A program made the position numbers and the translations under genes. DNA of 39,703 nucleotides from a virus. Positions within the stretch are counted from its first letter, which is position 1; every line of letters starts with the position of its first letter. The DNA is taken from positions 1-39,703 of IMG/VR virus record IMGVR_UViG_3300042465_003836, one strand, 5' to 3'. The notes below the pieces were generated by a model. That model made no database searches. It had not been told where the DNA came from and saw nothing but the letters and a program-made list of their open reading frames with translations. Of this stretch, positions 1 to 39,703 are shown piece after piece.

Positions 1-140
1 CTACCGCTACGTCGAGGGCATCAAGGGCGCAGTCAGCGCGAGCCTGTTGGCTGGCATCGCGTTCGATGAGGCGACTCGCCAACTCCACGACAATCGGATT
101 GCTGGCAGCATTGTTGCTGATCCGACGGAAGTGTTTGTCA
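1..140 (+). repeat. Terminal near-repeat, left copy
   Basis: Matches 39564-39703 at 132 of 140 bases (first 63 identical). Indicates a circular or terminally redundant molecule of about 39,563 bp. Confidence 0.95.
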
Positions 141-760
141 ATGCGTGGGAGAATCCGAACGAGACTAATCGTGACGGCGAAGCCATTGACTATGACTTGA
201 GTGATGCGCCCGACGATATCCTTGGGCGCGGCGAGAACGCACTCAGCATGTACGCAGCAAGCACCGAAGGCATGAAGCCTATCGCCACACAAGTCTATGT
301 CGAAAGATCTTTCGAAGAGACAGACGCAAAACTGATTGGCTACATCGACCTCATTGAGGCGGCAGAGAATGGTATCTGCGTGTCTGATGTGAAGAGCAGC
401 CTGTCTTCTCGCAAGAAGTGGACTGCTGAGGATGCTGCTCGTGACGCACAGCTCGGCATCTACAGCATCCTCGCTGATGGTGACGTGACTGCTGTTGGAT
501 GGAGGCACGCTCGACTTGGCGGCAAGATCGAGGTGGGTGCCACGCACGTAGCAGCGCCCGACAAGAAGACCGTGCTGAGTCGCCTTGCAGGTTGGATGAG
601 TGACCTTGAGCGATGGTGCGAGACAGGTAACTTCGCACCGACCGGCTTGGATAAGGATGCTTGGGTGTGCAGCGCCAAGTATTGTGATTACTATCATCGC
701 TGTCCGCATGGAGCGGCAGCACAGACCGTCATCCCCATGACGATTGGAGGCTCAAAGTGA
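1..760 (+). CDS. Cas4/RecB-like PD-(D/E)XK exonuclease, C-terminal part
   Basis: This is the 3' part of an exonuclease whose start lies at 39481 at the far end of the window; joined across the circle it is 280 residues. In joined numbering the nuclease core shows GYID (D144), D157-V-K159 and the QLGIYS motif (Q178, Y182). Cysteines C251, C256 and C262, together with C23 in the N-terminal part, match the four-cysteine iron-sulphur clasp of Cas4/AddB nucleases. It follows a RecT-like gene (ATGA overlap) and precedes SSB (GTGA overlap), so it probably resects DNA ends to give the single strands the annealing protein uses. Family assignment is by motif; 5' or 3' polarity cannot be read from sequence. 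A TTG at 47 begins an internal open frame but is not the real start. Confidence 0.85.
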   Translation, partial: YRYVEGIKGAVSASLLAGIAFDEATRQLHDNRIAGSIVADPTEVFVNAWENPNETNRDGEAIDYDLSDAPDDILGRGENALSMYAASTEGMKPIATQVYVERSFEETDAKLIGYIDLIEAAENGICVSDVKSSLSSRKKWTAEDAARDAQLGIYSILADGDVTAVGWRHARLGGKIEVGATHVAAPDKKTVLSRLAGWMSDLERWCETGNFAPTGLDKDAWVCSAKYCDYYHRCPHGAAAQTVIPMTIGGSK

Positions 761-1134
761 GCAGCATGTGCCACGTAACGATCATCGGACGCTTGACGGC
801 AGAACCAGAGCAGAAGGTTCCCGCCAGCGGCAACGCCTACACGCGCCTCCGGCTCGCATGGAACCACAAGAAGGACGAGCCAGGCTACATTGATGCGACC
901 CTGTTCGGCAAGACCGGCGAGATCGCAGCACAGTACCTGCACAAGGGCAGTCACGTGTGCATTGCCGGTGCGAAGCTTCAGTGGTCGCAGTACGAGAAGG
1001 AGGGAGAGTCGAGCAAGCGCGTGTCGTACTCGCTCGTCGGCGGCGACCTGATCATGCTGGGCAAGAAGGGCGATGAGGACGCTCCCGCTACCACCACTGC
1101 CACGGCGGCTGGTGATAACGACATTCCGTTCTAA
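757..1134 (+). CDS. ssb: Single-stranded DNA-binding protein
   Basis: 125-residue OB-fold SSB. The opening (VTIIGRLTAEPE) and the YIDATLFGKTGEIAAQYLHKG region are typical of bacterial and phage SSB. After a low-complexity Thr/Ala linker the protein ends in DNDIPF, the acidic tip that recruits partner proteins. The GTG start overlaps the exonuclease stop as GTGA, which indicates translational coupling. It should coat single strands made by the exonuclease and hand them to the RecT-like annealer. Confidence 0.95.
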   Translation: MSSMCHVTIIGRLTAEPEQKVPASGNAYTRLRLAWNHKKDEPGYIDATLFGKTGEIAAQYLHKGSHVCIAGAKLQWSQYEKEGESSKRVSYSLVGGDLIMLGKKGDEDAPATTTATAAGDNDIPF

Positions 1135-1559
1135 TGTGGATGCGTATCCTTTTCGTCCTGCTCATCATCGTGTGCTTCGTCATGGCGCTGCTCAGTCCCG
1201 AGGTCGGGTTAGCAAAGCCAACGTTGCCGCCGCACTACGAGCAGTGGCTGAAGACTTGTCGAGCCGAACAGCCAAGTGGGAAACCCGGCAAGTGGGCAAG
1301 TATCAAATGGAAGCACGACGGTTCGGGCATCACGTATCCGGGTGGGTGCGGCTTCACGATTCCAAACTGGCGGGATCACAAGCCGAAGGGCGCACCCGAG
1401 CGCATGTCGGACGCAACGCCAGCGCAACAATTGTGGGCGTGCGAGAATATCTACCGCTTCTATTTGAAGCAGAGCGGGAGCCACAGGTACGCAGCTACAG
1501 TGTGGGACGCGAACCGAAGCGTCCTCGGCTGGTACGGGTTCACGGAGGAAACGTGGTGA
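1134..1559 (+). CDS. Secreted Rpf/transglycosylase-like protein
   Basis: 141 residues. Residues 4-26 form a hydrophobic signal segment (ILFVLLIIVCFVMALL) with a plausible cleavage after VGLA. The rest has the layout of the actinobacterial Rpf/lysozyme-like fold: W..I.W, a GG..GF strand near residue 73, then a QQLWACENIYRFY helix. The glutamate that normally follows the first helix (C-E-S/T-G) is not evident; the equivalent stretch reads KWKHDGSG. It may therefore be catalytically inactive or only distantly related. ATG 1134 overlaps the SSB stop; ATG 1140 is an alternative. A secreted cell-wall protein inside a recombination operon is unexpected. Confidence 0.55.
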   Translation: MWMRILFVLLIIVCFVMALLSPEVGLAKPTLPPHYEQWLKTCRAEQPSGKPGKWASIKWKHDGSGITYPGGCGFTIPNWRDHKPKGAPERMSDATPAQQLWACENIYRFYLKQSGSHRYAATVWDANRSVLGWYGFTEETW

Positions 1560-2491
1560 GGATCATTCTGATTGGGAATGGTTACTTCGGCTCGCTCTAT
1601 CAAGAGCGCATCATGCGCCACAAAGAGTACGAACTTGTCGGCGTTGTTGATTCTGACTATGAGAAGCTGAAGGCGCTGAGTGGCTTGACGATTGCCGAAT
1701 CGTACGATGCCATTGCGAACAATGTTGAGCATGATGCAGTAGTTATCTGCACCACGCCACAGCATCACGCCGAACTGAGTATCAACGCGATGAATCGTGG
1801 AAAGCACGTTCTCTGCATGAAACCAGGCATGATGAGCCTGACGGATTATGAGCGTATCTACGAGGCGCACAAAACAAGTGGCGTTGGTTGGATGATTGAT
1901 TACACACAGCTCGCAGCGCCAGAGATGGATTTCCTAGACCAGATGACTTTGAGTCTTGGTGACGCAAGCAGCATCAGTCTCAGCAGGCACGTTGTCACGC
2001 CGCCAAAAGCAGAAGGAATCCTTCTTGACTTGTTCCCACACGATCTTGCAACCACAAACATCTTCTTCTTCAAGAGGGATGTGAGTGTGAATTGCAAGAT
2101 TGATGGCGTAAGAGCAACAGCAACGATCTGTGATTCGGAAACAGGGAAGCAGTACGCATTCCTGTCGGCTAGTTACAACGCAACGATCCCTCAGAAATAC
2201 ACGCTGCTAAGACTAGCCCCATTCAACATCATCACGAATCCTCGTATCGAGCTTGCGTGGGAACAGAACCAGAAGTTCGTTGAGGTGCGTAGCCAGGGTC
2301 GCAGTGTTGAGATTCATTTCCGACACAACCCGGACATGATCACCATGACGCTGAATAGTTTTCGCTCGTGTTGCGAATACAACGAAAGCAATACTCATGT
2401 CTCCAAACCTGTGATGCGAATGATTCATGCGATGCAGCACAGTGCCAGCATGAATGGTGCGTCTGTTGAGTGTGCGGAGATTCGTCTGTGA
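1556..2491 (+). CDS. Gfo/Idh/MocA-family oxidoreductase
   Basis: 311 residues from the GTG at 1556, chosen because GGAGG lies at 1545-1549 and GTGA overlaps the previous stop; the open frame continues upstream but out of step with the genes there. An N-terminal Rossmann motif (IGNGYFG, residues 6-12) is followed by VVDSDYEK and a CMKP motif (K89), the counterpart of the family's EKP with Glu replaced by Met. The downstream GILLDLFPHD (D158, H162) matches the family's catalytic Asp/His pattern. Family members are NAD(P)-dependent dehydrogenases of sugars and related compounds. The substrate is unknown; surface-sugar or nucleotide-sugar modification is a guess. Confidence 0.8.
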   Translation: MRIILIGNGYFGSLYQERIMRHKEYELVGVVDSDYEKLKALSGLTIAESYDAIANNVEHDAVVICTTPQHHAELSINAMNRGKHVLCMKPGMMSLTDYERIYEAHKTSGVGWMIDYTQLAAPEMDFLDQMTLSLGDASSISLSRHVVTPPKAEGILLDLFPHDLATTNIFFFKRDVSVNCKIDGVRATATICDSETGKQYAFLSASYNATIPQKYTLLRLAPFNIITNPRIELAWEQNQKFVEVRSQGRSVEIHFRHNPDMITMTLNSFRSCCEYNESNTHVSKPVMRMIHAMQHSASMNGASVECAEIRL

Positions 2492-2610
2492 AGGTCTGGT
2501 GTGATACGTGCAAAGCTGAAACGCTGTTGAATGGGCGTAAGGTATGCTCGTGGTGCAACACAAAGTTGAGTGCGAAGAACATCAAGAAAGCAGAGAAGGA
2601 GTCGAGATGA
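2488..2610 (+). CDS. 40-residue zinc-ribbon protein
   Basis: GTG at 2488 overlaps the preceding stop as GTGA, and the stop at 2608-2610 overlaps the next ATG as ATGA, so the frame fits the operon exactly. The peptide contains WCDTCK and VCSWCN, two CXXC knuckles 16 residues apart that could bind one zinc ion. The remainder is Lys-rich. It is too small for an enzyme; a nucleic-acid or protein contact role is likely but unproven. Confidence 0.7.
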   Translation: MKVWCDTCKAETLLNGRKVCSWCNTKLSAKNIKKAEKESR

Positions 2611-2909
2611 GTGAGTGGATCAAAATTGAGAAGCGTCTTGCTGACGGAGTAGAAGACTTGTTCGAAGAAGCGTTGAGGCTTTGGGATGACAGGATGAATG
2701 CCACACGTGATGGGGCGTGGGATCGCTTTGTGATGGAGTGTCGCGCTCGTTACGAGATGGGCAGGGCGCAGCACGCTGGCACGCCTAGCACGTGGGAGTC
2801 ATGGTCGTTTGACGAGTTTGAGAAGAACATTCGGGAGGAGCTGATGGATTACGTGATCTATTCTGCTGCTCAACACGCTCGCCCGGTCATGAATCATGCG
2901 CGTCGGTAG
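2607..2909 (+). CDS. Hypothetical protein, 100 aa
   Basis: ATG 2607 overlaps the zinc-ribbon stop, with GGAG at 2599-2602 as ribosome-binding site. The product is acidic and helical (EKRLADGVEDLFEEALRLW) and ends with IREELMDYVIYSAAQHARP. The EELxDxxIY pattern is loosely like helical nucleotide-pyrophosphohydrolase (MazG-type) segments, but too little is present to assign that. The last 14 bases overlap the DNA methyltransferase gene. Confidence 0.75.
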   Translation: MSEWIKIEKRLADGVEDLFEEALRLWDDRMNATRDGAWDRFVMECRARYEMGRAQHAGTPSTWESWSFDEFEKNIREELMDYVIYSAAQHARPVMNHARR

Positions 2910-4065
2910 TACGTTCACTGGAGTCGGCGGTGCCGACATGGGGTTTGAGTGGGCTGGCATGACGATTGCGTGGCAGTGCGAACTAGATAAGTGGAAGCGC
3001 AGCGTGCTTGCGGCGCATTGGCCGGGCGTGCCGATCTACGATGACATTACAACGCTTGAGAATCCAGAGCCTGTTGATCTTATGGTTGGCGGGTTTCCAT
3101 GCCAAGACTTGTCTATTGCTGGCAAGCGAAAGGGGTTTAGTGGTGAACGATCAGTCCTCGCTTTTGAGTTCCTCCGACTTGCAGAAGCTCTCAAGCCACG
3201 ATGGCTCGTACTTGAGAATGTTCCAGGACTCCTTTCGTCCAACAAGGGACTTGACTTCGAGCGACTCCTCCGTGAAGTGGTCGCTAGTGGGTACGGTGGA
3301 ATCGCCTGGCGTTGTTTGGATGCCCGATACTTCGGAGTACCGCAGCGGCGCAGGAGAATCTTCCTTGTCGCCCGTCGAACCGAAGCTCGTTTCGATTCTC
3401 GAACCGCAAGTGGACTCGCGTTACGCGCTCTCTGCGAAGGCGGCAGCGGGGATCTTACGTCGTGCATCCCGCCGTGGCAGGACGCTACCCGAACCGTTGG
3501 GGGCGGCGCTGAGGAGGGTCGCATCGTCGGAGCTCTAAGCGCACGAGGATACACGCAATACACGGATCAAGAGTTTGTGCGCGGCGGTCAACTCGTAACA
3601 GAGGACGACATGGTTGCGTATCGTGAGAGTGCGCGTGTCAGTGCGCCCGGTACGCCAGAGACTTGGGTTGATGATGGGCGCGCGAACACGCTCAACTCGT
3701 TTGACACGGGCGATGTGCGTACCACTCATGCCGTGGTCGCTAGTGCGTACAGCATTCGTGAGGACGCAAAGGCGAACACGTTTAGTGCTACGCCGATTGA
3801 TGCTGCTCGTTGTTTGCAGAAGCAGCAGCCTAGTGTGCAATCACATCATGCTCAGACATTCATCGCCAAACCGCCGGACATAGTGCGAAGGCTCAGCCCA
3901 ATTGAGTGCGAGCGTTTGATGGGATGGCCCGACAACTGGACAGCACCCGAAGGAGTAAAGGCTCCCGACTCTCGACGCTACGCAGCATGTGGCGACGGCA
4001 TCGTTGCTAACGTGGCGTACTGGATCGGACAACGCATCATGCAGATTGACAAGGAGACACAGTGA
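2896..4065 (+). CDS. DNA (cytosine-5) methyltransferase
   Basis: 389 residues with the C5-methyltransferase motifs in order: motif I FTGVGGADMGF (7-17), catalytic PCQ in GGFPCQDLS (C69), ENV (107-109), QRRRRIFLVAR (150-160), a variable target-recognition region of about 150 residues, and the closing GDGIVANVAYWIG. It methylates cytosine in an unknown short DNA motif using S-adenosylmethionine. No cognate restriction endonuclease is recognisable nearby, so protection of phage DNA against host restriction is the likely role. ATG 2896 lies inside the end of the previous gene. The recognition region contains the AYSIREDAKAN segment that recurs in phage cytosine methyltransferases. Confidence 0.95.
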   Translation: MRVGSTFTGVGGADMGFEWAGMTIAWQCELDKWKRSVLAAHWPGVPIYDDITTLENPEPVDLMVGGFPCQDLSIAGKRKGFSGERSVLAFEFLRLAEALKPRWLVLENVPGLLSSNKGLDFERLLREVVASGYGGIAWRCLDARYFGVPQRRRRIFLVARRTEARFDSRTASGLALRALCEGGSGDLTSCIPPWQDATRTVGGGAEEGRIVGALSARGYTQYTDQEFVRGGQLVTEDDMVAYRESARVSAPGTPETWVDDGRANTLNSFDTGDVRTTHAVVASAYSIREDAKANTFSATPIDAARCLQKQQPSVQSHHAQTFIAKPPDIVRRLSPIECERLMGWPDNWTAPEGVKAPDSRRYAACGDGIVANVAYWIGQRIMQIDKETQ

Positions 4066-4547
4066 GTAAGCATTATCTCGGGCTAGACGTAAGCCCCCTT
4101 CGTATCGGATGGGCAGTGGTCGAGGCTGAAGACGATGATGCTTACGTTACTGACCACGGAGTCATCATCTTCGACTCCAAAGAATGGGTCACACCAGGAA
4201 TGCGAAGCGACAAGCTCGAAGACCTTTCCGACAATCACACAAGCATTAGCATGATTGGCTTGGAGGCTGTGTTCGTCGGGCCGAACAAGCTTGGTTCGAT
4301 TCGTGCTGCGATGGCGCTCGGGCAGGTTGAGAGTATCTGTGATTACTTGTGGCCTGATGCTGAGCAGAAGATCCTGACGGCTACGCAGTGGCGAGCAGCG
4401 TGTGGCATTGCGCAGGGTGGTAAGCAGGGCGTGATGGATTGGTCGCAAGGTACGTGTCACGACAATGGTGTTCATGCGCCTTCGAATCAGGACGCTGCTG
4501 ATGCTGTCGCGATTGCGTGGGCGACGATGGTGCGGGACGATGGATGA
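4062..4547 (+). CDS. RuvC-like Holliday junction resolvase
   Basis: 161 residues of RNase-H fold. The N-terminal YLGLDVSPLRIGWAV carries D9, the second acidic site is E68 in GLEAVF, and the C-terminal NQDAADAVAIA carries D144 and D147; these are the four acidic positions of RuvC-type resolvases. GTG 4062 overlaps the methyltransferase stop. It would cut branched recombination intermediates made by the RecT/exonuclease pair, or debranch DNA before packaging. Confidence 0.88.
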   Translation: MSKHYLGLDVSPLRIGWAVVEAEDDDAYVTDHGVIIFDSKEWVTPGMRSDKLEDLSDNHTSISMIGLEAVFVGPNKLGSIRAAMALGQVESICDYLWPDAEQKILTATQWRAACGIAQGGKQGVMDWSQGTCHDNGVHAPSNQDAADAVAIAWATMVRDDG

Positions 4548-5070
4548 GCATTGGCTAGACCGCGCCATTGAAGACAAGCTCGGAGAGGTCATTGATAGGT
4601 ATCGTGCGCAGGGCAAGCCGGTCAATAACGTAGGCGCACTCAGGACTCGTGTTGCTGCTGATATCAACGGGCTACGTGGCACTGCTGCTTGGGCAGCGTT
4701 GAAGCAGAAGTATGATCCCGCCCCGCAGGTTCGTGTCGGTTATTGCACAGCTTGCAGCAAACCGTTTCAACGTGGCGGTGTGAGTGCTTGGCTAGAGGAT
4801 AAGAAAGGTTGGGAGTTCTGCTCAAAGGAATGCTTGGACAATAAGGAGAAGCATCCGATTAGTTGGGCAGAGTTCAAGGGGCGCGTGCGAGACAAGGGCA
4901 GTGTCAGTACGCATCGGCTCGAGATCGTGGATGGCGAGCTTGTGCCTGGGGATCAGATCACGATTACGTGGGATGAGATCAAGAATGTGGGCAAGCCGAT
5001 TCCTGAGCTGCCCTCAACCGGCGTTGCTGCTGCTGTTGTTGTTGATGATGAGATTGAGTGGGAGGAATGA
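4540..5070 (+). CDS. Hypothetical zinc-finger protein
   Basis: 176 residues from ATG 4540, which overlaps the end of the resolvase gene. An N-terminal helical half (VIDRYRAQGKPVNNVGALRTRV) precedes a YCTAC...EFCSKEC four-cysteine zinc site at about residues 68-96. An acidic C-terminal tail follows. The position in the recombination operon suggests a DNA-transaction role, but I recognise no family. Confidence 0.75.
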   Translation: MDEHWLDRAIEDKLGEVIDRYRAQGKPVNNVGALRTRVAADINGLRGTAAWAALKQKYDPAPQVRVGYCTACSKPFQRGGVSAWLEDKKGWEFCSKECLDNKEKHPISWAEFKGRVRDKGSVSTHRLEIVDGELVPGDQITITWDEIKNVGKPIPELPSTGVAAAVVVDDEIEWEE

Positions 5071-5366
5071 TGGCTAGGAAAAGAAAGTGTGGAGATCCGC
5101 GTGATGCGTTCAATCCAATGAGGATTGCGGCTGAGCGAGCTGTTCTTTGCGAGGCTGAGCGAAGGGGCGTTGCTGATGGTGTGAGGGTTGAGCGTTCTCG
5201 ATGCGAACGCGAGCATCGTATTGAAACATTTGCCGCGATCAGGCGCGCCGCAGCAGTAGCGCGACGAGCGGAGAAATGGTCTGGCGTTTCTGCCTACGAA
5301 GGTTTCGTGATGGCGCAAGGTGTGCGCGCAGCCATTCGTGCTGCTGTCGGATCGGACAAGACCTGA
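5067..5366 (+). CDS. Hypothetical Arg/Ala-rich helical protein
   Basis: About 98-99 residues, rich in Arg, Glu and Ala, with long predicted helices (ERAVLCEAERRGVADGVRVE). Two adjacent ATGs are possible: 5067 overlaps the previous stop, but GGAGG at 5061-5065 is better spaced for ATG 5070. No domain recognised. Confidence 0.65.
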   Translation: MMARKRKCGDPRDAFNPMRIAAERAVLCEAERRGVADGVRVERSRCEREHRIETFAAIRRAAAVARRAEKWSGVSAYEGFVMAQGVRAAIRAAVGSDKT

Positions 5367-5397
5367 TCGTGTAGCATTTGTTGCAAAGGGAGATGTG

Positions 5398-5472
5398 ATG
5401 CGAGACTTGATTCCGTACGTGATCCTTGCTTTACTAGTCTTGTTCCTCACAACTAAAGCAGGGAGAACATGA
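5398..5472 (+). CDS. 24-residue single-span membrane peptide
   Basis: ATG 5398 follows AAAGGGAG at 5385-5392, and the stop at 5470-5472 overlaps the next ATG (5469) as ATGA, like the larger genes around it. The peptide is almost entirely one hydrophobic helix (LIPYVILALLVLFLTT) with a short basic tail. Its exact fit into the coupled operon is the evidence that it is translated. Function unknown; it may be a membrane micropeptide or a leader that couples translation of the next gene. Confidence 0.55.
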   Translation: MRDLIPYVILALLVLFLTTKAGRT

Positions 5473-5759
5473 CCACACTACTTGAAGCTCGACACTCGTC
5501 CGCGCTGTACCGCACCATGTGGCGCGCCACGATGCACGCACTCGGCAATGCTGCTGCTGCTGACCAGGTGATGCAGAGCATCATGGATTCGCATCCGCAT
5601 CTCGCTGAGGTGTGGGATGCGAATACGTGTCGCGCGTGCAAGGCGATCCTGTCGCAGCTGGATAAGGCTGAGGCTTCGCCGTACTGCGAGTGCTGTCGGA
5701 TGGATGCGTATCCGACAGATTATTATGATCGCAATCTTAGGATGTACGGAGCCGAGTGA
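5469..5759 (+). CDS. Hypothetical protein with CXXC pairs
   Basis: 96 residues from ATG 5469, preceded by GGGAG at 5461-5464. The N-terminal two thirds look helical; the C-terminal TCRACK...YCECCRMDAY provides two cysteine pairs that could bind zinc. No family recognised. Confidence 0.7.
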   Translation: MTTLLEARHSSALYRTMWRATMHALGNAAAADQVMQSIMDSHPHLAEVWDANTCRACKAILSQLDKAEASPYCECCRMDAYPTDYYDRNLRMYGAE

Positions 5760-5992
5760 TGGTGAAGGGAACGATTGGCCGCGCCAAAGCTGCTGCTGCT
5801 ATGCAGCGCAGGCTTGACAGGGGCGCGCGCAAGGCGGCGCGTAGGGCGCAGCGGCACGCTGGTTATTGTGGCGCTGCTGATCGTCGCCCGATGGGTGACG
5901 GTACGCACGTGTGCATGGTGTGTATGACTGAGTTCACACCCTGGTTCGAGAGCGAGACGATCTACCCTGACGAGTACGCTTACGTGGAGTAG
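5756..5992 (+). CDS. Hypothetical small basic protein with CXXC
   Basis: 78 residues (GTG 5756 overlapping the previous stop; ATG 5759 is equally possible). The N-terminal half is strongly basic (RRLDRGARKAARRAQRH), then HVCMVCMTEFTPWF carries one CXXC. The charge pattern suggests nucleic-acid contact. It is the last gene before the promoter at 5996. Confidence 0.65.
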   Translation: MMVKGTIGRAKAAAAMQRRLDRGARKAARRAQRHAGYCGAADRRPMGDGTHVCMVCMTEFTPWFESETIYPDEYAYVE

Positions 5993-5995
5993 GGC

Positions 5996-6025
5996 TTGAC
6001 GCGCGCACGATTGTGTGTGTAGGAT
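5996..6025 (+). promoter_or_regulatory. Sigma70-type promoter
   Basis: TTGACG (5996-6001), an 18-base spacer and TAGGAT (6020-6025) lie in the 65-base gap between genes. The strong ribosome-binding site GAGGAGG (6043-6049) follows. It probably drives the 6058-7528 operon. Confidence 0.6.
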
Positions 6026-6057
6026 GATTAGACCCTAGACCTGAGGAGGTCAAACTA

Positions 6058-6375
6058 ATGGACAAAACGAAGCCGGACTATTGCACTTGTGGGGCATGCG
6101 GATATACGTGGGATTACAATCAGAATCCCACGCCAGCGAATCGTTGCCCCCGCGAAGCAGACCATGATAGTCCCGAGGAGGAGAGCGCATACGAGCATGG
6201 TTGGACAGTGGTCGAGTGCTACCCGAATGAGAAGGGAGCCGACGCTATCTTCCGCGCGCACGGGGTTTGGCGCACGGAGGAGGAGGCGTTGGACTACCTT
6301 GCGGAGTGCCGCGATGATGACGGCGCAGCTGACGGCGATGCGTGGACTACGGTTCGCATTCGGGTGGCTTACTGA
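6058..6375 (+). CDS. Hypothetical zinc-ribbon acidic protein
   Basis: 105 residues, first gene after the 5996 promoter with an excellent ribosome-binding site 8 bases upstream. CTCGACGYTW near the start with a later RCP gives a possible rubredoxin-like metal site; the rest is acidic. No family recognised. Confidence 0.72.
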   Translation: MDKTKPDYCTCGACGYTWDYNQNPTPANRCPREADHDSPEEESAYEHGWTVVECYPNEKGADAIFRAHGVWRTEEEALDYLAECRDDDGAADGDAWTTVRIRVAY

Positions 6376-6644
6376 TGGGCAGGATGGGCGAGAAGTTTAC
6401 CGAGCAGCAAGCCAGCGAGCACGAGGATCGAGGAGCGAACCGATCCGAAGAGCTGGCCGACCTGCTCACCATTAGCGAGATGACGGACATCATTGCCGCG
6501 CTTTCGCTTACGTATAGCCAACTGACTATGGGCCAAGCTCCGGCGGACATGCTCGCGATCCGTAGTGTGATGTGGGAAGCGCGAGCCATTGCCGAGCGCA
6601 ACGAATACGCCGGCGACTACGACTACCCGGAGGACGCATCGTGA
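6375..6644 (+). CDS. Hypothetical protein, 89 aa
   Basis: ATG 6375 shares its A with the preceding stop (TGATG). The product is acidic and mostly helical, with SEELADLLTISEMTDII and a YAGDYDYPED tail. No recognised domain. Confidence 0.65.
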   Translation: MGRMGEKFTEQQASEHEDRGANRSEELADLLTISEMTDIIAALSLTYSQLTMGQAPADMLAIRSVMWEARAIAERNEYAGDYDYPEDAS

Positions 6645-6838
6645 GTGCAATCGTGTGGTACGACAAACTCAGCAAGTCGTGGGGCGAATGCCGCAGCGCC
6701 GATGATCTCGTCATCGTACGAAAGGCAGACATGACAGACGAGGAGCTGAACATGTTGGAGGAAGCCGACGAGATGTGGAGCAGTCCGTACGCTGCCATTG
6801 TCGGAGCGCACAATCGAATCAAGGAGCAGGCATCGTGA
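6641..6838 (+). CDS. Hypothetical protein, 65 aa
   Basis: GTG 6641 (MSAIVWYDKLSKSW) with GGAGG at 6629-6633. The start lies in the repeated GCATCGTGAGTGCAATC junction shared with the next gene. The protein is acidic with a DEELNMLEEADEMW helix. Function unknown. Confidence 0.62.
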   Translation: MSAIVWYDKLSKSWGECRSADDLVIVRKADMTDEELNMLEEADEMWSSPYAAIVGAHNRIKEQAS

Positions 6839-7059
6839 GTGCAATCACCGCAACTGACGTATACAGGGCGGCGTACGGAATGGGACAAGCGCAAGCGGCG
6901 GGGCCGCTTCCCCAAACGCTTAGCCGGACGGCGCTGATCGCGTTGTCCCGTGTGCCAGACGTAAGCATCGGAGAAATGATGCGCCATTTCTGGCAAGGTG
7001 TGAGCGAATACTACGATGCGCGTGATCTGGAAACGCGAATGAAGGAGATTCGATCGTGA
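6835..7059 (+). CDS. Hypothetical protein, 74 aa
   Basis: GTG 6835 (MSAITATDVYRAAYG) with AAGGAG at 6821-6826, overlapping the previous stop as GTGA. Helical; no recognised domain. The first three residues and 17 bases around the start repeat those of the preceding gene. Confidence 0.62.
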   Translation: MSAITATDVYRAAYGMGQAQAAGPLPQTLSRTALIALSRVPDVSIGEMMRHFWQGVSEYYDARDLETRMKEIRS

Positions 7060-7319
7060 GTGCAACCGAGTGGGAGAACGAGGTAACCGACATGCTCAAC
7101 CGGTGTGATTGGATCTGCCCCGCCAACCACAAGCACCCAGGACTCTGCGACCACGTGCGCACGCTGCTCAGTGTGATCGAATCCCAGCGGTACATGCTAT
7201 GGGAGCATGAGCGTCGCGCCCTGATCTCGTGCGCTGACGAGCTGATCGGCATGATGGAACGCGCACTCGAACGCGACGCAGTAGCTGAGGCTGAGGCGTA
7301 CACAAAGGAGGCTTCGTGA
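7056..7319 (+). CDS. Hypothetical protein, 87 aa
   Basis: GTG 7056 (MSATEWENEV) with AAGGAG at 7042-7047. The segment RCDWICPANHKHPGLCDH is rich in Cys and His and could hold a metal. A long helix follows. Third gene in a row starting at a TCGTGAGTGCAA junction. Confidence 0.65.
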   Translation: MSATEWENEVTDMLNRCDWICPANHKHPGLCDHVRTLLSVIESQRYMLWEHERRALISCADELIGMMERALERDAVAEAEAYTKEAS

Positions 7320-7528
7320 TTCTGCGCGTGAACATTCACGTGCCGAAGCCTGCCGCGTATATCGTTGCGGCTCAGATGGTGCCGAGTGATTGGGTTGCGT
7401 GTAGCGTGCCGAATCTTCGAGAGTTTGCTGCGCGTTATCCTGGTTGGTCTTTGTATCAGGCGGGTGGTGTGTCGTGTGGGTGGCGTGGTGCGCAGATGAT
7501 TCGAGAGGCAGACGTTTGTAGCTGGTAG
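7316..7528 (+). CDS. Hypothetical protein, 70 aa
   Basis: GTG 7316 overlaps the previous stop as GTGA, with AAAGGAGG just upstream. Compact mixed alpha/beta-looking protein (LRVNIHVPKPAAYIVAAQ). Last gene before the CTG repeat and terminator, so it closes this operon. Confidence 0.62.
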   Translation: MILRVNIHVPKPAAYIVAAQMVPSDWVACSVPNLREFAARYPGWSLYQAGGVSCGWRGAQMIREADVCSW

Positions 7529-7531
7529 TTG

Positions 7532-7554
7532 TGCTGCTGCTGCTGCTGCTGCTG
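7532..7554 (+). repeat. TGC/CTG trinucleotide tract
   Basis: Seven uninterrupted TGC units plus TG directly after the stop of the 7316 gene and 4 bases before a terminator stem. It is not translated in the operon frame. Confidence 0.9.
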
Positions 7555-7558
7555 TATT

Positions 7559-7591
7559 GGGGGAGCCGGACTAGCGCCGGTTCCCCCTTTT
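7559..7591 (+). terminator. Rho-independent terminator
   Basis: GGGGGAGCCGG pairs with CCGGTTCCCCC (11 pairs, one G-U) around a 7-base loop and is followed by TTTT. It ends the 6058-7528 operon. Confidence 0.85.
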
Positions 7592-7621
7592 CATTGGCGC
7601 GTAATCAGCAGCTCTGATCCC

Positions 7622-7650
7622 TTGCAATCCGCACCGGCTAGGTGTACCGT
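7622..7650 (+). promoter_or_regulatory. Promoter of the TTGCAA class
   Basis: TTGCAA (7622-7627), 17 bases, TACCGT (7645-7650), located between a terminator and a gene. The downstream leader TCCAACTATCGGAGGT (7663-7678) is repeated exactly at 9260-9275 and supplies the ribosome-binding site. Confidence 0.6.
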
Positions 7651-7685
7651 GCGTCGTGCCATTCCAACTATCGGAGGTAATCCAA

Positions 7686-8027
7686 ATGGCTAGAGGGTTT
7701 ACGCAGGACGAGCAGGCAATCGTGGCGCAGTGGCTACACGACGAGCTGACCGCCGCGGGAATCATCCCCGAGTCTGCGCGTATCGCAATCGTGGAAGGCA
7801 GCCGCACGTATGGGCGGTGCTGGTACGTCGCAGTCATTCCCGCCGATCGTTCCGGTCATCACGTGATCCCTGGTATCGGTGATCTTCGCACGCCTAGCGC
7901 GAGCGAGTGCCGCATGATGATCCGTACCGTGGTCAATGCGTTGCAGTCTGCGCGTCGCGTCCGCGAAGGTGACGACTACATGACGCGCCAGTTCGCTGGT
8001 CTGAACGTCGAGGAGGTGACGGCATGA
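7686..8027 (+). CDS. Hypothetical protein, 113 aa
   Basis: ATG 7686 is placed by GGAGG 8 bases upstream in the conserved leader. The protein has an N-terminal helix (TQDEQAIVAQWLHDEL), then beta-like stretches (RCWYVAVIPAD). No family recognised. First gene of the 7686-9064 operon. Confidence 0.7.
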   Translation: MARGFTQDEQAIVAQWLHDELTAAGIIPESARIAIVEGSRTYGRCWYVAVIPADRSGHHVIPGIGDLRTPSASECRMMIRTVVNALQSARRVREGDDYMTRQFAGLNVEEVTA

Positions 8028-8263
8028 ACGCTAAGCGAGCATGGGAAAGCGCGACGCATGACGGCGCACGTATTCAGTGCGTACAACTGCAAGCCGGTAC
8101 GCAATGGCTACACGCTAGTGCGTATGTGGAAGTTGGCGCGGCGTGGTGTCGCGTGGATATGCGCGGACGTACTGCTACCGAATATCCCGATAGCCCGAGT
8201 GCGTGGCGTGCGTATTGCGCGGACGTTGCGCGCGTATTTCTCCCCGTCGAGGTGACGGCATGA
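8024..8263 (+). CDS. Hypothetical protein, 79 aa
   Basis: ATG 8024 overlaps the previous stop as ATGA. Predicted beta strands dominate. Both this gene and the one before it end in EVTA, and the junctions share a GTCGAGG...GTGACGGCATGA arrangement, which suggests a duplicated coupling site. Confidence 0.65.
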   Translation: MNAKRAWESATHDGARIQCVQLQAGTQWLHASAYVEVGAAWCRVDMRGRTATEYPDSPSAWRAYCADVARVFLPVEVTA

Positions 8264-8733
8264 CCGCCACGCTAAGCCCCGCCATGCAGCTCGTCGAGGA
8301 CTTCCGCGCCATGACAACGGGAGACGGCACGTACGCGAACGTCAACGCCATCGCTGAAAGCATCGGCGCGGATCCCGCGACCGTCGGCGTTCTCGCCTGC
8401 GTCAGTACGCACCGGGAAACGCCGCCTATCCTCGTGCCGAATCAGACCATAGCCCTAGAGTGGCTATCCGCCGCTGATCCTGACGGCACCGCGCACACTG
8501 TTGTACGCTTCTCGCATTGGGCGGTTGGGTGGATTGACTACGTAATCGTGAACACTCAGCGCGCCGCCGTCGTCGAGGTATGCGCGGACATCATGCAACG
8601 GCTAGATGACTATCCCCTTTTGGATGAGGCGCGGTGCTGCGCGTATGAGTGGGAAGCGAATCACCCCGCAACCGGTGAGTGCTACTCAGAGGACGGCGAC
8701 AGCTGCCCATGCCGTAGCGGTGGTGCGGCATGA
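8260..8733 (+). CDS. Hypothetical protein, 157 aa
   Basis: ATG 8260 overlaps the previous stop. An N-terminal helix leads to TYANVNAIAESIGADPATV, which may be a small helix-turn-helix, then strands and a Cys-rich tail (GDSCPCRSGG). No family assigned. Confidence 0.65.
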   Translation: MTATLSPAMQLVEDFRAMTTGDGTYANVNAIAESIGADPATVGVLACVSTHRETPPILVPNQTIALEWLSAADPDGTAHTVVRFSHWAVGWIDYVIVNTQRAAVVEVCADIMQRLDDYPLLDEARCCAYEWEANHPATGECYSEDGDSCPCRSGGAA

Positions 8734-8969
8734 TGCGCGACAACATCACCGGCGCAACGTCCGCACCCGACACGCGCTACCAGGAGCATCGCGGCGGCGT
8801 ATCATCGGAGATCGTCTACCCGTCCGGCGCGATCCGCTGCTACGGCACCGATGCGGGCGGCTACCTAGTGACCATGCAATACATGGGGTACACGCGACGC
8901 GAAGCGGTCGCAATGTTTCGCGATGACATGGCAGGACATTGGGAGCGCGTGGCGAATGGGTGCGCATGA
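8730..8969 (+). CDS. Hypothetical protein, 79 aa
   Basis: ATG 8730 (or 8733) overlaps the previous stop. YLVTMQYMGYTRREAVAMFRDDM gives a strand-helix pattern found in many small phage proteins; no function can be assigned. Confidence 0.62.
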   Translation: MMRDNITGATSAPDTRYQEHRGGVSSEIVYPSGAIRCYGTDAGGYLVTMQYMGYTRREAVAMFRDDMAGHWERVANGCA

Positions 8970-9064
8970 CTGACCTCATCGAGACACTAAAGCTCACCGC
9001 GCTGATCGTCGGGCCTGCGATTCCCCTCCTAGCCCTCCTGTACCTCCCCGCTAAACGCGACTAG
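8966..9064 (+). CDS. 32-residue membrane peptide
   Basis: ATG 8966 overlaps the previous stop as ATGA. The peptide is a short polar start, one hydrophobic helix (LTALIVGPAIPLLALLYL) and a basic end (PAKRD). It ends 24 bases before the terminator stem, so it is the last gene of the operon. Second micro-membrane protein of the genome after 5398. Confidence 0.55.
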   Translation: MTDLIETLKLTALIVGPAIPLLALLYLPAKRD

Positions 9065-9088
9065 CGCCGGCAACACTCACTGCACGGC

Positions 9089-9127
9089 ATAGGCTCCCCG
9101 GCTACCACTAGCGGGGAGCCTATTTTA
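9089..9127 (+). terminator. Rho-independent terminator
   Basis: ATAGGCTCCCCG pairs perfectly with CGGGGAGCCTAT (9112-9123), with a possible CTA/TAG extension inside the loop, followed by a T-rich tail (TTTATT). It ends the 7686-9064 operon. Confidence 0.9.
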
Positions 9128-9220
9128 TTGTCTGCCGTTGCTGCGCTGTTGCTGAAACGCGCCACGATCGACACGCCCGAACCGCACGCCAGGGCTTAGC
9201 AGCTCGCCACGCGCCACCAC

Positions 9221-9249
9221 TTGCAAACCGCGCCAGCATCACCGACACT
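9221..9249 (+). promoter_or_regulatory. Promoter of the TTGCAA class
   Basis: TTGCAA at 9221-9226, 17 bases, GACACT at 9244-9249 (a weak -10). TTGCAAACCGCGC is identical to the RecT promoter at 38524. The leader TCCAACTATCGGAGGT (9260-9275) repeats that of the 7622 promoter. The 9131-9220 stretch upstream shows no gene. Confidence 0.5.
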
Positions 9250-9281
9250 ACGCACGTAGTCCAACTATCGGAGGTTCAATC

Positions 9282-10148
9282 ATGCTCGACAATCGCTACA
9301 CCGACACGTTCGCCTGTGATGACTGCGACGGACGCGGATACCATCACGAACCAAACCCGACAACCGACGGCGCATTCCGTGGTGATGACTGCGACACATG
9401 CGGCGGCACCGGAGAGAAGGCAGTCACCACGACTACGCCCGTTACCTATCTCGTAGAGTTCGTCCCCTCTGACGCGAACGTACACCCCGATGAGTGCTAC
9501 ACCGCGCAAACATTCCGCAGCAAAACCGCCGCGCAGATGGCAGTCGCGGAGGACTGCCGCAGCGAATCCGCAAGCATCACCGCAAACGGCGGAAGCGCGT
9601 ACGAGTGGCAGGCATACGCACTCACCGGAGCACATGCCCTTAGTGACGCGCTCAGCGATAGCCCGAACCATGACGCATTCCCCGTAGACGTACGCCACGG
9701 CGACAATCCGCGCCGAATCGGCATCTACCTCATCCGCACGCTACGCCTCGGCAGCATCGCGCCATGCACCACGTGCGGCGCGAACGGAACCGTAACCGAC
9801 ATGGCAGAGGACGGTTCGGACTTCGTCGCCTGTTGCGACTACTGCCGCGCAGAGGACGAACGCGACACGCACGAAACCGCACGAATCAGCACACCCCCCC
9901 ACGCCTACATCGCCACCCCCGACAATCTCCAAACCGGACAGCGCGTAATCTTCACCCGCAACGTCACCCGCTACCCATTCGTCACCATCACCAAAGGCGA
10001 AACCGGCACCGTCACCGAAGTCAGCGCCGACGCGATCAGCATCACGCTAGACACGCGACACGAAGGGCTAGACGAATGGGACAACGCGCTACAAATCTGC
10101 ATCCCTGACCACGACATCGACGACACGGACGCGCTAAGCGTCATCTAG
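9282..10148 (+). CDS. DnaJ-type zinc-knuckle protein
   Basis: 288 residues from ATG 9282 with GGAGG 7 bases upstream. The N terminus carries CDDCDGRGY and CDTCGGTG, the CXXCXGXG knuckles of DnaJ cysteine-rich domains. A second CXXC pair (CTTCGA, CCDYC) lies in the middle. The C-terminal 70 residues read like a small beta-barrel (GQRVIFTRN...KGETGTVTEV). There is no J domain, so it is not a DnaJ chaperone; it may bind protein or nucleic acid. Its codons are strongly C-ending, unlike the late genes that follow. Confidence 0.75.
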   Translation: MLDNRYTDTFACDDCDGRGYHHEPNPTTDGAFRGDDCDTCGGTGEKAVTTTTPVTYLVEFVPSDANVHPDECYTAQTFRSKTAAQMAVAEDCRSESASITANGGSAYEWQAYALTGAHALSDALSDSPNHDAFPVDVRHGDNPRRIGIYLIRTLRLGSIAPCTTCGANGTVTDMAEDGSDFVACCDYCRAEDERDTHETARISTPPHAYIATPDNLQTGQRVIFTRNVTRYPFVTITKGETGTVTEVSADAISITLDTRHEGLDEWDNALQICIPDHDIDDTDALSVI

Positions 10149-10161
10149 TCCCGCACCACCT

Positions 10162-10196
10162 AGCCCCGTCGCGCCACGTTGGGCGGCGGGGCTTTT
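10162..10196 (+). terminator. Rho-independent terminator
   Basis: AGCCCCGTCGC pairs with GCGGCGGGGCT (11 pairs, one G-U) and TTTT follows immediately. It ends the 9282 gene and bounds the non-coding hinge. Confidence 0.85.
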
Positions 10197-10412
10197 GCAT
10201 GGGCAAACACACACCATCCACGAAAGCCTTCCGCCTCTCGCGGGGATTCGATCCCGCGCGTGGCGTTGCGTGGTGGGGTTGAGACCCCGAACCCTGCACC
10301 CGCCAGGCACCAGCATCGCCAGAGCTCCGAGCACACCCAGGAACCAACCCCCCGCTCGCGCGCACATGTTGAATAGACGGAGGGCGTGTTGTTTTCTGGG
10401 TATGGTTTCTTA

Positions 10413-10610
10413 ATGGCGATTGTGCATGTGGTTTGTTGCTTTGTTGATCAATCATTCAGCAAACCTTGTGGTGTGATTGCACGAGGTTTTTGCTCCCCCC
10501 CCTTTCCCCCCCCTCACTGGGGGATTGGCACTATGTTGTGCGGGAGTGCGAGCTTGGCTTGTCACCCGCGACTAGTCGGCTCGTTGTGTGAGGGCTGGAG
10601 TGACGACTAG
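10413..10610 (+). CDS. Doubtful 65-residue leaderless gene
   Basis: ATG 10413 is preceded by TATGGT-6 nt, the same arrangement as the leaderless late genes. The translation is Cys/Pro-rich and runs through the double C8 tract, which is duplicated in non-coding DNA at 35606-35623. That argues against real coding. Listed only because of the start signal. Confidence 0.2.
   Translation: MAIVHVVCCFVDQSFSKPCGVIARGFCSPPFPPPHWGIGTMLCGSASLACHPRLVGSLCEGWSDD
10453..10513 (+). repeat. CATTCAGCA/double-C8 element, copy 1
   Basis: CATTCAGCAAACCT (10453-10466) is followed 28 bases later by C8-TTT-C8 (10495-10513). The same arrangement occurs at 35565-35623. The opposite strand carries two G8 runs that could form a four-stranded structure. 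Confidence 0.8.
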
Positions 10611-10662
10611 TCCAGTGCCCCTCTGACGGGCTAAGTCTCCGCTTTTGAGGCGGATCGAGTGT

Positions 10663-10668
10663 TATCGT
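10663..10668 (+). promoter_or_regulatory. -10 element, leaderless late start
   Basis: TATCGT ends 7 bases before GTG 10676, the first gene of the virion module. No Shine-Dalgarno sequence is present. An alternative reading is TTGAGG (10645-10650)-N17-TAGCAA. Confidence 0.5.
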
Positions 10669-10675
10669 AGCAAGT

Positions 10676-10837
10676 GTGGAGTACGAGTCGTGGTCTACGT
10701 GGGTGTTTCGTTGCTGGTTCGCTGATGGTGGTCAGGGCAGGGTGGTGGTTTATGCGGCGTGCGAGTATGATGCTTGGGTGTCGTTTAGAGTGTTGACGGG
10801 TATCAATGTGAGTCTTGATGGTTTGGAGCGTTCGTGA
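10676..10837 (+). CDS. Hypothetical protein, 53 aa
   Basis: GTG 10676 sits 7 bases after TATCGT and the stop overlaps the terminase small-subunit GTG as GTGA. The sequence is aromatic and beta-like (STWVFRCWFADG, RVVVYAACEYDAW). It may be the first translated product of the late transcript. No family recognised. Confidence 0.5.
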   Translation: MEYESWSTWVFRCWFADGGQGRVVVYAACEYDAWVSFRVLTGINVSLDGLERS

Positions 10838-11376
10838 CTAAGCGTGCTGATTTGAAGATGCAGCGTGAGGATAAGCAGACTGGGATTGAGAAGTTTGGTC
10901 TTGATGACACTGCTTTTCTTACTAGTGCTTATAGGAATAGTGTGACTCCTAGCGAGCTGAGTGCGGAGCAGATGGAGGAGGCTATTGAGATGGCGAGCCT
11001 GGGCGCGTTTGAGTCGGCGATTGCTCGTGTGCTTGGCGTGTCGGAGCATACGTTTGTGACAGCATTGCGTGGTGGGCGTTTGCGTGAGAAGCCTTCGTAT
11101 ATCGAGTTCTCGGATAGGTTTTATGAGGCGCGGAAGAAGCATATGAAGCGGAATCTTCGTGTGATGAATGAGGCTGTGGAGGAGGGTGATTGGAAGCCTG
11201 CGGCGTGGCAGCTTGAGCGTAGCTTTGGGTTTCATAAGCAGGAGGTGGTGGAGCATGAGGTTGGGCCGCAGACTCTTTCGTTGATGCAGTTGGCGCAGAT
11301 TCCTATTGAGGATGCGCAGAAGGCGCTTGAGATTGAGGCGGAAGAGGTCGTGGTTGAGCCTGATGATGCTGCGTGA
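10834..11376 (+). CDS. terS: Terminase small subunit
   Basis: 180 residues. A helix-turn-helix lies at about 56-78 (LGAFESAIARVLGVSEHTFVTAL), followed by the EGDWKPAAWQLERSFGFHKQEVVEHE segment typical of phage small terminases and an acidic tail. It recognises phage DNA and positions the large subunit at the packaging site. GTG 10834 overlaps the previous stop, with GGAG 8 bases upstream. Directly precedes the large subunit. Confidence 0.88.
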   Translation: MTKRADLKMQREDKQTGIEKFGLDDTAFLTSAYRNSVTPSELSAEQMEEAIEMASLGAFESAIARVLGVSEHTFVTALRGGRLREKPSYIEFSDRFYEARKKHMKRNLRVMNEAVEEGDWKPAAWQLERSFGFHKQEVVEHEVGPQTLSLMQLAQIPIEDAQKALEIEAEEVVVEPDDAA

Positions 11377-11397
11377 TCCAATGATCCATCCCCTAGT

Positions 11398-13002
11398 GTG
11401 TGGATTGGTGGATCAGCATTGAGTAATGAGCTTGATCGTGCCGCGTTAGAGTTGCGCGCAAAGATGGCTGACCCCGTGTGGAAAGCCAAGAATCTTTTTG
11501 GTTTCGAACCCTGGTCGAAGCAGCGCGAGATTCTTAAGGCGCTTCGTAAGCACAAGCGTGTCGCTGTTCGCTCTTGTCATGGTGTTGGTAAGACGGCAAC
11601 TGCGGCTACGGCTGTGCTTGATTTCATGACGGAAGGCCCGTGCCGCGTCATCACCACCGCGCCCACATGGAGTCAGGTTGAGCAGCTCTTGTGGCGCGAG
11701 ATCGCCGTGCGCCACTCAAAGATCCCTGGTGGCAAGGATGCTTTTGGCAAGATATTCAAGTCTTCGCTAGAAGTACGCTCGGACTGGTTCGCGATGGGGC
11801 TTTCGACGGACAAGCCGGAGCGTTTTCAGGGTCATCACTCTCCCCGCATGATGCTCGTTGTAGACGAGGCTTCTGGTATTGACGAGGCAATCTACGAAGC
11901 ATCGGAAGGTTTCCTTACCGCCGACGAGGCGCGTGTTCTACTGATTGGGAACCCGACTCGACCCGCCGGAACGTTCTACAAAGCGTTCCAAAAAGACTCT
12001 GGCTGGTACCCAGTCCACATGAGCGCCTTCGACGCGCCGTGTTTCACCAACGAGCGCGTATCCAAAGAAGCTCAGCGCGCCCTGATCACGCAAGAATGGG
12101 TGCAGGATGCGAAGCAACAGTGGGGTGAGGACTCTGCGGCATACAAGATTCGTGTTCTGGGCGAGTTTTGTGAGACAACAGGCCGCCAATTCTTCAACTT
12201 CCTCGACAATCTAGCCGCCATACCACACAAGAAGCGTGGTTTTGTGCGTGGAATGCCCGTTCCTGGCGGTCGTATTGAGTTTTATGAGGAGTCTCGCGGC
12301 GGAATGCGCATGTGGGAGACACCACAAGCCGGTGTTCGCTACCTAATCTTTGCTGATGTGGCTGGATCGGTGAGTTTTGACGAGTATGAGCGCCGAGAAT
12401 CCCGCATTGGCGCTGGTGCGGGGTCAGATTACTCGGTTGCGGAGGTATTGCGCCTTGATAATGGCGAGCAAGTCGCTGAAATCCGGTATCGCGCGGATGT
12501 TGACGAGTTCGCAGACGACTTGGCGCGCCTCGGACGCTTGTATAACGATGCGATGCTGGCCGTGGAGCGTAACGGGCCGGGAGCAGCGGTACTTACCCAG
12601 CTGAAGAACGTGATGGGGTATCCGCATATCTGGCGACCACGCAATCCGATTCATATGAAAGCGCGGATGGATCAGACACTAGGGTGGAATACGACTGCGG
12701 CGACTCGACCAATGATGCTTGCCGCGATGCAAGCCGCTATTCGTGACGAGCCGGGTCGGATCAAGAGTGAACTATTGATTGACGAGCTGCGGACGTTTGT
12801 TTTTAGGGATCGGAATGGTAAGGAGCCGCGTCCAGAGGCTGATGAGGGTTGTCACGACGACCTTGTGATGGCTATGGCTGGTGCGCAAGCGGTGTGGCAG
12901 CAAGAGGCTCAATCACCAATTCGTCTTGCTGAAAAACCAAAGCCAGTAGTGGAGGCTTCAATGCAGAAGCGCGCGCCACGATTTGTTGTTGGGCGCGGCT
13001 AG
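11398..13002 (+). CDS. terL: Terminase large subunit
   Basis: 534 residues from GTG 11398 (TTG 11419 is also possible; neither has a clear ribosome-binding site). Walker A is SCHGVGKT (59-66), Walker B is MMLVVDEA (151-158, D156, E157). The C-terminal RNase-H-like nuclease carries D320 in FADVAG, E390 in AVERNGPG and the CHDDLVMA motif (D487, D488). It powers DNA translocation into the prohead and cuts the concatemer. A 12-bp inverted repeat spans its stop codon. Confidence 0.95.
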   Translation: MWIGGSALSNELDRAALELRAKMADPVWKAKNLFGFEPWSKQREILKALRKHKRVAVRSCHGVGKTATAATAVLDFMTEGPCRVITTAPTWSQVEQLLWREIAVRHSKIPGGKDAFGKIFKSSLEVRSDWFAMGLSTDKPERFQGHHSPRMMLVVDEASGIDEAIYEASEGFLTADEARVLLIGNPTRPAGTFYKAFQKDSGWYPVHMSAFDAPCFTNERVSKEAQRALITQEWVQDAKQQWGEDSAAYKIRVLGEFCETTGRQFFNFLDNLAAIPHKKRGFVRGMPVPGGRIEFYEESRGGMRMWETPQAGVRYLIFADVAGSVSFDEYERRESRIGAGAGSDYSVAEVLRLDNGEQVAEIRYRADVDEFADDLARLGRLYNDAMLAVERNGPGAAVLTQLKNVMGYPHIWRPRNPIHMKARMDQTLGWNTTAATRPMMLAAMQAAIRDEPGRIKSELLIDELRTFVFRDRNGKEPRPEADEGCHDDLVMAMAGAQAVWQQEAQSPIRLAEKPKPVVEASMQKRAPRFVVGRG

Positions 13003-13046
13003 GAGATCCGCGAGTGAGCGGGTGAGGGTTAGATTCTCCTAGCCGC
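12995..13046 (+). promoter_or_regulatory. Long inverted repeat at the terL stop
   Basis: GCGGCTAGGAGA (12995-13006) pairs perfectly with TCTCCTAGCCGC (13035-13046) around a 28-base loop that holds a nested CCGC/GCGG hairpin. There is no T-tract, so it is not a classic terminator; RNA processing, stabilisation or attenuation are possible. The CTAGGAG/CTCCTAG core recurs after the capsid gene. Confidence 0.6.
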
Positions 13047-13063
13047 CACGCAACCGTAGCATG

Positions 13064-13069
13064 TATTCT
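13064..13069 (+). promoter_or_regulatory. -10 element, leaderless late start
   Basis: TATTCT ends 6 bases before ATG 13076; no Shine-Dalgarno sequence. Confidence 0.6.
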
Positions 13070-13075
13070 TTTCGC

Positions 13076-13405
13076 ATGAGTAGTAATGGTTTTGTTCCTC
13101 CGGCTGGCGCTCGCGCTGCTGCGCGCCGAGGCCTAGATCTCGTAGCGAAGGGCAAGGCTGGCGGGGGGTTTGAGCCTGCTACTGCTACGCGCGCCCGAAA
13201 AATCGCGGCTGGATCGCCACTGACTCGTGATCATGTGATGCGTATGCACTCATTCTTCAGCAGGCACGCGGTAGATCGTAAGCCTGGGTGGGGTACTCCG
13301 GGTAAGGAGACTCCGGGGTATGTTGCGCATCAGGCGTGGGGTGGCGATGCTGGCGCGTCGTGGGCTTCTGGTCTTGCTCGTAAACTTCGAGAGTCTGGTA
13401 AGTAG
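13076..13405 (+). CDS. Conserved-looking phage protein, 109 aa
   Basis: Start ATG 13076 is chosen because TATTCT lies exactly 6 bases upstream; an upstream ATG (13061) adds five residues. The sequence has a pattern familiar from phage structural loci: AAARRGLDLVAKGKAGG, then SPLTRDHVMRMHSFFSRH, then QAWGGDAGASWASGLARKL. I cannot name the family with confidence. It sits between terminase and portal. Confidence 0.7.
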   Translation: MSSNGFVPPAGARAAARRGLDLVAKGKAGGGFEPATATRARKIAAGSPLTRDHVMRMHSFFSRHAVDRKPGWGTPGKETPGYVAHQAWGGDAGASWASGLARKLRESGK

Positions 13406-13407
13406 GT

Positions 13408-13413
13408 TATAGT
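13408..13413 (+). promoter_or_regulatory. -10 element, leaderless late start
   Basis: TATAGT ends 7 bases before ATG 13421; no Shine-Dalgarno sequence. Confidence 0.6.
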
Positions 13414-13420
13414 TCTGCGT

Positions 13421-13573
13421 ATGGGTATGTCGAAATACGACAAGCTAGTGAAGTCGTTGAGCGCAAAGGGTTCGCGCGATCCTAAGGCGCTTGCTGCGTA
13501 TATTGGTCGCAAGAAACTTGGTGCCGCAGAGTTTCAGCGTAGGGCGGCTGCTGGTCGTCGCAGGGCATCTTAG
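13421..13573 (+). CDS. Small basic protein, 50 aa
   Basis: ATG 13421 follows TATAGT by 7 bases. The product (MGMSKYDKLVKSLSAKGSRD at its start, ending AAAGRRRAS) is Lys/Arg-rich and helical, so it may bind nucleic acid or a capsid surface. Its stop is 15 bases before the next start, which is also leaderless-type. Confidence 0.6.
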   Translation: MGMSKYDKLVKSLSAKGSRDPKALAAYIGRKKLGAAEFQRRAAAGRRRAS

Positions 13574-13575
13574 GG

Positions 13576-13581
13576 TATAGT
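13576..13581 (+). promoter_or_regulatory. -10 element, leaderless late start
   Basis: TATAGT ends 6 bases before ATG 13588; no Shine-Dalgarno sequence. Confidence 0.6.
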
Positions 13582-13587
13582 TCTTAC

Positions 13588-14019
13588 ATGGCAGAGCGCA
13601 TTCCTACCGAATCTATGGCTCGTGGTGAGCGCCGACCAGTTGCAACTTACCCGTATATTGGTGGCAAGAATCGCCCGTTTAGCACTGGTGGTTACACTGA
13701 TACTCGCGGACTCGGCCCAGACCTTCCAGCGGATTTTGGTACGAATGGAACTTATAACTCTGAAAATATTGACAATTCTGTTTTTGGGCCTGGCGGGTTT
13801 CTTCTTAGCGCAACTCAAACTGCCCGACGTAAAGACGTTTCAAACATTAATCGCAGCAATTACAACAAAGCACAAGGGCCAGGGTCGTCTTCTTCGCGCC
13901 CAAAGTACCCCACAAATCAGCGCGATGAAGTGCGCGAAGGTGCAAAGGTTCTAAGCAAGGTTCTTGGCAAGCGCAAGGAACGTCGCGAAGGCGGAACGCC
14001 AAAGGACAATCGTAAGTAA
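13588..14019 (+). CDS. Hypothetical Gly/Asn-rich protein, 143 aa
   Basis: The first half is rich in Gly, Pro, Thr and Asn and looks unstructured (YPYIGGKNRPFSTGGYTDTR). The second half is basic, with a KVLSKVLGKRKERR helix. No family recognised; the location suggests a minor virion component. Confidence 0.65.
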   Translation: MAERIPTESMARGERRPVATYPYIGGKNRPFSTGGYTDTRGLGPDLPADFGTNGTYNSENIDNSVFGPGGFLLSATQTARRKDVSNINRSNYNKAQGPGSSSSRPKYPTNQRDEVREGAKVLSKVLGKRKERREGGTPKDNRK

Positions 14020-14342
14020 TGGCTCCGCTTGATAAGCTCAAGAAGAAGAACGCTCCGACCGTCAGCATCGCCTTGATGCGCATGAAGCCCATGCGTCGCG
14101 AAAACATGATGAGTGAAGACTCGTCGTACGACAAGCCCGAAGACGACATGGAAGAAATGCCGATGCGCGAAGAAGCTCGCGAAGAGTCGTACGAGGAATG
14201 TCCGAAGTGCGCAAAGTATCAGATGCTGATTGGCGAAGCCCTCGCGTACTACATGCAGCACAAGGAAGATTCGGAAGAGAAGCCTGATACGAGCGAAGTA
14301 GAAGCAGAAGTCGAGTCCGAGATGGATTCGGAGAAGGCGTAA
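14019..14342 (+). CDS. Hypothetical acidic protein, 107 aa
   Basis: ATG 14019 shares its A with the previous stop; AAAGGA at 14001-14006 is a distant ribosome-binding site. A basic N terminus is followed by an extremely Glu/Asp/Met-rich region with one CPKCAKYQMLIGEALAYY segment (CXXC) and an acidic tail (VEAEVESEMDSEKA). It may be disordered outside the middle helix. Confidence 0.65.
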   Translation: MAPLDKLKKKNAPTVSIALMRMKPMRRENMMSEDSSYDKPEDDMEEMPMREEAREESYEECPKCAKYQMLIGEALAYYMQHKEDSEEKPDTSEVEAEVESEMDSEKA

Positions 14343-14346
14343 CTGC

Positions 14347-14352
14347 TACACT
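14347..14352 (+). promoter_or_regulatory. -10 element, leaderless late start
   Basis: TACACT ends 7 bases before ATG 14360; no Shine-Dalgarno sequence. Confidence 0.6.
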
Positions 14353-14359
14353 AAATCGT

Positions 14360-14692
14360 ATGAGCGTACCTCCGAACATGATGGGCGCAGGCCCCGCGAT
14401 GATGGCTCCTCCCGCGCCGATGCCTCCGGCTCCTAGCGGGTTTGTTCCTCCGGCTGCTGCTGCTCTGCCTGGTATGGCGCAGCTCGCTGAGGCTCAGTCT
14501 GCTCAGATGATGCAGATTCAGGATGAGATGAATAAGCAGATTATGATGCTTATTGCTTCGCTTCCTACGCCGAATCCGGCTGGTGAGGCTGCTGTTAGTG
14601 CGCCGCTTACGCCGATGATGAGTGGTGCGGATACTAGTAATGCTGCTCCTATGGGCGATATGCCAATGGGTGGCGGTACTGGTGCCTACTAA
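14360..14692 (+). CDS. Met/Pro/Ala-rich protein, 110 aa
   Basis: Low-complexity Met, Pro, Ala and Gly at both ends (APPAPMPPAPSGFVPPAAAA; MGDMPMGGG) flank a helix of about 35 residues with Gln/Met spacing (AEAQSAQMMQIQDEMNKQIM). It may be a flexible virion linker. Its last 11 bases overlap the next gene. Confidence 0.6.
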   Translation: MSVPPNMMGAGPAMMAPPAPMPPAPSGFVPPAAAALPGMAQLAEAQSAQMMQIQDEMNKQIMMLIASLPTPNPAGEAAVSAPLTPMMSGADTSNAAPMGDMPMGGGTGAY

Positions 14693-14963
14693 TAATTTTG
14701 CTTCGAGCGAAGCGAGTATTCTTTCGCCGTACACTCGCGCGGTAGCGATTACCCCGAGTGATACGACGGATCTTGATGAGATTCCGCGAGCATTGAATAT
14801 TCACAAGGGAACTGGTGGTTCGACTACGGATATTCGTGTTCTCTTGTGGGGCGATGCCAACCCGGTGACGTTTACGTTCCAGGTTGGTTTTGTGGTGCCG
14901 CTTCGCGCTCGTCGCGTGTATGCGACTGGTACGGACGCTACTCGTATCATCGCCCTCTACTGA
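14682..14963 (+). CDS. Spike-base-like structural protein, 93 aa
   Basis: GTG 14682 (MPTNNFASSEASI) is chosen because protein similarity begins here. RAVAITPSDTTDLDEIPRAL followed by VTFTFQVGFVVPLRARRVYA and TDATRIIALY is the pattern of small phage and gene-transfer-agent spike-base proteins (RCAP_rcc01079-type, from memory). A small beta-rich trimerising component of fibre or spike is likely. Confidence 0.6.
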   Translation: MPTNNFASSEASILSPYTRAVAITPSDTTDLDEIPRALNIHKGTGGSTTDIRVLLWGDANPVTFTFQVGFVVPLRARRVYATGTDATRIIALY

Positions 14964-14969
14964 TACACT
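14964..14969 (+). promoter_or_regulatory. -10 element, leaderless late start
   Basis: TACACT ends 6 bases before GTG 14976; no Shine-Dalgarno sequence. Confidence 0.6.
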
Positions 14970-14975
14970 ATCCGC

Positions 14976-15656
14976 GTGCCGTACATCGCTCCAACTCCCA
15001 GTACCGTAGCTCCTGGCGATACGTTTCCAGCTACGGCGTATAACATTCTTAGTGCGGATATTGCGGATCACGAAACGCGGATTAAGACGGGCGTTGAGTC
15101 GTATACGACGGCTCAGAAGACTGCGTTGACTGGTGTTTCGACGGGTACTTTGATTTACGACTCAACCCTTAACCAGTTGCAGATTTGGAATGGGTCGGCG
15201 TGGCTTAGGTTTGTGAACTCTAGCCCATCGGCGTATATCCAGCGCACAACTTCGTATAGTTACACTGTTTCAAATACCGCTATTACGTATGAGTCGGCTC
15301 TTTACGACACCAATTCCATGTGGTCGGCGGGAACGCCAACTACTTTGACTATTAAAACTGCTGGCGTATATCTTGTGTCTTTCAAGAGCACACTTAGCAT
15401 GACGACTGTGACAAATCCTGTTCCTGCAATTCTTTTGAATAATACCGCCGGATGGGGGTTTTCTCCGGTTAATGTTGGTGGAGGAGCGGCGTATGGAGTT
15501 TTTTCTGCGGTTATCCCGTGCGCTGTTAATGATCAGATTACGACCCAATGGCAGTGGAGTGCAATTACTGGTTCGGGACAAATTACTGGTTCTTCTTCAA
15601 TTCAGTCGTATCTTCATACAAGTCTTTCGGCAACAATGATTGCTAGGACTACATAG
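14976..15656 (+). CDS. Fibre-like protein with C1q-like end
   Basis: 226 residues. The N terminus (PYIAPTPSTVAPGDTFPATA) and DHETRI are typical of virion-anchoring fibre starts. LIYDSTLNQLQIWNGSAWLRF is a short beta motif seen again in the 25607 fibre. The C-terminal 140 residues (TLTIKTAGVYLVSFKSTLSM) read like a C1q/TNF jelly roll, a common receptor- or sugar-binding fold. It lies upstream of the portal, away from the main tail genes. Confidence 0.6.
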   Translation: MPYIAPTPSTVAPGDTFPATAYNILSADIADHETRIKTGVESYTTAQKTALTGVSTGTLIYDSTLNQLQIWNGSAWLRFVNSSPSAYIQRTTSYSYTVSNTAITYESALYDTNSMWSAGTPTTLTIKTAGVYLVSFKSTLSMTTVTNPVPAILLNNTAGWGFSPVNVGGGAAYGVFSAVIPCAVNDQITTQWQWSAITGSGQITGSSSIQSYLHTSLSATMIARTT

Positions 15657-16351
15657 TGCCTTACACTCGACCCTACAGCGGTGGCTTCGTAGACTTCCCC
15701 GCCACCACAACGCCTATCAACGCCACTGCGCTGAATACGATGGATCTTGGTATCAAGTCTGCCAACGATCAGATCCAGACATTTACAAACGAAGCTGCTC
15801 GCGACGCAGCAATTACATCTCCTTTTGAGGGGCAGATTGCGTACCTGACGGCACCTACTATTCCTGCCGCTACTGGGTCTGTAACAAGCATCCCTACTGG
15901 TGTTAATACGATTTACAACGGTTCGGTTTGGGTTTGCGTGACTGACGTTGCTTCTACGTCTGTGACAAGCACAACTGCCGCTATGACTACATCGTATGCA
16001 GCGGCGTGGACAGCAGGAACGGGCGATACGGTCACTAACTCTGTAACGCTTGTTACGGGAACTACTGCGATGGTAAGTCTTGGTCTTGTGGGGCTGAACA
16101 ATAGTGCAAATAACCTTACGCTTTTTGCGGCTGCTGCTGTCAGTGGGGCGACCACGCAGGCGGCGACAGAAGTTTACGCCGTTGCCGCTTCGACACTTCT
16201 TGCCAACACAGTTGGTGGTGTGGCTGGATCTGTTTTGCTTACTGGACTTACGGCGGGAACTAATACGTTCACTCTAAACGGTGCGAACAACTCGCCGGGT
16301 GGGTCGTGGAATATTCGTCGTCGTTTCATTAGCGTTCGTGGTATTGCTTAA
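15656..16351 (+). CDS. Fibre-like structural protein, 231 aa
   Basis: GTG 15656, preceded by TAGGAC at 15644-15649 (6-base spacer; a near-match to the leaderless -10). Its start (PYTRPYSGGFVDFPATTTPI, then ALNTMD) resembles the gene before it, and NTIYNGSVWVCV matches the shared beta motif. The rest is Thr/Ala/Val-rich beta sequence. The two genes look like distant paralogs. Confidence 0.6.
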   Translation: MPYTRPYSGGFVDFPATTTPINATALNTMDLGIKSANDQIQTFTNEAARDAAITSPFEGQIAYLTAPTIPAATGSVTSIPTGVNTIYNGSVWVCVTDVASTSVTSTTAAMTTSYAAAWTAGTGDTVTNSVTLVTGTTAMVSLGLVGLNNSANNLTLFAAAAVSGATTQAATEVYAVAASTLLANTVGGVAGSVLLTGLTAGTNTFTLNGANNSPGGSWNIRRRFISVRGIA

Positions 16352-16354
16352 TCA

Positions 16355-18061
16355 ATGATTGAATCCTCCGACCAGAAGAAACTCTTAGACCGATTCCAGA
16401 AGTGCTGGCAACAGTCTGACCAGAAGCACCGGCAGAATCGAGAGTTCTACAAGAAGTGCGACGATGGTTACAACGCAATCATCAAGCCATCCAACAGTGA
16501 ATGGCAAAGTGACCTGCACCCGCCCTACGCACTCCAAATCATTGACATCATTGAGTCCAATATCGTGGATGATGATCCTGATGTGCGCGTAATCGCAGCT
16601 CAGCCGCAGTACGAAGATGGCGCTGAAATGCTGACGCACATTCTGAAGCAGCAGCGATACAAGGATAACTTTGGTGAGAAGTACGCACTGTTTGTAAAGC
16701 AGGCTCTGATTCGTGGCATTAGCGTGGCGAAGATCCCGTGGCTAGAAGAATGGCGCAAGGTACCGACCCCGAACTACAAGCCTGACCCGCTCGGGATGCG
16801 CAAGCCGTACGAAACAGTGCCGCATCGCCAGCAGCCAGGCTTTGTCAACGTGGACGTAAACCACTTCTTGTGGGACTCCAACGCCACCAGCCTTGATGAT
16901 GCTGAGTACGTGTTCTTTCGCACGTACGAATCAAAGCGGAGTCTTGAAGCGTCGGGTGTGTACGAGAATCTTGACAAGATCGTTGAGATGACGACGACAA
17001 TTTCTCCCGACGACAAGGAGCGTCGTAATCGAGTTGAGGTTGTGGAGTGGTGGTGGCGTGACGGCAACATGATGCGCCTTACCGTTGTCGCCAACCGCAA
17101 CACGATCATCCGTGATTGTGCCAGCCCGTTCTGGCACGGCGAGTTTCCTTTCACCGTCGCAAACATCATGCCGACTCCGTTCGCTTTTCGTGGCAAGAGC
17201 ATCGTTGAGATCATTAGTGATCTTCAGATTGCGCTGTGGGAGCTTCAGAATCAGCGCATTGACAACTCTAAGTTCATGGCGAACGCCGCAATGTTCGTTG
17301 ATCCGAACACGGAGCAGCAAGACATTCGCTTGTATCCTGGCGCTGTCATTCCGTTGCGCCCGGATCAGGTGCAAGCGTTCCAGCCGAATATCAGCATTCT
17401 TCAGCCCAGTGTTCAGGCTGAGGAAATGCTGAAGGGTGATCTTCAGAACATCACGGGCGCAGTTGGCTATCTGAGTGGCGCGTCCAATACGCAGATTGAC
17501 CAGACCACCGCAACTGGCATCTCTGTCATCAGCAACATGGCAGCCAAGCGCATCATCAGGATGAAGCAGCAGATCATGTACGCGATGCGTCGAGCAGGCG
17601 AACAGCAGATCGCGCTTAATCAGCAGCTCCTTCCCGGCCCGGTCGCGGTGCGTATTGATCGTGAGGCTGAGAATGATTGGAAGCTCGTGTCGCCTACGGA
17701 TATTCAGGGTCAGTACGATTATCGTGTTGAGGATGCGAATGAGAGTTTGATGCGGCAGGAGCGTCGTGCTGAGGCTCTTGCGTTTGCGAATTGGTTTGGG
17801 CAGAACTACATGCTTCTTATGCAGAGTGGCGTTACTCCGAATATGCGTCGAGTCGCAGAGGATGTGATTCAAGCGTTTGATGAAGATCCGAAGGAGTATC
17901 TTGGTAACGCCGAGCAGGTGCAGAACCCGCCTTTGGTCGGAGGGCCGGGTCAGTCACAGCCGGAACCGACAACCCCAATGGGCGCAGCGCCTGGGACTCC
18001 TAGCATTCCGCCGGAGATTCTTGCTGCTCTCGGGGCCGGTTCCGGCCAACCAATCCAGTAA
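16355..18061 (+). CDS. Portal protein
   Basis: 568 residues. The sequence (HPPYALQIIDIIESNIVDDD, GEFPFTVANIMPTPFAFRGK, SIVEIISDLQIALWELQNQR, then TATGISVISNMAAKRI) follows the portal pattern of short-tailed and related phages. Twelve copies would form the ring at one capsid vertex through which DNA passes and onto which the tail docks. A Pro/Gly-rich tail ends it. The ATG is 4 bases after the previous stop; TATTGC lies 7 bases upstream. Scaffold and capsid genes follow, as expected. Confidence 0.9.
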   Translation: MIESSDQKKLLDRFQKCWQQSDQKHRQNREFYKKCDDGYNAIIKPSNSEWQSDLHPPYALQIIDIIESNIVDDDPDVRVIAAQPQYEDGAEMLTHILKQQRYKDNFGEKYALFVKQALIRGISVAKIPWLEEWRKVPTPNYKPDPLGMRKPYETVPHRQQPGFVNVDVNHFLWDSNATSLDDAEYVFFRTYESKRSLEASGVYENLDKIVEMTTTISPDDKERRNRVEVVEWWWRDGNMMRLTVVANRNTIIRDCASPFWHGEFPFTVANIMPTPFAFRGKSIVEIISDLQIALWELQNQRIDNSKFMANAAMFVDPNTEQQDIRLYPGAVIPLRPDQVQAFQPNISILQPSVQAEEMLKGDLQNITGAVGYLSGASNTQIDQTTATGISVISNMAAKRIIRMKQQIMYAMRRAGEQQIALNQQLLPGPVAVRIDREAENDWKLVSPTDIQGQYDYRVEDANESLMRQERRAEALAFANWFGQNYMLLMQSGVTPNMRRVAEDVIQAFDEDPKEYLGNAEQVQNPPLVGGPGQSQPEPTTPMGAAPGTPSIPPEILAALGAGSGQPIQ

Positions 18062-18095
18062 TTCCGACTAACCGACTATCCGACCGGAGGACAAG

Positions 18096-18974
18096 ATGAG
18101 CGAGTTTGAAGAGACTACTGACGAGCGCGACCCGATTGCAGACGCGATTCTGCATGGTGGCGTTCAGCAGTCTGAGCCTGTTGAGAGTGGCGCTGATACG
18201 CCTGTTGAGCAGAGCGCGCCTGAAGAGTTGATTCTTGGCAAGTTCAAGAGCGTTGATGACGTTGTTGAAGCCTATAAGAATCTTGAGTCGCACAACACGC
18301 AGACGAACCAGCGCCTGTCCGAACTCGAAGCACTGCTGATGCAGGATGATGAGGAAGAGGACGCGGTTCAGCCGTGGGGCATGACGTTCAATGGCGAGCC
18401 TGAGAATGAGGAACAGCTCATTGGTTGGGCTGAGCGTGACGCTGGCGCTGCCGCACAGTGGGCGATGGCGAACGCGAATCGCATCCCGTCTGAGACAGTG
18501 AACTCCTTGTGGGAGCATTGGTTTGAGACTAAGCCTGCTGAGGCGAATGCGTGGTATGTGCAGCAGCAGACGCAGCAGATTCGTCAGCAGTACGAGAACG
18601 AGCTGGCTACGTTGCGCGAGCAGATCACTCCGCTTCGTGATCAGCAGACGCAGACGCTGTTTGAGTCTAGCCTTGAGTCGCTTGAGTCGCAGATCCCTGA
18701 TCTTGCCGACTACTCGGAGAAGATCCAGGCGTACATTGACAACATTCCCGTTGACCAGCTTCATCTAGCATTCTTCCCACAGGGCATGGATACGCCGGAG
18801 AAGATTCAGAATGGCGTAAAGAGCCTGTATGCGATTGTTCGTATGCAGGAGCAGCCCGTTCAGCAGCAGGCAGTTGAGCAGCCGAGCGCGTTTACGCAGT
18901 CGCGTCAGGGCGTGGCTGACACTGGCCCGGTGGATTATGCTGCTAAGATCAATGCTGCAATCCTGAATGGATAG
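18096..18974 (+). CDS. Capsid scaffolding protein
   Basis: 292 residues, very acidic, with Gln-rich coiled-coil stretches (QQQTQQIRQQYENELATLRE) and a short C-terminal helix (YAAKINAAILNG). Composition, size and position between portal and major capsid protein identify an internal scaffold; the family assignment rests on that rather than on a catalytic motif. GGAGG lies 8 bases before ATG 18096. Confidence 0.82.
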   Translation: MSEFEETTDERDPIADAILHGGVQQSEPVESGADTPVEQSAPEELILGKFKSVDDVVEAYKNLESHNTQTNQRLSELEALLMQDDEEEDAVQPWGMTFNGEPENEEQLIGWAERDAGAAAQWAMANANRIPSETVNSLWEHWFETKPAEANAWYVQQQTQQIRQQYENELATLREQITPLRDQQTQTLFESSLESLESQIPDLADYSEKIQAYIDNIPVDQLHLAFFPQGMDTPEKIQNGVKSLYAIVRMQEQPVQQQAVEQPSAFTQSRQGVADTGPVDYAAKINAAILNG

Positions 18975-19059
18975 CAGTTCTGACCATGTGTGGCCCAACC
19001 CGACCGTTGGACAACCGCAGAATCCCGTAAACCTCTCTACACAGGAGAAAACTTAGGCT

Positions 19060-20217
19060 ATGCCTACTATCCTCACTGGGGTCGTTGACGACGCGGACAT
19101 TCTGTCGAACCAGCGCGTCGTTGATATGTCCCCCACCATCGCGCAGCTTGAGCCGGACGAGGCTCCGCTGACGACGATGCTTCAGAAGATCGGCAAGCGC
19201 GCAGCTTACTCGCAGAAGGTCGAGTGGCTGAGCGACGAGCTGATGCCGCGCCTCACGACGCTTGCTGCGTCTGCGGCTTCTGGCGACACGAACATCTCGG
19301 TCGCTACCGGCACGGGTGGTTACTTCCGTCCGAACGACGTTGTGCGCTTCGCCTCCACGGGCGAGAACGCTGTCGTTTCGGCTACGGCTGCTAACGCCAT
19401 CACCGTCACGCGCGCTCTTGGCGGAGTCACTGCTCTCTCGGCTGCGAGCGGCATTGACCTCGTGAAGATCGGCAACGCGGCTGCTGAGGGCGCGACCCTC
19501 GGTACCCTCGTGCAGACGAAGAAGGTTGCTAACTACAACTACGCGCAGATCCAGCGTGATCCGTTCGGCTTTACGAACACGCTGGTCGCGTCGAAGCTGT
19601 ATGGCGGCCCGGAGCCTGCTAACGAGGCGAAGAAGAAGCTGATTGAGCATAAGCGTCAGCTTGAGAACTCGCTGTTCTGGGGCGTTCGCGACCTGAACAC
19701 GAGCGGTAGTGCCCCGATTGGTTACGTCGGTGGTATCTACCAGTACGTCACCTCGAACCTCACGACCGGCGTTGGCACGCTGACGGAGAGCGTTTTTGAA
19801 ACGTTCCTCCGCAAGGCGTTCCGCTATGGCTCGCAGAACAAGGTCATGTTCTGCTCGCCGCTCGTCGCGTCGGCTCTGTCCTCGTTCCCGCAGGGCAAGC
19901 TCGCTCCCCCGGCTCCGAGCATTGACACGTACGGCGTGTCGCTGAAGGAGTACCAGAGCGCGTCGGGTGCGAAGGTGCAGATCATGGTGAAGCGCGACTG
20001 GTACGACTTCCAGTCCACCGCTAACCAGTACGGCGGCATCGGCGTGGTCGTGGACATGGAGGACGTGACGATGCGTCCTCTGCGCGACACGGTGCTGAAG
20101 CCGGATCGTCAGGCCAACGATGAGGACTCCGTGAAGCAGGAGTACCTCACCGAGTGGTCGTTCGAGCTTGGTAGCGAGAAGAAGCACGCTATCATCTCGG
20201 GCATCACCGGCTACTAA
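19060..20217 (+). CDS. Major capsid protein (DUF5309/SU10-type)
   Basis: 385 residues. The opening (DMSPTIAQLEPDEAPLTTML) and the KVEWLSDELMPRLTTLA stretch match the DUF5309 family of HK97-fold capsid proteins. The middle (GDTNISVATGTGGYFRPNDV) looks like an inserted beta domain. Codons here are more C-rich than in neighbouring late genes, consistent with high expression. CAGGAGA precedes the ATG. A perfect 14-bp hairpin follows the gene. Confidence 0.88.
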   Translation: MPTILTGVVDDADILSNQRVVDMSPTIAQLEPDEAPLTTMLQKIGKRAAYSQKVEWLSDELMPRLTTLAASAASGDTNISVATGTGGYFRPNDVVRFASTGENAVVSATAANAITVTRALGGVTALSAASGIDLVKIGNAAAEGATLGTLVQTKKVANYNYAQIQRDPFGFTNTLVASKLYGGPEPANEAKKKLIEHKRQLENSLFWGVRDLNTSGSAPIGYVGGIYQYVTSNLTTGVGTLTESVFETFLRKAFRYGSQNKVMFCSPLVASALSSFPQGKLAPPAPSIDTYGVSLKEYQSASGAKVQIMVKRDWYDFQSTANQYGGIGVVVDMEDVTMRPLRDTVLKPDRQANDEDSVKQEYLTEWSFELGSEKKHAIISGITGY

Positions 20218-20228
20218 GCCAACCCAAT

Positions 20229-20266
20229 CTAGGAGGGGAGTCCCGTGGTGGTGACTCCCCTCCTAG
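20229..20266 (+). terminator. Perfect 14-bp hairpin after capsid gene
   Basis: CTAGGAGGGGAGTC pairs perfectly with GACTCCCCTCCTAG around a 10-base loop. The following bases (TCCAACTCTTCTAC) are only moderately T-rich, so it could be a leaky terminator or a mRNA-stabilising hairpin that sets high capsid expression relative to downstream genes. Confidence 0.7.
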
Positions 20267-20297
20267 TCCAACTCTTCTACCGACCAGGAGAAACCTA

Positions 20298-20942
20298 ATG
20301 CGTTTTGTCAGTCGCCACGCTAATTACACGTTTATTGCTCGTCCCGATAAGGTTCAGATGGTTCTGACGACTAATGGGACGATGACTCCGCAGACTGTTG
20401 TGGCGGCGATTCAGTGTGATTTTCAGCATGGTCTTGTGCGTCCTGAGGAGGCTGAGATGGCTAAGCAGCATTGGCTTGGCTTTGGTCGCCGCGAGGATGG
20501 CACGGCTATTGCGTATGGCGCTACGCCTACGACGGTCGTTGGTGTGGTGAATGGTCAGGCGCATGATGGTTGGAATCCTGACCTGATGTTCAGCGTGTTT
20601 GATACGGACACGATCCCGAATGAGGAGGATCGAACGTATACGGAGAAGCGCCTTGTGGAGGATGCCAGCAATGGTAATCACTACATTCAGGTGACGGGTA
20701 AGAAGCTTGATCCGCCGTGGCCGACGTACGAGCAGATGCAGGGCAAGAAGGGTCAGCCGACGAGTGCGCTGATTTGCAACATGATTCGCGAGGGCGGGTA
20801 CGATCCTGATTATGTGATCGCGTACGAGCTTCAGCGTGAGCGTCCTCGGTACGACATTCCGAAGGCGATTGAGGCGTTGAAGGTGGAGCTGGCGGCTGAG
20901 GCTGCTGAGAATGCTTCGCTTCAGCGCGAGATTCCCGCTTAG
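20298..20942 (+). CDS. Hypothetical protein, 214 aa
   Basis: ATG 20298 follows CAGGAGAAA. The N-terminal half is beta-like (YTFIARPDKVQMVLTTNGTM), the middle mentions a possible substrate-like loop, and the C terminus is a helical Glu/Ala stretch (IEALKVELAAEAAENASL). Immediately downstream of the capsid protein, so a head component or decoration protein is possible; I recognise no family. Confidence 0.65.
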   Translation: MRFVSRHANYTFIARPDKVQMVLTTNGTMTPQTVVAAIQCDFQHGLVRPEEAEMAKQHWLGFGRREDGTAIAYGATPTTVVGVVNGQAHDGWNPDLMFSVFDTDTIPNEEDRTYTEKRLVEDASNGNHYIQVTGKKLDPPWPTYEQMQGKKGQPTSALICNMIREGGYDPDYVIAYELQRERPRYDIPKAIEALKVELAAEAAENASLQREIPA

Positions 20943-20944
20943 TT

Positions 20945-22510
20945 ATGCATCACAACATTGCCGCGTATGAGGCGGCTGTGCGTCGTCATGTGACGGTTTT
21001 GATTCCGTGGCATGGTGAGAATGAGGATCTTCTTAGAGAGACTCTTCGCTCGTTGCCTCGTGGTGTCCAGGTGATGATTGCGAAGAATGCTGGGAAGCAT
21101 GAGATGGCTACGGCGTTGAATGGTGCGCTGAGCATGGTGAAGACGAAGTACGTGTTTCTCATGGGGTCTGATGATGTTGTTGACTCTAAGACGTTGTGGC
21201 GTTTGTGGGAAGCCGCGATTGATTACGATGGTTCGTATCCGTGGATGCTTGGCTTTGGAGCTGATCGGTTTAGGTTTAATGCTGAGCCGTGGTCGCCGCT
21301 TCGTGTTCAGGATCAGAACATTTGTGGGATCATCATGATTAAGACGGATTGGTTGCGGCGTGTTGGTGGTTGGACTGATTCGGTGATTGAGGATTGGGAT
21401 CTTGTGTATCGCTTGGCGAAGGCGGGGTGCCGGTTGGCTCCTGCTCCGCTGGCGCGATACGGGTATCGGCAGCGCCATGATGGGTTGCATCGCTCGACGG
21501 TGCGTGAGGCTGCGCGTATGCGTATGACTTGGAGTGATCTTGCGCCGTACGAGGTTCGAGAGTCAGTGCCTGCGGTGTTTTATGAGTGGCGTATTGAGGG
21601 TACTGGGTATGTGCGGTGCGAGTTGCCTTCGCGTACGACTCGGAGTGTTGTGCGGATGAGTCTTGATTCGCGTGATTCGCATGAGGCGCGAGCGTGGGTG
21701 TATCAGTATCCGAATAGTGATGTGCAGGAGTTTTGGGATACTGGTGCGGAGCTTGGGAAGAAGCGCGTGATTGATGTGGATGACAATTACTTGTCAAGCG
21801 AGCTAGGCAATGTTGTTGGCGCGTATCACAAGAAGAATGGTGATGTGTGGGCGAGTCGCCAAGCGTCGCATAAGCGAATGGTTGAAGAAGCCGACTACAT
21901 TATTTGCGCCACGCCAGCTCTGGTTGATGTTTACTCTAAGGTGAATCCGAATGTGGTGTTGTGTGAGAACACGGTTGATCCGGCTGATTGGATCAAACCA
22001 TCATCACGCAAGAAGATTGTTGGCTGCGTGTTCAGCGCGAATCATCTTGGCGACATGCATCTCGTGGAAGATGCGATGCGGTACGCGAGCATGAATGGTG
22101 CTGAGGTTCAGATCGTTGGGCTTGACCCTGGGTGGGATTTTGCGTATACGCATATTGGGTTTACGCCTAGTGTGGCAGCGTATCGGCGCGTGTTGTCTAA
22201 GTGGACGATTGGTTTAGCGCCAGTTGTGGACAATGATGTTACTCGGTGCAAGAGTGATCTCAAGTGGCTTGAGTTCACGATGAGTGGTGCTGCTCTTGTT
22301 GCTAGTGATGCTGAGGCGTATAAGCGAGTGCCAGACGATTCGATTATCAGAATCAAGGACGCTAAGGGGTTTAGTAGTGCGGTCGCTGAGCTTCTCAGTG
22401 ACGAGACTGAACGGAAGCGTATGATTCGTCGCAGTATGTTTCATGTGAAACAGGATCGCATGGTTGGTAATGAGTCGTTGCGGAGCAGGTATACTACTGC
22501 ACTAGCATGA
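20945..22510 (+). CDS. Two-domain glycosyltransferase
   Basis: 521 residues. Residues about 15-190 are a GT2-type GT-A domain: VTVLIPWHGENEDLLRETL, nucleotide-site MGSDDVVD (D76, D77), and GGWTDSVIEDWDLVYRL. Residues about 260-520 look like the C-terminal half of a GT-B (GT4-like) enzyme: CATPALVDVY, VLCENTVDPADW, KWLEFTMSGAALVASD. It lacks a convincing ribosome-binding site. Set among head genes, it may glycosylate a virion protein or modify host surface sugars. Donor and acceptor are unknown. Confidence 0.82.
   Translation: MHHNIAAYEAAVRRHVTVLIPWHGENEDLLRETLRSLPRGVQVMIAKNAGKHEMATALNGALSMVKTKYVFLMGSDDVVDSKTLWRLWEAAIDYDGSYPWMLGFGADRFRFNAEPWSPLRVQDQNICGIIMIKTDWLRRVGGWTDSVIEDWDLVYRLAKAGCRLAPAPLARYGYRQRHDGLHRSTVREAARMRMTWSDLAPYEVRESVPAVFYEWRIEGTGYVRCELPSRTTRSVVRMSLDSRDSHEARAWVYQYPNSDVQEFWDTGAELGKKRVIDVDDNYLSSELGNVVGAYHKKNGDVWASRQASHKRMVEEADYIICATPALVDVYSKVNPNVVLCENTVDPADWIKPSSRKKIVGCVFSANHLGDMHLVEDAMRYASMNGAEVQIVGLDPGWDFAYTHIGFTPSVAAYRRVLSKWTIGLAPVVDNDVTRCKSDLKWLEFTMSGAALVASDAEAYKRVPDDSIIRIKDAKGFSSAVAELLSDETERKRMIRRSMFHVKQDRMVGNESLRSRYTTALA
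22490..22495 (+). promoter_or_regulatory. -10-like element before the 22507 gene
   Basis: TATACT ends 11 bases before ATG 22507, which would give a leader of only a few bases. Weaker fit to the leaderless rule than the other sites. Confidence 0.35.
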
Positions 22511-22890
22511 TCATTACTGAGAAGCAGTCTTGGCGTAGGCCGATTGAAGCGCACGCTGAGGAAACGTACGATTACTCGTGGGGCGAGCCTCAGCGCAGCA
22601 TCATGTGGTATCTGAAGGGCGAGCATCAGGCTGAGGATGCTGAGCGACTCTCGAAGGGTGAGGCGTGTGGCGTGTGTCTTGCGACGTTTCCCGCTCGTCC
22701 TGACATTACGAACCTCCAGGCTTGGAAGCCGTACGCGAAGGAGTGGTATCCGATGCGTACTGAGGAGGAAGTGATCAGCATGGTGTCGCGCGGCTTGTGT
22801 CCTACGTGTGCGAGTGAGGTGCGTGAGGAGATGCATGACACGATGCATCGTGGTCTTGATCCGCTCAGGCCGAAGGGCATGGACGAGTAA
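22507..22890 (+). CDS. Hypothetical zinc-finger protein, 127 aa
   Basis: ATG 22507 overlaps the glycosyltransferase stop as ATGA. GEACGVCLATFP and GLCPTCASEV provide two CXXC pairs for a zinc site. Its role among head genes is unknown. Confidence 0.7.
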   Translation: MIITEKQSWRRPIEAHAEETYDYSWGEPQRSIMWYLKGEHQAEDAERLSKGEACGVCLATFPARPDITNLQAWKPYAKEWYPMRTEEEVISMVSRGLCPTCASEVREEMHDTMHRGLDPLRPKGMDE

Positions 22891-23591
22891 TGGCTACGTT
22901 TGCTCAGATTAAGACGCGCGCTCAGAACCTTGCGCTAAACGATAATGAAACCGAAGCTGGACTGCATGTCAATGATGCGATTGATGACATCGTTGTTAGC
23001 GCCCAGCTTAAGGTAACGCAGGTCAGCAAGGTTCTGACGACTGGTCAATCGGTGTACGATATTTCGTCCGATTGGAGCATTTCTGACTTTGGTGCGCTTC
23101 AGTATCTTGAGTACCTTGGTCTAGGTTCAACGTACTCGTATATCCTTGAACAGTCAAGCGCGGACGAACTGCTTGCGTTGAACGCGACAAACCCGATTGG
23201 TGCTACTCGTAAGTATGCGTTTCTCGGGTTGGACACGATTCGCTTGTGGCCTGTTCCGCAGCAGACTGGCGATACGCTGAAAATTTACTATGTTCAGACT
23301 TCAACGGATCTTGTTAATGACGGTGATGTCCCGGAGGATATTCCGTCGCAGTGGCATTGGCTGATCACGATTGGAGCCGCTGCTCGACTTGCTGACGCTG
23401 TGGGCGAGGATCAGAACCTTAGTAACGCGCTAGACGCTAAGTTTGTGGCTGGTATGGATCGTTTCCAGAAGTGGCTTACTCGTCGCCAGGGTCGTTCGGC
23501 GAAGACGATTCCGTATGGTTACTTGCGTAATCCTCGTCGTCCGTTCCACGATCCTTCGACGTACTACTCGTTTACGCAGCGGCAGGGTTAG
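22890..23591 (+). CDS. Head-tail connector / tail-tube A-like
   Basis: 233 residues. The N-terminal helix (TFAQIKTRAQNLALNDNETE) with AIDDIVV, the middle YAFLGLDTIRLWPVPQ and the C-terminal helices (WHWLITIGAAARLADAVG) follow the pattern of podovirus tail tubular protein A / gp4-like adaptors that bind under the portal ring. Position before a large nozzle-like protein agrees. Confidence 0.72.
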   Translation: MATFAQIKTRAQNLALNDNETEAGLHVNDAIDDIVVSAQLKVTQVSKVLTTGQSVYDISSDWSISDFGALQYLEYLGLGSTYSYILEQSSADELLALNATNPIGATRKYAFLGLDTIRLWPVPQQTGDTLKIYYVQTSTDLVNDGDVPEDIPSQWHWLITIGAAARLADAVGEDQNLSNALDAKFVAGMDRFQKWLTRRQGRSAKTIPYGYLRNPRRPFHDPSTYYSFTQRQG

Positions 23592-23594
23592 CGT

Positions 23595-25607
23595 ATGGCA
23601 GGTACTGTTCAGTACGCAAGCCATTCCAACTTTTTTACGGGAATGGTTCGTGACGTTCCACGGCACTTGATTCCTGATGGTGCGGTGTATGACGCTACGA
23701 ACATTGTGATTACGAATTCTGGTTCGCTTGCAAAGCGTGGCGCGTCTACGACTGCGCTCGCTGCGGCCACGAGTCTTGCTCCGACGGAGATGGCTTCGCA
23801 ACGTAGTGCAAACATTGATGGGCGCACTCGACTCTATCCTGCTGGCGTTGAGGGCGGAGTTGTTAAGTTCGGGTCTATGGCGTTTGCTTCTACGACGCAG
23901 ACGCTCTATCCGTTTACGTCAAGCATTACAGCTGATGCGATTAGTGCGCCGACAATTTATGGTGATTCTTCTGTGTTCCCGGTTGCGTCTACGTCGGGTA
24001 CAAGTCCGATGGCGTTTGTTGGTGGAGCCGATTTCTCGCTAACAAGCGCGAATGCTACGACGGTGGTTAGTGCGACTACGGCCACGGGCAATAATGTGAT
24101 CACGCTTGGCGCGACGGCGGTTGGCACGATGAGTGTCGGCGGATATGTTCACTTGTCGAATGGTGGTACGGACGAATACACGGGTCGTATTGTCAACACG
24201 GGTTCTACGACGATCACGGTTGATCCGCCCCCGCTCTACGCGAAGACGTATACGAGTGCTGCGTATTATCCGGTGCTTCCACAGGTCGGTACTCGTAATG
24301 ATGGTCAGTACGTTTCGTCGGCTGGTTGTATTGGCACGTTTACTTCTGGTGGTGATTCGCGCATTATCCTTGCTGACGTAAAGATCACGAACACGACAAC
24401 AAACGCAACAGCTGCGTATCCGAATCGGCTTGTGTGGAGCATTCGCGAAGCTGCGGACGCGACGGTGGCTCAAGTTGATGGTCTTGTCCAAGCTACTCGC
24501 GCTGGCTTTCCCGCGTTGAACTATATTGATATTGAGGATATTGAGCAGATCATTGCGCTTGTTCCGGTTGGTTCGGGCAACATGATGGTGCTTGGTACTA
24601 AGGGTTGTGTGATGCTGAGTGGTTATCTCCTTACGCAGTCTGGTGGTGCGGCTAGTGCTTCGCTGAGTCGAGGCGGTATTACGGCGAACATTCGTGGTTT
24701 TTCTCAGCAGGTTGGGTGCTTGAGCGCTAAGAGTGTGCAGCGTACGAGCGCTGGTGTGATGTTTGCTGCTTCGGATGGTGTGTATCTGACAGATGGTGCT
24801 TCGCTTGTGAATACGATGACGAAGAAGGTTGCGAACTTGTGGGGCGATGCGCTTGCGGGACAGTCGCTATTTAAGTTCAATCAGTCTTTGTTTGATGGCA
24901 CTGATGTGTTTGCTGGCAATAATGTGAACCTTGGCGTGTACGGCTCGGCCAACATTAATGATTCGCACTATTACGTTAGTCTTGCCACGGGTGGTTTCTT
25001 GTGCGATTTGAGAGCTTCGTTTGGTTGGACTCGTGTGCAGTCGGGTCAGTTGGAGATTGCGGCTGCGTGTGTTGATTCGGATCAGACGACGAATCGTATT
25101 TACGCTGTGAAGTATGGCACGACAAGTGCGACGAGTAGTACGGATCGCGTTATTCGTATTGATCGAGTTGTGGTGCCGGACAATACGGCGACTGATGCGG
25201 ATGGTTCGCAGATCAATTGTTCGATCACTACGCGCGCGTATGCTGAGGGTGATCCGGCGCAGAAACGTCGGTATCGTCATGGCTTGTTGACATATACGCT
25301 TTATGGTGGAGCTGCGACGTACCCAAGCGCAACGACGTATCCAAGCGCATTGTTGTATCCTGGCTCAACTATTGGTGCGTTTACAGTGACGGCCACTAAG
25401 GGACTTGATGCTTCTGGTTCGACGACGAGTATTGGTTCGGAGCAGGCGACAGCGCAGACGCAGACTTCTAGTGTGCTTCGTTGTGATCATCAGACGCTTA
25501 GTCAAGCTGTGACGTATACGATTGAAACGACGGGTTATCCGATTGGTTTCTCGTTGTATGAGATCACGAATGGGTTTAATCAGCTTCGTCCTGGTCGAGT
25601 GGTGTAG
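23595..25607 (+). CDS. Tail nozzle / tubular protein B-like
   Basis: 670 residues, beta-rich throughout. The N terminus (FTGMVRDVPRHLIPDGAVYD, ATNIVITNSGSLAKRGA) is the standard opening of phage tail nozzle proteins, and the body looks like a beta-propeller. It would form the tube tip below the connector. CAGGGT ends 6 bases before ATG 23595; no Shine-Dalgarno is visible. Confidence 0.7.
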   Translation: MAGTVQYASHSNFFTGMVRDVPRHLIPDGAVYDATNIVITNSGSLAKRGASTTALAAATSLAPTEMASQRSANIDGRTRLYPAGVEGGVVKFGSMAFASTTQTLYPFTSSITADAISAPTIYGDSSVFPVASTSGTSPMAFVGGADFSLTSANATTVVSATTATGNNVITLGATAVGTMSVGGYVHLSNGGTDEYTGRIVNTGSTTITVDPPPLYAKTYTSAAYYPVLPQVGTRNDGQYVSSAGCIGTFTSGGDSRIILADVKITNTTTNATAAYPNRLVWSIREAADATVAQVDGLVQATRAGFPALNYIDIEDIEQIIALVPVGSGNMMVLGTKGCVMLSGYLLTQSGGAASASLSRGGITANIRGFSQQVGCLSAKSVQRTSAGVMFAASDGVYLTDGASLVNTMTKKVANLWGDALAGQSLFKFNQSLFDGTDVFAGNNVNLGVYGSANINDSHYYVSLATGGFLCDLRASFGWTRVQSGQLEIAAACVDSDQTTNRIYAVKYGTTSATSSTDRVIRIDRVVVPDNTATDADGSQINCSITTRAYAEGDPAQKRRYRHGLLTYTLYGGAATYPSATTYPSALLYPGSTIGAFTVTATKGLDASGSTTSIGSEQATAQTQTSSVLRCDHQTLSQAVTYTIETTGYPIGFSLYEITNGFNQLRPGRVV

Positions 25608-27055
25608 TGGCTGAGAAGTTTGATTCTCCGGCGATGCCGGGTGTGAAGCCGATGCCGGAGCCGCCTGATCCTCGGATCATTCCGTTGGATCGGCAGACGG
25701 CGTTGACGCATCAGCAGGTTGAGCAGGTGCGGTTTGGTTTGGGTGATACGGGGCCGTTGGCTCAGGCTGTGATGAATGCGAATGTGCCTGCGTTGGCGAA
25801 GCAGTTGGCGACGGGTGCGGTGTCGTGTTTGTCTTCTCGTCGTCCTGCTGATCCTGTGGTGGGTCAGATGATTTATGAGACTGATACGAAGTTGACTAAG
25901 TTTTGGGATGGGACGGCGTGGGTGAATGGTGCTGGTAGCTCTGCTGTTCTTACGCCTGTTGGATCAATTGTTCCGTATGCGGGTACGGATGTGTCTACTC
26001 CTGCTGGGTGGCTATTTTGTGGTGGGCAGGCTGTTTCGCGTACGACGTATGCTGATTTGTTTGCGGTAGTTGGGACGACGTACGGGTCTGGTGATGGTAG
26101 TACGACGTTTAATGTGCCGGATCTTCGTGGTCGAGTTGTTGCTGGTAAAGACAATATGGCTGGATCTGCTGCTAGCCGTCTTACTGCTGGTACGTCGGGT
26201 ATTACTGGTACGACGCTTGGCGCTGCTGGTGGTAATGAAGCGTTGCATTCGCATACGCATACCCAAAACGCCCATAGCCACCAATTTATACCTAAGTATG
26301 GTGGGTCGCGTGGAACAACCGTCAACATGGATGTTCCGGGTTTCGGAAATGATTATGGCCTTGACAATAGTTTTATTGGAAGCACTACGGCAACAAACCA
26401 GAACACTGGTGCTGGCGCTTCTCAAAACGTTCAGCCAACTCTTGTCACAAACTACATCATCAAAGCTACGGCCGATACGGTTACTGGGTATGCTGGCGCG
26501 ACACTGACTGGTTCTGCTGGTGGGGATCTTACGGGAACGTACCCAAACCCGACGATTTCTTCGCTGAGTAATCTTCCTGTTCATAACAGTAATTCGACGC
26601 TTAGTTTCCGTACGTCAAATGTTGAGCGTCTTGGTATTGATGCTAGTGGGCGCGTGACTAGGCCGTTTCAACCTATGTTTTCTGCGGCTGGTGCCACTAC
26701 TCGCCAAGCGCCTAATGATCTTTCCGCTTGGGGGGTAACTCCTACAAACATAGGAAGCAATTTTAACGCAACAAATGGAAGGTTTACTGCCCCAATTGCT
26801 GGATCATACTTTTTTACTGCTTCGGGTTTTGCGGAAACAGCATTCCCCGCCCCAACGGAGTTCCAGTTTTACATAAATGGTGCAGCGCCTTATAGTTCTC
26901 AATACCGCGGATATACTGATCGTGGTGGATATAGCGCGGTAAGCACAATATCGGCGATATTCCCACTTGCCGCTAATGATTATGTGACATGCCGGGTTAC
27001 TGCCAACGGTTTTCACGGCAACGCGGCGACCGTTTTTGCGGGCCACCTCGTATAA
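25607..27055 (+). CDS. Tail-collar fibre with C1q-like tip
   Basis: 482 residues. Residues 118-183 (VGSIVPYAGTDVSTPAGWLF, then FNVPDLRGRVVAGKDNM) are a phage tail-collar domain. HSHTH (214-218) and HSH (223-225) match the metal-binding histidines of collar fibres. LTGTYPNPTI follows, and the C-terminal 130 residues (RFTAPIAGSYFFTASGFAE) resemble a C1q/TNF jelly roll. It is the best candidate for host recognition. GTG 25607 overlaps the previous stop. Confidence 0.85.
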   Translation: MAEKFDSPAMPGVKPMPEPPDPRIIPLDRQTALTHQQVEQVRFGLGDTGPLAQAVMNANVPALAKQLATGAVSCLSSRRPADPVVGQMIYETDTKLTKFWDGTAWVNGAGSSAVLTPVGSIVPYAGTDVSTPAGWLFCGGQAVSRTTYADLFAVVGTTYGSGDGSTTFNVPDLRGRVVAGKDNMAGSAASRLTAGTSGITGTTLGAAGGNEALHSHTHTQNAHSHQFIPKYGGSRGTTVNMDVPGFGNDYGLDNSFIGSTTATNQNTGAGASQNVQPTLVTNYIIKATADTVTGYAGATLTGSAGGDLTGTYPNPTISSLSNLPVHNSNSTLSFRTSNVERLGIDASGRVTRPFQPMFSAAGATTRQAPNDLSAWGVTPTNIGSNFNATNGRFTAPIAGSYFFTASGFAETAFPAPTEFQFYINGAAPYSSQYRGYTDRGGYSAVSTISAIFPLAANDYVTCRVTANGFHGNAATVFAGHLV

Positions 27056-27065
27056 TAGGAGAATT

Positions 27066-27326
27066 ATGTCTGAGATCATCATCACAATTAGCGACTCCGA
27101 AGCCGCCGCGCTTGCGCACGTAATGGCTGATCCGCAAGAGTGGGCGCAGAACGCCATCAGCGAACGCGCACGTATTGCAACAGATGAGATTGTGCAGCGC
27201 GAGATCGCACGCATGGTTGCTGATCCAAACGTAACGGAGATTCCAGCGACTGCTGCTGAGATCGTTATGGCGGCAGAACTACCAGCACCGCCTAGCATGG
27301 AACTTCCCGTGCCTAGCGAGGCATAG
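27066..27326 (+). CDS. Small tail-fibre companion protein, 86 aa
   Basis: ATG 27066 with TAGGAG 6 bases upstream. Pattern AALAHVMADPQEWAQNAISE, RARIATDEIVQREIARMVAD occurs in small proteins encoded beside tail fibres in many phages. Helical, acidic end. Possible assembly factor or minor fibre component; not proven. Confidence 0.65.
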   Translation: MSEIIITISDSEAAALAHVMADPQEWAQNAISERARIATDEIVQREIARMVADPNVTEIPATAAEIVMAAELPAPPSMELPVPSEA

Positions 27327-27327
27327 G

Positions 27328-27333
27328 TATACT
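27328..27333 (+). promoter_or_regulatory. -10 element, leaderless late start
   Basis: TATACT ends 6 bases before GTG 27340; no Shine-Dalgarno sequence. Confidence 0.6.
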
Positions 27334-27339
27334 TCTACT

Positions 27340-27597
27340 GTGCCTTCCACTCTCTACGCACCCCAGCGCGTCAACTACAAACCGACCGCACCCAACGCGA
27401 ACCCCGAAACCGACCCGCGCAAAATCCTCCTCGACTCGCTGAAAAAGCTTGGGGATAAGAAGACGCAGGGAATTATGGATCAGTCGCCTGCTGCTGTGAT
27501 GGGAGCTGTGACGAATCCTTCGGATGTTGCTAGTGGGATGAAGGGCAATATTCTTGGCGGGGTGGAGACTCGCGCTCGGATGATGGGTGGCAGGTAG
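27340..27597 (+). CDS. Hypothetical protein, 85 aa
   Basis: GTG 27340 with TATACT 6 bases upstream. Pro/Asn-rich start, then a helix (DPRKILLDSLKKLGDKK). The codon style switches from C-ending at the 5' end to G/T-ending within the gene. Possible minor virion protein. Confidence 0.6.
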   Translation: MPSTLYAPQRVNYKPTAPNANPETDPRKILLDSLKKLGDKKTQGIMDQSPAAVMGAVTNPSDVASGMKGNILGGVETRARMMGGR

Positions 27598-28793
27598 TGG
27601 CTCCTGCTATCAAGATCCCTAAAGTCGAGAAGACTAATACGCCTAGAGGTATGGAAGGCGTGCGCCCTGGTTCGCCTAAGGCGATTAAGGCGGGGTATAA
27701 GCCTCCGACTACTCCTAGGCGACCGGGTGGGAGTAGGACTCCGTTTGCTGTTTCGTTTAATGCTGATGGTACGACTACGTTAAAGCCGCCTGCCGCTCCT
27801 AAGGCTGTTGCTCCTCCCGCTGCGCCAACTACGACGACTGTTACTACGCCGGGTACGCCTCCTAATGCTGCTTGGTGGCAGGGACAGTACGCGAGCGATC
27901 CGTCGTTTCTCCTGACTGATCCGGTGCTTCGCGCAGCTCAGAATCAGACAAGCACTAATTATGGGTACACAATCAATCGTGACACGACGGAGGGTTCTCC
28001 GACTAAGGGTCAGGCGTACTATCGAGCGCCAAAGATTGATCCCGTAACGAAGAAGCCAGTGCTTGACGAAACGGGTAAGCCGGTGTATCTCGCAACTGGG
28101 ATTCTTCAGACGTTTGATGATGCTGGCAAGCCGGTCTATAAGGATTCAACGGGCAAGGTGTACGCACCTGCGGATCTTGAGATGGAAATTAATCGCATCG
28201 CTAAGGGGCAAGAGGGTTATCTTGAGGGCGCGCTTGGTGCTGCTGAGGCTACGAGTGAGCGTAATCAGTTTGGTATTGGTGATGTAGCTGCTCGGGCGGG
28301 TGCGCGTCGTAGTGGTATGCGTGGTCAGGCTAGTGCGGCTGAGACTGGTGCGTTGCAGTCAGCGTTGTCTGGTTTGACGAAGAGGGCTGCTGGCGAGTTG
28401 ACGGGTATTGATAAGCAGTACGCTGATTTGTATTCGAATATCTTTAAGACGCTTGCTCCGCAGGCTGCTGCGTTTGCTGCCCCGACAACGACTGAGGTTC
28501 CGGTTGCTCCGGTTGCTCCGGCTGCTGAGGCGATTCCTCCTGCGGCTGCTCCGAATACGAATCCTGTAACTGCTACTGGTCTTGTTGCTGGTCAGCAGCT
28601 TAGTGGTGGGCCGCAGGGTCAGTTTATGGGTCAGGCGAATGCGATTGTTGCTCAGCGTGATGCGCCGTATTCTCAGAAGGTTGCTTCGTTGAATGCGTTG
28701 AAGCGTTTTGCTTTGACTCCTCAGCAGCTTAAGTGGATTAGTGATTGGATTGAGAATAATAAGCCGAAGCCGCCTAAGGGTAGGGGCAGGTAG
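27597..28793 (+). CDS. Putative internal virion protein, 398 aa
   Basis: GTG 27597 overlaps the previous stop. Residues 1-90 are Pro/Thr/Lys-rich and disordered (PPAAPKAVAPPAAPTTTTVT); a middle domain follows, then Ala-rich helices (GDVAARAGARRSGMRGQAS) and VPVAPVAPAAEAIPPAA. Composition and position ahead of the giant protein suggest an ejection or core protein. Confidence 0.6.
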   Translation: MAPAIKIPKVEKTNTPRGMEGVRPGSPKAIKAGYKPPTTPRRPGGSRTPFAVSFNADGTTTLKPPAAPKAVAPPAAPTTTTVTTPGTPPNAAWWQGQYASDPSFLLTDPVLRAAQNQTSTNYGYTINRDTTEGSPTKGQAYYRAPKIDPVTKKPVLDETGKPVYLATGILQTFDDAGKPVYKDSTGKVYAPADLEMEINRIAKGQEGYLEGALGAAEATSERNQFGIGDVAARAGARRSGMRGQASAAETGALQSALSGLTKRAAGELTGIDKQYADLYSNIFKTLAPQAAAFAAPTTTEVPVAPVAPAAEAIPPAAAPNTNPVTATGLVAGQQLSGGPQGQFMGQANAIVAQRDAPYSQKVASLNALKRFALTPQQLKWISDWIENNKPKPPKGRGR

Positions 28794-28796
28794 AAT
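28791..28796 (+). promoter_or_regulatory. -10 element, leaderless late start
   Basis: TAGAAT overlaps the preceding stop and ends 6 bases before ATG 28803; no Shine-Dalgarno sequence. Confidence 0.6.
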
Positions 28797-28802
28797 CTAG
28801 TC

Positions 28803-30176
28803 ATGCCGCAGTTTGACCTTAACCCATCTGCCAATACTCAGGTTCTTGGCGATCCCAATTCTGGGGACTATAATACTTACAAGAAAGTTAAGGGGAAGCG
28901 TAGGCCTGTTGCGCAGAAAAAGTATTCTGGTATTAGCGCGCGGCAAGAAGCAGCTAACGCCGCAAAGGCCGCTAAGAATCAAGCCACGCAGGGCGGGGCT
29001 TCGTCTGGTGCTAGTGCTGGTGGTCGAGGCGCTGGTTCGGGTGGTGGTCGTGGCGGCAACAATAACAATCAGCAGTCGAACGCTCCCGCTGCGTACAATC
29101 CGCTTACCGCAGAATTCAAGACTCCTGCACAGCTCCGCAAGGAAGCAGCTGAACTAGCCGCGCTGAGTGTTGCTAGTGAGGATATTCTTCGCCAGCAGCA
29201 GGCGCGAGAAGAAGCAGGCTTGACTGGGCTGACGAGTGCGCTTAGTGGGCGGCTTGGTGATATTGCTGCTCAGCAGACCGCTGGGCTTCAAGGCTTTGGT
29301 TCGTTGTATGGTCGTCTTGCTGGGTCTGCTCAGACGGCTGGTGGCGCTGCGCTAGCTGCGGCTGGCGCTGATCCTGGGCTTGCTGCTGGTGCGAATCCGC
29401 TGGTTGCTGGGCAGTTGGCGAATCTTTCTGCGCCGCTTATGGGGTATCAGCCTGCTGCTGAGGCGATTGGTCAGCGTCTTATTGGTGCTTCGCAGGGCGC
29501 GTTGGGTAAGGCGCTTATGGAGCGTTCGGCGCAGTTGAGTGCGAATACGGCGAAGTATCTTCGTGATCTTCAGGATACTGAGATTCAGCGTGCGATTAGT
29601 CAGGGTACGCTTGCGCAGAATGAGGCGCGTCTTGGGTTGACTGCTGAGGAGAATGAGTGGGAGCGTCAGGTTGATGCTGCTCGTATTCAGCAAGGCAATC
29701 AGCGTCTAAGCATTCAAGCTCAGAAGGCTGCTGCTCAGATTCAGAAGGATCTTGCTAAGAGTACGGCTGATGCTGCTAAGAACATCAAGGATGCTAAGGG
29801 CGATATTCTTCTGAATGTTCAGAAGTGGACGAAGCCGAAGACTGTTAAGACTGGCGAATACAATTGGAAGATTACGATTGGTGACAATACTTATTCGTCT
29901 ACGGGGCGTACTGTTGATGAGGCGAAGCGTAATCTTGGTAGTGCTATTGACCAGGCTGTTGAGATTGATGGTTATACGCAGGGTAGGGAAGTGTCGAGAA
30001 GTGTGGTTCCGAATAATGAGGATGTGATTAGGGTTCTTCAGCCGATTCTTGTGAATGCTGGTATGACTCCGAGGAATGCGCGTGCTTGGATTCTTACGAA
30101 TGTTCTTCGGTATTCGCCGTCTTCGCCTGCTCCTTCTGGCGCGTTTATGGGTGGGGTCGGCGGTACCGTTGCTTAG
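28803..30176 (+). CDS. Putative internal virion protein, 457 aa
   Basis: N-terminal basic/disordered segment with a Gly run (GGRGAGSGGGRGGNNNN), then long Ala/Gln helices (LRQQQAREEAGLTGLTSALS; NQRLSIQAQKAAAQIQKDLA), and a short beta domain (YNWKITIGDNTYSSTGR). Similar style to the previous gene; consistent with short-tailed phage ejection proteins that enter the cell with the DNA. Confidence 0.6.
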   Translation: MPQFDLNPSANTQVLGDPNSGDYNTYKKVKGKRRPVAQKKYSGISARQEAANAAKAAKNQATQGGASSGASAGGRGAGSGGGRGGNNNNQQSNAPAAYNPLTAEFKTPAQLRKEAAELAALSVASEDILRQQQAREEAGLTGLTSALSGRLGDIAAQQTAGLQGFGSLYGRLAGSAQTAGGAALAAAGADPGLAAGANPLVAGQLANLSAPLMGYQPAAEAIGQRLIGASQGALGKALMERSAQLSANTAKYLRDLQDTEIQRAISQGTLAQNEARLGLTAEENEWERQVDAARIQQGNQRLSIQAQKAAAQIQKDLAKSTADAAKNIKDAKGDILLNVQKWTKPKTVKTGEYNWKITIGDNTYSSTGRTVDEAKRNLGSAIDQAVEIDGYTQGREVSRSVVPNNEDVIRVLQPILVNAGMTPRNARAWILTNVLRYSPSSPAPSGAFMGGVGGTVA

Positions 30177-30180
30177 CCGC

Positions 30181-30186
30181 TAGAAT
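30181..30186 (+). promoter_or_regulatory. -10 element, leaderless late start
   Basis: TAGAAT ends 6 bases before GTG 30193; no Shine-Dalgarno sequence. Confidence 0.6.
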
Positions 30187-30192
30187 ACTTGG

Positions 30193-33100
30193 GTGGCAAA
30201 GCAAAAGCCTAAGAGTAGTCTTGCTTTTCGTTTGGCGGCTGGTGAGAAGGAGGCGGTAGAGACTGTTCGTTCTAAGCCGAAGCCGAAGCCTAAGCCTAAG
30301 CCGAGGCCGCAAGCTAAGCCGGTTTCGTTTTCGTCTAATCTTGTTTTTGATCCGACGGGACAGTTTTCTGACATTCTTTCGGATGAGCAGAAAGCGCGTC
30401 GAGACTTGTATCTTGAGCGCACTGGTCGCGAGCTGGCGGACGAGGCGGATGAGCGTGTCGCGCTAGAAAGCGTTGGCTTGTTGAAGCCTGGTATTGGTTC
30501 GGCTGAGCGCAAGAAGCTTGCTAAAGGTGGTAGTGATGAGTTTGCGTCTGCGTTGGATGCGTATGACGCGATTGATCGTAGTGGTGATTTTGTTGGCGGG
30601 CAGATTAATAAGCAGCTTGGGCGGGCTTTGCCGACGCTTACGCTTGGTGGTGCTATTGCGACAAAGAATCTGATTGAGGCTGTTGAGAATGTTCCGCTTC
30701 CTGGTGAGACTGTTTTTGGTGAGAAGGATAAGCCGCGTACGGTTGGGCAGGAGATTGGTGGTATTGCTCGTGGTGTTGTTGGAACTGTTGGTGATGTTGG
30801 GCGTTTTGTTATTCAGGATGCTCAGCCTGCTCCAACGACTAGGGAGGCTCCTAAGCGTCCGAGTGGTGGTCGTCCGACGTTTGGCACTGGTGGGTTGAAG
30901 CAGACTCGTCCGGCGCAGGACATTGTTGGCGAGGCGCTTGGTCGAATCCCTGTTCCTACTGTTCGTCCTCCTGTTATTCGGTCTTCTAGTTCTGGCCAGC
31001 TTGGGGCTGCTGATTTTGAGCAGGTTAGGCTTGGCGACGTTCAAGATGCCGCTCAGACTGCCGTAAATAAGCCGAACGAGCTGGTTGATGCTAGTGCTGC
31101 TGATAAGACAATCATTCCGAATGCGAGCGAGCCTGTTGCTGGTGGCGTTTTGCTTGCAAATGATGGTGTTGGGCCTGCTGAGGTTCAGTCGTATCTTGAT
31201 CAGCAGGCAGCGTTTGATGGTATTTCTCCTAATGAGGATGCTGCGCTTAAGGCGCGCGCTCAGAAGGAAGGGCATGATGTTGGTCAGTGGGATTCGCTTC
31301 TTGCTGGCGAGAAGATCGTCATGGCGTATTCGAGTAGTAATTACTGGCTAGTTACGTTTCGTAATGCTGTTCGTGCTGTTGCGGCGCTGGGTGCTACTCC
31401 TGCTGGTGTGAAAGCAATTGGTGATGCGGCGTTTGCTCTTTTTCGAGGCGACACGGAAGAAGGTAGGAAGCTTATTCGTGGGCTTCTTGAGCCGTATGCG
31501 TATGCTAAGGAGGTTGCTGCGCGTGATGGTTTGGCTGCTGGTCTTGAGGTTGCGTTTAGGGATAATCCTTTTGATGTAGCGATTGCGGCTAATGCGACTA
31601 TTCGTGGCGCTGGTCGTGTTGGTGGGGTTGCTGCTCGTAGTGGAGTGTTTGGCGAGAAGGCTGCTGCGACTGCTGAGGTTGGGCGTAGGATTGTTGTGCC
31701 GCGTGGGAAAGTTACTGAGGTTAGGGAAGTTCCGCTTACGCCTGGGCCGTTTCGGTACGATCCGAATGCTGGGCCGATTATTCAACAGTATTCGGATTGG
31801 GCGCAGCGTTCTCGGGCGGCGCAGGTTGAGAATGCTGATGAGATTGCTGCTTCTGTTGAGGCTGGTCGTGTTACGGATGCTGGTGTTCCGTATCGAATTG
31901 AGCGCGCGCCCGGCCCTGATGAGGTTGTAATTGGGTATACGACTCCGAACTTGACGAGTGTTGTGAGTTTGAAGTTCAAGGGTGCGCTTGCGAAGAACTT
32001 TCCTAAGTATGCTGATTTTCTTCTTGATTCTCAGGGAAGACGGTATACGAGAACGCTTGCGAATATTGCTGATGGTAAGGCTGTTGAGATTGAGCGCCTT
32101 ATTACTGAGGCGATTGGTAGTCGTCCGACTGCTGAGCAGCTTGATCGTATTGCGTGGGATTTGTCGCGTGATCGAGAATTGTTTGGTGGTGAGGAGTATA
32201 CGCCGCGTGTTGAGGCGGATTATTATCGGAGTCGTATTGAGCGGGAGAAGGCTACGGGTAAGTATCGGAAAGATCCTGAGAATGCTGATTCTAAGGCGAG
32301 GATTCTTCGGTGGGAGGCGGCGGCTAATCGGCTTGATGAGATTGACAAGGTAGTTATTAAGCCTGAGGTTACTGCTCGTGTTCGTGCTGCGGCGAAGCAG
32401 ATTGGTGATGAGAATTTGAAGATCATTGCGGCTGCGCTTGGGCAGACGATTACTGTTGCTAAGCGGAAGGATCGTATTCGCTTGTTGCTTGTTGATCCTC
32501 GGTTTGAGGCGGCTGCTCGCGAGTTGAAGGCTGAGAAGAATCTTGGGAAGCAGAGTCCGAAGGCGCTTATTAAGTCGCAGAGGCGTATTGCTGTTTTGGC
32601 TGCGAAGATTTCTAAGAGTGTTAGTGAGCGTGGTGTTGGGAAGAAGAGTCGTCCTAAGAGTCGTGTTGCTTTTGCGGCGTTGCGTAGTGATCTTGTTGAT
32701 GAGTTGCGTCGAGCTGAGCGTGCGGCTTTGGCGTTGGGTGATGAGGCGCTTGCGAATGAGTATCGTGCTGCTCGTCAGGAGTTGACGCTTTCTCGTGTGG
32801 GTTCTAGTGAGCGGTCTGCTGAGGTTGCTGCTCGTGCTGCTCGGGTTGGTCGTCTTGAGGCTGATGTTGCGGATCTTCCGGTTGCTGCTCGGGGTGCGTA
32901 TGGGGCGGCGTTGGAGGCTAGGCGGTTGGAGGATGAGGCTGAGGTTGCGAGTGTTGCGGCGACGACTGCTGCGCGTGAGGCTGCTGCGCGCGCTGGCGTT
33001 AGTGTTGTGAATAAGACTGCGATTGATGCTGCTCGTGCGCAACTGGTGCAGGCTCGTAAGAATTATGAGGTTGATAAAGACTCTACGAGTCTTACGCCTG

Positions 33101-35484
33101 AGCAGATTGAGCAGTCGCGTCTTGCTGTTGTTCGGGCTGAGGAGCGTCTTGTTGCGTTGCGTGAGGCTGAGGCTGCGCAGCTTGCTGGCGTTGAGGCGCG
33201 TGGCGCGTTGCGTACGGCGATTAGTAAGCGCGAGTCGGCGGCGCGTCAAGCCCAGCAAATCATTGAGAAGAATGCTCCGGTGCTTGACACGAATCAGGTA
33301 CGCGCGGCTCTTGATGCGTCGGGTAATTTGGCGAGTGTTCGTATTCGCAGGAAGAAGGATTATGGGTATTACACGCTTGAGCGTGCGCGTGGCGAGGTGC
33401 TTGATGATTTTATTGCGCGTGTTGATGCTGCGGATAAGGGCGCGCTTCTTCATCTTGTGCAACGTAGTTCGTTTGAGCGCATTGGTGAGCCTGTTGTGTT
33501 GCGGGCTGCTCGTGCGATTGAGACTGGGCCGCAGGGTCGTATTCGTAAGGGGCGTTTGAAGCCGAGTAAGGGTTCGTTGTTTGCGATGGGGGGTGAGGAT
33601 TTTGGTGAGATGTGGCGGAACCTTATGTTTGACACGAGCGAACTTCAGTCTGCTGTTGGTTGGCGTAAGAGGATGCAGCAGCTTATTGAGATGACGAGTG
33701 TGAAGGTGAGTGTGTCGCAGCAGATCCTTAGTGCTGCTGAGCGTGCTGTGCAGAAACAGATTGATGCTGATGCGAGTCTTGCTCTTCGTCGTGACGAGCT
33801 GTTGCGTATTGCTGTGAAGGAAGAGTTGGGGCGGGATTCGTTTGAGTTTAATGCTGGTGATTTTGAATTGTTGAATCCGATTGCGCCGAAGTCTAGGAAG
33901 CCTAAGCAGAGTGAGCCGCGTGGAGCTGTTGAGGATAAGGATGATGTTCGTGCGCTTCTTACTCGAATGATTGATGATCGTGCGATTGATCCGAATGCGC
34001 CTGGTGATTACTATTTGATGCCGCGAGCGTTGTATAACGGTATTCAGAAGTCGCTTAATGATGAGGCGTTCTCGTTTAGGCCGGGTACTATTGGGTTCAA
34101 GCTTGATCGGGTTATGCGTGCGTGGCGTTCGTTGACGCTTAATGTTCTTCCGCGTACGGCGTTTGCGAATTTTGCTGGTAGTGCGGTGTTGTCGCTTCAG
34201 GGTGGTGCTGGGCCGAGGTCTTGGATGTATGCGTGGCGCGCGTTGACGGGTCGTGTTGATCCTAAGACTGGTCGAGCGTATCCTGTTCCGCAAGAGTTGT
34301 TGCAGCGGTATTACGATCAGTTTACGCCGGAGATTGGGCGGTCTGGACGATTGTCTGAGCAGCCTACGCCTGTGCAGGTTGGTGCGTCTTGGGTTGCGTG
34401 GTGGATGAACTCGATGCGTCGGTTGAATGGTATGAGTGAGGACTTTGGTCGTCTTGCGGTGTGGTATTCGAAGGCGTTGCCGGAGGCGCTTCGAGTTGAG
34501 GCGCGTGGTGTTGATTCGTTTCTTAGTCGTGCGAAGCGGATGAATGATAGTGCGATGGATGTTCTTGATGCGATGGCGAGTAATGATCCTGCGTGGGTTG
34601 CGAAGAATGATGCTTGGCTTCGCCAGTCGTATGATTTTCTAGGGTATCTTCATCGTGGTGGGCCGACTGCTTCGTGGGTTCGTATTGCGATTCCGTTCTG
34701 GCAGTGGTATTTGCATATGTTGAAGTTGACGTTTGTGACGATGCCGTTGAAGTATCCTGGTCGAGCGTTGATGCTTCAGCAGCTTGGGAACATTGGTGAT
34801 GAGTATCAGCGTGCGCATGGTGTGATTGCGCCTGGGTCGGCTAGTTTGATTCCGTTGTGGACGTTTGAGGTTCCGCTTGAGGGGCAGCCTCAGTTTGTGA
34901 TTAAGACGACTGATTCGAGTCCGTGGTATCCGCAGGCTACTGCTTCTAGTCTTGGCAGTAAGGATGGGGATCTTGGTTTGTCTCGGTATGTGCGTGGTGG
35001 TGTGAACCCGCAGTTCTCTAATTTGTTTCTTCTTGTGCAGAGCGCGATGCTTGGTAATCCGCAGGAGTATTCGGATTATGATGGTTTGACTGCTGCGAAG
35101 GATGAGTATGGGAACGAGCTGAAGGGTTTTAATTGGCGGTATGTGGTAAATAAGCTTGGTCAGATGATGCCGTTGGCTCCGACTGTGATGAGTATGGCTG
35201 GGCGTTCTTCTGATTCGTTGTTGTGGGATTTGAAGGAGAAGCCGGAGGATGGGGCGCGGTTGCCGGTTGAGCGTACGGATTTGTTGTCGGTGTTTGATGA
35301 TCCGTGGGGGCCGGATGTGTTGAAGTTTTTTGGGCGTATTTTGTCTGGTATGCAGTTGAAGAATACGCCTGGTATTGGGCCGATTCAGCGTGAGATTCTT
35401 CGTCGCCAGTTTGAGTATGAGGCGCGAGAGGCGCGTCGAGAAGAGCGAAATATTGCTGAGAAGATTGCGCAGAACGCGCAGTAG
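30193..35484 (+). CDS. Giant putative internal/ejection protein
   Basis: 1763 residues, about 13% of the genome. A Lys-Pro repeat lies at about 28-39 (KPKPKPKPKPRP). Long Ala/Arg/Glu helices and coiled coil fill roughly residues 750-1080 (EEQSRLAV-type heptads such as RAEERLVALREAEAAQLAG). The C-terminal third contains aromatic, possibly membrane-interacting stretches (WVRIAIPFWQWYLHMLKLTF). No transglycosylase or polymerase motif was seen. Size and place at the end of the virion module fit a podovirus internal core protein that spans the envelope during DNA ejection. GTG start, leaderless type. Confidence 0.7.
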   Translation: MAKQKPKSSLAFRLAAGEKEAVETVRSKPKPKPKPKPRPQAKPVSFSSNLVFDPTGQFSDILSDEQKARRDLYLERTGRELADEADERVALESVGLLKPGIGSAERKKLAKGGSDEFASALDAYDAIDRSGDFVGGQINKQLGRALPTLTLGGAIATKNLIEAVENVPLPGETVFGEKDKPRTVGQEIGGIARGVVGTVGDVGRFVIQDAQPAPTTREAPKRPSGGRPTFGTGGLKQTRPAQDIVGEALGRIPVPTVRPPVIRSSSSGQLGAADFEQVRLGDVQDAAQTAVNKPNELVDASAADKTIIPNASEPVAGGVLLANDGVGPAEVQSYLDQQAAFDGISPNEDAALKARAQKEGHDVGQWDSLLAGEKIVMAYSSSNYWLVTFRNAVRAVAALGATPAGVKAIGDAAFALFRGDTEEGRKLIRGLLEPYAYAKEVAARDGLAAGLEVAFRDNPFDVAIAANATIRGAGRVGGVAARSGVFGEKAAATAEVGRRIVVPRGKVTEVREVPLTPGPFRYDPNAGPIIQQYSDWAQRSRAAQVENADEIAASVEAGRVTDAGVPYRIERAPGPDEVVIGYTTPNLTSVVSLKFKGALAKNFPKYADFLLDSQGRRYTRTLANIADGKAVEIERLITEAIGSRPTAEQLDRIAWDLSRDRELFGGEEYTPRVEADYYRSRIEREKATGKYRKDPENADSKARILRWEAAANRLDEIDKVVIKPEVTARVRAAAKQIGDENLKIIAAALGQTITVAKRKDRIRLLLVDPRFEAAARELKAEKNLGKQSPKALIKSQRRIAVLAAKISKSVSERGVGKKSRPKSRVAFAALRSDLVDELRRAERAALALGDEALANEYRAARQELTLSRVGSSERSAEVAARAARVGRLEADVADLPVAARGAYGAALEARRLEDEAEVASVAATTAAREAAARAGVSVVNKTAIDAARAQLVQARKNYEVDKDSTSLTPEQIEQSRLAVVRAEERLVALREAEAAQLAGVEARGALRTAISKRESAARQAQQIIEKNAPVLDTNQVRAALDASGNLASVRIRRKKDYGYYTLERARGEVLDDFIARVDAADKGALLHLVQRSSFERIGEPVVLRAARAIETGPQGRIRKGRLKPSKGSLFAMGGEDFGEMWRNLMFDTSELQSAVGWRKRMQQLIEMTSVKVSVSQQILSAAERAVQKQIDADASLALRRDELLRIAVKEELGRDSFEFNAGDFELLNPIAPKSRKPKQSEPRGAVEDKDDVRALLTRMIDDRAIDPNAPGDYYLMPRALYNGIQKSLNDEAFSFRPGTIGFKLDRVMRAWRSLTLNVLPRTAFANFAGSAVLSLQGGAGPRSWMYAWRALTGRVDPKTGRAYPVPQELLQRYYDQFTPEIGRSGRLSEQPTPVQVGASWVAWWMNSMRRLNGMSEDFGRLAVWYSKALPEALRVEARGVDSFLSRAKRMNDSAMDVLDAMASNDPAWVAKNDAWLRQSYDFLGYLHRGGPTASWVRIAIPFWQWYLHMLKLTFVTMPLKYPGRALMLQQLGNIGDEYQRAHGVIAPGSASLIPLWTFEVPLEGQPQFVIKTTDSSPWYPQATASSLGSKDGDLGLSRYVRGGVNPQFSNLFLLVQSAMLGNPQEYSDYDGLTAAKDEYGNELKGFNWRYVVNKLGQMMPLAPTVMSMAGRSSDSLLWDLKEKPEDGARLPVERTDLLSVFDDPWGPDVLKFFGRILSGMQLKNTPGIGPIQREILRRQFEYEAREARREERNIAEKIAQNAQ

Positions 35485-35504
35485 TTTTGCAACCTATTAG
35501 GTAG

Positions 35505-35524
35505 ATTCCTCTGATCGGAGGGGT
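35505..35524 (+). terminator. Weak terminator after giant gene
   Basis: ATTCCTC pairs with GAGGGGT (two G-U pairs) around a 6-base loop, followed by TT. It may end part of the late transcripts. Confidence 0.4.
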
Positions 35525-35564
35525 TTAGGCGGGATGCTTGATGCTAGTTGTTACACTGCAAGAA

Positions 35565-35623
35565 CATTCAGCAGACCTCTTAGGCTTGAGCCGTTTTAGG
35601 TCTAGCCCCCCCCTACCCCCCCC
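35565..35623 (+). repeat. CATTCAGCA/double-C8 element, copy 2
   Basis: CATTCAGCAGACCT (35565-35578), 27 bases, then C8-TA-C8 (35606-35623), directly before the lysin ATG. Matches 10453-10513 in both motifs and spacing (41 versus 42 bases from CATT to first C tract). The 35485-35630 gap contains only this element and the weak hairpin. Confidence 0.8.
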
Positions 35624-35630
35624 ACTGTAG

Positions 35631-36242
35631 ATGCAGATCCCGAGATTGTCAATCCAAGAAGACGAGGCGCTTCGTAGCAACCTGAAGATCCTTCAGAAGC
35701 AGACTCGTTTTAAGGTGCCGAACATTGATGTTCCGGTAGAGATTGATCTTCCCGAGGTGAACGCTCCGACTGGTGCGGTTGGTGATCTAGCTGCGATGCA
35801 GAATCAGACTGGTGGGGCAAACATTCCGATCCCGCCTACGTCAAAGATTGGGCAAGCCGTCGTTCGAGCTGCGCTTCAGATGCGTGGCATTCCATACTCG
35901 TGGGGTGGTGGTGGGCCGGGCGGCCCGAGTAAGGGTATTGCGCAGGGTGCGAACACTGTTGGTTTTGATTGTTCTGGCTTGGTGCAGTACGCCTTCGCTA
36001 AGTATGGAGTGAATGTGCCGCGCGTCACGTACGATCAGTTTAGGGCTGGCAAGCCTGTCCCAACAAAAGCGATGCGCCCAGGAGACTTGGTGTTCTTCCG
36101 TCCAGGTGCGAACGGGCCGGGACATGTTGGCATCTTCATTGGGAATGGCAAGTTCTTGCAGGCGCCACAGACAGGTGATGTGGTGAAGGTGAGTGACTTG
36201 TCGAGTCGTAGTGATCTTGTTGGTGTAAGAAGGTTCGGATGA
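35631..36242 (+). CDS. NlpC/P60 peptidoglycan hydrolase
   Basis: 203 residues. Residues 1-70 form an uncharacterised arm (LSIQEDEALRSNLKILQKQT); residues 72-203 are an NlpC/P60 domain with catalytic C114 (FDCSGLVQYAF), H165 (GHVGIFIG) and a Gln (Q177) at the third polar site. It cleaves peptide cross-links in cell-wall peptidoglycan. Whether it is virion-bound (the N-terminal arm and position just after the ejection proteins favour this) or an endolysin is unresolved. There is no Shine-Dalgarno; the ATG is 7 bases after a C8 tract. Confidence 0.85.
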   Translation: MQIPRLSIQEDEALRSNLKILQKQTRFKVPNIDVPVEIDLPEVNAPTGAVGDLAAMQNQTGGANIPIPPTSKIGQAVVRAALQMRGIPYSWGGGGPGGPSKGIAQGANTVGFDCSGLVQYAFAKYGVNVPRVTYDQFRAGKPVPTKAMRPGDLVFFRPGANGPGHVGIFIGNGKFLQAPQTGDVVKVSDLSSRSDLVGVRRFG

Positions 36243-36475
36243 GTGACGACAACGTACAAGTTATCCTTCTTCGCCTTCAGCACATGCAGGACATGCTTGA
36301 TCAGATTCATGCTGAGGTGAAGCGCACGAATGGGCGCGTCACTAGTCTTGAGATGGAGAACGCTAAGTATGATGGTGAGCAGCGTGCGAAGCGTATGCAG
36401 GGCGTGGTACTCACAACTGTCGTTAGCGGCGCGCTTCTGGCTACGGTGGTTTGGTTCGTGCAAGCTGCGATCTAG
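36239..36475 (+). CDS. XhlA-like membrane protein (lysis)
   Basis: 78 residues; ATG overlaps the previous stop as ATGA. An N-terminal coiled coil (LLRLQHMQDMLDQIHAEVKR) is followed by one C-terminal transmembrane helix (VVLTTVVSGALLATVVWFV). This is the layout of hemolysin XhlA-type lysis accessory proteins. Confidence 0.7.
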   Translation: MSDDNVQVILLRLQHMQDMLDQIHAEVKRTNGRVTSLEMENAKYDGEQRAKRMQGVVLTTVVSGALLATVVWFVQAAI

Positions 36476-36499
36476 GTAGGAGTTCTTGCACGCGCGTGG

Positions 36500-36505
36500 T
36501 ATCCT
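36500..36505 (+). promoter_or_regulatory. Possible -10 before second lysin
   Basis: TGG-TATCCT resembles an extended -10 in the 56-base gap after the XhlA-like gene. No matching -35 at the right distance (TTGCAC at 36486 is too close). Weak. Confidence 0.25.
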
Positions 36506-36531
36506 TGTCGCGTAAGCAACTAGGAGGCACC

Positions 36532-37269
36532 ATGCGTACCCTTACCCTCACTACGCCGCAGACGCGCGGCCCAGCAGTTGATCGCGCTCAGCGCATCCTT
36601 ACCAATCGTGGCTACTTCGTTGGCAAGATTGATGGGATCTTTGGTGAGATCACTGGTCGAGCTTGCATGGATGCGAAGTACGCGCTCGGGTATGCGACGA
36701 AGAACATCAAGCCGTCGTATGGGAATGATCTTGAAGCGTTCCTGACTGGTCGCAAGCCAACCCCGGCGATGCGCATCCGGGCGAATCAGCGGAAGAAGAA
36801 GACGAGCCTTGGCGAAGCAGCTCTCAAGATTGGGCGCGAGTACGTTGGCGTGAAAGAGAACCCGCCTGGTTCAAACAAGGTCATGTTCTCTGAGTGGTAT
36901 GGCATTGTTGGCGCGTGGTGCGCAATGTTCGTTACGTTCTGCATGGTCAAGGCTGGCAGTAAGACATTCGCTAAGGGCAGCAGGTACGCATACTGCCCGT
37001 TCCTTCTTGAGGATGCTCGTCAGGGACGAGGCATGACAATCATTCCAAAGGGCGATGAAGAGGCTGGTGATCTTGTTCTCTACTCGTGGAAGCGCGACGG
37101 CTTCCCTGTGCATATTGGAATCGTTGCGACCCCTTCGCATGGTGGCATTTCGATTATTGCGCTTGAGGCGAACACGGCTGGGAATGGTGACCAGAGCGAT
37201 GGTGGCGAAGTGATGATGCGACAGCGCCACATTGATGATGTAGTCGCATTCGTCCGAGTCGTCAAGTAA
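36532..37269 (+). CDS. Lysin: peptidoglycan-binding + CHAP
   Basis: 245 residues from ATG 36532 with TAGGAGG upstream. Residues 10-75 are a PG_binding_1-like domain (PAVDRAQRILTNRGYFVGKI, DGIFGEIT). Residues 95-245 are a CHAP-type amidase/peptidase with catalytic C130 (GAWCAMFVTF), H194 (FPVHIGIV) and an acidic/Asn partner in ALEANT. It is the likely endolysin that breaks the wall at the end of infection. Confidence 0.85.
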   Translation: MRTLTLTTPQTRGPAVDRAQRILTNRGYFVGKIDGIFGEITGRACMDAKYALGYATKNIKPSYGNDLEAFLTGRKPTPAMRIRANQRKKKTSLGEAALKIGREYVGVKENPPGSNKVMFSEWYGIVGAWCAMFVTFCMVKAGSKTFAKGSRYAYCPFLLEDARQGRGMTIIPKGDEEAGDLVLYSWKRDGFPVHIGIVATPSHGGISIIALEANTAGNGDQSDGGEVMMRQRHIDDVVAFVRVVK

Positions 37270-37297
37270 CTTCCACCGAACTCTACGAGGAGGCATC

Positions 37298-38191
37298 ATG
37301 CGCGTTGCCCGAATCACAGAAACATTCAACGGCGGAGATACATTCCGTATCTGGCCGATCAGCGACACTCATCTCGGAGCTGCCGACGTAGACGAAGAGA
37401 CTCTACGCGAACACGTAGAGATGATCCGTCAAGACAAGAACGCTCGCGTCATCTTCCTTGGCGACGTAGGCGACCTGATTGACTGGCGCGACAAACGATT
37501 CCAAGCAGGCATGTGGCCAGAGCGATACATGGATGCGATGCACTCCGAGGGCGGCATCCCGTCCGAGACCGTCGCTCACGCACTAGAAATCTTCTCACCT
37601 ATCCGCAAGCAGATCTGGTGCTGGCTCTCTGGTAATCACGAATACACGATCCGCAGTCGCTTCGACCGAGAGATCGGCAGCGAGATCGCCGCCCAGCTCG
37701 GAGTCGAGTACCTCGGGTATGGTGGCTTCTTGCGTGTGCAGTGGAAGAGCGCCACGAGCAAGGCGCATGGTGGCGAACACATCACAGTCTTCGACCTTCA
37801 TCATGGTTGGCAGGGCGGAAGGACGGCTGGTGCAAAGATCAACACTCTTGAGAAGCATCTTGGCGAGTCTGACGCTGACGTTGTGCTGCGAGGACACTCG
37901 CACGATAGGGTTGCGCACATATTCCCTAGCCTTCGCATCATGCCTACGCAGATCCGAGACTGGGAACGAGTCGTAGCGCACTGCGGCACGTACAAACTAG
38001 GGCGCGTGGATACGAAGCGTGGCGAGGAGAACCATGACACGTGGGAAGCTCGCAAGGGTTTCCGTCGTAAGACGCAGCATGTGACGGGGCCGCCGCTGAT
38101 TGAGATGACGCTGCATCGCAGTGAGCGGTCGTCGGAGAGGACGGGCAACCTGTCCGCTAAGGCGGGTGTGCAGTATCGTGTTGTCCTATGA
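37298..38191 (+). CDS. Calcineurin-like metallophosphoesterase
   Basis: 297 residues with all five metal motifs: DTHLG (D23, H25), GDVGDL (D56), GNHE (N113, H114), HHG (H168) and GHSHD (H200, H202). Such enzymes hydrolyse phosphoesters, often in DNA, RNA or nucleotides; SbcD/Mre11-like DNA processing is possible but no capping domain is seen. GAGGAGG precedes the ATG. C-ending codons differ from the virion genes. Confidence 0.88.
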   Translation: MRVARITETFNGGDTFRIWPISDTHLGAADVDEETLREHVEMIRQDKNARVIFLGDVGDLIDWRDKRFQAGMWPERYMDAMHSEGGIPSETVAHALEIFSPIRKQIWCWLSGNHEYTIRSRFDREIGSEIAAQLGVEYLGYGGFLRVQWKSATSKAHGGEHITVFDLHHGWQGGRTAGAKINTLEKHLGESDADVVLRGHSHDRVAHIFPSLRIMPTQIRDWERVVAHCGTYKLGRVDTKRGEENHDTWEARKGFRRKTQHVTGPPLIEMTLHRSERSSERTGNLSAKAGVQYRVVL

Positions 38192-38206
38192 GGAAGGAGG
38201 TGACTG

Positions 38207-38386
38207 ATGAATCTGAATCCGAAGACCGCTGCGGCGGGAATTGCGGGGGCTGTGACCCTGGTGATTGTGTTTGTGCTGGGGCAGCTTGGCGTGGAGATCC
38301 CCGCCGACGTTGCGAGTGCGATCACGGTAATCATCGCGTTTGCTGCTGCGTATCTGAAGGGCGCTCGTGACTGGTCAGCACGTTGA
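38207..38386 (+). CDS. Small holin-like membrane protein, 59 aa
   Basis: ATG 38207 follows a near-perfect AAGGAGGTGA (38194-38203). The protein has an N-terminal hydrophobic helix (AAAGIAGAVTLVIVFVLG), a short loop and a second one (VASAITVIIAFAAAYL) with a basic end (KGARDWSAR). This two-helix layout matches small actinophage-type holins. It would permeabilise the membrane for the CHAP lysin. Confidence 0.72.
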   Translation: MNLNPKTAAAGIAGAVTLVIVFVLGQLGVEIPADVASAITVIIAFAAAYLKGARDWSAR

Positions 38387-38549
38387 TCCACTAGCGAGCA
38401 TGGCTCGCGACGTTCGATGGGCGTTGGATGCGCTTCGCGCTGGAGAGACTGACACTGCGGAGCGCATCCTAGCTCGCTCGTTCGAAACGTATGTTCTCAT
38501 TCGCGAGGGCGAACCAGAACGACTTGCAAACCGCGCGCGTCGCGTGTAG
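38367..38549 (+). CDS. Hypothetical protein, 60 aa
   Basis: GTG 38367 overlaps the holin end by 20 bases; ATG 38400 is an alternative start giving 49 residues. Helical, Arg/Glu-rich (RWALDALRAGETDTAERILA). The RecT promoter lies inside its 3' end. Confidence 0.5.
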   Translation: MTGQHVDPLASMARDVRWALDALRAGETDTAERILARSFETYVLIREGEPERLANRARRV

Positions 38550-38552
38550 AGT
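38524..38552 (+). promoter_or_regulatory. Promoter of the recombination operon
   Basis: TTGCAA (38524-38529), 17 bases, TAGAGT (38547-38552). Shares TTGCAAACCGCGC with the 9221 promoter. GGAGG (38572-38576) follows for ATG 38582. Confidence 0.65.
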
Positions 38553-38581
38553 ACGTCTAATCAATCGGCTTGGAGGCCATG

Positions 38582-39484
38582 ATGAGTAAGGAACTAGTTG
38601 TCCATGACAGTATTGATGAGGACATTCGTCTTGCGAATGCGCTCGCACAGTCCGGGTTTTACAAGGATATTCGTGATGCGGCTGCTGGGGTCGTCAAGCT
38701 GCGAATCGCTCGTGAACTCGGTCTGGGACTACGGGGAATCAGCGATGTTCACATCGTGGAGGGAAAGCCTACCCTCTCGTATCAGGCAATCCTCGGAATG
38801 GTGCGAGCCTACACTGGCCCTCACAACACTGACCGATACTCGTTCAAGTATCTTCGTCGGGACGAGGACTGCGTAGAGATCGAGTGGACGATCAATGGCG
38901 AAGTGATCGGCACGAGCAAGTGCGACACTGAGGATGCGAAGCGCATGGGACTCGCTGGTCGAGGAACGTGGCAGAAGTATCCGCGCCAGATGCGCACCGC
39001 CAGGGCGGTCACTGAGGGCGTAAATGCTTTCATGCCTGAGGTGATTGGTGGTAGCATCTACACGCCAGACGAGTTGGGCGACGAGTCTGGCATCAATGGC
39101 AGGGAGGGCGGCTCTACCCCCTCACTGGTGGCCTCCTCAGATGCCGCCCTCCCTCCCTCCCCAACTCTTACGCTGAAGGCTGCTGAGCCTGAGGACGAGG
39201 CGGCGGAGGCGATGATCGTTGAGGCGATCACGACAATGGACGCTGCTGAGGAAACACTTGACGGCGAGGTCATTGATCCTACGCCCGAGTGGATTGAGGC
39301 TGCTAAGAAGTTCTTTGCATCGCTCAGCAAGGATGAGAAGGTTGAGGCTGGCAAGCTGCTGAAGATCCACGGTTACTTGCCTGATGGGAAGCTGACGCAA
39401 GAGCAGGTGTATGATGCGCTTGCGGACACGCTTGGTGTTCGTTGTCTTGAGCTAGATATTGTGATGAAGGAGTTGGAAGCATGA
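38582..39484 (+). CDS. RecT-like single-strand annealing protein
   Basis: 300 residues from ATG 38582 (GGAGG 5 bases upstream; ATG 38579 is too close). Residues about 10-165 carry the conserved pattern of a widespread phage RecT-like family: LRIARELGLGLRGISDVHIV, EGKPTLSYQAILGMVRAY, TSKCDTEDAKRMGLAG, WQKYPRQMRTARAVTEGVNA and GGSIYTPDELGDE. An acidic linker follows and a C-terminal helical domain ends it. It should anneal complementary strands; the next gene encodes the matching exonuclease (ATGA overlap). Confidence 0.82.
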   Translation: MSKELVVHDSIDEDIRLANALAQSGFYKDIRDAAAGVVKLRIARELGLGLRGISDVHIVEGKPTLSYQAILGMVRAYTGPHNTDRYSFKYLRRDEDCVEIEWTINGEVIGTSKCDTEDAKRMGLAGRGTWQKYPRQMRTARAVTEGVNAFMPEVIGGSIYTPDELGDESGINGREGGSTPSLVASSDAALPPSPTLTLKAAEPEDEAAEAMIVEAITTMDAAEETLDGEVIDPTPEWIEAAKKFFASLSKDEKVEAGKLLKIHGYLPDGKLTQEQVYDALADTLGVRCLELDIVMKELEA

Positions 39485-39703
39485 CCAGTATTCCTGGTGG
39501 CGAAGTATCCGCATCGAAGTTCAGCACCGCCTTTGGTCGGGCTGGGTGCGGCATGAAGTTCTACTACCGCTACGTCGAGGGCATCAAGGGCGCAGTCAGC
39601 GCGAGCCTGTTGGCTGGCATCGCGTTTGATGAGGCGACTCGTCAGCTCCATGACAATCGCATTGCTGGCAGCATCGTCGCTGATCCGACGGAAGTGTTCG
39701 TCA
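39481..39703 (+). CDS. Cas4/RecB-like exonuclease, N-terminal part
   Basis: True start of the exonuclease that continues at window base 1. ATG 39481 overlaps the RecT-like stop. SASKFSTAFGRAGCGMKFYY contains C23, the first cysteine of the four-cysteine clasp. Bases 39564-39703 repeat bases 1-140 with eight third-codon-position differences and an unchanged protein. Confidence 0.85.
   Translation, partial: MTSIPGGEVSASKFSTAFGRAGCGMKFYYRYVEGIKGAVSASLLAGIAFDEATRQLHDNRIAGSIVADPTEVFV
39564..39703 (+). repeat. Terminal near-repeat, right copy
   Basis: Right copy of the 140-base overlap; differs from the left copy only at positions equivalent to bases 64, 79, 82, 88, 97, 112, 115 and 136, all silent. 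Confidence 0.95.

Follow-up and report, generated by a model that had tools for sequence, protein, structure and literature searches.

RESULTS AND DISCUSSION

Gene content of the window and the nine late starts

The window, by which we mean the whole stretch of DNA analyzed here, is the 39,703-base virus record IMGVR_UViG_3300042465_003836 (IMG/VR). Its last ~140 bases (39563–39703) duplicate the first ~140 (1–141) with a few mismatches and carry the same exonuclease gene; because of this terminal repeat, the record is probably a near-complete circular map, or a terminally redundant one, joined from mixed strains. Searches against PHROGs matched the two terminase subunits (large and small), a podophage-type portal/head-tail adaptor, the major capsid and tail collar proteins, an endolysin, a holin, and RecT. 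Megablast against cultured phages gave no match to the window, an Rfam search gave none either, and about 100 closely related viral loci were recovered; the family is one of uncultured podophages. Among the early genes, positions 1553–2491 encode a Gfo/Idh/MocA-type oxidoreductase.

The first-pass annotation had reported nine late genes in which a TANNNT hexamer ends 6 or 7 nt upstream of an ATG or GTG start codon. All nine hexamers are present, on the plus strand. After a non-coding gap of ~500 nt, the first late ORF (53 aa; 10661–10837 including the box) begins at GTG 10676, 7 nt from G-N-TATCGT (hexamer at 10663), a box retained in the homologues of the relatives G001, G005, and G014. ATG 13076, which opens a 109-aa phrog_2859 gene (13064–13405), lies 6 nt from TATTCT (hexamer at 13064), a box without a G two bases upstream of the hexamer (position −2). 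Two short genes come next, each preceded by G-N-TATAGT: ATG 13421 (hexamer at 13408, 7 nt; 50 aa; 13406–13573), whose homologues are of the same type in seven of the eight long relatives having one, with a shifted start in one of these, and ATG 13588 (hexamer at 13576, 6 nt; 143 aa; 13574–14019), for which no homologue was called in 14 long relatives. ATG 14360 (110 aa; 14345–14692) stands 7 nt from G-N-TACACT (hexamer at 14347), and GTG 14976 (226 aa; 14962–15656) stands 6 nt from TGA-TACACT (hexamer at 14964), where the TG of the preceding TGA stop also serves as the extended −10.

The remaining three boxes all have the 6-nt spacing. GG-TATACT (hexamer at 27328) precedes GTG 27340 (85 aa; 27326–27597) and is retained as aggTATACT in diverged loci. 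At ATG 28803 (457 aa; 28789–30176), the preceding TAG stop forms the first half of the −10 in GG-TAGAAT (hexamer at 28791). GC-TAGAAT (hexamer at 30181) precedes GTG 30193, the start of a 1763-aa product (30179–35484) that, by size and position only, is a probable internal virion protein. A motif-blind gene caller picked the same start at eight of the nine boxes; the exception was ATG 13061, taken instead of 13076, and relatives whose upstream sequence differs favor 13076. As had been stated, Shine-Dalgarno sequences are missing from these starts (0/9 matched the pattern used, with 13076 judged by eye).

Two further starts, 15656 and 16355, had been proposed as additional promoters with imperfect boxes, a proposal that found no support for this window. 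The start at 15656, with its candidate TAGGAC, shares bases with the stop codon of the preceding gene, and the start at 16355, with TATTGC, lies 3 nt past such a stop, so both genes look translationally coupled, as they mostly are in the relatives, where a few have the true motif. A TATACT 11 nt upstream of 22507 lies within the upstream coding sequence and was set aside.

That fewer than one match would be expected by chance at 25 late starts was borne out, as shuffling of the upstream sequences gave a mean of 0.72, and none of 20,000 shuffles reached the nine observed. At the same spacing, the motif preceded internal in-frame ATG/GTG codons in only 8 of 553 cases (binomial P ~7e-11) and ATG/GTG codons of the minus strand in 7 of 852. 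By offset, the late starts of the window have six TANNNT at 6 nt, three at 7 nt, and 0–2 elsewhere.

Conservation of the signal among relatives

Genes of the relatives were called with a simple, motif-blind caller based on codon usage only, in a set comprising the window and 107 loci, some of which share contigs. Removal of starts at least 70% identical upstream left 454 non-redundant starts, and 14 long relative genomes were also analyzed one by one. The spacing tally against controls, which had been suggested as a check, was strongly positive: TANNNT ended 6 nt from the start in 49 cases and 7 nt in 16, compared with ~5 at a typical other offset. Thirteen of the 14 long genomes were enriched, with 4–9 such starts each against ~1 expected. 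The most distant one, G008 (L168, L169), whose capsid is ~54% identical, has none; either its host or its late strategy may differ.

The 65 sites share more than the search pattern. The start codon is ATG or GTG in 64, and a G that was not part of the pattern, and that the first-pass annotation had missed, occupies position −2 in 52 (80%, 1.0 bit). When TANNNT lies at other offsets, this G is found in 63 of 277 cases (Fisher P ~1e-17). The base before the G is most often T, as in a TGn-type extended −10, and the hexamer consensus is TAtacT, or G-N-TAtacT with its flank. No −35 element was seen, as no column further upstream, to −34, exceeds 0.35 bit in the 65 sites. The first T of the hexamer falls ~12 bp upstream of the start codon. 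Where the upstream gene lies at least 6 nt away or there is none, a Shine-Dalgarno sequence is present at 3 of 62 box-bearing starts vs. 63 of 210 others (P ~1.5e-5). Conservation of a promoter-like sequence at start codons is established in this family.

Three probable modes of gene start

In the window and the 14 long relatives, boxes were found at 50 of 245 homologous late starts, at none of 67 early ones, and at none of 72 in the right arm (early and right-arm genes together, 0/139). Starts that are homologous are not independent of one another, and Fisher values for them serve as description. They also follow gene spacing: 45 of 95 starts with a gap of 6–40 nt have one, vs. 1 of 169 in overlapping or abutting pairs. 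At orthologous junctions, the relatives swap the box for stop-start coupling. For gene 14976, the leaderless type occurs in the window, G004, G006, and G013 and the coupled type in G002, G003, G007, and G014; 15656, coupled in the window, is leaderless-type in G002, G003, and G014; and the portal gene 16355 is mostly coupled, with a box in G007, G010, and G012.

The genes around the capsid form a contrasting set (18085–20942, plus strand). A TANNNT box is absent from the gene in the scaffold position (18096), the major capsid gene (19060), and 20298, both here and in every relative examined that carries them. They had been credited with normal ribosome-binding sites, which is correct for 18096 and 20298; at 19060 AGGAG stands 12 nt from the start, an unusually long distance. 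Directly past this region, still inside the structural module, positions 20945–22510 encode a protein of 521 aa that has two glycosyltransferase domains and is present in most close relatives.

Given the junction swaps and the boxless genes of the capsid region, the mixing of translation modes proposed earlier stands, but with three modes rather than two: leaderless, Shine-Dalgarno, and stop-start coupling. At junctions without a Shine-Dalgarno sequence, coupling and the putative leaderless promoter look like two alternatives. The suggestion that leaderless starts belong to minor structural genes is plausible, since 18096, 19060, and 20298 lack the box in the relatives, though for most genes of the leaderless type no function is assigned.

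The probable host

The lysis genes, from the endolysin (36532) to the holin (38207; 36532–38386, plus strand), both have Shine-Dalgarno sequences and no TANNNT box, and they give a clue to the host. The endolysin matches Actinomyces phages only (three records), and the holin Arthrobacter phages only (39/39); most matches of the NlpC/P60 protein are to Mycobacterium and Streptomyces phages. From the matches of the lysis proteins an actinobacterial host is likely, although not proven. A capsid search of bacterial genomes for a host found none, and a terminase search of bacterial genome contigs gave matches that were partial and mostly acidobacterial and were therefore not used as host evidence. 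The actinobacterial lineage is known for TANNNT leaderless genes (PMC3160421, PMC3890552; see also PMC3898074). The boxes themselves are also a host clue.

Comparison with known systems

The usual picture of phage structural genes is that of a long operon, leadered and equipped with ribosome-binding sites. T7, a podophage of similar size, likewise places several promoters, the class III ones, within its late array, and T7 uses its own polymerase and leadered Shine-Dalgarno mRNAs; none of its 47 starts has the motif. The start-associated sequences of cluster K mycobacteriophages are reportedly also a short signal repeated before many gene starts; those are said to be Shine-Dalgarno-type sites, whereas the signal described here resembles a promoter −10.

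Controls comprised a small, hand-chosen set of nine actinophages (phiC31, PA6, BFK20, Min1, Molivia, Decurro, Av-1, Giles, and P19), T7, and the first 50 kb of the Thermus phage P23-45. Pooled, these eleven had the motif at 18 of 551 starts, and in the seven for which an expectation could be taken from other offsets, nine were seen and ~8 expected. Giles has five motif starts and P19 three, so sporadic leaderless genes probably occur in other actinophages. None of the five in Giles is in the rightward head-tail array as annotated, and a run of such starts through the late genes was found in none of the nine cultured actinophages. P23-45, an unrelated phage of an unrelated host, resembles the present case in that its middle and late promoters are described as −35-independent and of the extended −10 type (PMC7403470); in its first 50 kb there is no TANNNT peak at 6–7 nt (3 of 85 starts, ~2.2 expected).

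Leaderless TA-led genes, known from Actinobacteria and Deinococcus-Thermus (PMC3160421; PMC12340547; PMC3898074), likewise have a TANNNT −10 that ends 6–7 nt before ATG/GTG and no Shine-Dalgarno sequence. TANNNT ~12 bp upstream marks such genes, which make up >20% of genes in Actinobacteria (PMC3160421), and in C. glutamicum 33% of mRNAs are leaderless, with AUG/GUG starts, and TAnnnT precedes 97% of transcription starts (PMC3890552). The bacterial genes are expected to be operon-proximal, PMC3160421 arguing that a polycistron can have no leaderless gene other than its proximal one, whereas here they would be repeated in one packed late array, alternating with coupling.

Interpretation of the boxes

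The best reading, to which we give a probability of about 85%, is that the late operon contains a series of leaderless promoters of the extended −10 type read by the host sigma factor. The TANNNT boxes would be −10 elements without a −35, recognized by the host's RNA polymerase when it carries the primary sigma factor, and polymerase probably starts at them. As each box lies 6–7 bases before a start codon, each mRNA should begin at its own start codon, the A or G of which would be +1, and a subset of the late genes would have leaderless mRNAs. The promoters would be placed serially where the upstream neighbor is ~6–40 nt away; overlapping genes would use stop-start coupling, and those of the capsid region would rely mostly on Shine-Dalgarno sequences. 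Leaderless mRNA, use of the primary sigma factor, and the actinobacterial host are all inferred from sequence.

In a refinement of this reading, the promoters are real and are made late-specific by a phage late factor, which could be a phage-encoded sigma or, like gp39 of P23-45, a protein that displaces sigma region 4. The missing −35 and the restriction of the boxes to the late module are compatible with such a factor, and there is a precedent, in that the extended −10 middle and late promoters of P23-45 are less affected by gp39 (PMC7403470). Against it, none of the early proteins tested, most of which are of unknown function, matched a sigma or anti-sigma family, and no recognizable candidate for a protein displacing region 4 was seen among them. 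No additional factor is required either, because in published actinobacterial leaderless promoters, too, TANNNT is the main mark. We regard the refinement as possible but rather doubtful, and hold the same tentative view of the fuller picture, a late module that is a chain of leaderless units, each transcribed independently, exchangeable junction by junction with coupling, and late-specific through a phage factor.

The boxes could instead be translational signals, for example for reinitiation, or AU-rich start contexts of a non-Shine-Dalgarno kind, since they sit in short intergenic gaps right past stop codons. The sharp 6/7-nt spacing, the hexamer consensus TAtacT, and the G of the extended −10 instead agree with recognition by a sigma-70-family factor, and the box is nearly always missing from overlapping or abutting genes, making this explanation improbable. 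That the boxes are a by-product of stop codons (TAA and TAG supply TA) and compact gene packing is hardly credible and was rejected for most sites: it agrees with 28803, whose box includes the upstream TAG, and with 14976, which takes TG from TGA, but the stop is reused as TA at only 2 of 65 non-redundant sites, and with reuse excluded 6–40-nt gaps still hold 43 boxes at 6/7 nt vs. at most four at any other offset.

With the serial leaderless promoters as the preferred reading, the mechanism is a known one and its deployment is unusual: a whole phage family seems to put leaderless promoters inside its late operon, and our literature search on leaderless late genes in phages found nothing equivalent. 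If the chain and the phage factor were both true, they would amount to a late-expression strategy undescribed for tailed phages in the literature searched. In its junctions the family provides a natural collection of sites where a promoter in one relative stands in for translational coupling in another, and with it a way to test whether leaderless genes must be operon-proximal, as has been proposed. The box also helps to call gene starts correctly in uncultured phages, as at 13076.

Two further features were noted in the long non-coding gaps that flank the structural module. Upstream of the late module, 10458–10493 can form an intrinsic-terminator-like hairpin, AAACCTTGTG...CACGAGGTTTTTG. Each of the two gaps also contains a paired C-tract (10494–10517 and 35608–35630), made up of ~8–10 C, a short break, and 8 C; relatives retain CCCCCCCCAAACCCCCCCC ahead of the NlpC/P60 gene, and the tracts could possibly form a G-quadruplex on the other strand.
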